Source: Auricularia sp. M13
Lineage: Eukaryota > Basidiomycota > Agaricomycetes > Auriculariales > Auriculariaceae
Length of the DNA: 64,000 nucleotides
Direction of reading: 5' to 3'
NCBI GenBank assembly: GCA_037042915.1
Contig: CM073198.1
Coordinates: forward strand, 62,001-126,000
The position numbers and the translations under genes are program-made. The notes beneath the pieces are model-generated. The model searched no databases. It was not told where the DNA came from and worked only from the letters and a program-made list of their open reading frames with translations. Shown here piece by piece: positions 1 to 64,000 of this stretch (the stretch's first letter is position 1; each line of letters starts with the position of its first letter).

Positions 1-2
1 AG

Positions 3-256
3 CCGGATTCAAGTCGTACGAGATGGAGGAGGACGTGACCAAGGACCTCGCCGAGTTCCAGCTCGCCAACGCCGTCTTTGCCGCCCTCGTCGAGAGCCAC
101 GCGGCCGAGCAGAGCTCGCGCCGCAACGCCATGGACAACGCGTCCAAGAACGCCGGCGACATGATCACCTCGCTTCAGATGCAGTACAACCGCGGTCGCC
201 AGGCCGCCATCACGAACGAGCTGGTCGACATTATCACTGGTGCCTCGGCGCTGTAG
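3..256 (+). pseudogene. ATP3: ATP synthase F1 gamma subunit, last exon (unit 0/1)
   Basis: The exon follows the AG acceptor at 1-2 and ends at the TAG at 254-256. It encodes the C-terminal helix of the mitochondrial F1 gamma subunit, the central rotor shaft of ATP synthase. The stretch [15 protein letters not shown] fits the conserved gamma-subunit C-terminal signature. The preceding exon lies outside the window. In the complete units the gene lacks its 5' part, so this copy is probably also a fragment, although the left end of the array could belong to a full-length gene beyond the window. Confidence 0.9.
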
Positions 257-533
257 ACGTCCTAGAACAAGTCGCCGCTGGCAATGGCAAAATCTGATTT
301 TATTGTGCTATCTGACGGTTCTGACATTTGCGTCTTGCCCCCATGATTGAGCACGACAGTCCGGTGAACAGACTACCATCAACTCGATATCTCCGCACCG
401 TGAGCACCATGCCAACATCTACTCAGTGCCACGAAATGGCTGCCGCCTTGCGCTGGGAATGGGTTTGCGACGAGTTACAGGCATTGGTGACCGATTCTCG
501 CGTTTTGAACTCCTGCAGGCCGGCTTGTTAATA
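257..533. other. ATP3 3' flank, no gene seen
   Basis: This is probable 3' untranslated and intergenic DNA between the ATP3 stop and the MITE. No conserved ORF or RNA was recognised. Equivalent stretches follow ATP3 in units 2-4. Confidence 0.6.
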
Positions 534-894
534 GGGGTATCACAGTGCTCGCAACAACTCGCAGCGCGAGATCGCAACGCAGCGAAAGCCTCAACGGTCT
601 CAACGGCGTGTTACAGCGTTGCGAGTCTGGGAGTTGCAACACCTTGCAACGCCCACTCGCAACGAAATTTGCAACACACTCAGCAAAGGATGATATTTCC
701 ATCATTCTCGCCGTCATCCGCCCACAAACCATGCGCTTTTGCATGTTTCTTGGTACTTTATAACGACGGAGTGCGCGGTGTTGGGAGTTATGTTGCGAGT
801 GCTATCGCAGCACTTACTCTTGGCAACCGGCGCTCGCAACATTGTCGTCGCAATATTTTGTTGTGAGCCTTTGCGAGCTCGTTGTGATACCCCC
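534..894. mobile_element. MITE, 361 bp, TA-flanked (unit 1)
   Basis: The ends are inverted repeats: GGGGTATCACA on the left and TGTGATACCCCC on the right. They extend imperfectly inward through a shared GCTCGCAA-like block. A TA dinucleotide abuts each end (532-533 and 895-896), as expected for a TA target-site duplication of the Tc1/mariner type. There is no transposase; the interior is rich in short TTGCGAG/CTCGCAAC repeats in both orientations. The element lies between ATP3 and PEX3 and was copied passively with the array. Assignment to Tc1/mariner rests only on the TA flank. Confidence 0.75.
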
Positions 895-1374
895 TAGACT
901 AGAGCGACCACAACGGCGGAACCTGCAGTCGCTACCGATTGCAGGTTTTCAATGTGCTGGGGCTGCCGCTGTCATCGCCCTGACAATCACGACTGTAGAA
1001 TGCAGGCACGCCTACAGTAAAGGCCTGCCTGAACTTTTGTGTCCCTGAGCTGGTCATGCTTCTTGTGATGCATCCTTTGTGCTGTTGGATGTATGCTGGA
1101 GTCCTGGATGTACCACATACTCTGCTTGCAGGCTGGCAAACAACCATAGTCGAGCAAGTGAGATGATTGCACAAGGCAATGAATTTCTCGTGTGATCCTG
1201 TCCTTGTGTGCTGGTATAGCAACTAATGAATGATTCCTTGCGAAACCCTGTCCAGGCGTTTCTCACTGTCTTTCAAACTGAAGAAAGGGTCAGATATTTC
1301 TGAGTTTGAGAATTGCACAACTTGAAGTACCGGTGCAAATAACGTGCAACATCACGTGAATTCCTCCTCTTCCC
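895..1374 (+). promoter_or_regulatory. PEX3 upstream region, type A
   Basis: This 480-bp stretch between the MITE and the PEX3 start holds no gene I recognise. A CACGTG E-box palindrome lies at 1353-1358, 16 bases before the start codon. No clear TATA box was seen. Only the last ~45 bases are retained in type B units. Equivalents precede PEX3 in units 2-4. Confidence 0.5.
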
Positions 1375-3061
1375 ATGTTCCCGTCAGTACGCAAATGCGT
1401 GTACGCTCGTCGGCGCGGGCTCGCGCTCACCGCTGGCGTTCTTGGCTCGGCATACCTGCTTGGCCGATATGTGGTCGCCAGGCTTGAAGAAATCCGCGAT
1501 AAAGTACTCCAGGACCGTGCGGCGCGTGACAAGTGCGGCGCTCAGCTCTAATTTATTCATTATAATTGCTAATAATTTGATGAATACTAGTCTTCGACGC
1601 CGGTTCGCAAAGAACCAGGAGGACGTCGCGTTCAGCGTGCTCGCGCTGCTGCAGCCGCTGGGCGCCGCGATTCTGGACGCCATGGACGTCGAGCGGCTCA
1701 CGGCCGACCTGCGCGCGCTGTCCGCGAGGCCGACGCCAGCCCCGGTCGACGACGATGCGCGGTCGACGGCGACGGACGATTCGGGCTCGGGTTCCCGGCT
1801 GGCAGAGAGCGCGAGCAGTTGGGTCGACCAGTTCTCGCAGTCGCAGCTGCAATCGACGGCCTCGCTCGAAATCCCGCAGCCTGGAACAAGCGCCGGCGCG
1901 CACGAGGACTCGCCGCGCAGCACGGACGCCAGCGCGAGCATGGCGAGCTCCATGCTGAGCGACACGACGTCCGAGGCCAGCGCCAGCTCCGGCGCAACGT
2001 CCAAGTCCAAGGCCGAGCTCTGGCGCGAGGTCAAGCTGCTCGCCTTCACGCGCACGCTCACCGTCGCCTACGCCGGCACGCTGCTCGCCCTGCTCGCCCA
2101 CACCCAGCTGTCCATCCTCGGCCGCCACAAGTACCTCGCCTCCGTGCGCGCGCTCGCACGCGAGAGCTCGCAGCGCGACGCGGCGCTGTTTGATGCTGCT
2201 GCGCTGTTCTCGGACTTTTCGCTACCCGGCCAGAGGGAGGACCGCGAGGACGACGGCGCGGAGGAGGAGGAGGAGGTCACGGATGAGTTGGAGCGCACGT
2301 ATTTGACGCTGAGTTGGTGGCTGCTCAATGAGGGCTGGCGCGAAGTTGCTAGCCGCGTGCAACGCGCGGTCGAGGACGTCTTTGAGCCGTGCGTGCGTTT
2401 CCCCATTGTAGTCTTTGCTGAGATTCTTGCAGAGTTTCGCTGAAAACGCAACTCTCGATCGACGACCTGTCGCAGCTCATCCAGTCCGTCCGCGCGCGCA
2501 TCCACATATCCGACAAGTACGCCGCTCCCCCATCCATTCCACAATCCACTCACCACCTTGCAGCTTCCTCCCCGCCCTCCTCCCCCCAACGCCCGCCCAG
2601 CTCGCCCGCGTCCTCCCACCAAGCACGACGGCGCCTTCGCCGCTCCTCGCCACGCTTCTGGACGAGACGCGGTCCCGCCTGCGCGGGCCCGACTTCGCGC
2701 TCGTCCTGCGCGCGGCGCTCGCGCGCGCCGACGCCGTGCTGCTCGCTGCGCTCGAGGACGATCTCTTCAAGCCCGAACCGCAACCGGAGCTGGAGTTGGA
2801 GGCCAGCTTTGGCCCGCGTATCCGCGAGATACCCACCAAGCGCGTGAGGCTGGCCGCGCTGTTGCCGGGTGTGGCGCGCTGGGCGCATGCCGCTGTTCAG
2901 GGCTATCCGAATGAGTTGGTGGATGTGAGTGCCTTCCCTTTTCCCGAGTGAGATGTGCGGCGAATGCTGATGCGTGCCGGATGCAGGGCGTCGCGCGGTT
3001 ACAAGAGGTCGAGGTGTTTGGCGTGATCGTGTACTCTGCATTCGATGAGGCGACCGATTGA
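1375..3061 (+). CDS. PEX3: Peroxin-3, peroxisome biogenesis membrane protein (copy 1)
   Basis: Five exons (1375-1532, 1591-2388, 2433-2516, 2564-2924, 2987-3061) join in frame into 491 residues, usual for fungal Pex3. Pex3 is the peroxisomal membrane anchor that docks Pex19 with its membrane-protein cargo. Residues 12-36 form a basic start followed by the hydrophobic membrane segment (ALTAGVLGSAYLLGRYVV). The family block NLRRRFAKNQEDV spans the first exon junction. Later come a serine-rich acidic linker, an SSWVDQFS motif, a conserved helical core (WREVKLLAFTRTLTVAY) and VSLKTQLSIDDLSQLIQSV across intron 2. The start was chosen because it gives the N-terminal anchor; it has CCC before the ATG. 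Introns are 44-62 nt. The frame is intact, so this copy could be functional. Confidence 0.95.
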
Positions 3062-3240
3062 TTGGCAGACGCGACGTGCGGCACTTGCAATTCCCGCGGA
3101 CACGAACGAGGGAGCCCGTTGCGCAAGATCGTTTCGACTTTTTTTTAGACCTTTCAATGCACGAGTTCAGCGGGTCCAAGAGAGGATGATGTAGGTGGAA
3201 ATCTTATCGCCATGTTCGTTGCTCACTCTCGAACAGAATA

Positions 3241-5008
3241 TCAACGGCGCGACAGGCAATGTCGCGCTGTCGCACACGCCGCCAACTCGCGATCGGAAAC
3301 AGCACGCCGCTCGCGACCAAGCTGGTTGCCATCGAGGATCGCGACAGCGACGCCAGTGTCGCTGTACGCTGTCAGTTCCGGATTTCGACGCATTCCTCGA
3401 TGCCAACACATTCCACGATCGGCTTGACGCCCAGTATGTACAACTTCGCGACAGCGGCAAAGAGACCCACTCACCCGATCTGCAGCGTGCGTCTCTCTTG
3501 GCGTGCGGCAGCTGTTTGACGCGCTCGTGGTCGCCAACTTGAAAATCTGCTCGAACGGCAGAATTCTGTCATGGTGAGCACGCAGAGTCACGGCGACAGA
3601 ATGATGTACTCACTTCATGTTCTTCGCAGTTCGTGCGTTCGGACAATGCCCGAGTTCGCTGCGGGATTGCGCGCGCTCGACTTCAGCCTATGGAGCGGAT
3701 GGACAACATACGCGAAGCAGACGATCGCGCGCGCGTCAAGCGCTGCAAAGAACGTGAGTTATTCATTCCATCGAATTGCGTCCTAAGAAATTACTCACGA
3801 TTCATTAACAGTCTCCGCGTCCGTCAGGCGGTATGGGCGGATTCCGATCTGGCATAACGTTACGAACGGTAATGCGAAACGCAAGAGCTGCGCACGCCGA
3901 CTCGGACGACGGCGCGCCTTCTGCTATGCGCGCGATAACGGCTACCGTCCGTGGCGAAGGATGCGGCGGCGTTCCTGCAACGAGTCAGCCTTACGAACGG
4001 TCATACGGACGACAACACGCACTTGGACGCCGACTCGGACAACGGCGCGCCTCCTGCTGCGCCCCATGGAGGACGTGGCTCGCAAGCCCTTGAGCCCGTC
4101 GACCCCATCGCGCTCGACGCTTTCCAGGACGCCAACGGGCTGGAGGCAGTGTGAGTGATTGAACGAACTGCGCGCTAGAAAAACCACTTACGGTGTTTTG
4201 CAGCATTTCTTCCCCATTTTACTGTCGATCGGCGTGAGCGGCGCCATTCCGCGGCGTTGATACACGCAGCGGTGCGTTCGGGGCTAGGGTGAAATGTGAG
4301 CGTTCGGTCAGACAAGCACGCGGAGCAAAAGACTGACCTCGACTGGCAGGATTTGCAGTCTTCCGAGCCAGACATGTGCGCGCGCCATCCAATCGCGCAG
4401 GCTGGATGCAAAAACGCGAGCGTTCGATCGAGGTCAGTAAATGTACCAGAAGCGCGGGCGTGCGTTACTCACCGGTTCCGTCAGAGTTTCTGCCTATCGA
4501 ACGTTGCCAATGCGCCCACGAGCCTCGGGGCATACAGGACGGCGTCGGGGCGAGCTGCACGATGCGCGGGCGGATGCGCGTTCGTCGGGAGGCTGAAACG
4601 AGGGTGAGTAGTCGCCCGATCGAACTGCGCCATGTAACGCTCACATTATTGGCAGCATTTCATTTTCCACGGCGCTGTCCAGCGGTGTACGGGCGACGAA
4701 TGCGTCCGATCGGTCCTGCTCGCAGATCAGGATGCGGTCTTGGAACGCGGGGGACGGGGGTACTCACGGGCGGCTACGAGCTGGCAGAATGGACTGTAAT
4801 CGTAGTATCAGCGTCGTTAACGCGACGCGCAGCGAAGGCGATGTACATACGCACCGCGAAATAGACGTCCGTTTTGCTGCCAACGACGAGCGTGATCATT
4901 TGAGCATCGCCGCTGACGAGCACAACCGCTGACGAGCAACACAAGCACGAGCAGCACATGCTCGAGCATGGCGTGCAACGGCGAGCACACGCGCATGCGC
5001 ATGGACAT
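3241..5008 (-). pseudogene. Gene X, unknown multi-exon gene (unit 1)
   Basis: I do not recognise this gene. On the minus strand a TATA box (5107-5113) precedes about twelve short exons separated by 47-71-nt introns, such as 4793-4854, 4716-4767, 4593-4644, 4402-4472, 4284-4337, 4140-4191, 3975-4022, 3849-3895 and 3743-3798. Donors are mostly GTGAGT/GTAAGT/GTCAGT and branch-like CTCAC/CTGAC precedes the acceptors. Phases of the exons between 4715 and 3799 fit together, giving protein-like blocks (DAVLYAPRLVGALATFDRQK, LRDWMARAHVWLGRLQILPV, IGIRPYRLTDAETVNE). In-frame stops occur in the exons at 4768-4793 and 4473-4592. The exons at 4645-4715 and 4192-4283 are paralogous (TPLDSAVENE and TPIDSKMGKK), and those at 4023-4139 and 3896-3974 are also related. 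It is most likely decayed, or non-coding with conserved splice signals. Confidence 0.5.
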
Positions 5009-5106
5009 CGGTCGCGCGGTACACAGTGAGCGAGGCGGGAGGGAAGAGAGGTCGAGGAAGAGGAAGAAGGGGCGGACACTGGTGGATGACCCAGATTCTG
5101 TACGCC

Positions 5107-5113
5107 TTTTATA
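5107..5113 (-). promoter_or_regulatory. TATA box of gene X (unit 1)
   Basis: GGTATAAAAGG reads on the minus strand about 100 bases before the first ATG (5008) and is followed by a pyrimidine-rich leader. Both types of unit conserve it. Confidence 0.6.
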
Positions 5114-6984
5114 CCCCTGCACCCCCCCAGCGCGGCGGCCGTCTCGCAATCAATGCACAGCCAAGGCTTACTGAGCCCAGACGTACGAAGTGAGTTTGGC
5201 GAGAGAAGGGGGTGGAAGGAACGGCGCGGCTGTTGGATTCAGATCGGCCTTCGCCTCCTCACCCCGCCGCCGCGCAACGAATTTCTCGCCCGCGCGAGCA
5301 CCTCACCCCCTCCCTCTTTCAAATAGGCGCCCGTGGTGGTTGAGAGACCAGCCCTCAGCCATTAGGCGCCCGTCAGAGGGGGGTGTGGGCCCGCAAAATG
5401 GGAGACACCTGGAGGTCCCAGGACCTCTCTGCACGGCCTCCCGGCGCACAAACGCACGCGATACGCTTCCATCAGGCGTGATTGATGTCTTTGAAACGCC
5501 TGATGAGCGAAAGAATTGGGGGGAAACCGCAGAATCGTTCGGTTTCTGCGCGTACTCGCCACCGCCGACTCGCTTCCACCGCCCCAGGACTCGTTTCAAT
5601 TCGATCGACTGAGTCATTGCTGCGTTAGATACTCCGCTAGAGCTGTCTTGGCCAATGCACGAGGCCGGCGCAGGTCGGGATCGTTCTCACGCGAGACGTT
5701 TCTCCTCGCCTTCCGCCGATTCAACATGATTCAGAGCCTTCGCTTCGACTATTCCAACCCGTGCACGGCACGTCATGTTCCAAGACAGCATTACGGCGCT
5801 CATTGGCTGTGACGTCGTGCATGCGCATGATGTACCGTTCAGGGAACTCGCTCGTCCGATTGTAACGCCTGCTCGATTCTGACTGCCCGCTGTATTTCGG
5901 AATCGCGGTGTATGCTACGCTCGATACCCCGCTGAGATTAACAATATGATCAGCTTACAAGAGTCTTTCTGAGAGTTTCACGCCTAAATCAGCCTATTTG
6001 GCCCATTTTATATGCAGATCTAGTGCGTGGCAAAGTGCGCTTTGCGTACTTTCGCACTGTCTAATACCAAAGAACCGTTTGCTCGATACACACGTATAGA
6101 CCGATAGTATCAATGAGCTATAGAGCCTGCAATGTACCACATATCTCACTGTTGTTGCGGGTGTATGCACGCAGTCCTCGCGGAAGGTGCGCAAAGCGCA
6201 CCTTCTGGCAGTTCCTCACACACTTTCAAAGTTCCACTACATTCTTTGATCCCAGGATAACACTGGCACGTAGTTGCATTTCTGGGACTAATCACAGTGA
6301 TATATAAGATTCAAGGATGTGTTGAACTCTTTCGTGATATCGTCGACCTGATGTCCAGCTCGAATCCAAGTAGGATTCTTCGGTTCATTGATGCACCCGC
6401 GAGCGCATGAAGCGCGTCACCTGAGATCCTATGAACAGGTCTCATTCCTCGTGCGCGATTGCACGTCTGGCAGTCTGTAACGCTGCTCAGACGTACATGC
6501 TTCGCTGAGGGTTCGACTGTCGAGCTCCCAGTCCGAGGATTCAGTCCCATCTGCGATCTCCTCGGCTCTACGAATGCGCTCCCGTCGACCCCAGGCCTTG
6601 CAACAACTTCCCACAAACTATCCATGCTGGTTTTGTTTGCAAACACTCACGAGACAGCTTTGCAGCAAACCTGGCTGGTTTGCATTGCATTCAACGGCGG
6701 ATCGACGAGCGCAAGCGCCCGTCTGAGCCGAATTTGCTATGCTGCGGCCGTTCCTGCAGCTGTGCTGTAAGTTATGCTTATCGCGCAGGGCCCGCATAAC
6801 ACTCAGTTGCGTAATTCTATGCTTGGAGTCGGAGCGCGAAGCGGCGACTCGTGAACAGCCGGGATCACGAGGATCTGCAGAAGCGCGCTGGGAGCGGAAC
6901 TCCGGCGAGGCGCGGATTGGACCGAAAAACTCTTGAACCCCGACGGTCATGGTTCCACATCGCGCACAGCAGCATTTGCTGCTC
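5114..6984. other. 1.9-kb stretch without recognisable gene (unit 1)
   Basis: No ORF here is conserved in frame between type A and B. I see small palindromes: CATCAGGCGT/ACGCCTGATG arms at 5470-5479 and 5496-5505, CGCAGAA/TTCTGCG arms at 5528-5534 and 5544-5550, and a 21-bp near-perfect palindrome at 6184-6204 (AAGGTGCGC arms). There is also an ATTGG box (5812-5816) next to a TGACGTC site (5820-5826) and an AT-rich ATATATAAG near 6300. The same stretch recurs in units 2-6. Confidence 0.5.
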
Positions 6985-7046
6985 ATTTATACAGCCCACC
7001 CAGCGGGCCTCTCTTGTTCTCGATCACCCATTCCCCCGCTGTCGCC

Positions 7047-8330
7047 ATGCTGCAACCGCGTCCGTTGTTGACACTGGCGTTGCGCGTCTCGACGACGGCA
7101 CTCTTTCCCCCTCCCCGCCGCTCTTGCTTTCCGTGGCCTGAGTAGGTCCGCATTCGCTGTTTTGCTGTTCCAGGGCCATTGCTGACGGCCAATCCCTCTG
7201 AACAGTACTCGGCCGCGGTTACTCTGAAGGCGTGCAGATATTGCCGGCGTCGACGCTGTCATTGTGAGGCCGTGAGTCCATTTTTCTCTTCTCAGTCTCT
7301 TCATCCGGCTCACGCATGATGCTACTGCGCGCAGAATCGCATGCATCTGATCGCGAGGAACATCGCGCGGCATTGCCAGCGCGCTCGCGTGCGTGACGAC
7401 ACACCTCTGGAACGCCATCATCGTTCTAGGCACTGAGCTGGTGAGTCCCTGTTCTAATCTCTCCGGCATCTTACGTCGTTGACGACCTTTCCACTCAGGA
7501 ATCGCATGCATCTGATCGCGAGGAACGTCGCGCGCCGACGGCGGCGAGCCCGCTTCCATCCGTCGTCTGCGACGACGCGCCGTCATTGTGCTCGGCGTAT
7601 GAGTTGGTGTGTGCATGCTCACAGTTCTCAGTTTTCCGCACATTGCTGACGCGCATGTCTTTTCGCAGAATGAATCGCATGCATCTGGTCGCGAGGAACA
7701 TCGCATGCCAACGCCGCCGGACCCGCTTCGACCGTCGTTGCCAACAACGTATCGCACAGCGTATGAGCTGGTGAGTTTCTGCTCGAGATTCTCAGCCCGC
7801 TCTTCGTCGCTGACGCGCACGGCTGTCCGCGCAGCGAATCGCATGCATCTGATCGCGAGGAACATCACGCGCCGACGCCGGCGGGCTCGCTTCCGTCGTC
7901 GTCGCAGACGACGCTCCAGTGTGTGTGCAGGTGAGTTTCTGTTCAGAATGCTCAGTCCTCTTCCTTGTCACTGACGCGCAACGCTGTCTGCGCAGTGAAT
8001 CGCTTGAATCTGCTCGCGCGGAATGTCACTCGCACAGCAGGCACGCTCTGTTAGAACGCTGCCATCGCGCGCGGCGTGAGTTGGTGAGTCCCCTCTTGCA
8101 ATGTTCATCTCTTCACGTTGCTGACGCGCACGCTTTTCCGTGCAGGGAATCGCTCGAATCTGCTCGCGAGGCACTGCATGCACCGACGCCCGAAGCAGAC
8201 CCGCTGCCGTCGCGCGCGCGACGGACGAGTCGGTGAGTCCTCGTGCTGCACCTCTCATCACCAGCAGCTGACGCGCCGGTCGTTCCGCGTAGAAAATGGC
8301 TTGAATCTGGTCGCGAGGAAGCGCAGCGGC
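7047..8330 (+). other. Gene Y, ladder of duplicated exon-intron modules (unit 1)
   Basis: I do not recognise a product. After a first exon at 7047 (hydrophobic start MLQPRPLLTLALRVSTTALF) and a second exon, seven related exons follow: 7335-7440, 7499-7606, 7669-7770, 7835-7930, 7996-8083, 8146-8232 and one from 8293. Nearly every intron starts GTGAGT, most carry CTGACGCG about 25 bases before the acceptor, and most end in GCAG. Exons begin with the same block, read as ESHASDREEH in one frame and NRMHLIARN in another. Module starts are 147-170 bp apart. The second and third modules keep an open frame ending in AYEL, but phases do not fit across the whole ladder. It is therefore a decayed gene or a spliced non-coding transcript built by tandem exon duplication. 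Confidence 0.55.
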
Positions 8331-8333
8331 GGC

Positions 8334-8520
8334 GAGCAGAGATTCGCCATGCGGGGATGCCGCAGACGGGCGACGCGCACTCCAGCATTGTCACCGACCA
8401 CGCCGACATCGCGCACGTCGGGAACGCGCATCCCGTCGCTCCGCCCGCCGCGCGAGGTCTCCCCAACGCTGTTCCGCGCGTCGCCCGTCTGCGGCATCCC
8501 CGCATGGCGAATCTCTGCTC
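8334..8520. repeat. 45-bp perfect inverted repeat, 97-bp spacer (unit 1)
   Basis: The left arm 8334-8378 is the exact reverse complement of the right arm 8476-8520. The right arm has a counterpart in type B (around 40410-40460). The left arm does not: it replaces about 330 bp of type B sequence, including the last Y module. Confidence 0.95.
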
Positions 8521-8642
8521 CCCGCGGCACGGTCATCCAACAGTTCTCCCCGCGTCGGTCGCCCGGACCTCCGCTCGCATCCATCCGTTCATCTTGTCAC
8601 TCCCTCTCACCCCACTCCCATCTTGGTTCGCCATCCGAGTCC

Positions 8643-8813
8643 TGCAATGCGTGCGCCATCGACCTCGCCATTTTCATTCCGCCCGCCGGGGCGTTCCCAC
8701 GTGTTCCGCCCGCGGCGGGTTGCATCACCGAGCTCCTCTCCATCGCCCTTGCCACCGCCACACTCGTTCTCGTCAATTTCCCGACAACACTCCTGCTCGA
8801 TCATGTACATTAG
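8643..8813 (+). pseudogene. Possible relic of a Pmp3-like small membrane protein (unit 1)
   Basis: This reading frame runs through CAIDLAIFIPPAGAF, then GCITELLSIALATATLVLVN, to a TAG. The order hydrophobic helix, PPAG, Gly-Cys, second hydrophobic helix resembles the Pmp3/UPF0057 family of tiny stress-related plasma membrane proteins. The match to the family signature is imperfect, and the usual C-terminal PG..HA.Y block is absent. In type B (near 40564-40731) the two halves lie in different frames. No in-frame start codon is near. The other type A copies are at 19132-19302 and 29618-29788. The resemblance may be chance. Confidence 0.25.
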
Positions 8814-8926
8814 TTCAGAGCAATGGAATAGACTGCTTTTCTTAGCAAATGTGTTTGAACCGCTGAGCATCCTGAGAATGTGTTGATTCCCGCAGTCTGT
8901 ATGCGCATATGTTTGAGCTGTGAGGC

Positions 8927-9329
8927 GAAGCGAGGAAGCGGTGATGGGCGTTTAACATGCGAGGAAATCGACTTGTGCACTGTCACGCATCCGCGGCATG
9001 AGCTCTGAGTCGGCCAGAATGTGTGTCCTGACGCTGAGAGCGCCTGAGATTCGCGGTCAAGCAGCACATCGAGTTCCTCGACGCTCAGTATGCATCAGCG
9101 GCAAAAATAACGTGCTGAGTCAAGCTTCTATGTGAAGTGAGGAAGCGGTGATGGGCGTTTAACATGCGAGGAAATCGACTTGTGCACTGTCACGCATCCG
9201 CGGCATGAGCTCTGAGACTGCGAGAATGTGTGTGTTGACGCTGAGAGGGCATGGGAGCAACACAGCGAGTTCCACGACGTTCAGTATGCATCAGCGGCGA
9301 AAATAACGTGCTGAGTCAAGCTTCTATGT
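8927..9329. repeat. Two tandem ~200-bp repeats (unit 1)
   Basis: Copies at 8927-9133 and 9134-9329 each begin GAAG(C/T)GAGGAAGCGGTGAT and share the CGCATCCGCGGCATGAG and AACGTGCTGAGTCAAG blocks. Type B has one copy (from about 40847). No gene was seen here or on to 9764. Confidence 0.9.
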
Positions 9330-9764
9330 GAAGCGAGGAAGTGTGATCGGGGAACGAACGAGATTGTGCCCAGGTCGCCAGTGTCTTTGCCAATGCGGAG
9401 ACCAATCACCTAAGCCAGAGCTCGCATTGTTCGCATTTCTACAGCTATTAAACGGCGCGCAAGCATTGAGCAGGAATAAAAAAATGCAAGGAAGCGCGAA
9501 ATCATGAATGCGCGCCTCGGAGAAGTCGGGAAGTACTGATGCGAGTCAGAATATCCGAGGAGGGCAGTGTGCCGGGCTGAGAGTCGTGAGGCAGAGGCCC
9601 AAAGCAAAAATACCATATGAGCGGCCTCTGAGCCCTAAGTACAAATCAGTAGCACGCCCATAACGCAGGAACAGCCTGTATTTCAGCGGGAACGGGGACG
9701 GCGGCGCGGACGGCTGACACGCAGATAGCCGGAGTGCTGACGCACCGCCAAGCCCGGCGCAGGG

Positions 9765-9771
9765 TATAAAA
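9765..9771 (+). promoter_or_regulatory. TATA promoter at unit right end (unit 1)
   Basis: GGGTATAAAAGAC is followed by a pyrimidine-rich stretch typical of a fungal start region. A strong hairpin (TTCTGCC/GGGCAGAA arms around a TTCG turn) lies near 9904-9930. In type A this promoter faces the truncated ATP3 copy of the next unit. No start codon opening a credible protein follows, so the gene it originally served is unknown. Confidence 0.6.
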
Positions 9772-10006
9772 GACGAGGGGAGAGGGAGCGAGAGGCCAGC
9801 AGACCTTTCCCTCCTGTCGTGTCGCTGTCACTTTGCCCCTCGGTGGCGTCGTCGACGATCCGTTCGTCATCGTCGTCGTGCTATTTTTGTACATAGTCTC
9901 CTTGTTCTGCCTGGCCTTCGGGCGGGCAGAACCTCTGCCAATTTGAATCAACCCCTAAGGTCATTATGATACCTATCAGAAAATGCTGAACGTCCATTTT
10001 CTGGCA

Positions 10007-10744
10007 GAAGAGGACTTCGCGACAAACGCAACGGCGGCGAGGCGGGCAAGCGGCGGCTCTTCGTCGTCATCTCCTCCGACCGCGGGCTCTGCGGCGGTAT
10101 CCACTCGTCCGTCTCCAAGGCGACCCGCCGCGCGCTGGGTGTCAGCAAGCCCAACCCCGACGAGAAGCTGCCCGCCGCCGACCCCGACAGCCCCGTCATG
10201 GTCGTCGGCGACAAGAGCAAGGCCCAGCTCTCGCGTGCCGTCCCCAAGAACATCGTCCAGACCTTCAACCAGATTGGCAAGGACGTCCCCACCTTTGCCG
10301 ACGCCTGCGCCGTCGCAGACCTCATTACCACCTCCGGCGTCGAGTACGACAGCATCGTCATTGTGCACAACAGGTTTGTTTCTGCGCTCAGCTACGAGCC
10401 GACCTTCGTTGAGGTCCTCAACGCCAAGGCTCTGTCAGAGTCGTGTACGTGCCATAAATTTCCTATCGATCATATCCTCATGCTCTACAGCCGGATTCAA
10501 GTCGTACGAGATGGAGGAGGACGTGACCAAGGACCTCGCCGAGTTCCAGCTCGCCAACGCCGTCTTTGCCGCCCTCGTCGAGAGCCACGCGGCCGAGCAG
10601 AGCTCGCGCCGCAACGCCATGGACAACGCGTCCAAGAACGCCGGCGACATGATCACCTCGCTTCAGATGCAGTACAACCGCGGTCGCCAGGCCGCCATCA
10701 CGAACGAGCTGGTCGACATTATCACTGGTGCCTCGGCGCTGTAG
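10007..10744 (+). pseudogene. ATP3: ATP synthase F1 gamma subunit, 5'-truncated copy (unit 2)
   Basis: Two exons (10007-10444 and 10491-10744) flank a 46-nt intron starting GTACGT and ending CTACAG. Together they encode about 229 residues in frame. The read begins just before [16 protein letters not shown], which contains the DRGLCGG motif of gamma subunits, and ends with the [15 protein letters not shown] signature. The N-terminal helix, the mitochondrial presequence and roughly the first 70-100 residues are absent from the 1 kb upstream. Just before the first exon lies a plausible intron end (TGCTGAAC, then TTCTGGCAG), so the duplication may have cut within or just before an ATP3 intron. 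The reading frame is undamaged, implying recent truncation. A working product is unlikely without the N-terminal coiled coil. Confidence 0.9.
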
Positions 10745-11021
10745 ACGTCCTAGAACAAGTCGCCGCTGGCAATGGCAAAATCTGATTTTATTGTGCTATC
10801 TGACGGTTCTGACATTTGCGTCTTGCCCCCATGATTGAGCACGACAGTCCGGTGAACAGACTACCATCAACTCGATATCTCCGCACCGTGAGCACCATGC
10901 CAACATCTACTCAGTGCCACGAAATGGCTGCCGCCTTGCGCTGGGAATGGGTTTGCGACGAGTTACAGGCATTGGTGACCGATTCTCGCGTTTTGAACTC
11001 CTGCAGGCCGGCTTGTTAATA

Positions 11022-11383
11022 GGGGGTATCACAGTGCTCGCAACAACTCGCAGCGCGAGATCGCAACGCAGCGAAAGCCTCAACGGTCTCAACGGCGTGT
11101 TACAGCGTTGCGAGTCTGGGAGTTGCAACACCTTGCAACGCCCACTCGCAACGAAATTTGCAACACACTCAGCAAAGGATGATATTTCCATCATTCTCGC
11201 CGTCATCCGCCCACAAACCATGCGCTTTTGCATGTTTCTTGGTACTTTATAACGACGGAGTGCGCGGTGTTGGGAGTTATGTTGCGAGTGCTATCGCAGC
11301 ACTTACTCTTGGCAACCGGCGCTCGCAACATTGTCGTCGCAATATTTTGTTGTGAGCCTTTGCGAGCTCGTTGTGATACCCCC
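11022..11383. mobile_element. MITE, TA-flanked (unit 2)
   Basis: This is the same element as at 534, with five instead of four G at the left tip, so the two tips are perfectly complementary over 12 bases. Confidence 0.75.
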
Positions 11384-11863
11384 TAGACTAGAGCGACCAC
11401 AACGGCGGAACCTGCAGTCGCTACCGATTGCAGGTTTTCAATGTGCTGGGGCTGCCGCTGTCATCGCCCTGACAATCACGACTGTAGAATGCAGGCACGC
11501 CTACAGTAAAGGCCTGCCTGAACTTTTGTGTCCCTGAGCTGGTCATGCTTCTTGTGATGCATCCTTTGTGCTGTTGGATGTATGCTGGAGTCCTGGATGT
11601 ACCACATACTCTGCTTGCAGGCTGGCAAACAACCATAGTCGAGCAAGTGAGATGATTGCACAAGGCAATGAATTTCTCGTGTGATCCTGTCCTTGTGTGC
11701 TGGTATAGCAACTAATGAATGATTCCTTGCGAAACCCTGTCCAGGCGTTTCTCACTGTCTTTCAAACTGAAGAAAGGGTCAGATATTTCTGAGTTTGAGA
11801 ATTGCACAACTTGAAGTACCGGTGCAAATAACGTGCAACATCACGTGAATTCCTCCTCTTCCC

Positions 11864-13549
11864 ATGTTCCCGTCAGTACGCAAATGCGTGTACGCTCGTC
11901 GGCGCGGGCTCGCGCTCACCGCTGGCGTTCTTGGCTCGGCATACCTGCTTGGCCGATATGTGGTCGCCAGGCTTGAAGAAATCCGCGATAAAGTACTCCA
12001 GGACCGTGCGGCGCGTGACAAGTGCGGCGCTCAGCTCTAATTTATTCATTATAATTGCTAATAATTTGATGAATACTAGTCTTCGACGCCGGTTCGCAAA
12101 GAACCAGGAGGACGTCGCGTTCAGCGTGCTCGCGCTGCTGCAGCCGCTGGGCGCCGCGATTCTGGACGCCATGGACGTCGAGCGGCTCACGGCCGACCTG
12201 CGCGCGCTGTCCGCGAGGCCGACGCCAGCCCCGGTCGACGACGATGCGCGGTCGACGGCGACGGACGATTCGGGCTCGGGTTCCCGGCTGGCAGAGAGCG
12301 CGAGCAGTTGGGTCGACCAGTTCTCGCAGTCGCAGCTGCAATCGACGGCCTCGCTCGAAATCCCGCAGCCTGGAACAAGCGCCGGCGCGCACGAGGACTC
12401 GCCGCGCAGCACGGACGCCAGCGCGAGCATGGCGAGCTCCATGCTGAGCGACACGACGTCCGAGGCCAGCGCCAGCTCCGGCGCAACGTCCAAGTCCAAG
12501 GCCGAGCTCTGGCGCGAGGTCAAGCTGCTCGCCTTCACGCGCACGCTCACCGTCGCCTACGCCGGCACGCTGCTCGCCCTGCTCGCCCACACCCAGCTGT
12601 CCATCCTCGGCCGCCACAAGTACCTCGCCTCCGTGCGCGCGCTCGCACGCGAGAGCTCGCAGCGCGACGCGGCGCTGTTTGATGCTGCTGCGCTGTTCTC
12701 GGACTTTTCGCTACCCGGCCAGAGGGAGGACCGCGAGGACGACGGCGCGGAGGAGGAGGAGGAGGTCACGGATGAGTTGGAGCGCACGTATTTGACGCTG
12801 AGTTGGTGGCTGCTCAATGAGGGCTGGCGCGAAGTTGCTAGCCGCGTGCAACGCGCGGTCGAGGACGTCTTTGAGCCGTGCGTGCGTTTCCCCATTGTAG
12901 TCTTTGCTGAGATTCTTGCAGAGTTTCGCTGAAAACGCAACTCTCGATCGACGACCTGTCGCAGCTCATCCAGTCCGTCCGCGCGCGCATCCACATATCC
13001 GACAAGTACGCCGCTCCCCCATCCATTCCACAATCCACTCACCACCTTGCAGCTTCCTCCCCGCCCTCCTCCCCCCAACGCCCGCCCAGCTCGCCCGCGT
13101 CCTCCCACCAAGCACGACGGCGCCTTCGCCGCTCCTCGCCACGCTTCTGGACGAGACGCGGTCCCGCCTGCGCGGGCCCGACTTCGCGCTCGTCCTGCGC
13201 GCGGCGCTCGCGCGCGCCGACGCCGTGCTGCTCGCTGCGCTCGAGGACGATCTCTTCAAGCCCGAACCGCAACCGGAGCTGGAGTTGGAGGCCAGCTTTG
13301 GCCCGCGTATCCGCGAGATACCCACCAAGCGCGTGAGGCTGGCCGCGCTGTTGCCGGGTGTGGCGCGCTGGGCGCATGCCGCTGTTCAGGGCTATCCGAA
13401 TGAGTTGGTGGATGTGAGTGCCTTCCTTTTCCCGAGTGAGATGTGCGGCGAATGCTGATGCGTGCCGGATGCAGGGCGTCGCGCGGTTACAAGAGGTCGA
13501 GGTGTTTGGCGTGATCGTGTACTCTGCATTCGATGAGGCGACCGATTGA
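11864..13549 (+). CDS. PEX3: Peroxin-3 (copy 2)
   Basis: The exons are 11864-12021, 12080-12877, 12922-13005, 13053-13413 and 13475-13549, encoding the same 491 residues as copy 1. The only difference seen is one C fewer in intron 4, which does not affect coding. Intact and probably functional if transcribed. Confidence 0.95.
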
Positions 13550-13728
13550 TTGGCAGACGCGACGTGCGGCACTTGCAATTCCCGCGGACACGAACGAGGG
13601 AGCCCGTTGCGCAAGATCGTTTCGACTTTTTTTTAGACCTTTCAATGCACGAGTTCAGCGGGTCCAAGAGAGGATGATGTAGGTGGAAATCTTATCGCCA
13701 TGTTCGTTGCTCACTCTCGAACAGAATA

Positions 13729-15497
13729 TCAACGGCGCGACAGGCAATGTCGCGCTGTCGCACACGCCGCCAACTCGCGATCGGAAACAGCACGCCGCTC
13801 GCGACCAAGCTGGTTGCCATCGAGGATCGCGACAGCGACGCCAGTGTCGCTGTACGCTGTCAGTTCCGGATTTCGACGCATTCCTCGATGCCAACACATT
13901 CCACGATCGGCTTGACGCCCAGTATGTACAACTTCGCGACAGCGGCAAAGAGACCCACTCACCCGATCTGCAGCGTGCGTCTCTCTTGGCGTGCGGCAGC
14001 TGTTTGACGCGCTCGTGGTCGCCAACTTGAAAATCTGCTCGAACGGCAGAATTCTGTCATGGTGAGCACGCAGAGTCACGGCGACAGAATGATGTACTCA
14101 CTTCATGTTCTTCGCAGTTCGTGCGTTCGGACAATGCCCGAGTTCGCTGCGGGATTGCGCGCGCTCGACTTCAGCCTATGGAGCGGATGGACAACATACG
14201 CGAAGCAGACGATCGCGCGCGCGTCAAGCGCTGCAAAGAACGTGAGTTATTCATTCCATCGAATTGCGTCCTAAGAAATTACTCACGATTCATTAACAGT
14301 CTCCGCGTCCGTCAGGCGGTATGGGCGGATTCCGATCTGGCATAACGTTACGAACGGTAATGCGAAACGCAAGAGCTGCGCACGCCGACTCGGACGACGG
14401 CGCGCCTTCTGCTATGCGCGCGATAACGGCTACCGTCCGTGGCGAAGGATGCGGCGGCGTTCCTGCAACGAGTCAGCCTTACGAACGGTCATACGGACGA
14501 CAACACGCACTTGGACGCCGACTCGGACAACGGCGCGCCTCCTGCTGCGCCCCATGGAGGACGTGGCTCGCAAGCCCTTGAGCCCGTCGACCCCATCGCG
14601 CTCGACGCTTTCCAGGACGCCAACGGGCTGGAGGCAGTGTGAGTGATTGAACGAACTGCGCGCTAGAAAAACCACTTACGGTGTTTTGCAGCATTTCTTC
14701 CCCATTTTACTGTCGATCGGCGTGAGCGGCGCCATTCCGCGGCGTTGATACACGCAGCGGTGCGTTCGGGGCTAGGGTGAAATGTGAGCGTTCGGTCAGA
14801 CAAGCACGCGGAGCAAAAGACTGACCTCGACTGGCAGGATTTGCAGTCTTCCGAGCCAGACATGTGCGCGCGCCATCCAATCGCGCAGGCTGGATGCAAA
14901 AAACGCGAGCGTTCGATCGAGGTCAGTAAATGTACCAGAAGCGCGGGCGTGCGTTACTCACCGGTTCCGTCAGAGTTTCTGCCTATCGAACGTTGCCAAT
15001 GCGCCCACGAGCCTCGGGGCATACAGGACGGCGTCGGGGCGAGCTGCACGATGCGCGGGCGGATGCGCGTTCGTCGGGAGGCTGAAACGAGGGTGAGTAG
15101 TCGCCCGATCGAACTGCGCCATGTAACGCTCACATTATTGGCAGCATTTCATTTTCCACGGCGCTGTCCAGCGGTGTACGGGCGACGAATGCGTCCGATC
15201 GGTCCTGCTCGCAGATCAGGATGCGGTCTTGGAACGCGGGGGACGGGGGTACTCACGGGCGGCTACGAGCTGGCAGAATGGACTGTAATCGTAGTATCAG
15301 CGTCGTTAACGCGACGCGCAGCGAAGGCGATGTACATACGCACCGCGAAATAGACGTCCGTTTTGCTGCCAACGACGAGCGTGATCATTTGAGCATCGCC
15401 GCTGACGAGCACAACCGCTGACGAGCAACACAAGCACGAGCAGCACATGCTCGAGCATGGCGTGCAACGGCGAGCACACGCGCATGCGCATGGACAT
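13729..15497 (-). pseudogene. Gene X (unit 2)
   Basis: This copy has the same exon-intron layout as unit 1. One extra A lies in the intron at about 14890-14961, with no effect on exons. Confidence 0.5.
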
Positions 15498-15595
15498 CGG
15501 TCGCGCGGTACACAGTGAGCGAGGCGGGAGGGAAGAGAGGTCGAGGAAGAGGAAGAAGGGGCGGACACTGGTGGATGACCCAGATTCTGTACGCC

Positions 15596-15602
15596 TTTTA
15601 TA
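15596..15602 (-). promoter_or_regulatory. TATA box of gene X (unit 2)
   Basis: Same TATAAAA motif and spacing as in unit 1. Confidence 0.6.
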
Positions 15603-17535
15603 CCCCTGCACCCCCCCAGCGCGGCGGCCGTCTCGCAATCAATGCACAGCCAAGGCTTACTGAGCCCAGACGTACGAAGTGAGTTTGGCGAGAGAAGGGG
15701 GTGGAAGGAACGGCGCGGCTGTTGGATTCAGATCGGCCTTCGCCTCCTCACCCCGCCGCCGCGCAACGAATTTCTCGCCCGCGCGAGCACCTCACCCCCT
15801 CCCTCTTTCAAATAGGCGCCCGTGGTGGTTGAGAGACCAGCCCTCAGCCATTAGGCGCCCGTCAGAGGGGGGTGTGGGCCCGCAAAATGGGAGACACCTG
15901 GAGGTCCCAGGACCTCTCTGCACGGCCTCCCGGCGCACAAACGCACGCGATACGCTTCCATCAGGCGTGATTGATGTCTTTGAAACGCCTGATGAGCGAA
16001 AGAATTGGGGGGAAACCGCAGAATCGTTCGGTTTCTGCGCGTACTCGCCACCGCCGACTCGCTTCCACCGCCCCAGGACTCGTTTCAATTCGATCGACTG
16101 AGTCATTGCTGCGTTAGATACTCCGCTAGAGCTGTCTTGGCCAATGCACGAGGCCGGCGCAGGTCGGGATCGTTCTCACGCGAGACGTTTCTCCTCGCCT
16201 TCCGCCGATTCAACATGATTCAGAGCCTTCGCTTCGACTATTCCAACCCGTGCACGGCACGTCATGTTCCAAGACAGCATTACGGCGCTCATTGGCTGTG
16301 ACGTCGTGCATGCGCATGATGTACCGTTCAGGGAACTCGCTCGTCCGATTGTAACGCCTGCTCGATTCTGACTGCCCGCTGTATTTCGGAATCGCGGTGT
16401 ATGCTACGCTCGATACCCCGCTGAGATTAACAATATGATCAGCTTACAAGAGTCTTTCTGAGAGTTTCACGCCTAAATCAGCCTATTTGGCCCATTTTAT
16501 ATGCAGATCTAGTGCGTGGCAAAGTGCGCTTTGCGTACTTTCGCACTGTCTAATACCAAAGAACCGTTTGCTCGATACACACGTATAGACCGATAGTATC
16601 AATGAGCTATAGAGCCTGCAATGTACCACATATCTCACTGTTGTTGCGGGTGTATGCACGCAGTCCTCGCGGAAGGTGCGCAAAGCGCACCTTCTGGCAG
16701 TTCCTCACACACTTTCAAAGTTCCACTACATTCTTTGATCCCAGGATAACACTGGCACGTAGTTGCATTTCTGGGACTAATCACAGTGATATATAAGATT
16801 CAAGGATGTGTTGAACTCTTTCGTGATATCGTCGACCTGATGTCCAGCTCGAATCCAAGTAGGATTCTTCGGTTCATTGATGCACCCGCGAGCGCATGAA
16901 GCGCGTCACCTGAGATCCTATGAACAGGTCTCATTCCTCGTGCGCGATTGCACGTCTGGCAGTCTGTAACGCTGCTCAGACGTACATGCTTCGCTGAGGG
17001 TTCGACTGTCGAGCTCCCAGTCCGAGGATTCAGTCCCATCTGCGATCTCCTCGGCTCTACGAATGCGCTCCCGTCGACCCCAGGCCTTGCAACAACTTCC
17101 CACAAACTATCCATGCTGGTTTTGTTTGCAAACACTCACGAGACAGCTTTGCAGCAAACCTGGCTGGTTTGCATTGCATTCAACGGCGGATCGACGAGCG
17201 CAAGCGCCCGTCTGAGCCGAATTTGCTATGCTGCGGCCGTTCCTGCAGCTGTGCTGTAAGTTATGCTTATCGCGCAGGGCCCGCATAACACTCAGTTGCG
17301 TAATTCTATGCTTGGAGTCGGAGCGCGAAGCGGCGACTCGTGAACAGCCGGGATCACGAGGATCTGCAGAAGCGCGCTGGGAGCGGAACTCCGGCGAGGC
17401 GCGGATTGGACCGAAAAACTCTTGAACCCCGACGGTCATGGTTCCACATCGCGCACAGCAGCATTTGCTGCTCATTTATACAGCCCACCCAGCGGGCCTC
17501 TCTTGTTCTCGATCACCCATTCCCCCGCTGTCGCC

Positions 17536-18819
17536 ATGCTGCAACCGCGTCCGTTGTTGACACTGGCGTTGCGCGTCTCGACGACGGCACTCTTTCCCCC
17601 TCCCCGCCGCTCTTGCTTTCCGTGGCCTGAGTAGGTCCGCATTCGCTGTTTTGCTGTTCCAGGGCCATTGCTGACGGCCAATCCCTCTGAACAGTACTCG
17701 GCCGCGGTTACTCTGAAGGCGTGCAGATATTGCCGGCGTCGACGCTGTCATTGTGAGGCCGTGAGTCCATTTTTCTCTTCTCAGTCTCTTCATCCGGCTC
17801 ACGCATGATGCTACTGCGCGCAGAATCGCATGCATCTGATCGCGAGGAACATCGCGCGGCATTGCCAGCGCGCTCGCGTGCGTGACGACACACCTCTGGA
17901 ACGCCATCATCGTTCTAGGCACTGAGCTGGTGAGTCCCTGTTCTAATCTCTCCGGCATCTTACGTCGTTGACGACCTTTCCACTCAGGAATCGCATGCAT
18001 CTGATCGCGAGGAACGTCGCGCGCCGACGGCGGCGAGCCCGCTTCCATCCGTCGTCTGCGACGACGCGCCGTCATTGTGCTCGGCGTATGAGTTGGTGTG
18101 TGCATGCTCACAGTTCTCAGTTTTCCGCACATTGCTGACGCGCATGTCTTTTCGCAGAATGAATCGCATGCATCTGGTCGCGAGGAACATCGCATGCCAA
18201 CGCCGCCGGACCCGCTTCGACCGTCGTTGCCAACAACGTATCGCACAGCGTATGAGCTGGTGAGTTTCTGCTCGAGATTCTCAGCCCGCTCTTCGTCGCT
18301 GACGCGCACGGCTGTCCGCGCAGCGAATCGCATGCATCTGATCGCGAGGAACATCACGCGCCGACGCCGGCGGGCTCGCTTCCGTCGTCGTCGCAGACGA
18401 CGCTCCAGTGTGTGTGCAGGTGAGTTTCTGTTCAGAATGCTCAGTCCTCTTCCTTGTCACTGACGCGCAACGCTGTCTGCGCAGTGAATCGCTTGAATCT
18501 GCTCGCGCGGAATGTCACTCGCACAGCAGGCACGCTCTGTTAGAACGCTGCCATCGCGCGCGGCGTGAGTTGGTGAGTCCCCTCTTGCAATGTTCATCTC
18601 TTCACGTTGCTGACGCGCACGCTTTTCCGTGCAGGGAATCGCTCGAATCTGCTCGCGAGGCACTGCATGCACCGACGCCCGAAGCAGACCCGCTGCCGTC
18701 GCGCGCGCGACGGACGAGTCGGTGAGTCCTCGTGCTGCACCTCTCATCACCAGCAGCTGACGCGCCGGTCGTTCCGCGTAGAAAATGGCTTGAATCTGGT
18801 CGCGAGGAAGCGCAGCGGC
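17536..18819 (+). other. Gene Y module ladder (unit 2)
   Basis: This type A copy has the same seven modules and splice signals as unit 1. Confidence 0.55.
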
Positions 18820-18822
18820 GGC

Positions 18823-19009
18823 GAGCAGAGATTCGCCATGCGGGGATGCCGCAGACGGGCGACGCGCACTCCAGCATTGTCACCGACCACGCCGACATCG
18901 CGCACGTCGGGAACGCGCATCCCGTCGCTCCGCCCGCCGCGCGAGGTCTCCCCAACGCTGTTCCGCGCGTCGCCCGTCTGCGGCATCCCCGCATGGCGAA
19001 TCTCTGCTC
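18823..19009. repeat. 45-bp perfect inverted repeat (unit 2)
   Basis: Arms are 18823-18867 and 18965-19009, identical to unit 1. Confidence 0.93.
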
Positions 19010-19415
19010 CCCGCGGCACGGTCATCCAACAGTTCTCCCCGCGTCGGTCGCCCGGACCTCCGCTCGCATCCATCCGTTCATCTTGTCACTCCCTCTCACC
19101 CCACTCCCATCTTGGTTCGCCATCCGAGTCCTGCAATGCGTGCGCCATCGACCTCGCCATTTTCATTCCGCCCGCCGGGGCGTTCCCACGTGTTCCGCCC
19201 GCGGCGGGTTGCATCACCGAGCTCCTCTCCATCGCCCTTGCCACCGCCACACTCGTTCTCGTCAATTTCCCGACAACACTCCTGCTCGATCATGTACATT
19301 AGTTCAGAGCAATGGAATAGACTGCTTTTCTTAGCAAATGTGTTTGAACCGCTGAGCATCCTGAGAATGTGTTGATTCCCGCAGTCTGTATGCGCATATG
19401 TTTGAGCTGTGAGGC

Positions 19416-19818
19416 GAAGCGAGGAAGCGGTGATGGGCGTTTAACATGCGAGGAAATCGACTTGTGCACTGTCACGCATCCGCGGCATGAGCTCTGAGTC
19501 GGCCAGAATGTGTGTCCTGACGCTGAGAGCGCCTGAGATTCGCGGTCAAGCAGCACATCGAGTTCCTCGACGCTCAGTATGCATCAGCGGCAAAAATAAC
19601 GTGCTGAGTCAAGCTTCTATGTGAAGTGAGGAAGCGGTGATGGGCGTTTAACATGCGAGGAAATCGACTTGTGCACTGTCACGCATCCGCGGCATGAGCT
19701 CTGAGACTGCGAGAATGTGTGTGTTGACGCTGAGAGGGCATGGGAGCAACACAGCGAGTTCCACGACGTTCAGTATGCATCAGCGGCGAAAATAACGTGC
19801 TGAGTCAAGCTTCTATGT
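19416..19818. repeat. Two tandem ~200-bp repeats (unit 2)
   Basis: Same arrangement as in unit 1. Confidence 0.9.
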
Positions 19819-20253
19819 GAAGCGAGGAAGTGTGATCGGGGAACGAACGAGATTGTGCCCAGGTCGCCAGTGTCTTTGCCAATGCGGAGACCAATCACCT
19901 AAGCCAGAGCTCGCATTGTTCGCATTTCTACAGCTATTAAACGGCGCGCAAGCATTGAGCAGGAATAAAAAAATGCAAGGAAGCGCGAAATCATGAATGC
20001 GCGCCTCGGAGAAGTCGGGAAGTACTGATGCGAGTCAGAATATCCGAGGAGGGCAGTGTGCCGGGCTGAGAGTCGTGAGGCAGAGGCCCAAAGCAAAAAT
20101 ACCATATGAGCGGCCTCTGAGCCCTAAGTACAAATCAGTAGCACGCCCATAACGCAGGAACAGCCTGTATTTCAGCGGGAACGGGGACGGCGGCGCGGAC
20201 GGCTGACACGCAGATAGCCGGAGTGCTGACGCACCGCCAAGCCCGGCGCAGGG

Positions 20254-20260
20254 TATAAAA
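20254..20260 (+). promoter_or_regulatory. TATA promoter at unit right end (unit 2)
   Basis: Same motif and downstream hairpin, facing the ATP3 fragment of unit 3. Confidence 0.6.
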
Positions 20261-20495
20261 GACGAGGGGAGAGGGAGCGAGAGGCCAGCAGACCTTTCCC
20301 TCCTGTCGTGTCGCTGTCACTTTGCCCCTCGGTGGCGTCGTCGACGATCCGTTCGTCATCGTCGTCGTGCTATTTTTGTACATAGTCTCCTTGTTCTGCC
20401 TGGCCTTCGGGCGGGCAGAACCTCTGCCAATTTGAATCAACCCCTAAGGTCATTATGATACCTATCAGAAAATGCTGAACGTCCATTTTCTGGCA

Positions 20496-21233
20496 GAAGA
20501 GGACTTCGCGACAAACGCAACGGCGGCGAGGCGGGCAAGCGGCGGCTCTTCGTCGTCATCTCCTCCGACCGCGGGCTCTGCGGCGGTATCCACTCGTCCG
20601 TCTCCAAGGCGACCCGCCGCGCGCTGGGTGTCAGCAAGCCCAACCCCGACGAGAAGCTGCCCGCCGCCGACCCCGACAGCCCCGTCATGGTCGTCGGCGA
20701 CAAGAGCAAGGCCCAGCTCTCGCGTGCCGTCCCCAAGAACATCGTCCAGACCTTCAACCAGATTGGCAAGGACGTCCCCACCTTTGCCGACGCCTGCGCC
20801 GTCGCAGACCTCATTACCACCTCCGGCGTCGAGTACGACAGCATCGTCATTGTGCACAACAGGTTTGTTTCTGCGCTCAGCTACGAGCCGACCTTCGTTG
20901 AGGTCCTCAACGCCAAGGCTCTGTCAGAGTCGTGTACGTGCCATAAATTTCCTATCGATCATATCCTCATGCTCTACAGCCGGATTCAAGTCGTACGAGA
21001 TGGAGGAGGACGTGACCAAGGACCTCGCCGAGTTCCAGCTCGCCAACGCCGTCTTTGCCGCCCTCGTCGAGAGCCACGCGGCCGAGCAGAGCTCGCGCCG
21101 CAACGCCATGGACAACGCGTCCAAGAACGCCGGCGACATGATCACCTCGCTTCAGATGCAGTACAACCGCGGTCGCCAGGCCGCCATCACGAACGAGCTG
21201 GTCGACATTATCACTGGTGCCTCGGCGCTGTAG
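20496..21233 (+). pseudogene. ATP3: ATP synthase F1 gamma subunit, 5'-truncated copy (unit 3)
   Basis: The exons are 20496-20933 and 20980-21233. I found no difference from the unit 2 copy. It lacks the same 5' part and keeps the same intron and C-terminal signature. Confidence 0.9.
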
Positions 21234-21510
21234 ACGTCCTAGAACAAGTCGCCGCTGGCAATGGCAAAATCTGATTTTATTGTGCTATCTGACGGTTCTG
21301 ACATTTGCGTCTTGCCCCCATGATTGAGCACGACAGTCCGGTGAACAGACTACCATCAACTCGATATCTCCGCACCGTGAGCACCATGCCAACATCTACT
21401 CAGTGCCACGAAATGGCTGCCGCCTTGCGCTGGGAATGGGTTTGCGACGAGTTACAGGCATTGGTGACCGATTCTCGCGTTTTGAACTCCTGCAGGCCGG
21501 CTTGTTAATA

Positions 21511-21871
21511 GGGGTATCACAGTGCTCGCAACAACTCGCAGCGCGAGATCGCAACGCAGCGAAAGCCTCAACGGTCTCAACGGCGTGTTACAGCGTTGCG
21601 AGTCTGGGAGTTGCAACACCTTGCAACGCCCACTCGCAACGAAATTTGCAACACACTCAGCAAAGGATGATATTTCCATCATTCTCGCCGTCATCCGCCC
21701 ACAAACCATGCGCTTTTGCATGTTTCTTGGTACTTTATAACGACGGAGTGCGCGGTGTTGGGAGTTATGTTGCGAGTGCTATCGCAGCACTTACTCTTGG
21801 CAACCGGCGCTCGCAACATTGTCGTCGCAATATTTTGTTGTGAGCCTTTGCGAGCTCGTTGTGATACCCCC
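21511..21871. mobile_element. MITE, TA-flanked (unit 3)
   Basis: The copy has the same position relative to ATP3 and PEX3 as in unit 1, with the four-G left tip. Confidence 0.75.
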
Positions 21872-22351
21872 TAGACTAGAGCGACCACAACGGCGGAACC
21901 TGCAGTCGCTACCGATTGCAGGTTTTCAATGTGCTGGGGCTGCCGCTGTCATCGCCCTGACAATCACGACTGTAGAATGCAGGCACGCCTACAGTAAAGG
22001 CCTGCCTGAACTTTTGTGTCCCTGAGCTGGTCATGCTTCTTGTGATGCATCCTTTGTGCTGTTGGATGTATGCTGGAGTCCTGGATGTACCACATACTCT
22101 GCTTGCAGGCTGGCAAACAACCATAGTCGAGCAAGTGAGATGATTGCACAAGGCAATGAATTTCTCGTGTGATCCTGTCCTTGTGTGCTGGTATAGCAAC
22201 TAATGAATGATTCCTTGCGAAACCCTGTCCAGGCGTTTCTCACTGTCTTTCAAACTGAAGAAAGGGTCAGATATTTCTGAGTTTGAGAATTGCACAACTT
22301 GAAGTACCGGTGCAAATAACGTGCAACATCACGTGAATTCCTCCTCTTCCC

Positions 22352-24037
22352 ATGTTCCCGTCAGTACGCAAATGCGTGTACGCTCGTCGGCGCGGGCTCG
22401 CGCTCACCGCTGGCGTTCTTGGCTCGGCATACCTGCTTGGCCGATATGTGGTCGCCAGGCTTGAAGAAATCCGCGATAAAGTACTCCAGGACCGTGCGGC
22501 GCGTGACAAGTGCGGCGCTCAGCTCTAATTTATTCATTATAATTGCTAATAATTTGATGAATACTAGTCTTCGACGCCGGTTCGCAAAGAACCAGGAGGA
22601 CGTCGCGTTCAGCGTGCTCGCGCTGCTGCAGCCGCTGGGCGCCGCGATTCTGGACGCCATGGACGTCGAGCGGCTCACGGCCGACCTGCGCGCGCTGTCC
22701 GCGAGGCCGACGCCAGCCCCGGTCGACGACGATGCGCGGTCGACGGCGACGGACGATTCGGGCTCGGGTTCCCGGCTGGCAGAGAGCGCGAGCAGTTGGG
22801 TCGACCAGTTCTCGCAGTCGCAGCTGCAATCGACGGCCTCGCTCGAAATCCCGCAGCCTGGAACAAGCGCCGGCGCGCACGAGGACTCGCCGCGCAGCAC
22901 GGACGCCAGCGCGAGCATGGCGAGCTCCATGCTGAGCGACACGACGTCCGAGGCCAGCGCCAGCTCCGGCGCAACGTCCAAGTCCAAGGCCGAGCTCTGG
23001 CGCGAGGTCAAGCTGCTCGCCTTCACGCGCACGCTCACCGTCGCCTACGCCGGCACGCTGCTCGCCCTGCTCGCCCACACCCAGCTGTCCATCCTCGGCC
23101 GCCACAAGTACCTCGCCTCCGTGCGCGCGCTCGCACGCGAGAGCTCGCAGCGCGACGCGGCGCTGTTTGATGCTGCTGCGCTGTTCTCGGACTTTTCGCT
23201 ACCCGGCCAGAGGGAGGACCGCGAGGACGACGGCGCGGAGGAGGAGGAGGAGGTCACGGATGAGTTGGAGCGCACGTATTTGACGCTGAGTTGGTGGCTG
23301 CTCAATGAGGGCTGGCGCGAAGTTGCTAGCCGCGTGCAACGCGCGGTCGAGGACGTCTTTGAGCCGTGCGTGCGTTTCCCCATTGTAGTCTTTGCTGAGA
23401 TTCTTGCAGAGTTTCGCTGAAAACGCAACTCTCGATCGACGACCTGTCGCAGCTCATCCAGTCCGTCCGCGCGCGCATCCACATATCCGACAAGTACGCC
23501 GCTCCCCCATCCATTCCACAATCCACTCACCACCTTGCAGCTTCCTCCCCGCCCTCCTCCCCCAACGCCCGCCCAGCTCGCCCGCGTCCTCCCACCAAGC
23601 ACGACGGCGCCTTCGCCGCTCCTCGCCACGCTTCTGGACGAGACGCGGTCCCGCCTGCGCGGGCCCGACTTCGCGCTCGTCCTGCGCGCGGCGCTCGCGC
23701 GCGCCGACGCCGTGCTGCTCGCTGCGCTCGAGGACGATCTCTTCAAGCCCGAACCGCAACCGGAGCTGGAGTTGGAGGCCAGCTTTGGCCCGCGTATCCG
23801 CGAGATACCCACCAAGCGCGTGAGGCTGGCCGCGCTGTTGCCGGGTGTGGCGCGCTGGGCGCATGCCGCTGTTCAGGGCTATCCGAATGAGTTGGTGGAT
23901 GTGAGTGCCTTCCCTTTTCCCGAGTGAGATGTGCGGCGAATGCTGATGCGTGCCGGATGCAGGGCGTCGCGCGGTTACAAGAGGTCGAGGTGTTTGGCGT
24001 GATCGTGTACTCTGCATTCGATGAGGCGACCGATTGA
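22352..24037 (+). CDS. PEX3: Peroxin-3 (copy 3), apparent frameshift in exon 4
   Basis: The exons are 22352-22509, 22568-23365, 23410-23493, 23541-23900 and 23963-24037. A C run near 23570 is one base shorter than in copies 1 and 2. As written, the frame is lost after FLPALLP and stops near 23823, removing the conserved C-terminal third. Everything else matches copy 1. Because copies here differ mainly in run lengths, a sequencing or consensus error is a real alternative. Confidence 0.85.
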
Positions 24038-24216
24038 TTGGCAGACGCGACGTGCGGCACTTGCAATTCCCGCGGACACGAACGAGGGAGCCCGTTGCGC
24101 AAGATCGTTTCGACTTTTTTTTAGACCTTTCAATGCACGAGTTCAGCGGGTCCAAGAGAGGATGATGTAGGTGGAAATCTTATCGCCATGTTCGTTGCTC
24201 ACTCTCGAACAGAATA

Positions 24217-25985
24217 TCAACGGCGCGACAGGCAATGTCGCGCTGTCGCACACGCCGCCAACTCGCGATCGGAAACAGCACGCCGCTCGCGACCAAGCTG
24301 GTTGCCATCGAGGATCGCGACAGCGACGCCAGTGTCGCTGTACGCTGTCAGTTCCGGATTTCGACGCATTCCTCGATGCCAACACATTCCACGATCGGCT
24401 TGACGCCCAGTATGTACAACTTCGCGACAGCGGCAAAGAGACCCACTCACCCGATCTGCAGCGTGCGTCTCTCTTGGCGTGCGGCAGCTGTTTGACGCGC
24501 TCGTGGTCGCCAACTTGAAAATCTGCTCGAACGGCAGAATTCTGTCATGGTGAGCACGCAGAGTCACGGCGACAGAATGATGTACTCACTTCATGTTCTT
24601 CGCAGTTCGTGCGTTCGGACAATGCCCGAGTTCGCTGCGGGATTGCGCGCGCTCGACTTCAGCCTATGGAGCGGATGGACAACATACGCGAAGCAGACGA
24701 TCGCGCGCGCGTCAAGCGCTGCAAAGAACGTGAGTTATTCATTCCATCGAATTGCGTCCTAAGAAATTACTCACGATTCATTAACAGTCTCCGCGTCCGT
24801 CAGGCGGTATGGGCGGATTCCGATCTGGCATAACGTTACGAACGGTAATGCGAAACGCAAGAGCTGCGCACGCCGACTCGGACGACGGCGCGCCTTCTGC
24901 TATGCGCGCGATAACGGCTACCGTCCGTGGCGAAGGATGCGGCGGCGTTCCTGCAACGAGTCAGCCTTACGAACGGTCATACGGACGACAACACGCACTT
25001 GGACGCCGACTCGGACAACGGCGCGCCTCCTGCTGCGCCCCATGGAGGACGTGGCTCGCAAGCCCTTGAGCCCGTCGACCCCATCGCGCTCGACGCTTTC
25101 CAGGACGCCAACGGGCTGGAGGCAGTGTGAGTGATTGAACGAACTGCGCGCTAGAAAAACCACTTACGGTGTTTTGCAGCATTTCTTCCCCATTTTACTG
25201 TCGATCGGCGTGAGCGGCGCCATTCCGCGGCGTTGATACACGCAGCGGTGCGTTCGGGGCTAGGGTGAAATGTGAGCGTTCGGTCAGACAAGCACGCGGA
25301 GCAAAAGACTGACCTCGACTGGCAGGATTTGCAGTCTTCCGAGCCAGACATGTGCGCGCGCCATCCAATCGCGCAGGCTGGATGCAAAAAACGCGAGCGT
25401 TCGATCGAGGTCAGTAAATGTACCAGAAGCGCGGGCGTGCGTTACTCACCGGTTCCGTCAGAGTTTCTGCCTATCGAACGTTGCCAATGCGCCCACGAGC
25501 CTCGGGGCATACAGGACGGCGTCGGGGCGAGCTGCACGATGCGCGGGCGGATGCGCGTTCGTCGGGAGGCTGAAACGAGGGTGAGTAGTCGCCCGATCGA
25601 ACTGCGCCATGTAACGCTCACATTATTGGCAGCATTTCATTTTCCACGGCGCTGTCCAGCGGTGTACGGGCGACGAATGCGTCCGATCGGTCCTGCTCGC
25701 AGATCAGGATGCGGTCTTGGAACGCGGGGGACGGGGGTACTCACGGGCGGCTACGAGCTGGCAGAATGGACTGTAATCGTAGTATCAGCGTCGTTAACGC
25801 GACGCGCAGCGAAGGCGATGTACATACGCACCGCGAAATAGACGTCCGTTTTGCTGCCAACGACGAGCGTGATCATTTGAGCATCGCCGCTGACGAGCAC
25901 AACCGCTGACGAGCAACACAAGCACGAGCAGCACATGCTCGAGCATGGCGTGCAACGGCGAGCACACGCGCATGCGCATGGACAT
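24217..25985 (-). pseudogene. Gene X (unit 3)
   Basis: The sequence matches unit 2 in the stretches compared, with the same two in-frame stops. Confidence 0.5.
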
Positions 25986-26083
25986 CGGTCGCGCGGTACA
26001 CAGTGAGCGAGGCGGGAGGGAAGAGAGGTCGAGGAAGAGGAAGAAGGGGCGGACACTGGTGGATGACCCAGATTCTGTACGCC

Positions 26084-26090
26084 TTTTATA
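26084..26090 (-). promoter_or_regulatory. TATA box of gene X (unit 3)
   Basis: Same TATAAAA motif and spacing as in unit 1. Confidence 0.6.
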
Positions 26091-28021
26091 CCCCTGCACC
26101 CCCCCAGCGCGGCGGCCGTCTCGCAATCAATGCACAGCCAAGGCTTACTGAGCCCAGACGTACGAAGTGAGTTTGGCGAGAGAAGGGGTGGAAGGAACGG
26201 CGCGGCTGTTGGATTCAGATCGGCCTTCGCCTCCTCACCCCGCCGCCGCGCAACGAATTTCTCGCCCGCGCGAGCACCTCACCCCCTCCCTCTTTCAAAT
26301 AGGCGCCCGTGGTGGTTGAGAGACCAGCCCTCAGCCATTAGGCGCCCGTCAGAGGGGGGTGTGGGCCCGCAAAATGGGAGACACCTGGAGGTCCCAGGAC
26401 CTCTCTGCACGGCCTCCCGGCGCACAAACGCACGCGATACGCTTCCATCAGGCGTGATTGATGTCTTTGAAACGCCTGATGAGCGAAAGAATTGGGGGAA
26501 ACCGCAGAATCGTTCGGTTTCTGCGCGTACTCGCCACCGCCGACTCGCTTCCACCGCCCCAGGACTCGTTTCAATTCGATCGACTGAGTCATTGCTGCGT
26601 TAGATACTCCGCTAGAGCTGTCTTGGCCAATGCACGAGGCCGGCGCAGGTCGGGATCGTTCTCACGCGAGACGTTTCTCCTCGCCTTCCGCCGATTCAAC
26701 ATGATTCAGAGCCTTCGCTTCGACTATTCCAACCCGTGCACGGCACGTCATGTTCCAAGACAGCATTACGGCGCTCATTGGCTGTGACGTCGTGCATGCG
26801 CATGATGTACCGTTCAGGGAACTCGCTCGTCCGATTGTAACGCCTGCTCGATTCTGACTGCCCGCTGTATTTCGGAATCGCGGTGTATGCTACGCTCGAT
26901 ACCCCGCTGAGATTAACAATATGATCAGCTTACAAGAGTCTTTCTGAGAGTTTCACGCCTAAATCAGCCTATTTGGCCCATTTTATATGCAGATCTAGTG
27001 CGTGGCAAAGTGCGCTTTGCGTACTTTCGCACTGTCTAATACCAAAGAACCGTTTGCTCGATACACACGTATAGACCGATAGTATCAATGAGCTATAGAG
27101 CCTGCAATGTACCACATATCTCACTGTTGTTGCGGGTGTATGCACGCAGTCCTCGCGGAAGGTGCGCAAAGCGCACCTTCTGGCAGTTCCTCACACACTT
27201 TCAAAGTTCCACTACATTCTTTGATCCCAGGATAACACTGGCACGTAGTTGCATTTCTGGGACTAATCACAGTGATATATAAGATTCAAGGATGTGTTGA
27301 ACTCTTTCGTGATATCGTCGACCTGATGTCCAGCTCGAATCCAAGTAGGATTCTTCGGTTCATTGATGCACCCGCGAGCGCATGAAGCGCGTCACCTGAG
27401 ATCCTATGAACAGGTCTCATTCCTCGTGCGCGATTGCACGTCTGGCAGTCTGTAACGCTGCTCAGACGTACATGCTTCGCTGAGGGTTCGACTGTCGAGC
27501 TCCCAGTCCGAGGATTCAGTCCCATCTGCGATCTCCTCGGCTCTACGAATGCGCTCCCGTCGACCCCAGGCCTTGCAACAACTTCCCACAAACTATCCAT
27601 GCTGGTTTTGTTTGCAAACACTCACGAGACAGCTTTGCAGCAAACCTGGCTGGTTTGCATTGCATTCAACGGCGGATCGACGAGCGCAAGCGCCCGTCTG
27701 AGCCGAATTTGCTATGCTGCGGCCGTTCCTGCAGCTGTGCTGTAAGTTATGCTTATCGCGCAGGGCCCGCATAACACTCAGTTGCGTAATTCTATGCTTG
27801 GAGTCGGAGCGCGAAGCGGCGACTCGTGAACAGCCGGGATCACGAGGATCTGCAGAAGCGCGCTGGGAGCGGAACTCCGGCGAGGCGCGGATTGGACCGA
27901 AAAACTCTTGAACCCCGACGGTCATGGTTCCACATCGCGCACAGCAGCATTTGCTGCTCATTTATACAGCCCACCCAGCGGGCCTCTCTTGTTCTCGATC
28001 ACCCATTCCCCCGCTGTCGCC

Positions 28022-29305
28022 ATGCTGCAACCGCGTCCGTTGTTGACACTGGCGTTGCGCGTCTCGACGACGGCACTCTTTCCCCCTCCCCGCCGCTCTT
28101 GCTTTCCGTGGCCTGAGTAGGTCCGCATTCGCTGTTTTGCTGTTCCAGGGCCATTGCTGACGGCCAATCCCTCTGAACAGTACTCGGCCGCGGTTACTCT
28201 GAAGGCGTGCAGATATTGCCGGCGTCGACGCTGTCATTGTGAGGCCGTGAGTCCATTTTTCTCTTCTCAGTCTCTTCATCCGGCTCACGCATGATGCTAC
28301 TGCGCGCAGAATCGCATGCATCTGATCGCGAGGAACATCGCGCGGCATTGCCAGCGCGCTCGCGTGCGTGACGACACACCTCTGGAACGCCATCATCGTT
28401 CTAGGCACTGAGCTGGTGAGTCCCTGTTCTAATCTCTCCGGCATCTTACGTCGTTGACGACCTTTCCACTCAGGAATCGCATGCATCTGATCGCGAGGAA
28501 CGTCGCGCGCCGACGGCGGCGAGCCCGCTTCCATCCGTCGTCTGCGACGACGCGCCGTCATTGTGCTCGGCGTATGAGTTGGTGTGTGCATGCTCACAGT
28601 TCTCAGTTTTCCGCACATTGCTGACGCGCATGTCTTTTCGCAGAATGAATCGCATGCATCTGGTCGCGAGGAACATCGCATGCCAACGCCGCCGGACCCG
28701 CTTCGACCGTCGTTGCCAACAACGTATCGCACAGCGTATGAGCTGGTGAGTTTCTGCTCGAGATTCTCAGCCCGCTCTTCGTCGCTGACGCGCACGGCTG
28801 TCCGCGCAGCGAATCGCATGCATCTGATCGCGAGGAACATCACGCGCCGACGCCGGCGGGCTCGCTTCCGTCGTCGTCGCAGACGACGCTCCAGTGTGTG
28901 TGCAGGTGAGTTTCTGTTCAGAATGCTCAGTCCTCTTCCTTGTCACTGACGCGCAACGCTGTCTGCGCAGTGAATCGCTTGAATCTGCTCGCGCGGAATG
29001 TCACTCGCACAGCAGGCACGCTCTGTTAGAACGCTGCCATCGCGCGCGGCGTGAGTTGGTGAGTCCCCTCTTGCAATGTTCATCTCTTCACGTTGCTGAC
29101 GCGCACGCTTTTCCGTGCAGGGAATCGCTCGAATCTGCTCGCGAGGCACTGCATGCACCGACGCCCGAAGCAGACCCGCTGCCGTCGCGCGCGCGACGGA
29201 CGAGTCGGTGAGTCCTCGTGCTGCACCTCTCATCACCAGCAGCTGACGCGCCGGTCGTTCCGCGTAGAAAATGGCTTGAATCTGGTCGCGAGGAAGCGCA
29301 GCGGC
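28022..29305 (+). other. Gene Y module ladder (unit 3)
   Basis: This type A copy matches unit 1 in the stretches compared. Confidence 0.55.
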
Positions 29306-29308
29306 GGC

Positions 29309-29495
29309 GAGCAGAGATTCGCCATGCGGGGATGCCGCAGACGGGCGACGCGCACTCCAGCATTGTCACCGACCACGCCGACATCGCGCACGTCGGGAAC
29401 GCGCATCCCGTCGCTCCGCCCGCCGCGCGAGGTCTCCCCAACGCTGTTCCGCGCGTCGCCCGTCTGCGGCATCCCCGCATGGCGAATCTCTGCTC
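29309..29495. repeat. 45-bp perfect inverted repeat (unit 3)
   Basis: Arms are 29309-29353 and 29451-29495, identical to unit 1. Confidence 0.93.
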
Positions 29496-29901
29496 CCCGC
29501 GGCACGGTCATCCAACAGTTCTCCCCGCGTCGGTCGCCCGGACCTCCGCTCGCATCCATCCGTTCATCTTGTCACTCCCTCTCACCCCACTCCCATCTTG
29601 GTTCGCCATCCGAGTCCTGCAATGCGTGCGCCATCGACCTCGCCATTTTCATTCCGCCCGCCGGGGCGTTCCCACGTGTTCCGCCCGCGGCGGGTTGCAT
29701 CACCGAGCTCCTCTCCATCGCCCTTGCCACCGCCACACTCGTTCTCGTCAATTTCCCGACAACACTCCTGCTCGATCATGTACATTAGTTCAGAGCAATG
29801 GAATAGACTGCTTTTCTTAGCAAATGTGTTTGAACCGCTGAGCATCCTGAGAATGTGTTGATTCCCGCAGTCTGTATGCGCATATGTTTGAGCTGTGAGG
29901 C

Positions 29902-30307
29902 GAAGCGAGGAAGCGGTGATGGGCGTTTAACATGCGAGGAAATCGACTTGTGCACTGTCACGCATCCGCGGCATGAGCTCTGAGTCGGCCAGAATGTGTG
30001 TCCTGACGCTGAGAGCGCCTGAGATTCGCGGTCAAGCAGCAGCACATCGAGTTCCTCGACGCTCAGTATGCATCAGCGGCAAAAATAACGTGCTGAGTCA
30101 AGCTTCTATGTGAAGTGAGGAAGCGGTGATGGGCGTTTAACATGCGAGGAAATCGACTTGTGCACTGTCACGCATCCGCGGCATGAGCTCTGAGACTGCG
30201 AGAATGTGTGTGTTGACGCTGAGAGGGCATGGGAGCAACACAGCGAGTTCCACGACGTTCAGTATGCATCAGCGGCGAAAATAACGTGCTGAGTCAAGCT
30301 TCTATGT
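29902..30307. repeat. Two tandem ~200-bp repeats (unit 3)
   Basis: Same arrangement as in unit 1, with one additional triplet in the first copy. Confidence 0.9.
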
Positions 30308-30742
30308 GAAGCGAGGAAGTGTGATCGGGGAACGAACGAGATTGTGCCCAGGTCGCCAGTGTCTTTGCCAATGCGGAGACCAATCACCTAAGCCAGAGCT
30401 CGCATTGTTCGCATTTCTACAGCTATTAAACGGCGCGCAAGCATTGAGCAGGAATAAAAAAATGCAAGGAAGCGCGAAATCATGAATGCGCGCCTCGGAG
30501 AAGTCGGGAAGTACTGATGCGAGTCAGAATATCCGAGGAGGGCAGTGTGCCGGGCTGAGAGTCGTGAGGCAGAGGCCCAAAGCAAAAATACCATATGAGC
30601 GGCCTCTGAGCCCTAAGTACAAATCAGTAGCACGCCCATAACGCAGGAACAGCCTGTATTTCAGCGGGAACGGGGACGGCGGCGCGGACGGCTGACACGC
30701 AGATAGCCGGAGTGCTGACGCACCGCCAAGCCCGGCGCAGGG

Positions 30743-30749
30743 TATAAAA
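30743..30749 (+). promoter_or_regulatory. TATA promoter at unit right end (unit 3)
   Basis: Same motif and downstream hairpin, facing the ATP3 fragment of unit 4. Confidence 0.6.
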
Positions 30750-30984
30750 GACGAGGGGAGAGGGAGCGAGAGGCCAGCAGACCTTTCCCTCCTGTCGTGT
30801 CGCTGTCACTTTGCCCCTCGGTGGCGTCGTCGACGATCCGTTCGTCATCGTCGTCGTGCTATTTTTGTACATAGTCTCCTTGTTCTGCCTGGCCTTCGGG
30901 CGGGCAGAACCTCTGCCAATTTGAATCAACCCCTAAGGTCATTATGATACCTATCAGAAAATGCTGAACGTCCATTTTCTGGCA

Positions 30985-31722
30985 GAAGAGGACTTCGCGA
31001 CAAACGCAACGGCGGCGAGGCGGGCAAGCGGCGGCTCTTCGTCGTCATCTCCTCCGACCGCGGGCTCTGCGGCGGTATCCACTCGTCCGTCTCCAAGGCG
31101 ACCCGCCGCGCGCTGGGTGTCAGCAAGCCCAACCCCGACGAGAAGCTGCCCGCCGCCGACCCCGACAGCCCCGTCATGGTCGTCGGCGACAAGAGCAAGG
31201 CCCAGCTCTCGCGTGCCGTCCCCAAGAACATCGTCCAGACCTTCAACCAGATTGGCAAGGACGTCCCCACCTTTGCCGACGCCTGCGCCGTCGCAGACCT
31301 CATTACCACCTCCGGCGTCGAGTACGACAGCATCGTCATTGTGCACAACAGGTTTGTTTCTGCGCTCAGCTACGAGCCGACCTTCGTTGAGGTCCTCAAC
31401 GCCAAGGCTCTGTCAGAGTCGTGTACGTGCCATAAATTTCCTATCGATCATATCCTCATGCTCTACAGCCGGATTCAAGTCGTACGAGATGGAGGAGGAC
31501 GTGACCAAGGACCTCGCCGAGTTCCAGCTCGCCAACGCCGTCTTTGCCGCCCTCGTCGAGAGCCACGCGGCCGAGCAGAGCTCGCGCCGCAACGCCATGG
31601 ACAACGCGTCCAAGAACGCCGGCGACATGATCACCTCGCTTCAGATGCAGTACAACCGCGGTCGCCAGGCCGCCATCACGAACGAGCTGGTCGACATTAT
31701 CACTGGTGCCTCGGCGCTGTAG
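30985..31722 (+). pseudogene. ATP3: ATP synthase F1 gamma subunit, 5'-truncated copy (unit 4)
   Basis: The exons are 30985-31422 and 31469-31722. This is the last ATP3 fragment; units 5-7 have none. Sequence and truncation point match units 2 and 3. Confidence 0.9.
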
Positions 31723-31999
31723 ACGTCCTAGAACAAGTCGCCGCTGGCAATGGCAAAATCTGATTTTATTGTGCTATCTGACGGTTCTGACATTTGCGTC
31801 TTGCCCCCATGATTGAGCACGACAGTCCGGTGAACAGACTACCATCAACTCGATATCTCCGCACCGTGAGCACCATGCCAACATCTACTCAGTGCCACGA
31901 AATGGCTGCCGCCTTGCGCTGGGAATGGGTTTGCGACGAGTTACAGGCATTGGTGACCGATTCTCGCGTTTTGAACTCCTGCAGGCCGGCTTGTTAATA

Positions 32000-32360
32000 G
32001 GGGTATCACAGTGCTCGCAACAACTCGCAGCGCGAGATCGCAACGCAGCGAAAGCCTCAACGGTCTCAACGGCGTGTTACAGCGTTGCGAGTCTGGGAGT
32101 TGCAACACCTTGCAACGCCCACTCGCAACGAAATTTGCAACACACTCAGCAAAGGATGATATTTCCATCATTCTCGCCGTCATCCGCCCACAAACCATGC
32201 GCTTTTGCATGTTTCTTGGTACTTTATAACGACGGAGTGCGCGGTGTTGGGAGTTATGTTGCGAGTGCTATCGCAGCACTTACTCTTGGCAACCGGCGCT
32301 CGCAACATTGTCGTCGCAATATTTTGTTGTGAGCCTTTGCGAGCTCGTTGTGATACCCCC
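32000..32360. mobile_element. MITE, TA-flanked (unit 4)
   Basis: This is the last copy in the window. Type B units lack it because the ATP3-to-PEX3 segment is missing. Confidence 0.75.
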
Positions 32361-32840
32361 TAGACTAGAGCGACCACAACGGCGGAACCTGCAGTCGCTA
32401 CCGATTGCAGGTTTTCAATGTGCTGGGGCTGCCGCTGTCATCGCCCTGACAATCACGACTGTAGAATGCAGGCACGCCTACAGTAAAGGCCTGCCTGAAC
32501 TTTTGTGTCCCTGAGCTGGTCATGCTTCTTGTGATGCATCCTTTGTGCTGTTGGATGTATGCTGGAGTCCTGGATGTACCACATACTCTGCTTGCAGGCT
32601 GGCAAACAACCATAGTCGAGCAAGTGAGATGATTGCACAAGGCAATGAATTTCTCGTGTGATCCTGTCCTTGTGTGCTGGTATAGCAACTAATGAATGAT
32701 TCCTTGCGAAACCCTGTCCAGGCGTTTCTCACTGTCTTTCAAACTGAAGAAAGGGTCAGATATTTCTGAGTTTGAGAATTGCACAACTTGAAGTACCGGT
32801 GCAAATAACGTGCAACATCACGTGAATTCCTCCTCTTCCC

Positions 32841-34529
32841 ATGTTCCCGTCAGTACGCAAATGCGTGTACGCTCGTCGGCGCGGGCTCGCGCTCACCGCT
32901 GGCGTTCTTGGCTCGGCATACCTGCTTGGCCGATATGTGGTCGCCAGGCTTGAAGAAATCCGCGATAAAGTACTCCAGGACCGTGCGGCGCGTGACAAGT
33001 GCGGCGCTCAGCTCTAATTTATTCATTATAATTGCTAATAATTTGATGAATACTAGTCTTCGACGCCGGTTCGCAAAGAACCAGGAGGACGTCGCGTTCA
33101 GCGTGCTCGCGCTGCTGCAGCCGCTGGGCGCCGCGATTCTGGACGCCATGGACGTCGAGCGGCTCACGGCCGACCTGCGCGCGCTGTCCGCGAGGCCGAC
33201 GCCAGCCCCGGTCGACGACGATGCGCGGTCGACGGCGACGGACGATTCGGGCTCGGGTTCCCGGCTGGCAGAGAGCGCGAGCAGTTGGGTCGACCAGTTC
33301 TCGCAGTCGCAGCTGCAATCGACGGCCTCGCTCGAAATCCCGCAGCCTGGAACAAGCGCCGGCGCGCACGAGGACTCGCCGCGCAGCACGGACGCCAGCG
33401 CGAGCATGGCGAGCTCCATGCTGAGCGACACGACGTCCGAGGCCAGCGCCAGCTCCGGCGCAACGTCCAAGTCCAAGGCCGAGCTCTGGCGCGAGGTCAA
33501 GCTGCTCGCCTTCACGCGCACGCTCACCGTCGCCTACGCCGGCACGCTGCTCGCCCTGCTCGCCCACACCCAGCTGTCCATCCTCGGCCGCCACAAGTAC
33601 CTCGCCTCCGTGCGCGCGCTCGCACGCGAGAGCTCGCAGCGCGACGCGGCGCTGTTTGATGCTGCTGCGCTGTTCTCGGACTTTTCGCTACCCGGCCAGA
33701 GGGAGGACCGCGAGGACGACGGCGCGGAGGAGGAGGAGGAGGTCACGGATGAGTTGGAGCGCACGTATTTGACGCTGAGTTGGTGGCTGCTCAATGAGGG
33801 CTGGCGCGAAGTTGCTAGCCGCGTGCAACGCGCGGTCGAGGACGTCTTTGAGCCGTGCGTGCGTTTCCCCATTGTAGTCTTTGCTGAGATTCTTGCAGAG
33901 TTTCGCTGAAAACGCAACTCTCGATCGACGACCTGTCGCAGCTCATCCAGTCCGTCCGCGCGCGCATCCACATATCCGACAAGTACGCCGCTCCCCCATC
34001 CATTCCACAATCCACTCACCACCTTGCAGCTTCCTCCTCCCCGCCCTCCTCCCCCAACGCCCGCCCAGCTCGCCCGCGTCCTCCCACCAAGCACGACGGC
34101 GCCTTCGCCGCTCCTCGCCACGCTTCTGGACGAGACGCGGTCCCGCCTGCGCGGGCCCGACTTCGCGCTCGTCCTGCGCGCGGCGCTCGCGCGCGCCGAC
34201 GCCGTGCTGCTCGCTGCGCTCGAGGACGATCTCTTCAAGCCCGAACCGCAACCGGAGCTGGAGTTGGAGGCCAGCTTTGGCCCGCGTATCCGCGAGATAC
34301 CCACCAAGCGCGTGAGGCTGGCCGCGCTGTTGCCGGGTGTGGCGCGCTGGGCGCATGCCGCTGTTCAGGGCTATCCGAATGAGTTGGTGGATGTGAGTGC
34401 CTTCCCTTTTCCCGAGTGAGATGTGCGGCGAATGCTGATGCGTGCCGGATGCAGGGCGTCGCGCGGTTACAAGAGGTCGAGGTGTTTGGCGTGATCGTGT
34501 ACTCTGCATTCGATGAGGCGACCGATTGA
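32841..34529 (+). CDS. PEX3: Peroxin-3 (copy 4), apparent frameshift in exon 4
   Basis: The exons are 32841-32998, 33057-33854, 33899-33982, 34030-34392 and 34455-34529. This is a type A copy with an extra CTC-type triplet at the start of exon 4 and the same short C run as copy 3. The net -1 shift ends the frame near 34315. The remaining sequence is intact, and read error at the run cannot be excluded. Confidence 0.85.
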
Positions 34530-34706
34530 TTGGCAGACGCGACGTGCGGCACTTGCAATTCCCGCGGACACGAACGAGGGAGCCCGTTGCGCAAGATCGT
34601 TTCGACTTTTTTAGACCTTTCAATGCACGAGTTCAGCGGGTCCAAGAGAGGATGATGTAGGTGGAAATCTTATCGCCATGTTCGTTGCTCACTCTCGAAC
34701 AGAATA

Positions 34707-36621
34707 TCAACGGCGCGACAGGCAATGTCGCGCTGTCGCACACGCCGCCAACTCGCGATCGGAAACAGCACGCCGCTCGCGACCAAGCTGGTTGCCATCG
34801 AGGATCGCGACAGCGACGCCAGTGTCGCTGTACGCTGTCAGTTCCGGATTTCGACGCATTCCTCGATGCCAACACATTCCACGATCGGCTTGACGCCCAG
34901 TATGTACAACTTCGCGACAGCGGCAAAGAGACCCACTCACCCGATCTGCAGCGTGCGTCTCTCTTGGCGTGCGGCAGCTGTTTGACGCGCTCGTGGTCGC
35001 CAACTTGAAAATCTGCTCGAACGGCAGAATTCTGTCATGGTGAGCACGCAGAGTCACGGCGACAGAATGATGTACTCACTTCATGTTCTTCGCAGTTCGT
35101 GCGTTCGGACAATGCCCGAGTTCGCTGCGGGATTGCGCGCGCTCGACTTCAGCCTATGGAGCGGATGGACAACATACGCGAAGCAGACGATCGCGCGCGC
35201 GTCAAGCGCTGCAAAGAACGTGAGTTATTCATTCCATCGAATTGCGTCCTAAGAAATTACTCACGATTCGTCAACAGTCTCCGCGTCCGTCAGGCGGTAT
35301 GGGCGGATTCCGATCTGGCACAACGTTACGAACGGTAATGCGAAACGCAAGAGCTGCGCACGCCGACTCGGACGACGGCGCGCCTTCTGCTATGCGCGCG
35401 ATAACGGCCACCGTCCGTGGCGAAGGATGCGGCGGCGTTCCTGCAACGAGTCAGCCTTACGAACGGTAATACGGACGACAACACGCACTTGGACGCCGAC
35501 TCGGACGACGGCGCGCCTCCTGCTGAGCGCGCGCGCAATAAAGGCGTCGTACATGCTGCCGTCCACCATGACGCAGGCCGAGCCGTTTTCTTCCTTTGGT
35601 CAACCTTACGAACGGTAATACGAATGGCAACACTCACCTGCACGCTAACGCGGACGACGACGCACCTCCTGGTGCGCACGATGGAGAACGTGGCTCGCAA
35701 TCCCTTGAGCCCGTCGACCCCATCGCCCTCGACGCTGTCCAGGATAGCGGGCTGGAGCCAATGTGAGTGATTGAACAAACTGCGCGCTAGAAAAACACTC
35801 ACGGTGTTTTGCAGCATTTCTTCCCCATCTTACTGTCGATCGGCGTGCGCGGCGCCATTCCGCGGCGTTGATACACGCAGCGGTGCGTTCGGGGCTAGGG
35901 TGAAATGTGAGCGTTCGGTCAGACAAGCACGCGGAGCAAAAGACTGACCTCGATTGGCAGGATTTACAGTCTTCCGAGCCAGACATGTGCGCGCGCCATC
36001 CAATCGCGCCGGCTGGATGCAAAAAACGCGAGCGTTCGATCGAGGTCAGTAAATGTACCAGAAGCGTGGGCGTGCGTTACTCACGGGTTCCGGGAGAGTT
36101 TCTGCCTATCGAACGTCGCCAACGCGCGCCCACGAGCCTCGGAGCATACAGGACGGCGTCGGGGCGCGCTGCACGATACGCGGGCGGATGCGCGTTCGCC
36201 AGGAGGCTGAAACGAGCGTGAGTAGTCGCCCGATCGAACTGCGCCATGTAACGCTCACATTATTGGCAGCATTTCATTTTCCACGGCGCTGTCCAGCGGT
36301 GTACGGGCGACGAATGCGTCCGATCGGTCCTGCTCGCAGATCAGGATGCGGTCGTGGAACGCGGGGGACGGGGTACTCACGGGCGGCTACGAGCTGGCAG
36401 AATGGACTGTAATCGTAGTATCAGCGTCGTTAACGCGACGCGCAGCGAAGGCGATGTACATACGCACCGCGAAATAGACGTCCGTTTTGCTGCCAACGAC
36501 GAGCGTGATCATTTGAGCATCGCCGCTGACGAGCACAATCGCTGACGAGCAACACAAGCACGAGCAGCACATGCTCGAGCATCGCGTGCAACGGCGAGCA
36601 CACGCGCAGGCGCATAGACAT
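34707..36621 (-). pseudogene. Gene X (unit 4), A/B hybrid
   Basis: The 3' exons up to about 35238 are type A and the rest is type B. The type B part has three instead of two ~110-bp exon-intron modules (35320-35700). The exon corresponding to 4473-4592 has a 2-base gain and no TGA, while the next exon has a TAA. Types A and B therefore carry different disabling changes, which argues for independent decay. Confidence 0.5.
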
Positions 36622-36719
36622 CGGTCGCGCGGCACACAGCGAGCGGGGCGGGAGGGAAGAGAGGTCGAGGAAGAGGAAGAAGGGGCGGACACTGGTGGAT
36701 GACCCAGATGCTGAACGCC

Positions 36720-36726
36720 TTTTATA
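36720..36726 (-). promoter_or_regulatory. TATA box of gene X (unit 4)
   Basis: Type B sequence around the motif; the TATAAAA itself is unchanged. Confidence 0.6.
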
Positions 36727-38657
36727 CCCCTGCACCCCACCAGCGCGGCGGCCGTCTCGCAATCAATGCACAGCCCAGGCTTACGGAGCCCAGACGTACG
36801 AAGTGAGTTTGGCGAGAGAAGGGGGTGGAAGGAACGGCGCGGCTGTTGGATTCAGATCGGCCTTCGCCTCCTCACCCCGCCGCCGCGCAACGAATTTCTC
36901 GCCCGCGCGAGCACCTCACCCCCTCCCTCTTTCAAATAGGCGCCCGTGGTGGTTGAGAGACCAGCCCTCAGCCATTAGGCGCCCGTCAGAGGGGGGTGTG
37001 GGCCCGCAAAATGGGAGACACCTGGAGGTCCCAGGACCTCTCTGCACGGCCTTCCGGCGCACAAACGCACGCGATACGCTTCCATCAGGCGTGATTGATG
37101 TCTTTGAAACGCCTGATGAGCGAAAGAATTGAGGGGAAACCGCAGAATCGTTCGGTTTCTGCGCGTACTCGCCACCGCCGACTCGCTTCCACCGCCCCAG
37201 GACTCGTTTCAATTCGATCGACTGAGTCATTGCTGCGTTAGATACGCCGCAAGAGCTGTCTAGAACAAGGCACTAAGCCGGCGCAGGTCGGGATCGTTCT
37301 CACGCGAGACGTTTCTCCTCGCCTTCCGCCGATTCAACATGATTCAGAGCCTTCGCTTCGACTATCCCAGCCCGTGCACGTCACGTCATGTTCCAAGACA
37401 GCATTACGGCGCTCATTGGCTGTGACGTCGTGCATGCGCATGATGTACCGTTCAGGGAACTCGCTCGTCCGATCGTAATGTCTGCTCGATTCTGACTGCC
37501 CGCTGTATTTCGGAATCGCGGTGTATGCTACGCTGGATACCCCGCTGAGATTAGCAGTATGATCAGCTTACAAGAGTCTTAATGAGCGTTTCCGTGTACA
37601 TCAGCGGATTTGGCCCATTTTGCATGCAGATCTCGTGCGTGGCAAAGTGCGCTTTGCGTACTTTCGCACTCTCTAATGCCAAAGAACCGTTTGCTCGATA
37701 TACACGTATACGCCAATAGTATCAATGGGCTATAGAGCCTGCGATGTAGCACATATCTCACTTTCGTTGCGGATGTATGTACGCGGTGCTCGCGGAAGGT
37801 GCGCAAAGCGCACCTTCTGGCAGTTCCTCACATACCTTCCACTACATTCTTTGATCCCGCGATAATACTGGCACGTAGTTGCGTTTCTGGGATTAATCAC
37901 AGTGATATATAAGATTTGAGCATCTGTGAAACTCTGAATCTTTCCTGATATCGTCGACCTGATGTCCAGCTCGAATCCAAGTAGGATTCTTCGGTTCATT
38001 GATGCACCCGCGAGCGCATGAAGCGCGTCACCTGAGATCCTATGAACAGATCTCATTCCTCGTGCGCAATTGCACGTCTGGCAGTCTGGAACGCTGTTCA
38101 GACGTACATGCTTCGCTGAGGGTTCGACTGTCGAGCTCCGAGTCGAGGATTCAGCCCCATCTGCGCTCTCCCCGGCTCTCCAAATGCGCTCTCGTCGACC
38201 CCAGGCCTTACAACCAGTTCCCACGAGCTCTTCATGTTGATTTTGTTTGCAAACACTCACGAGACAGCTTTGCAGCAAACCTGGCTGGTTTGCATTGCAT
38301 TCAACGGCGGATCGACGAGCGCAAGCGCCCGTCTGAGCCGAATTTGCTATGCTGCGGCCGTTCCTGCAGCTGTGCTGTAAGTTATGCTTATCGCGCAGGG
38401 CCCGCATAACACTCAGTTGCGTAATTCTATGCTTGGAGTCGGAGCGCGAAGCGGCGACTCGTGAACAGCCGGGATCACGAGGATCTGCAGAAGCGCGCTG
38501 GGAGCGGAACTCCGGCGAGGCGCGGATTGGACCGAAAAACTCTTGAACCCCGACGGTCATGGTCACACATCGCGCACAGCAGCATTTGCTGCTCATTTAT
38601 ACAGCCCACCCAGCGGGGCTCTCTTGTTCTCGATCACCCATTCCCCCCGCTGTCGCC

Positions 38658-40133
38658 ATGCTGCAACGGCGTCCGTTGTTGGCACTGGCGTTGCGCGTCT
38701 CGACGACGGCACTCTTTCCCTGCCCGCCGCTCTTGCTTTCCGTGGCCTGCGTAGGTTCGCATTCGCTATTTTGCTGTTCCAGGGCCATTGCTGACGGCCA
38801 ATCCCTCTGAACAGTACTCGGCCGCGGTTACTCTGAAGGCGTGCAGATATTGCCGGCGTCGACGCTGTCATTGTGAGCCCGTGAGTCCATTTTTCTCTTC
38901 TCAGTCTCCTCATCCGGCTCACGCATGATGCTACTGCGCGCAGAATCGCATGCATCTGATCGCGAGGAACATCGCGCGGCATTGCCAGCGCGCTCGCGTG
39001 CGTGACGACACACCTCTGGAACGCCATCATCGTTCTAGGCACCGAGCTGGTGAGTCCCTGTTCTAATCTCTCCGGCCTCTTACGTCGTTGACGACCTTTC
39101 CACTCAGGAATCGCATGCATCTGATCGCGAGGAACATCGCGCGCCGACGGCGGCGAGCCCCGCTTCCATCGTCGTCTGCGACGACGCGCCGTCATTTGCT
39201 CGGCGTATGAGTTGGTGTGTGCATGCTCACAGTTCTCAGTTTTCCGCACATTGCTGACGCGCATGTCTTTTCGCAGAATGAATCGCATGCATCTGGTCGC
39301 GAGGAACATCGCATGCCAACGCCGCCGGACCCGCTTCGACCATCGTTGCCAACAACGTATCGCACAGCGTATGAGCTGGTGAGTTTTTGCTCGAAAGTCT
39401 CAGCCCTCTCTTCGTCGCTGACGGGCACGGCTGTCCGCGCAGCGAATCGCATGCATTTGATCGCGAGGAACATCACGCGCCGACGCCGGCGGGCTCGCTT
39501 TCATCGTCATCGCAGACGACGCTCCGCCATTGTTCCCAGTGTGTGCAGGTGAGTTTCTGTTCAGAATGCTCAGTCCTCTTCCTCATCACTGACGCGCAAC
39601 GCTGTCCGCGCAGGGAATCGCTTGAATCTGCTCGCGCGGAATGTCACTCGCAGCCTCGTACAGCAGGCATGCTGTCATCGCGCGCGGCGTGGGTCGGTGA
39701 GTCCCCTGTTGCAATTCTCATCTCTCCACGTTGCTGACGCGCAAGCTTTTCCGCGCAGGGAATCGCTTGAATCCGCTCGCGAGGCACTGCATGCACCGAC
39801 GCCCGAAGCAGACCCGCTGCCGTCGCGCGCGCGACGGACGAGTCGGTGAGTCCTCGTGCTACACCTCTCATCACCAGCAGCTGACGCGCCCGTCGTTCCG
39901 CGTAGAAAATGGCTTGAATCTGGTCGCAAGGAACATCGCGCGCCGAGTCTCACCTAGCCCGTGCTCTCATCGCGCGCGCCGGGCCGTTATCATCGCGCGC
40001 GGCGTGATTTGGTGAGTCTCTGCACTTCGCAGTCCTTTCTCAGCGTCTGACGCGCATGCCATTCCGCGCAGGGATTCGCTTGAATCTGCACGCGGGGAAC
40101 ATCACGCGCCGGCGCCATGTCGAGAACACACTG
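38658..40133 (+). other. Gene Y module ladder (unit 4, type B)
   Basis: Type B keeps eight modules; exons are 38944-39049, 39108-39214, 39277-39378, 39443-39548, 39614-39696, 39759-39845, 39906-40011 and 40072-40133, with a possible further exon from 40190. Exon 1 (38658-38750) reads as a signal-peptide-like MLQRRPLLALALRVSTTALF, and exon 2 (38815-38880) follows in phase. Small indels against type A shift frames within several modules, while donor, branch and acceptor signals stay intact. Confidence 0.55.
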
Positions 40134-41476
40134 GTGAGTTTCGTTCAGGTTTCATTCGTTGAGCTTGTCGCTGAAACGCCGCGTCGCAGATACAGGCGTC
40201 GCGCCCTCCATTCTCGACGACGCTCCCGGCGACGAGCTAATTAGTTTTGTGTCGCCGCGCTGATGACATATGTGCTTTGCAGCGCGCGCCAACGCGTATC
40301 CAGCGCATTTCAACACCGTCACCGACCACGCCGAGATCGCGCACGTCGGGAACGCGCATCCCGTCGATCCGCCCGCCGCGCGAGGTCTCCTCAACGCTGT
40401 TCCGCGTCTCGCCCGTCTGCAGCATCTCCGGCGGGCATGGCGAATCTCTGCTCGCCGCCGCTGCGCTTTCTGGTGCACGGTCTTCCCGCGTCGGCTGGCG
40501 GCGATCCGTTCATCTTTCTCCCTCCCTCTCACCCCACTCCCATCTTCGTTCGCCATCCGAGTCCTGCAATGCGTGCGCCATCGACCTCGCCATTTTCATT
40601 CCGCCCGCCGGGGCGTTCCCACGTGTTCCGCCTGCGGTTGCATCACCGAACTCCTCTCCATCGCCCTTGCCATCGCCGCACTCGTTCTCGTCAATTTCCC
40701 GACAACACTCCTGCTCAATCATGTACATTAGTTCAGAGCAATGGAATAGACTGTTTTTCTTAACGAATGCGTCTGAACCGCTGAGCATCCTGAGAATGTG
40801 TTGATTCCCGCAGACTGTATGCGCATATGTTTGAGCTGTGAGATGAAGCGAGGAAGCGGTGATGGGCGTTTAACACATGGGAAAATGGGTGTGCGCACTC
40901 TCACGCATCCGCGGGATGAGCTCTGAGTCGGCCAGAATGTGTGTCCTGACGCTGAGAGCGCATGGGAGCAGCACATCGAGTTTCTCGACGGTCAGTATGC
41001 ATCAGCGGCGAAAATAACGTGCTGAGTCAAGCTTCTATGTGAAGCGAGGAAGTGTGATCGGGGAACGAACGAGATTGCGCCCAGGTCGCCAATGTCTTTG
41101 CCAATGCGGAGACCATTCCCCTAAGCCAGAGCTCGCATTTTTCGCATTTCTGAGGCTAGTAAACGGCGTGCAAGCAAGTCAGCAGGAGAATACAGTGCAA
41201 GGAAATTAACGCGCGCCTCGGAGAAGTCGGGAAGTACTGATGCGAGTCAGAATATCCGAGGAGGGCAGTGTGCCGGGCTGAGAGTCCTGAGCCAGAGACC
41301 CAAAGCAAAAAGACCATATGAGCGGATTCTGAGCCCCAACTACAATCCAGTAGCACGCGCATAGCGCAGGAGCAGCCTGTATTTCCAGCGGGAACGGGGA
41401 CGGCGGCGCGGACGGCCGGAGTGGGCTGACACGCAGATAGCCGGAGTGCTGACGCACTGCCAAGCCCGGCGCAGGG

Positions 41477-41483
41477 TATAAAA
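41477..41483 (+). promoter_or_regulatory. TATA promoter now upstream of PEX3 copy 5
   Basis: The motif lies 273 bp before the PEX3 ATG, because the ATP3-MITE-PEX3 upstream segment is missing at the type B junction. A short upstream ORF and an overlapping out-of-frame ATG (41725) lie between TATA and PEX3. Confidence 0.6.
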
Positions 41484-41755
41484 GACGAGGGGAGCGAGAG
41501 AGCAGTCTACCCAAGTCTCCCTCCTGTCGTGTCGCTGTCACTCTGCCCCTCGGAGTCGGTGGCGTCGTCGACGATCCGTTCGTCGTCGTGCTATTTTTGT
41601 ACATAGTACTTCTGCCTGGCCTTCGGGCGGGCAGAACCTCTGCCAGTTTGAATCAACCCCTAAGGTCATTATGATACCTATCAAAAACTGCTGAACGTCC
41701 ATTTTCTGGCAACTTGCAAACAACATGCAACATCACGTGAATTCCTCCTCTTCCC

Positions 41756-43450
41756 ATGTTCCCGTCAGTACGCAAATGCGTGTACGCTCGTCGGCGCGGG
41801 CTCGCGCTCACCGCTGGCGTTCTTGGCTCAGCATACCTGCTTGGCCGATATGTGGTCGCCAGGCTTGAAGAAATCCGCGATAAAGTGCTCCAGGACCGTG
41901 CGGCGCGTGACAAGTGCGGCGCTCAGCTCTAATTTATTCATTATAATTGCTAATAATTTAATGAATACTAGTCTTCGACGCCGGTTCGCAAAGAACCAGG
42001 AGGACGTCGCGTTCAGCGTGCTCGCGCTGCTGCAGCCGCTGGGCGCCGCGATTCTGGACGCCATGGACGTCGAGCGGCTCACGGCCGACCTGCGCGCGCT
42101 GTCCGCGAGGCCGACGCCAGCCCCGGTCGACGACGATGCGCGGTCGACGGCGACGGACGATTCGGGCTCGGGTTCCAGGCTGGCAGAGAGCGCGAGCAGC
42201 TGGGTCGACCAGTTCTCGCAGTCGCAGCTGCAATCGACGGCCTCGCTCGAAATCCCGCAGCCTGGAACAAGCGCCGGCGCGCACGAGGATTCGCCGCGCA
42301 GCACGGACGCCAGCGCGAGCATGGCGAGCTCCATGCTGAGCGACACGACGTCCGAGGCCAGCGCCAGCTCCGGCGCAACGTCCAAGTCCAAGGCCGAGCT
42401 CTGGCGCGAGGTCAAGCTGCTCGCCTTCACGCGCACGCTCACCGTCGCCTACGCCGGCACGCTGCTCGCCCTGCTCGCCCACACCCAGCTGTCCATCCTC
42501 GGCCGCCACAAGTACCTCGCCTCCGTGCGCGCGCTCGCACGCGAGAGCTCGCAGCGCGACGCGGCGCTGTTTGATGCTGCTGCGCTGTTCTCGGACTTTT
42601 CGCTACCCGGCCAGAGGGAGGACCGCGAGGACGACGGCGAGGATGAGGAGGAGGAGGTCACGGATGAGTTGGAGCGCACGTATTTGACGCTGAGTTGGTG
42701 GCTGCTCAATGAGGGCTGGCGCGAAGTTGCTAGCCGCGTTCAGCGCGCGGTCGAGGACGTCTTTGAGCCGTACGTGCGTCTCCCCAATCTATACATTGCT
42801 CACCATCCCGCAGAGTTTCGTTGAAAACGCAACTTTCGATCGACGACCTGTCGCAACTCATCCAGTCCGTCCGCGCGCGCATTCACATATCCGACAAGTA
42901 CGCCGCTCCCCATCCATTCCAGAAACCACTCACCACCTTGCAGCTTCCTCCCCGCCCTCCTTCCCCCAACGCCCGCCCAACTTGCCCGCGTCCTCCCACC
43001 AAGCACGACCGCGCCCTCGCCGCTCCTCGCGACGCTCCTGGACGAAACGCGGTCCCGCCTGCGCGGGTCCGACTTCGCGCTCGTTCTGCGCGCGGCGCTC
43101 GCGCGCGCCGACGCCGTGCTGCTCGCCGCTCTCGAGGACGACCTCTTCAAGCCTGACCCGCTGCCGCAGGACGCGGATTTGGAGCTGGCCGCCAGCTTTG
43201 GGCCGCGCATTCGCGAAATACCCACCAAGCGCGTGAGGCTGGCCGCGCTGTTGCCGGGTGTGGCGCGCTGGGCGCATGCCGCTGTGCAGGGCTATCCGAA
43301 TGAGTTAGTGTATGTGAGTGCCTTCCCTTTTCCCGAGTGAGATGTGCGGCGAATGCTGATGCGTGCCGGATGCAGGGCGTCGCGCGGTTACACGAGGTCG
43401 AGGTGTTTGGCGCGATCGTGTACTCTGCATTCGATGAGGCGATCGATTGA
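41756..43450 (+). CDS. PEX3: Peroxin-3 (copy 5, type B)
   Basis: The exons are 41756-41913, 41972-42769, 42814-42897, 42944-43313 and 43376-43450, encoding 494 residues in frame. It differs from type A by scattered substitutions, most in exons 4 and 5 and intron 2, and by three extra residues in an acidic/proline stretch of exon 4. Its promoter context differs: a TATA box lies at 41477 and the ATP3-MITE segment is absent. An out-of-frame ATG at 41725, 31 bases before the start, could reduce translation if included in the transcript. Type A has GTG there. Confidence 0.95.
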
Positions 43451-43629
43451 TTGGCAGACGCGACGTGCGGCACTTGCAATTCCCGCGGACACGAACGAGG
43501 GAGCCCGTTGCGCAAGATCGTTTCGACTTTTTTTTAGACCTTTCAATGCACGAGTTCAGCGGGTCCAAGAGATGATGATGTAGGTGGAAATCTTATCGCC
43601 ATGTTCGTTGCTCACTCTCGAACAGAATA

Positions 43630-45548
43630 TCAACGGCGCGACAGGCAATGTCGCGCTGTCGCACACGCCGCCAACTCGCGATCGGAAACTGCACGCCGCT
43701 CGCGACCAAGCTGGTTGCCATCGAGGATCGCGACAGCGACGGCAGTGTCGCCGTACGCTGTCAGTTACGGATTTCGACGCATTCCTCGCCACCAACACAT
43801 TCCACGATCGGCAAAACGCCCAGTATGTACAACTTCGCGACAGCGGCAAAGAGACCCACTCACCCGATCTGCAGCGTGTGTCTCTCTTGGCCTGCAACAG
43901 GCCTTTCGCGCGCTCGTGGTCGCCAACTTGAATCTGCCCGAACGGCAAAATTTTGTATCGGTGAGCACGTAGAGTCACGGCAATTGATTGTTGAACTCAC
44001 TTCCTATCCTTCGCGCTCAGTGCGGTCGAAAAATGCCCGAATTCGCCGCGGGATCGCGCGCGCGCGCTTGACCTGAGCCTATGGAGCGGATGGACAATAT
44101 ACGCGAAGCAGACGATCGCGCGCGCGCCAAGCGCTGCAAAGAACGTGAGTTATTCATTCCAACGAATTGCGTCCTAAGAAATTACTCACGATTCGTCAAC
44201 AGTCTCCGCGTCCGTCAGGCGGTATGGGCGGATTCCGATCTGGCACAACGTTACGAACGGTAATGCGAAACGCAAGAGCTGCGCACGCCGACTCGGACGA
44301 CGGCGCGCCTTCTGCTATGCGCGCGATAACGGCCACCGTCCGTGGCGAAGGATGCGGCGGCGTTCCTGCAACGAGTCAGCCTTACGAACGGTAATACGGA
44401 CGACAACACGCACTTGGACGCCGACTCGGACGACGGCGCGCCTCCTGCTGAGCGCGCGCGCAATAAAGGCGTCGTACATGCTGCCGTCCACCATGACGCA
44501 GGCCGAGCCGTTTTCTTCCTTTGGTCAACCTTACGAACGGTAATACGAATGGCAACACTCACCTGCACGCTAACGCGGACGACGACGCACCTCCTGGTGC
44601 GCACGATGGAGAACGTGGCTCGCAATCCCTTGAGCCCGTCGACCCCATCGCCCTCGACGCTGTCCAGGATAGCGGGCTGGAGCCAATGTGAGTGATTGAA
44701 CAAACTGCGCGCTAGAAAAAACACTCACGGTGTTTTGCAGCATTTCTTCCCCATCTTACTGTCGATCGGCGTGCGCGGCGCCATTCCGCGGCGTTGATAC
44801 ACGCAGCGGTGCGTTCGGGGCTAGGGTGAAATGTGAGCGTTCGGTCAGACAAGCACGCGGAGCAAAAGACTGACCTCGATTGGCAGGATTTACAGTCTTC
44901 CGAGCCAGACATGTGCGCGCGCCATCCAATCGCGCCGGCTGGATGCAAAAAAACGCGAGCGTTCGATCGAGGTCAGTAAATGTACCAGAAGCGTGGGCGT
45001 GCGTTACTCACGGGTTCCGGGAGAGTTTCTGCCTATCGAACGTCGCCAACGCGCGCCCACGAGCCTCGGAGCATACAGGACGGCGTCGGGGCGCGCTGCA
45101 CGATACGCGGGCGGATGCGCGTTCGCCAGGAGGCTGAAACGAGCGTGAGTAGTCGCCCGATCGAACTGCGCCATGTAACGCTCACATTATTGGCAGCATT
45201 TCATTTTCCACGGCGCTGTCCAGCGGTGTACGGGCGACGAATGCGTCCGATCGGTCCTGCTCGCAGATCAGGATGCGGTCGTGGAACGCGGGGGACGGGG
45301 TACTCACGGGCGGCTACGAGCTGGCAGAATGGACTGTAATCGTAGTATCAGCGTCGTTAACGCGACGCGCAGCGAAGGCGATGTACATACGCACCGCGAA
45401 ATAGACGTCCGTTTTGCTGCCAACGACGAGCGTGATCATTTGAGCATCGCCGCTGACGAGCACAATCGCTGACGAGCAACACAAGCACGAGCAGCACATG
45501 CTCGAGCATCGCGTGCAACGGCGAGCACACGCGCAGGCGCATAGACAT
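43630..45548 (-). pseudogene. Gene X (unit 5), type B
   Basis: This is the full type B copy. Its 3' exons (43630-44130) differ from type A by many substitutions and small indels, including a 2-base difference in the exon read as ILPFEQIFKLA in type A and ILPFGQIQVGDHERAK in type B. Three central modules are present. Confidence 0.5.
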
Positions 45549-45646
45549 CGGTCGCGCGGCACACAGCGAGCGGGGCGGGAGGGAAGAGAGGTCGAGGAAG
45601 AGGAAGAAGGGGCGGACACTGGTGGATGACCCAGATGCTGAACGCC

Positions 45647-45653
45647 TTTTATA
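45647..45653 (-). promoter_or_regulatory. TATA box of gene X (unit 5)
   Basis: Type B copy with the motif unchanged. Confidence 0.6.
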
Positions 45654-47584
45654 CCCCTGCACCCCACCAGCGCGGCGGCCGTCTCGCAATCAATGCACAG
45701 CCCAGGCTTACGGAGCCCAGACGTACGAAGTGAGTTTGGCGAGAGAAGGGGGTGGAAGGAACGGCGCGGCTGTTGGATTCAGATCGGCCTTCGCCTCCTC
45801 ACCCCGCCGCCGCGCAACGAATTTCTCGCCCGCGCGAGCACCTCACCCCCTCCCTCTTTCAAATAGGCGCCCGTGGTGGTTGAGAGACCAGCCCTCAGCC
45901 ATTAGGCGCCCGTCAGAGGGGGGTGTGGGCCCGCAAAATGGGAGACACCTGGAGGTCCCAGGACCTCTCTGCACGGCCTTCCGGCGCACAAACGCACGCG
46001 ATACGCTTCCATCAGGCGTGATTGATGTCTTTGAAACGCCTGATGAGCGAAAGAATTGAGGGGAAACCGCAGAATCGTTCGGTTTCTGCGCGTACTCGCC
46101 ACCGCCGACTCGCTTCCACCGCCCCAGGACTCGTTTCAATTCGATCGACTGAGTCATTGCTGCGTTAGATACGCCGCAAGAGCTGTCTAGAACAAGGCAC
46201 TAAGCCGGCGCAGGTCGGGATCGTTCTCACGCGAGACGTTTCTCCTCGCCTTCCGCCGATTCAACATGATTCAGAGCCTTCGCTTCGACTATCCCAGCCC
46301 GTGCACGTCACGTCATGTTCCAAGACAGCATTACGGCGCTCATTGGCTGTGACGTCGTGCATGCGCATGATGTACCGTTCAGGGAACTCGCTCGTCCGAT
46401 CGTAATGTCTGCTCGATTCTGACTGCCCGCTGTATTTCGGAATCGCGGTGTATGCTACGCTGGATACCCCGCTGAGATTAGCAGTATGATCAGCTTACAA
46501 GAGTCTTAATGAGCGTTTCCGTGTACATCAGCGGATTTGGCCCATTTTGCATGCAGATCTCGTGCGTGGCAAAGTGCGCTTTGCGTACTTTCGCACTCTC
46601 TAATGCCAAAGAACCGTTTGCTCGATATACACGTATACGCCAATAGTATCAATGGGCTATAGAGCCTGCGATGTAGCACATATCTCACTTTCGTTGCGGA
46701 TGTATGTACGCGGTGCTCGCGGAAGGTGCGCAAAGCGCACCTTCTGGCAGTTCCTCACATACCTTCCACTACATTCTTTGATCCCGCGATAATACTGGCA
46801 CGTAGTTGCGTTTCTGGGATTAATCACAGTGATATATAAGATTTGAGCATCTGTGAAACTCTGAATCTTTCCTGATATCGTCGACCTGATGTCCAGCTCG
46901 AATCCAAGTAGGATTCTTCGGTTCATTGATGCACCCGCGAGCGCATGAAGCGCGTCACCTGAGATCCTATGAACAGATCTCATTCCTCGTGCGCAATTGC
47001 ACGTCTGGCAGTCTGGAACGCTGTTCAGACGTACATGCTTCGCTGAGGGTTCGACTGTCGAGCTCCGAGTCGAGGATTCAGCCCCATCTGCGCTCTCCCC
47101 GGCTCTCCAAATGCGCTCTCGTCGACCCCAGGCCTTACAACCAGTTCCCACGAGCTCTTCATGTTGATTTTGTTTGCAAACACTCACGAGACAGCTTTGC
47201 AGCAAACCTGGCTGGTTTGCATTGCATTCAACGGCGGATCGACGAGCGCAAGCGCCCGTCTGAGCCGAATTTGCTATGCTGCGGCCGTTCCTGCAGCTGT
47301 GCTGTAAGTTATGCTTATCGCGCAGGGCCCGCATAACACTCAGTTGCGTAATTCTATGCTTGGAGTCGGAGCGCGAAGCGGCGACTCGTGAACAGCCGGG
47401 ATCACGAGGATCTGCAGAAGCGCGCTGGGAGCGGAACTCCGGCGAGGCGCGGATTGGACCGAAAAACTCTTGAACCCCGACGGTCATGGTCACACATCGC
47501 GCACAGCAGCATTTGCTGCTCATTTATACAGCCCACCCAGCGGGGCTCTCTTGTTCTCGATCACCCATTCCCCCCGCTGTCGCC

Positions 47585-49062
47585 ATGCTGCAACGGCGTC
47601 CGTTGTTGGCACTGGCGTTGCGCGTCTCGACGACGGCACTCTTTCCCTGCCCGCCGCTCTTGCTTTCCGTGGCCTGCGTAGGTTCGCATTCGCTATTTTG
47701 CTGTTCCAGGGCCATTGCTGACGGCCAATCCCTCTGAACAGTACTCGGCCGCGGTTACTCTGAAGGCGTGCAGATATTGCCGGCGTCGACGCTGTCATTG
47801 TGAGCCCGTGAGTCCATTTTTCTCTTCTCAGTCTCCTCATCCGGCTCACGCATGATGCTACTGCGCGCAGAATCGCATGCATCTGATCGCGAGGAACATC
47901 GCGCGGCATTGCCAGCGCGCTCGCGTGCGTGACGACACACCTCTGGAACGCCATCATCGTTCTAGGCACCGAGCTGGTGAGTCCCTGTTCTAATCTCTCC
48001 GGCCTCTTACGTCGTTGACGACCTTTCCACTCAGGAATCGCATGCATCTGATCGCGAGGAACATCGCGCGCCGACGGCGGCGAGCCCCGCTTCCATCGTC
48101 GTCTGCGACGACGCGCCGTCATTTGCTCGGCGTATGAGTTGGTGTGTGCATGCTCACAGTTCTCAGTTTTCCGCACATTGCTGACGCGCATGTCTTTTCG
48201 CAGAATGAATCGCATGCATCTGGTCGCGAGGAACATCGCATGCCAACGCCGCCGGACCCGCTTCGACCATCGTTGCCAACAACGTATCGCACAGCGTATG
48301 AGCTGGTGAGTTTTTGCTCGAAAGTCTCAGCCCTCTCTTCGTCGCTGACGGGCACGGCTGTCCGCGCAGCGAATCGCATGCATTTGATCGCGAGGAACAT
48401 CACGCGCCGACGCCGGCGGGCTCGCTTTCATCGTCATCGCAGACGACGCTCCGCCATTGTTCCCAGTGTGTGTGCAGGTGAGTTTCTGTTCAGAATGCTC
48501 AGTCCTCTTCCTCATCACTGACGCGCAACGCTGTCCGCGCAGGGAATCGCTTGAATCTGCTCGCGCGGAATGTCACTCGCAGCCTCGTACAGCAGGCATG
48601 CTGTCATCGCGCGCGGCGTGGGTCGGTGAGTCCCCTGTTGCAATTCTCATCTCTCCACGTTGCTGACGCGCAAGCTTTTCCGCGCAGGGAATCGCTTGAA
48701 TCCGCTCGCGAGGCACTGCATGCACCGACGCCCGAAGCAGACCCGCTGCCGTCGCGCGCGCGACGGACGAGTCGGTGAGTCCTCGTGCTACACCTCTCAT
48801 CACCAGCAGCTGACGCGCCCGTCGTTCCGCGTAGAAAATGGCTTGAATCTGGTCGCAAGGAACATCGCGCGCCGAGTCTCACCTAGCCCGTGCTCTCATC
48901 GCGCGCGCCGGGCCGTTATCATCGCGCGCGGCGTGATTTGGTGAGTCTCTGCACTTCGCAGTCCTTTCTCAGCGTCTGACGCGCATGCCATTCCGCGCAG
49001 GGATTCGCTTGAATCTGCACGCGGGGAACATCACGCGCCGGCGCCATGTCGAGAACACACTG
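47585..49062 (+). other. Gene Y module ladder (unit 5, type B)
   Basis: Same as unit 4 except for two extra bases (one more TG) at the 3' end of the fourth module exon. Confidence 0.55.
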
Positions 49063-50404
49063 GTGAGTTTCGTTCAGGTTTCATTCGTTGAGCTTGTCGC
49101 TGAAACGCCGCGTCGCAGATACAGGCGTCGCGCCCTCCATTCTCGACGACGCTCCCGGCGACGAGCTAATTAGTTTTGTGTCGCCGCGCTGATGACATAT
49201 GTGCTTTGCAGCGCGCGCCAACGCGTATCCAGCGCATTTCAACACCGTCACCGACCACGCCGAGATCGCGCACGTCGGGAACGCGCATCCCGTCGATCCG
49301 CCCGCCGCGCGAGGTCTCCTCAACGCTGTTCCGCGTCTCGCCCGTCTGCAGCATCTCCGGCGGGCATGGCGAATCTCTGCTCGCCGCCGCTGCGCTTTCT
49401 GGTGCACGGTCTTCCCGCGTCGGCTGGCGGCGATCCGTTCATCTTTCTCCCTCCCTCTCACCCCACTCCCATCTTCGTTCGCCATCCGAGTCCTGCAATG
49501 CGTGCGCCATCGACCTCGCCATTTTCATTCCGCCCGCCGGGGCGTTCCCACGTGTTCCGCCTGCGGTTGCATCACCGAACTCCTCTCCATCGCCCTTGCC
49601 ATCGCCGCACTCGTTCTCGTCAATTTCCCGACAACACTCCTGCTCAATCATGTACATTAGTTCAGAGCAATGGAATAGACTGTTTTTCTTAACGAATGCG
49701 TCTGAACCGCTGAGCATCCTGAGAATGTGTTGATTCCCGCAGACTGTATGCGCATATGTTTGAGCTGTGAGATGAAGCGAGGAAGCGGTGATGGGCGTTT
49801 AACACATGGGAAAATGGGTGTGCGCACTCTCACGCATCCGCGGGATGAGCTCTGAGTCGGCCAGAATGTGTGTCCTGACGCTGAGAGCGCATGGGAGCAG
49901 CACATCGAGTTTCTCGACGGTCAGTATGCATCAGCGGCGAAAATAACGTGCTGAGTCAAGCTTCTATGTGAAGCGAGGAAGTGTGATCGGGGAACGAACG
50001 AGATTGCGCCCAGGTCGCCAATGTCTTTGCCAATGCGGAGACCATTCCCTAAGCCAGAGCTCGCATTTTTCGCATTTCTGAGGCTAGTAAACGGCGTGCA
50101 AGCAAGTCAGCAGGAGAATACAGTGCAAGGAAATTAACGCGCGCCTCGGAGAAGTCGGGAAGTACTGATGCGAGTCAGAATATCCGAGGAGGGCAGTGTG
50201 CCGGGCTGAGAGTCCTGAGCCAGAGACCCAAAGCAAAAAGACCATATGAGCGGATTCTGAGCCCCAACTACAATCCAGTAGCACGCGCATAGCGCAGGAG
50301 CAGCCTGTATTTCCAGCGGGAACGGGGACGGCGGCGCGGACGGCCGGAGTGGGCTGACACGCAGATAGCCGGAGTGCTGACGCACTGCCAAGCCCGGCGC
50401 AGGG

Positions 50405-50411
50405 TATAAAA
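50405..50411 (+). promoter_or_regulatory. TATA promoter now upstream of PEX3 copy 6
   Basis: Same type B arrangement, 273 bp before the PEX3 ATG at 50684. Confidence 0.6.
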
Positions 50412-50683
50412 GACGAGGGGAGCGAGAGAGCAGTCTACCCAAGTCTCCCTCCTGTCGTGTCGCTGTCACTCTGCCCCTCGGAGTCGGTGGCGTCGTCGAC
50501 GATCCGTTCGTCGTCGTGCTATTTTTGTACATAGTACTTCTGCCTGGCCTTCGGGCGGGCAGAACCTCTGCCAGTTTGAATCAACCCCTAAGGTCATTAT
50601 GATACCTATCAAAAACTGCTGAACGTCCATTTTCTGGCAACTTGCAAACAACATGCAACATCACGTGAATTCCTCCTCTTCCC

Positions 50684-52378
50684 ATGTTCCCGTCAGTACG
50701 CAAATGCGTGTACGCTCGTCGGCGCGGGCTCGCGCTCACCGCTGGCGTTCTTGGCTCAGCATACCTGCTTGGCCGATATGTGGTCGCCAGGCTTGAAGAA
50801 ATCCGCGATAAAGTGCTCCAGGACCGTGCGGCGCGTGACAAGTGCGGCGCTCAGCTCTAATTTATTCATTATAATTGCTAATAATTTAATGAATACTAGT
50901 CTTCGACGCCGGTTCGCAAAGAACCAGGAGGACGTCGCGTTCAGCGTGCTCGCGCTGCTGCAGCCGCTGGGCGCCGCGATTCTGGACGCCATGGACGTCG
51001 AGCGGCTCACGGCCGACCTGCGCGCGCTGTCCGCGAGGCCGACGCCAGCCCCGGTCGACGACGATGCGCGGTCGACGGCGACGGACGATTCGGGCTCGGG
51101 TTCCAGGCTGGCAGAGAGCGCGAGCAGCTGGGTCGACCAGTTCTCGCAGTCGCAGCTGCAATCGACGGCCTCGCTCGAAATCCCGCAGCCTGGAACAAGC
51201 GCCGGCGCGCACGAGGATTCGCCGCGCAGCACGGACGCCAGCGCGAGCATGGCGAGCTCCATGCTGAGCGACACGACGTCCGAGGCCAGCGCCAGCTCCG
51301 GCGCAACGTCCAAGTCCAAGGCCGAGCTCTGGCGCGAGGTCAAGCTGCTCGCCTTCACGCGCACGCTCACCGTCGCCTACGCCGGCACGCTGCTCGCCCT
51401 GCTCGCCCACACCCAGCTGTCCATCCTCGGCCGCCACAAGTACCTCGCCTCCGTGCGCGCGCTCGCACGCGAGAGCTCGCAGCGCGACGCGGCGCTGTTT
51501 GATGCTGCTGCGCTGTTCTCGGACTTTTCGCTACCCGGCCAGAGGGAGGACCGCGAGGACGACGGCGAGGATGAGGAGGAGGAGGTCACGGATGAGTTGG
51601 AGCGCACGTATTTGACGCTGAGTTGGTGGCTGCTCAATGAGGGCTGGCGCGAAGTTGCTAGCCGCGTTCAGCGCGCGGTCGAGGACGTCTTTGAGCCGTA
51701 CGTGCGTCTCCCCAATCTATACATTGCTCACCATCCCGCAGAGTTTCGTTGAAAACGCAACTTTCGATCGACGACCTGTCGCAACTCATCCAGTCCGTCC
51801 GCGCGCGCATTCACATATCCGACAAGTACGCCGCTCCCCATCCATTCCAGAAACCACTCACCACCTTGCAGCTTCCTCCCCGCCCTCCTTCCCCCAACGC
51901 CCGCCCAACTTGCCCGCGTCCTCCCACCAAGCACGACCGCGCCCTCGCCGCTCCTCGCGACGCTCCTGGACGAAACGCGGTCCCGCCTGCGCGGGTCCGA
52001 CTTCGCGCTCGTTCTGCGCGCGGCGCTCGCGCGCGCCGACGCCGTGCTGCTCGCCGCTCTCGAGGACGACCTCTTCAAGCCTGACCCGCTGCCGCAGGAC
52101 GCGGATTTGGAGCTGGCCGCCAGCTTTGGGCCGCGCATTCGCGAAATACCCACCAAGCGCGTGAGGCTGGCCGCGCTGTTGCCGGGTGTGGCGCGCTGGG
52201 CGCATGCCGCTGTGCAGGGCTATCCGAATGAGTTAGTGTATGTGAGTGCCTTCCCTTTTCCCGAGTGAGATGTGCGGCGAATGCTGATGCGTGCCGGATG
52301 CAGGGCGTCGCGCGGTTACACGAGGTCGAGGTGTTTGGCGCGATCGTGTACTCTGCATTCGATGAGGCGATCGATTGA
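50684..52378 (+). CDS. PEX3: Peroxin-3 (copy 6, type B)
   Basis: The exons are 50684-50841, 50900-51697, 51742-51825, 51872-52241 and 52304-52378, encoding 494 residues. I saw no difference from copy 5. It shares the TATA promoter (50405) and the out-of-frame upstream ATG (50653). Confidence 0.95.
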
Positions 52379-52557
52379 TTGGCAGACGCGACGTGCGGCA
52401 CTTGCAATTCCCGCGGACACGAACGAGGGAGCCCGTTGCGCAAGATCGTTTCGACTTTTTTTTAGACCTTTCAATGCACGAGTTCAGCGGGTCCAAGAGA
52501 TGATGATGTAGGTGGAAATCTTATCGCCATGTTCGTTGCTCACTCTCGAACAGAATA

Positions 52558-54476
52558 TCAACGGCGCGACAGGCAATGTCGCGCTGTCGCACACGCCGCC
52601 AACTCGCGATCGGAAACTGCACGCCGCTCGCGACCAAGCTGGTTGCCATCGAGGATCGCGACAGCGACGGCAGTGTCGCCGTACGCTGTCAGTTACGGAT
52701 TTCGACGCATTCCTCGCCACCAACACATTCCACGATCGGCAAAACGCCCAGTATGTACAACTTCGCGACAGCGGCAAAGAGACCCACTCACCCGATCTGC
52801 AGCGTGTGTCTCTCTTGGCCTGCAACAGGCCTTTCGCGCGCTCGTGGTCGCCAACTTGAATCTGCCCGAACGGCAAAATTTTGTATCGGTGAGCACGTAG
52901 AGTCACGGCAATTGATTGTTGAACTCACTTCCTATCCTTCGCGCTCAGTGCGGTCGAAAAATGCCCGAATTCGCCGCGGGATCGCGCGCGCGCGCTTGAC
53001 CTGAGCCTATGGAGCGGATGGACAATATACGCGAAGCAGACGATCGCGCGCGCGCCAAGCGCTGCAAAGAACGTGAGTTATTCATTCCAACGAATTGCGT
53101 CCTAAGAAATTACTCACGATTCGTCAACAGTCTCCGCGTCCGTCAGGCGGTATGGGCGGATTCCGATCTGGCACAACGTTACGAACGGTAATGCGAAACG
53201 CAAGAGCTGCGCACGCCGACTCGGACGACGGCGCGCCTTCTGCTATGCGCGCGATAACGGCCACCGTCCGTGGCGAAGGATGCGGCGGCGTTCCTGCAAC
53301 GAGTCAGCCTTACGAACGGTAATACGGACGACAACACGCACTTGGACGCCGACTCGGACGACGGCGCGCCTCCTGCTGAGCGCGCGCGCAATAAAGGCGT
53401 CGTACATGCTGCCGTCCACCATGACGCAGGCCGAGCCGTTTTCTTCCTTTGGTCAACCTTACGAACGGTAATACGAATGGCAACACTCACCTGCACGCTA
53501 ACGCGGACGACGACGCACCTCCTGGTGCGCACGATGGAGAACGTGGCTCGCAATCCCTTGAGCCCGTCGACCCCATCGCCCTCGACGCTGTCCAGGATAG
53601 CGGGCTGGAGCCAATGTGAGTGATTGAACAAACTGCGCGCTAGAAAAAACACTCACGGTGTTTTGCAGCATTTCTTCCCCATCTTACTGTCGATCGGCGT
53701 GCGCGGCGCCATTCCGCGGCGTTGATACACGCAGCGGTGCGTTCGGGGCTAGGGTGAAATGTGAGCGTTCGGTCAGACAAGCACGCGGAGCAAAAGACTG
53801 ACCTCGATTGGCAGGATTTACAGTCTTCCGAGCCAGACATGTGCGCGCGCCATCCAATCGCGCCGGCTGGATGCAAAAAAACGCGAGCGTTCGATCGAGG
53901 TCAGTAAATGTACCAGAAGCGTGGGCGTGCGTTACTCACGGGTTCCGGGAGAGTTTCTGCCTATCGAACGTCGCCAACGCGCGCCCACGAGCCTCGGAGC
54001 ATACAGGACGGCGTCGGGGCGCGCTGCACGATACGCGGGCGGATGCGCGTTCGCCAGGAGGCTGAAACGAGCGTGAGTAGTCGCCCGATCGAACTGCGCC
54101 ATGTAACGCTCACATTATTGGCAGCATTTCATTTTCCACGGCGCTGTCCAGCGGTGTACGGGCGACGAATGCGTCCGATCGGTCCTGCTCGCAGATCAGG
54201 ATGCGGTCGTGGAACGCGGGGGACGGGGTACTCACGGGCGGCTACGAGCTGGCAGAATGGACTGTAATCGTAGTATCAGCGTCGTTAACGCGACGCGCAG
54301 CGAAGGCGATGTACATACGCACCGCGAAATAGACGTCCGTTTTGCTGCCAACGACGAGCGTGATCATTTGAGCATCGCCGCTGACGAGCACAATCGCTGA
54401 CGAGCAACACAAGCACGAGCAGCACATGCTCGAGCATCGCGTGCAACGGCGAGCACACGCGCAGGCGCATAGACAT
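52558..54476 (-). pseudogene. Gene X (unit 6), type B
   Basis: This copy matches unit 5 in the stretches compared, including the three central modules. Confidence 0.5.
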
Positions 54477-54574
54477 CGGTCGCGCGGCACACAGCGAGCG
54501 GGGCGGGAGGGAAGAGAGGTCGAGGAAGAGGAAGAAGGGGCGGACACTGGTGGATGACCCAGATGCTGAACGCC

Positions 54575-54581
54575 TTTTATA
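54575..54581 (-). promoter_or_regulatory. TATA box of gene X (unit 6)
   Basis: Type B copy with the motif unchanged. Confidence 0.6.
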
Positions 54582-56511
54582 CCCCTGCACCCCACCAGCG
54601 CGGCGGCCGTCTCGCAATCAATGCACAGCCCAGGCTTACGGAGCCCAGACGTACGAAGTGAGTTTGGCGAGAGAAGGGGGTGGAAGGAACGGCGCGGCTG
54701 TTGGATTCAGATCGGCCTTCGCCTCCTCACCCCGCCGCCGCGCAACGAATTTCTCGCCCGCGCGAGCACCTCACCCCCTCCCTCTTTCAAATAGGCGCCC
54801 GTGGTGGTTGAGAGACCAGCCCTCAGCCATTAGGCGCCCGTCAGAGGGGGGTGTGGGCCCGCAAAATGGGAGACACCTGGAGGTCCCAGGACCTCTCTGC
54901 ACGGCCTTCCGGCGCACAAACGCACGCGATACGCTTCCATCAGGCGTGATTGATGTCTTTGAAACGCCTGATGAGCGAAAGAATTGAGGGGAAACCGCAG
55001 AATCGTTCGGTTTCTGCGCGTACTCGCCACCGCCGACTCGCTTCCACCGCCCCAGGACTCGTTTCAATTCGATCGACTGAGTCATTGCTGCGTTAGATAC
55101 GCCGCAAGAGCTGTCTAGAACAAGGCACTAAGCCGGCGCAGGTCGGGATCGTTCTCACGCGAGACGTTTCTCCTCGCCTTCCGCCGATTCAACATGATTC
55201 AGAGCCTTCGCTTCGACTATCCCAGCCCGTGCACGTCACGTCATGTTCCAAGACAGCATTACGGCGCTCATTGGCTGTGACGTCGTGCATGCGCATGATG
55301 TACCGTTCAGGGAACTCGCTCGTCCGATCGTAATGTCTGCTCGATTCTGACTGCCCGCTGTATTTCGGAATCGCGGTGTATGCTACGCTGGATACCCCGC
55401 TGAGATTAGCAGTATGATCAGCTTACAAGAGTCTTAATGAGCGTTTCCGTGTACATCAGCGGATTTGGCCCATTTTGCATGCAGATCTCGTGCGTGGCAA
55501 AGTGCGCTTTGCGTACTTTCGCACTCTCTAATGCCAAAGAACCGTTTGCTCGATATACACGTATACGCCAATAGTATCAATGGGCTATAGAGCCTGCGAT
55601 GTAGCACATATCTCACTTTCGTTGCGGATGTATGTACGCGGTGCTCGCGGAAGGTGCGCAAAGCGCACCTTCTGGCAGTTCCTCACATACCTTCCACTAC
55701 ATTCTTTGATCCCGCGATAATACTGGCACGTAGTTGCGTTTCTGGGATTAATCACAGTGATATATAAGATTTGAGCATCTGTGAAACTCTGAATCTTTCC
55801 TGATATCGTCGACCTGATGTCCAGCTCGAATCCAAGTAGGATTCTTCGGTTCATTGATGCACCCGCGAGCGCATGAAGCGCGTCACCTGAGATCCTATGA
55901 ACAGATCTCATTCCTCGTGCGCAATTGCACGTCTGGCAGTCTGGAACGCTGTTCAGACGTACATGCTTCGCTGAGGGTTCGACTGTCGAGCTCCGAGTCG
56001 AGGATTCAGCCCCATCTGCGCTCTCCCCGGCTCTCCAAATGCGCTCTCGTCGACCCCAGGCCTTACAACCAGTTCCCACGAGCTCTTCATGTTGATTTTG
56101 TTTGCAAACACTCACGAGACAGCTTTGCAGCAAACCTGGCTGGTTTGCATTGCATTCAACGGCGGATCGACGAGCGCAAGCGCCCGTCTGAGCCGAATTT
56201 GCTATGCTGCGGCCGTTCCTGCAGCTGTGCTGTAAGTTATGCTTATCGCGCAGGGCCCGCATAACACTCAGTTGCGTAATTCTATGCTTGGAGTCGGAGC
56301 GCGAAGCGGCGACTCGTGAACAGCCGGGATCACGAGGATCTGCAGAAGCGCGCTGGGAGCGGAACTCCGGCGAGGCGCGGATTGGACCGAAAAACTCTTG
56401 AACCCCGACGGTCATGGTCACACATCGCGCACAGCAGCATTTGCTGCTCATTTATACAGCCCACCCAGCGGGGCTCTCTTGTTCTCGATCACCCATTCCC
56501 CCGCTGTCGCC

Positions 56512-57988
56512 ATGCTGCAACGGCGTCCGTTGTTGGCACTGGCGTTGCGCGTCTCGACGACGGCACTCTTTCCCTGCCCGCCGCTCTTGCTTTCCGTGGC
56601 CTGCGTAGGTTCGCATTCGCTATTTTGCTGTTCCAGGGCCATTGCTGACGGCCAATCCCTCTGAACAGTACTCGGCCGCGGTTACTCTGAAGGCGTGCAG
56701 ATATTGCCGGCGTCGACGCTGTCATTGTGAGCCCGTGAGTCCATTTTTCTCTTCTCAGTCTCCTCATCCGGCTCACGCATGATGCTACTGCGCGCAGAAT
56801 CGCATGCATCTGATCGCGAGGAACATCGCGCGGCATTGCCAGCGCGCTCGCGTGCGTGACGACACACCTCTGGAACGCCATCATCGTTCTAGGCACCGAG
56901 CTGGTGAGTCCCTGTTCTAATCTCTCCGGCCTCTTACGTCGTTGACGACCTTTCCACTCAGGAATCGCATGCATCTGATCGCGAGGAACATCGCGCGCCG
57001 ACGGCGGCGAGCCCGCTTCCATCGTCGTCTGCGACGACGCGCCGTCATTTGCTCGGCGTATGAGTTGGTGTGTGCATGCTCACAGTTCTCAGTTTTCCGC
57101 ACATTGCTGACGCGCATGTCTTTTCGCAGAATGAATCGCATGCATCTGGTCGCGAGGAACATCGCATGCCAACGCCGCCGGACCCGCTTCGACCATCGTT
57201 GCCAACAACGTATCGCACAGCGTATGAGCTGGTGAGTTTTTGCTCGAAAGTCTCAGCCCTCTCTTCGTCGCTGACGGGCACGGCTGTCCGCGCAGCGAAT
57301 CGCATGCATTTGATCGCGAGGAACATCACGCGCCGACGCCGGCGGGCTCGCTTTCATCGTCATCGCAGACGACGCTCCGCCATTGTTCCCAGTGTGTGTG
57401 CAGGTGAGTTTCTGTTCAGAATGCTCAGTCCTCTTCCTCATCACTGACGCGCAACGCTGTCCGCGCAGGGAATCGCTTGAATCTGCTCGCGCGGAATGTC
57501 ACTCGCAGCCTCGTACAGCAGGCATGCTGTCATCGCGCGCGGCGTGGGTCGGTGAGTCCCCTGTTGCAATTCTCATCTCTCCACGTTGCTGACGCGCAAG
57601 CTTTTCCGCGCAGGGAATCGCTTGAATCCGCTCGCGAGGCACTGCATGCACCGACGCCCGAAGCAGACCCGCTGCCGTCGCGCGCGCGACGGACGAGTCG
57701 GTGAGTCCTCGTGCTACACCTCTCATCACCAGCAGCTGACGCGCCCGTCGTTCCGCGTAGAAAATGGCTTGAATCTGGTCGCAAGGAACATCGCGCGCCG
57801 AGTCTCACCTAGCCCGTGCTCTCATCGCGCGCGCCGGGCCGTTATCATCGCGCGCGGCGTGATTTGGTGAGTCTCTGCACTTCGCAGTCCTTTCTCAGCG
57901 TCTGACGCGCATGCCATTCCGCGCAGGGATTCGCTTGAATCTGCACGCGGGGAACATCACGCGCCGGCGCCATGTCGAGAACACACTG
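56512..57988 (+). other. Gene Y module ladder (unit 6, type B)
   Basis: Same as unit 5 except for one C fewer in the second module exon, which opens the NRMHLIARN frame through to AYEL in this copy. Confidence 0.55.
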
Positions 57989-59331
57989 GTGAGTTTCGTT
58001 CAGGTTTCATTCGTTGAGCTTGTCGCTGAAACGCCGCGTCGCAGATACAGGCGTCGCGCCCTCCATTCTCGACGACGCTCCCGGCGACGAGCTAATTAGT
58101 TTTGTGTCGCCGCGCTGATGACATATGTGCTTTGCAGCGCGCGCCAACGCGTATCCAGCGCATTTCAACACCGTCACCGACCACGCCGAGATCGCGCACG
58201 TCGGGAACGCGCATCCCGTCGATCCGCCCGCCGCGCGAGGTCTCCTCAACGCTGTTCCGCGTCTCGCCCGTCTGCAGCATCTCCGGCGGGCATGGCGAAT
58301 CTCTGCTCGCCGCCGCTGCGCTTTCTGGTGCACGGTCTTCCCGCGTCGGCTGGCGGCGATCCGTTCATCTTTCTCCCTCCCTCTCACCCCACTCCCATCT
58401 TCGTTCGCCATCCGAGTCCTGCAATGCGTGCGCCATCGACCTCGCCATTTTCATTCCGCCCGCCGGGGCGTTCCCACGTGTTCCGCCTGCGGTTGCATCA
58501 CCGAACTCCTCTCCATCGCCCTTGCCATCGCCGCACTCGTTCTCGTCAATTTCCCGACAACACTCCTGCTCAATCATGTACATTAGTTCAGAGCAATGGA
58601 ATAGACTGTTTTTCTTAACGAATGCGTCTGAACCGCTGAGCATCCTGAGAATGTGTTGATTCCCGCAGACTGTATGCGCATATGTTTGAGCTGTGAGATG
58701 AAGCGAGGAAGCGGTGATGGGCGTTTAACACATGGGAAAATGGGTGTGCGCACTCTCACGCATCCGCGGGATGAGCTCTGAGTCGGCCAGAATGTGTGTC
58801 CTGACGCTGAGAGCGCATGGGAGCAGCACATCGAGTTTCTCGACGGTCAGTATGCATCAGCGGCGAAAATAACGTGCTGAGTCAAGCTTCTATGTGAAGC
58901 GAGGAAGTGTGATCGGGGAACGAACGAGATTGCGCCCAGGTCGCCAATGTCTTTGCCAATGCGGAGACCATTCCCCTAAGCCAGAGCTCGCATTTTTCGC
59001 ATTTCTGAGGCTAGTAAACGGCGTGCAAGCAAGTCAGCAGGAGAATACAGTGCAAGGAAATTAACGCGCGCCTCGGAGAAGTCGGGAAGTACTGATGCGA
59101 GTCAGAATATCCGAGGAGGGCAGTGTGCCGGGCTGAGAGTCCTGAGCCAGAGACCCAAAGCAAAAAGACCATATGAGCGGATTCTGAGCCCCAACTACAA
59201 TCCAGTAGCACGCGCATAGCGCAGGAGCAGCCTGTATTTCCAGCGGGAACGGGGACGGCGGCGCGGACGGCCGGAGTGGGCTGACACGCAGATAGCCGGA
59301 GTGCTGACGCACTGCCAAGCCCGGCGCAGGG

Positions 59332-59338
59332 TATAAAA
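59332..59338 (+). promoter_or_regulatory. TATA promoter now upstream of PEX3 copy 7
   Basis: Same type B arrangement, 273 bp before the PEX3 ATG at 59611. Confidence 0.6.
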
Positions 59339-59566
59339 GACGAGGGGAGCGAGAGAGCAGTCTACCCAAGTCTCCCTCCTGTCGTGTCGCTGTCACTCTG
59401 CCCCTCGGAGTCGGTGGCGTCGTCGACGATCCGTTCGTCGTCGTGCTATTTTTGTACATAGTACTTCTGCCTGGCCTTCGGGCGGGCAGAACCTCTGCCA
59501 GTTTGAATCAACCCCTAAGGTCATTATGATACCTATCAAAAACTGCTGAACGTCCATTTTCTGGCA

Positions 59567-61168
59567 ACTTGCAAACAACATGCAACATCACGTGAATTCC
59601 TCCTCTTCCCATGTTCCCGTCAGTACGCAAATGCGTGTACGCTCGTCGGCGCGGGCTCGCGCTCACCGCTGGCGTTCTTGGCTCAGCATACCTGCTTGGC
59701 CGATATGTGGTCGCCAGGCTTGAAGAAATCCGCGATAAAGTGCTCCAGGACCGTGCGGCGCGTGACAAGTGCGGCGCTCAGCTCTAATTTATTCATTATA
59801 ATTGCTAATAATTTAATGAATACTAGTCTTCGACGCCGGTTCGCAAAGAACCAGGAGGACGTCGCGTTCAGCGTGCTCGCGCTGCTGCAGCCGCTGGGCG
59901 CCGCGATTCTGGACGCCATGGACGTCGAGCGGCTCACGGCCGACCTGCGCGCGCTGTCCGCGAGGCCGACGCCAGCCCCGGTCGACGACGATGCGCGGTC
60001 GACGGCGACGGACGATTCGGGCTCGGGTTCCAGGCTGGCAGAGAGCGCGAGCAGCTGGGTCGACCAGTTCTCGCAGTCGCAGCTGCAATCGACGGCCTCG
60101 CTCGAAATCCCGCAGCCTGGAACAAGCGCCGGCGCGCACGAGGATTCGCCGCGCAGCACGGACGCCAGCGCGAGCATGGCGAGCTCCATGCTGAGCGACA
60201 CGACGTCCGAGGCCAGCGCCAGCTCCGGCGCAACGTCCAAGTCCAAGGCCGAGCTCTGGCGCGAGGTCAAGCTGCTCGCCTTCACGCGCACGCTCACCGT
60301 CGCCTACGCCGGCACGCTGCTCGCCCTGCTCGCCCACACCCAGCTGTCCATCCTCGGCCGCCACAAGTACCTCGCCTCCGTGCGCGCGCTCGCACGCGAG
60401 AGCTCGCAGCGCGACGCGGCGCTGTTTGATGCTGCTGCGCTGTTCTCGGACTTTTCGCTACCCGGCCAGAGGGAGGACCGCGAGGACGACGGCGAGGATG
60501 AGGAGGAGGAGGTCACGGATGAGTTGGAGCGCACGTATTTGACGCTGAGTTGGTGGCTGCTCAATGAGGGCTGGCGCGAAGTTGCTAGCCGCGTTCAGCG
60601 CGCGGTCGAGGACGTCTTTGAGCCGTACGTGCGTCTCCCCAATCTATACATTGCTCACCATCCCGCAGAGTTTCGTTGAAAACGCAACTTTCGATCGACG
60701 ACCTGTCGCAACTCATCCAGTCCGTCCGCGCGCGCATTCACATATCCGACAAGTACGCCGCTCCCCATCCATTCCAGAAACCACTCACCACCTTGCAGCT
60801 TCCTCCCCGCCCTCCTTCCCCCAACGCCCGCCCAGCTCGCCCGCGTCCTCCCACCAAGCACGACGGCGCCTTCGCCGCTCCTCGCCACGCTTCTGGACGA
60901 GACGCGGTCCCGCCTGCGCGGGCCCGACTTCGCGCTCGTCCTGCGCGCGGCGCTCGCGCGCGCCGACGCCGTGCTGCTCGCCGCTCTCGAGGACGACCTC
61001 TTCAAGCCTGACCCGCTGCCGCAGGACGCGGATTTGGAGCTGGCCGCCAGCTTTGGGCCGCGCATTCGCGAAATACCCACTAAGCGCGTGAGGCTGGCCG
61101 CGCTGCTGCCGGGTGTGGCGCGCTGGGCGCATGCCGCTGTGCAGGGCTATCCGAATGAGTTGGTTGAC
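59567..61168 (+). repeat. Array unit 7, truncated, PEX3 only
   Basis: The unit is type B at its start and carries a short type A-like tract inside PEX3 exon 4. It stops matching the other units at the exon 4/intron 4 boundary. Confidence 0.9.
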
Positions 61169-61329
61169 GTGCGTGCTTTTCTTCTTCCCCTCCCTTGACG
61201 CTTGTAAGGATGCTGATGTTGGGCATGTCTTCTCCGCATTTCTAGGGTGTGGCGGGGTTACATGAGGTCGAGGTGTTCTGTGCCATCGTGTATTCCGCTT
61301 ATGACGATGAACTTCTGGCGTCGGCGTAG
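59611..61329 (+). CDS. PEX3: Peroxin-3 (copy 7), mosaic with a distinct C-terminus
   Basis: The exons are 59611-59768, 59827-60624, 60669-60752, 60799-61168 and 61246-61329, encoding 497 residues in frame. Exons 1-3 match type B. About 60833-60945 in exon 4 carries type A bases, after which type B resumes. Intron 4 (77 nt, TTTCTAG acceptor) and exon 5 differ strongly from all other copies: GVAGLHEVEVFCAIVYSAYD followed by DELLASA, against GVARLQEVEVFGVIVYSAFD then EATD. This may be the original chromosomal 3' end of PEX3 or an older paralogue converted by the array. Confidence 0.93.
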
Positions 61330-61597
61330 GCGCGGGCGCATAGGGAAGGCGTTTGGTGTTATAGTACTGTACATGGCGTACTGTATTTATCTTGTGAGCC
61401 GAACATTGACACTGCTTTCGATCTCTTCCGCAGGTACTGACTATTGAATGGCTGGGGCTATGTGAGCGATGCTCAAGAGAAGAGTTTCCTACTTTCATCA
61501 ACTACATGACAAGACGACTAAGCGTTTGCTGCCATTCCTCAACGGAGAACCAGCCCAATTGGTCGATGCAACGCGTTGAATCCAGGCGCGACCTTGT
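61330..61597. other. Convergent spacer after the array, no gene seen
   Basis: This is unique DNA between the PEX3 copy 7 stop and the stop codon of the minus-strand gene. It probably holds the two facing 3' untranslated regions. Confidence 0.5.
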
Positions 61598-62683
61598 TTA
61601 CTTGCTGCAGACACAGTTAATCCGAAGGCTCCCGCAGCAACTGTTTCATGCGTACCTTGACTTGCCCATCAGATTCTTTAACCCACCAAGCAGGCGGGTG
61701 TAGAACCTGGTCGGCCATTTATGAGGATGCTTGACATATTTGATGACGATGGGATACTTGTGCAGCCTTAATCTCGGATCTCCGCCACTGTGTGTGACCC
61801 ACTGATCACTGGTGCTGTCCTCAGCCGCCTGAGAAGGTATTGGAAACACGTCAGCTAAGAGTCGTGACAATCTTTGCGACGAGGTGTCGTACGGCTTGAT
61901 TGCCAATAACGGCTTCGAACTCGAGATTGACGCCAACCTCGGTGTGGGTCGTGCGCGTATAACCGCTAACCCAGGAGGACACGGTGGTCTCCTCAGACAC
62001 GATGATGACATCCTTCAGCCTGATCGGATACTGAGACCCATATTTCCGCATGATAGCAGGTCCGTTTATTTCGAGATACGTTTTGAAGAGCCTCGTTTTA
62101 GGGTAATGGCACACCGTACGCTCGGGACCCAAGAACTCGAGAAACGCGATCTCCTGGAGAGCGTTATGGGCATACAACGAGACCTCACTGCGAGTCATTG
62201 AGGTGAGAACCCGTCCAGGAATATACACAATGAGCGGACCGCACAAGCTTACGGATGTGAGTGGCGCGGCTGCCACGCTCGAGGTGATCCTGAACGTGCG
62301 GATGTGCGAGGACAGCAGGGCGCTGGTATTGGGGACGTTGGGGTTCCTATCGATATCCTTCTCGTCCAGGCCGAACGACTCGGGGGGGATGCGAAGCTCG
62401 TTTTGGGTGTCGAATACGTTGAAGAACTACTCGTGTGAGACAGACGGGCGTGAGGGTGCATGATCGTACGCGCCTTCACGAAGCGACCTTCAGTTATGTA
62501 CCCGCAATCGCCAACGCATCCTTTACTGGCAGATGGCCTCCACAGCGTGTACCCGATCGACGAGTTCAAAAGCAGTTTTGCATAAGCACTAGGGAGCTTA
62601 TTGAAGTCGGGAGATCTGGAAACGTTCGCTGGTTCCCCCATGGGGCGAATTCTACGAAAGCGGGAGCGTGGTGCTTGGCTCAT
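61598..62683 (-). CDS. Hypothetical protein of a basidiomycete-expanded family, complete
   Basis: Five exons on the minus strand (62683-62474, 62426-62253, 62183-61893, 61828-61656, 61604-61598) give 284 residues in frame. Function is unknown. The arrangement fits a family I know from Agaricomycete genomes: an N-terminal GYTLW...VGDCGYITEGRFVK block, then FNVFD and a PNVPN segment, then EINGPAIMRKYGSQYPIRLK followed by DVIIVSEETTVSSWVSGY, where the hydrophobic-Val-(Ser/Thr)...SSW motif recurs. Intron 1 starts with GC instead of GT (AAG then GCGCGT) and ends in TAG. Intron 2 needs the acceptor TGAG rather than the CAG four bases upstream to keep the frame. The alternative start at the second Met (residue 15) is possible. 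No signal peptide or membrane segment is evident. Confidence 0.75.
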
Positions 62684-63812
62684 GTGTCATACACTATGTG
62701 TACAGTATCTTATATCACTTCGGACGTGAGTCTCTAGGGCTGCTTGAGTTTCCCGCCGCCATTTCCTCTTGTTTGGGCCAGTTGCCGCGCTTGTGTAACT
62801 GACAGTGGCGCCCACCCTGAACTGCCATGAACACAGCCTACAGTAATGGCGGGAGACGCCGCGTATACATGGAGATGAATCGCAGCCTTCCGCCGCCGAA
62901 CAGGACATATGGACGGTGATCATATTTACCAGCCAGAGAGCAGGCGTCTCGATAGTTTTGCGGAAACGCCAGCAAAGGGCGCAGGCGGAGAGGGTTTTAA
63001 TCAGGAACGACCGCTAAACGACCGCCGGGCTTCAACTCGCGTCGCCGGCTTCCCGGATCGGGACGTATGCCAAACATTACCATGCTTCAAGGAGACTAGT
63101 GTGGTGGTAGCTTGGAACTCTTGCGTATGTTACAGCAAATATCGCCCACTTTTAGGCGCAACATATGGAGAGAGTGCGGGTACACAGTGAGAAGTGCTTC
63201 AGAGAGATAATCTATTACATCATACGTGTTCTTTTTGGCTCACAGACCGATGGAAGCCTCGGGAGTGCCTCGGGACGCGCTTCAGACACGGCGTATGCCG
63301 GCGTTGCGAAAGCATGATCACAGTTCATCAGAGGTTACTCTAAAGGTGCAGTACGATCCAATTGAAAAGAGCGGGAAAGCAATGTTGATTCATCTGAGCT
63401 CACAATTTCCACTCTTGGGAACGAGAGATCGAACCATTCCCGAAGCAAATAAGAAACGAAACTGCCCTGACCACACCCTGACCTTGGATGATTATGCGGA
63501 CAGAAGTGGCCTCCGTGCTCTTCTGCCAAGACGATCGGTGGATTAACCTCTATGTAACCTGGAGACTGGGTCGCGGTGCTACCGGGAAAGTGTCACCCCG
63601 CCTGCTATGATCGATTTGGCAGGCAGATTCAGCGCCACTGTCATTGGCTTTATTGGCCCGGGAACGCCTCTTCCCTTTACAATTACACAGGCGTGATAAA
63701 CAACCCGGGCGAAACGACCTGCCGTGGCGGTGGGCCGCTCAAGCCGCCCTCAAGACTCACACACTAGAAAAATACGATCCGTCGCTCGCCCCCAAGTGCC
63801 CGATTTCGTCTC
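62684..63812. other. Divergent intergenic region, no gene recognised
   Basis: This 1.1 kb of unique DNA lies between two head-to-head paralogues, so it probably holds both promoters. I saw no conserved ORF, tRNA or clear TATA box. An open stretch at about 63226-63546 lacks any recognisable motif. Confidence 0.5.
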
Positions 63813-64000
63813 ATGTTGCGCCCGGCTACTCTCCCCCCCGCCAACTTTGTCGATAGCAATGCAGCGAGCTTTGCTGCCTTGCTCGAAACGTCGGTGGGCG
63901 GCCACGCGCTGTGGGCTCCGTCTAGGGACGTCGGCCGTGTTGGCGACTGCGGGTTCATTAACGGAGGGCGTTTCGTCAAGGTGCGTGTCACTCTGTTCGT
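63813..64000 (+). CDS. Paralogue of the 61598-62683 gene, first exon (partial)
   Basis: Exon 1 (63813-63980) encodes 56 residues from the ATG in TCTCATG to a GTGCGT donor at 63981. The rest lies beyond the window. GHALWAPSRDVGRVGDCGFI followed by NGGRFVK matches GYTLWRPSASKGCVGDCGYI followed by TEGRFVK of the minus-strand gene, with the intron at exactly the same place. Here the donor is a normal GT, supporting the view that the GC donor in the neighbour arose by mutation. Confidence 0.7.
   Translation, partial: MLRPATLPPANFVDSNAASFAALLETSVGGHALWAPSRDVGRVGDCGFINGGRFVKVRVTLF

Follow-up and report, generated by a model that had tools for sequence, protein, structure and literature searches.

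What could have set PEX3, a gene needed for building peroxisomes, repeatedly in a row along one stretch of DNA, and does the row as assembled reflect the genome? We addressed this in the whole 64,000-nt stretch that was analysed (the window). When the window was aligned with itself, positions 1 to ~61,190 proved to be a head-to-tail array carrying seven PEX3 genes: positions 1-25038 aligned with 10489-35528 over 25,047 columns (7 mismatches, 11 gap openings), and 32800-52356 with 41715-61298 over 19,596 columns. The direct-repeat period was ~10,489 bp from position 1 to ~35,500 and ~8,928 bp from ~35,300 to 61,190. Close similarity to the repeat ended at ~61,190, and a diverged PEX3 terminal exon extended to 61,329. 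The array is thereby confirmed as a sequence feature, and the self-alignment and the seven PEX3 starts bear out the original prediction of a head-to-tail array with one PEX3 per unit. Setting the unit starts at the upstream boundary of PEX3 (1334, 11823, 22311, 32800, 41715, 50643 and 59570), we resolved the array into three units of type A (10,488-10,489 bp), one A-to-B hybrid, two units of type B (8,927-8,928 bp) and a right-border PEX3, all on the forward strand:

1..1333, forward strand: partial A unit at the window edge, with the 3' end of an ATP3 fragment (to 256) and the ATP3-PEX3 intergenic region
1334..11822, forward strand: U1, type A, 10,489 bp, with PEX3, spacer, ATP3 fragment and intergenic region
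11823..22310, forward strand: U2, type A, 10,488 bp, 0 substitutions against U1
22311..32799, forward strand: U3, type A, 10,489 bp, 0 substitutions against U1 and U2
32800..41714, forward strand: U4, hybrid unit, A to 35237 and B from 35270
41715..50642, forward strand: U5, type B, 8,928 bp, lacking the ATP3 fragment and almost the entire intergenic region
50643..59569, forward strand: U6, type B, 8,927 bp, 0 substitutions against U5
59570..61329, forward strand: U7, right-border PEX3, a mosaic with a diverged terminal exon, followed by unrelated flank

Because the window opens inside a further A unit, i.e., the array continues leftward, seven PEX3 copies is a minimum. The proposed description of the locus as a seven-fold amplification of a PEX3-bearing segment masks two unit types ~4% apart, a truncated ATP3, the changed region upstream of PEX3 in type B and the old lineage of the U7 3' end.

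The PEX3 copies were modelled with five exons and GT/AG introns of 44-77 bp:

1375..3061, forward strand: PEX3 copy 1 (U1), five exons, complete frame, 491 aa
11864..13549, forward strand: PEX3 copy 2 (U2), complete frame, 491 aa
22352..24037, forward strand: PEX3 copy 3 (U3), frameshift in exon 4 through a length change in a C run
32841..34529, forward strand: PEX3 copy 4 (U4), frameshift in exon 4 through length changes in the same CT/C-rich stretch as in U3
41756..43450, forward strand: PEX3 copy 5 (U5), complete frame, 494 aa
50684..52378, forward strand: PEX3 copy 6 (U6), complete frame, 494 aa
59611..61329, forward strand: PEX3 copy 7 (U7), complete frame, 497 aa, with a different C-terminus

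This spliced model upholds the prediction that five of the seven frames are complete; errors in the consensus sequence may account for the shifted frames of U3 and U4. The short introns and the PEX3 C-termini would fit an agaricomycete-like fungus, and the stretch is probably part of a mushroom chromosome. All three proteins searched (those of U2, U5 and U7, out of seven) matched positions 3-457 of the 458 in the Pfam Peroxin-3 profile (PF04882), and the U2 protein matched solved PEX3 chains by sequence (best 9i5r, E 2.3e-28). A search for relatives with peptide patterns from PEX3 exon 2 (269 aa) gave 42 matches in viral_contigs and 384 in genome_contigs, virus and prokaryote collections not meant to hold fungi, and none of these was confirmed. 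PEX3 was the only intact gene recognised in the repeat unit, the remainder of which consists of the following parts, shown with the joints that link them (no strand is assigned to spacer and joints):

3062..10006: type A spacer, ~6.9 kb downstream of PEX3, in which no intact gene was found
10007..10744, forward strand: 5'-truncated ATP3 (ATP synthase gamma), matching its profile from ~69 to 285 of 285
9998..10008, again at ~20495 and ~30984: A joint, where the spacer end (...CTGGCA) passes into an ATP3 exon
59558..59568, again at ~41711 and ~50639: B joint, where the spacer end (...CTGGCA) is fused ~45 bp upstream of the PEX3 ATG

The ATP3 fragment, whose other copies end at 256, 21233 and 31722, is missing its N-terminal quarter. 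Its match to the ATP synthase gamma profile starts at position 69 (72 on a hand-cut peptide) and reaches 285 of 285, leaving about the first 68 of the 285 profile positions absent, and its best solved match, 5fl7 chain G, is from residue 86 on. No match to the N-terminal part was found in six frames of the whole A unit; judged by its sequence, the A-unit ATP3 would therefore lack the N-terminal part of a functional ATP synthase gamma gene. Type B units have no ATP3 at all. In A units the ATP3 stop lies ~1.1 kb from the next PEX3 ATG, and this intergenic stretch gave no Pfam match above cut-off in six frames. A small MITE-like element is present in the A intergenic region only.

We then turned to the spacer and its ends. 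Translated in six unspliced frames, the A spacer yielded no Pfam domain at curated level, whether of mobile elements or otherwise. Scanned likewise, the whole A unit gave no domain of a transposase, an integrase or another mobile element at E 0.1 or below; its sole further Pfam matches, CcmD and TEX13, both lay below cut-off. Among the direct families and inverted pairs listed (20 of 34 and 25 of 38, respectively), none formed end-to-end or unit-long terminal repeats. A search for gene-like spliced frames scoring at least 6 found none on either strand of the A spacer; the B spacer gave one weak 93-aa frame on the minus strand at 49439-49717, which scored 9.1 where 20 block shuffles reached no more than 4.8. 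The power of this script is modest, as the right flank yielded one frame only (9.9 against 7.8). A frame-finder trained on PEX3 and ATP3 codons returned only PEX3, ATP3 and PEX3-antisense frames, missing the right-flank frame. Neither structured RNA (at Rfam gathering scores) nor tRNA (ARAGORN, bacterial code) was detected. RIP-like decay as a sign of silencing was likewise considered and set aside: CpG observed/expected in the A spacer was 1.28 and the changes between A and B comprised 245 transitions and 185 transversions, giving no clear sign of it.

All six joints, three of each type, depart from the spacer at one and the same base, to within 2 bp. Comparison of B with A suggests that 2 bp (CA) were shared at the joint, the unrearranged parents lying outside the window. 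Such a common breakpoint could possibly reflect a deletion in an A unit that started at the old joint, or recurrent breakage at this point. Just before the A joint lies a perfect hairpin with 9-bp arms, strong in A (z -2.29) and absent in B (z 0.27); being strong in A only, it was not adopted as the cause of the common joint.

How the units relate to one another was examined next. Within type A, the pairs U1-U2, U1-U3 and U2-U3 showed 0 substitutions in 10,487, 10,485 and 10,485 matched columns and 3, 6 and 5 differences, all length changes in single-base runs apart from one AGC repeat in U3. Similarly, the B parts of U5-U6, U4-U5 and U4-U6 showed 0 substitutions in 8,926, 6,443 and 6,442 columns, with 3, 5 and 6 gap columns. 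Six mismatches were counted between the A part of U4 and U1, at 34038-34050, and a T run also differed; by reading of the letters, these mismatches look like a shift in the alignment where a triplet was gained and a C run shortened. Units this alike must therefore be very young, actively homogenised or copies made by the assembler, three options that the window cannot separate.

Between types, the picture differed. Across PEX3 and the greater part of the spacer (U2 11823-18800 against U5) we counted 301 substitutions in 6,954 columns, which were strongly clustered: their dispersion was 4.82 as opposed to at most 1.63 in 2,000 random placements, and the longest identical run was 349 as opposed to at most 305. 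Within PEX3, dS was 0.0922 and dN 0.0107 (dN/dS ~0.12), and dS rose from 0.029 in codons 1-318 to 0.255 in codons 319-465 (Fisher p 2e-8). The low dN/dS speaks for constraint on both presumed lineages, and may have accumulated before the amplification, while A and B were alleles. The patchy divergence appears typical of gene conversion, and U4 passes from A to B in register somewhere between positions 35237 and 35270. Identity within a unit type together with conversion-like mosaics is what rDNA-type concerted evolution produces; unlike rDNA-type arrays, the present one is made of protein-coding units, few in number and of two persistent types.

At the right border, U7 equals U5 without difference from 59570 to 60834, is A-like at all 9 informative sites in 60835-60940, and is B-like at all 17 in 60982-61141. 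Its type labels form 3 runs over the 58 sites before 61160, compared with a minimum of 8 in 5,000 shuffles; the four sites further on (A, A, A, B) did not enter this test. Further on, the last intron and terminal exon (61246-61329) resemble neither A nor B. Since the alignment of the tail was doubtful, dS of the last 26 aligned codons was recalculated on the 20 gap-free codons, and was still near saturation: synonymous differences were 10 of 14.5 against A and 11 of 14.5 against B, compared with 0 of 15 between A and B. By this count, and over a short stretch, the terminal exon of U7 is near or beyond synonymous saturation relative to both types. The flank beyond U7 shared with the spacer only matches of 23 bases or fewer, and is unrelated to it. 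The mosaic and the diverged 3' end therefore suggest that at least two old PEX3 lineages met here and that most of U7 was homogenised by the array. Simply duplicating a single native segment in tandem would not yield such a border.

Arrays of this general form are known. Passages of a study of CUP1 in Saccharomyces cerevisiae (PMC4232551) describe five unit types whose joints share at most 3 bp and whose breakpoints cluster; the units (1.2-2.0 kb, 0.5% divergence) end within RSC30, within CIC1 or in intergenic DNA, none containing CIC1 or RSC30 in intact form; more than one unit type occurs in the arrays of 9 of 66 multicopy strains, and arrays lengthen under copper selection. As far as those passages go, the two loci are alike in their head-to-tail units, in a unit end inside a neighbour that leaves a 3' fragment (of RSC30 there, of ATP3 here), in having several unit types with clustered breakpoints mixed in one array, and in growth by unequal exchange, described there and inferred here. 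They are unlike in that the PEX3 units measure 8.9-10.5 kb, the types stand ~4% apart and patchily so, the amplified gene encodes a factor of peroxisome biogenesis and the last copy stems in part from an older lineage. Three traits that mark an array as CUP1-like were found here, namely at least three head-to-tail copies of an intact gene (seven copies, five of them with complete frames), a joint inside a neighbouring gene that leaves it truncated (ATP3, in the A unit), and units that have been made uniform and bear marks of exchange (0 substitutions inside a type, mosaics from type to type). What marks a transposon-borne amplification was not found: there is no transposition gene in six unspliced frames and no unit-long terminal repeat among the matches listed. 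Passages of another study (PMC4856073) report high-copy amplification in engineered yeast without selection on the amplified locus; unlike the array here, these were mutants made in the laboratory, which carried up to 880 copies per cell and whose chromosomes showed complex rearrangements.

Taken together, these results indicate that the array is most likely a tandem gene array of a known sort, arisen through an illegitimate joint and unequal exchange. More specifically, it is probably of the CUP1 kind, i.e., begun by an illegitimate joint inside a neighbour gene and extended by unequal homologous exchange and gene conversion. Starting from an ATP3-PEX3 neighbourhood, a break-and-join event without long homology would have tied the spacer end to the middle of ATP3, giving a repeat unit with PEX3 as the only complete gene recognised. 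A second joint, from the same spacer end to ~45 bp upstream of PEX3, would have created the shorter B unit. Unequal homologous exchange and gene conversion would then have raised the number of units of each type and made them uniform, and a crossover in U4 would have united an A array with a B array. At the right edge, recombination may have joined an array PEX3 to a PEX3 of older, diverged lineage, leaving the latter's 3' end and flank in U7. Observations counted against this origin include the within-type length changes, which are slippage-like and resemble consensus noise, and the common spacer end of both joints, which random breaks leave unexplained.

An alternative that we consider somewhat unlikely is that assembly strung reads from just one or two genuine units into the long array, these units possibly being the two haplotypes (A and B) of a dikaryon. 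Perfect within-type identity is also expected of an assembler loop, the within-type differences are solely lengths of single-base runs and short repeats, U4 carries small private length changes, and its A-to-B switch, the lone one, could be a haplotype switch in a dikaryon assembly. However, one unit walked repeatedly cannot account for two types of unit, each with its distinct joint, nor for PEX3 3' ends of three kinds (A, B and U7), and the alternation of B and A in U7, in tracts of ~100-160 bp, is fine-grained for a read-level chimera. Moreover, the spacer-to-PEX3 order in both types implies that some head-to-tail adjacency is real, unless the source was circular. A circular source leads to a further reading, in which homologous recombination brought a PEX3-bearing circle or concatemer back into the chromosome at a resident PEX3, so that either border would carry a hybrid of the gene. 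We regard this as quite improbable: the border does fall inside PEX3, with exons 1-4 of U7 mostly array-like, the terminal exon from another lineage and the flank unrelated, but gene conversion of an old neighbouring PEX3 by the array would leave the same right border, and the two unit types would call for two circles or a later change.

Highly improbable, in our judgement, is that a mobile element owning the spacer carried or amplified PEX3. Such an element would account for the same spacer end at both joints, which exit at CTGGCA within 2 bp, and a TATA-containing stretch does lie upstream of that end; against it stand the whole A unit, free of transposition domains in six unspliced frames (E 0.1 or below), the lack of end-to-end terminal repeats among the matches listed, and an A spacer without a gene-like spliced frame. 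Three causes had been offered originally, selection for Pex3 dosage, reintegration of a circle and growth of a resident duplication by unequal exchange. The last fits best, in view of the in-register switch, the mosaic tracts and the within-type homogeneity; reintegration retains some standing because the right border falls inside PEX3.

As for dosage, selection on PEX3 is plausible because it is the only complete gene recognised in the unit, and would be a possible cause; the engineered yeast shows, however, that high copy number can arise without such selection. In searches of the open-licence PMC literature, titles and abstract starts described no PEX3 array, and no report of a dosage benefit from PEX3 amplification was found. 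Within the portions concerned, a survey of PEX proteins treats PEX3 as one group and notes no PEX3 duplication (PMC8172628), and a study of the basidiomycete yeast Phaffia mentions PEX3 solely as an upregulated gene and gives 222 genes with copy number variation, unnamed in those passages (PMC8978057). The yeast loci CUP1, ENA and HXT6-HXT7 are multicopy, recombining arrays, according to passages of PMC4856073. If the array is real, it would place a core peroxisome biogenesis gene in a multicopy recombining array like these three. It would also let the importance of Pex3 dosage be examined in a natural setting, and would illustrate how an array with two unit types, a clustered joint and a relict border lineage came into being. 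The main surprise lies in the gene involved and in the relict PEX3 lineage at the border, the main doubt in the true copy number.

A stronger version of this idea is that the array is a selected PEX3 dosage device, in which copy number and promoter were both changed, raising Pex3 and hence altering peroxisome number or behaviour. We hold this to be distinctly unlikely; it would draw on PEX3 being the sole intact gene amplified and on type B having swapped the native upstream region for the TATA-containing spacer end. There, a TATAAAAG box, which occurs six times in the array's spacer ends, lies ~280 bp upstream of the PEX3 ATG in B and may act as a putative promoter.

Candidate gene-like features lie in the spacer, the stretch downstream of PEX3 within each unit, and in the right flank beyond the right-border PEX3 (U7):

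3200-4300, spacer: several intron-like GT...AG stretches, ~50 bp each, read by eye
49439-49717, minus strand, spacer of the B units: candidate 93-aa frame
61646-62198, minus strand, right flank: gene-like frame, two exons, 163 aa

By the same visual reading, A/B indels near the GT...AG stretches have lengths that are not multiples of three. This part of the spacer is perhaps a decayed gene; a scan for gene-like spliced frames found no gene model there. The candidate B-spacer frame scored higher than all 20 shuffles, and a Pfam search on unspliced frames gave no match at the right-flank frame.

The units also carry a minisatellite whose borders resemble splice sites:

7335-8320 and the corresponding site of each unit: minisatellite, ~165 bp

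Its pattern matches 7 times per unit in U1, U2 and U3 (type A), 8 times in U4 (the A-to-B hybrid), U5 and U6 (type B), and 0 times in U7.

Confined to the A units, in the ATP3-PEX3 intergenic region, is a MITE-like element of 362 bp:

11022-11383: 362-bp element with terminal inverted repeats and flanking TA
534-894, from 21511 and from 32000: further copies

The terminal inverted repeats of the 11022-11383 copy are perfect over 12 bp (GGGGGTATCACA), with TA dinucleotides on both sides of the element; the other three copies lack one G at their 5' end.
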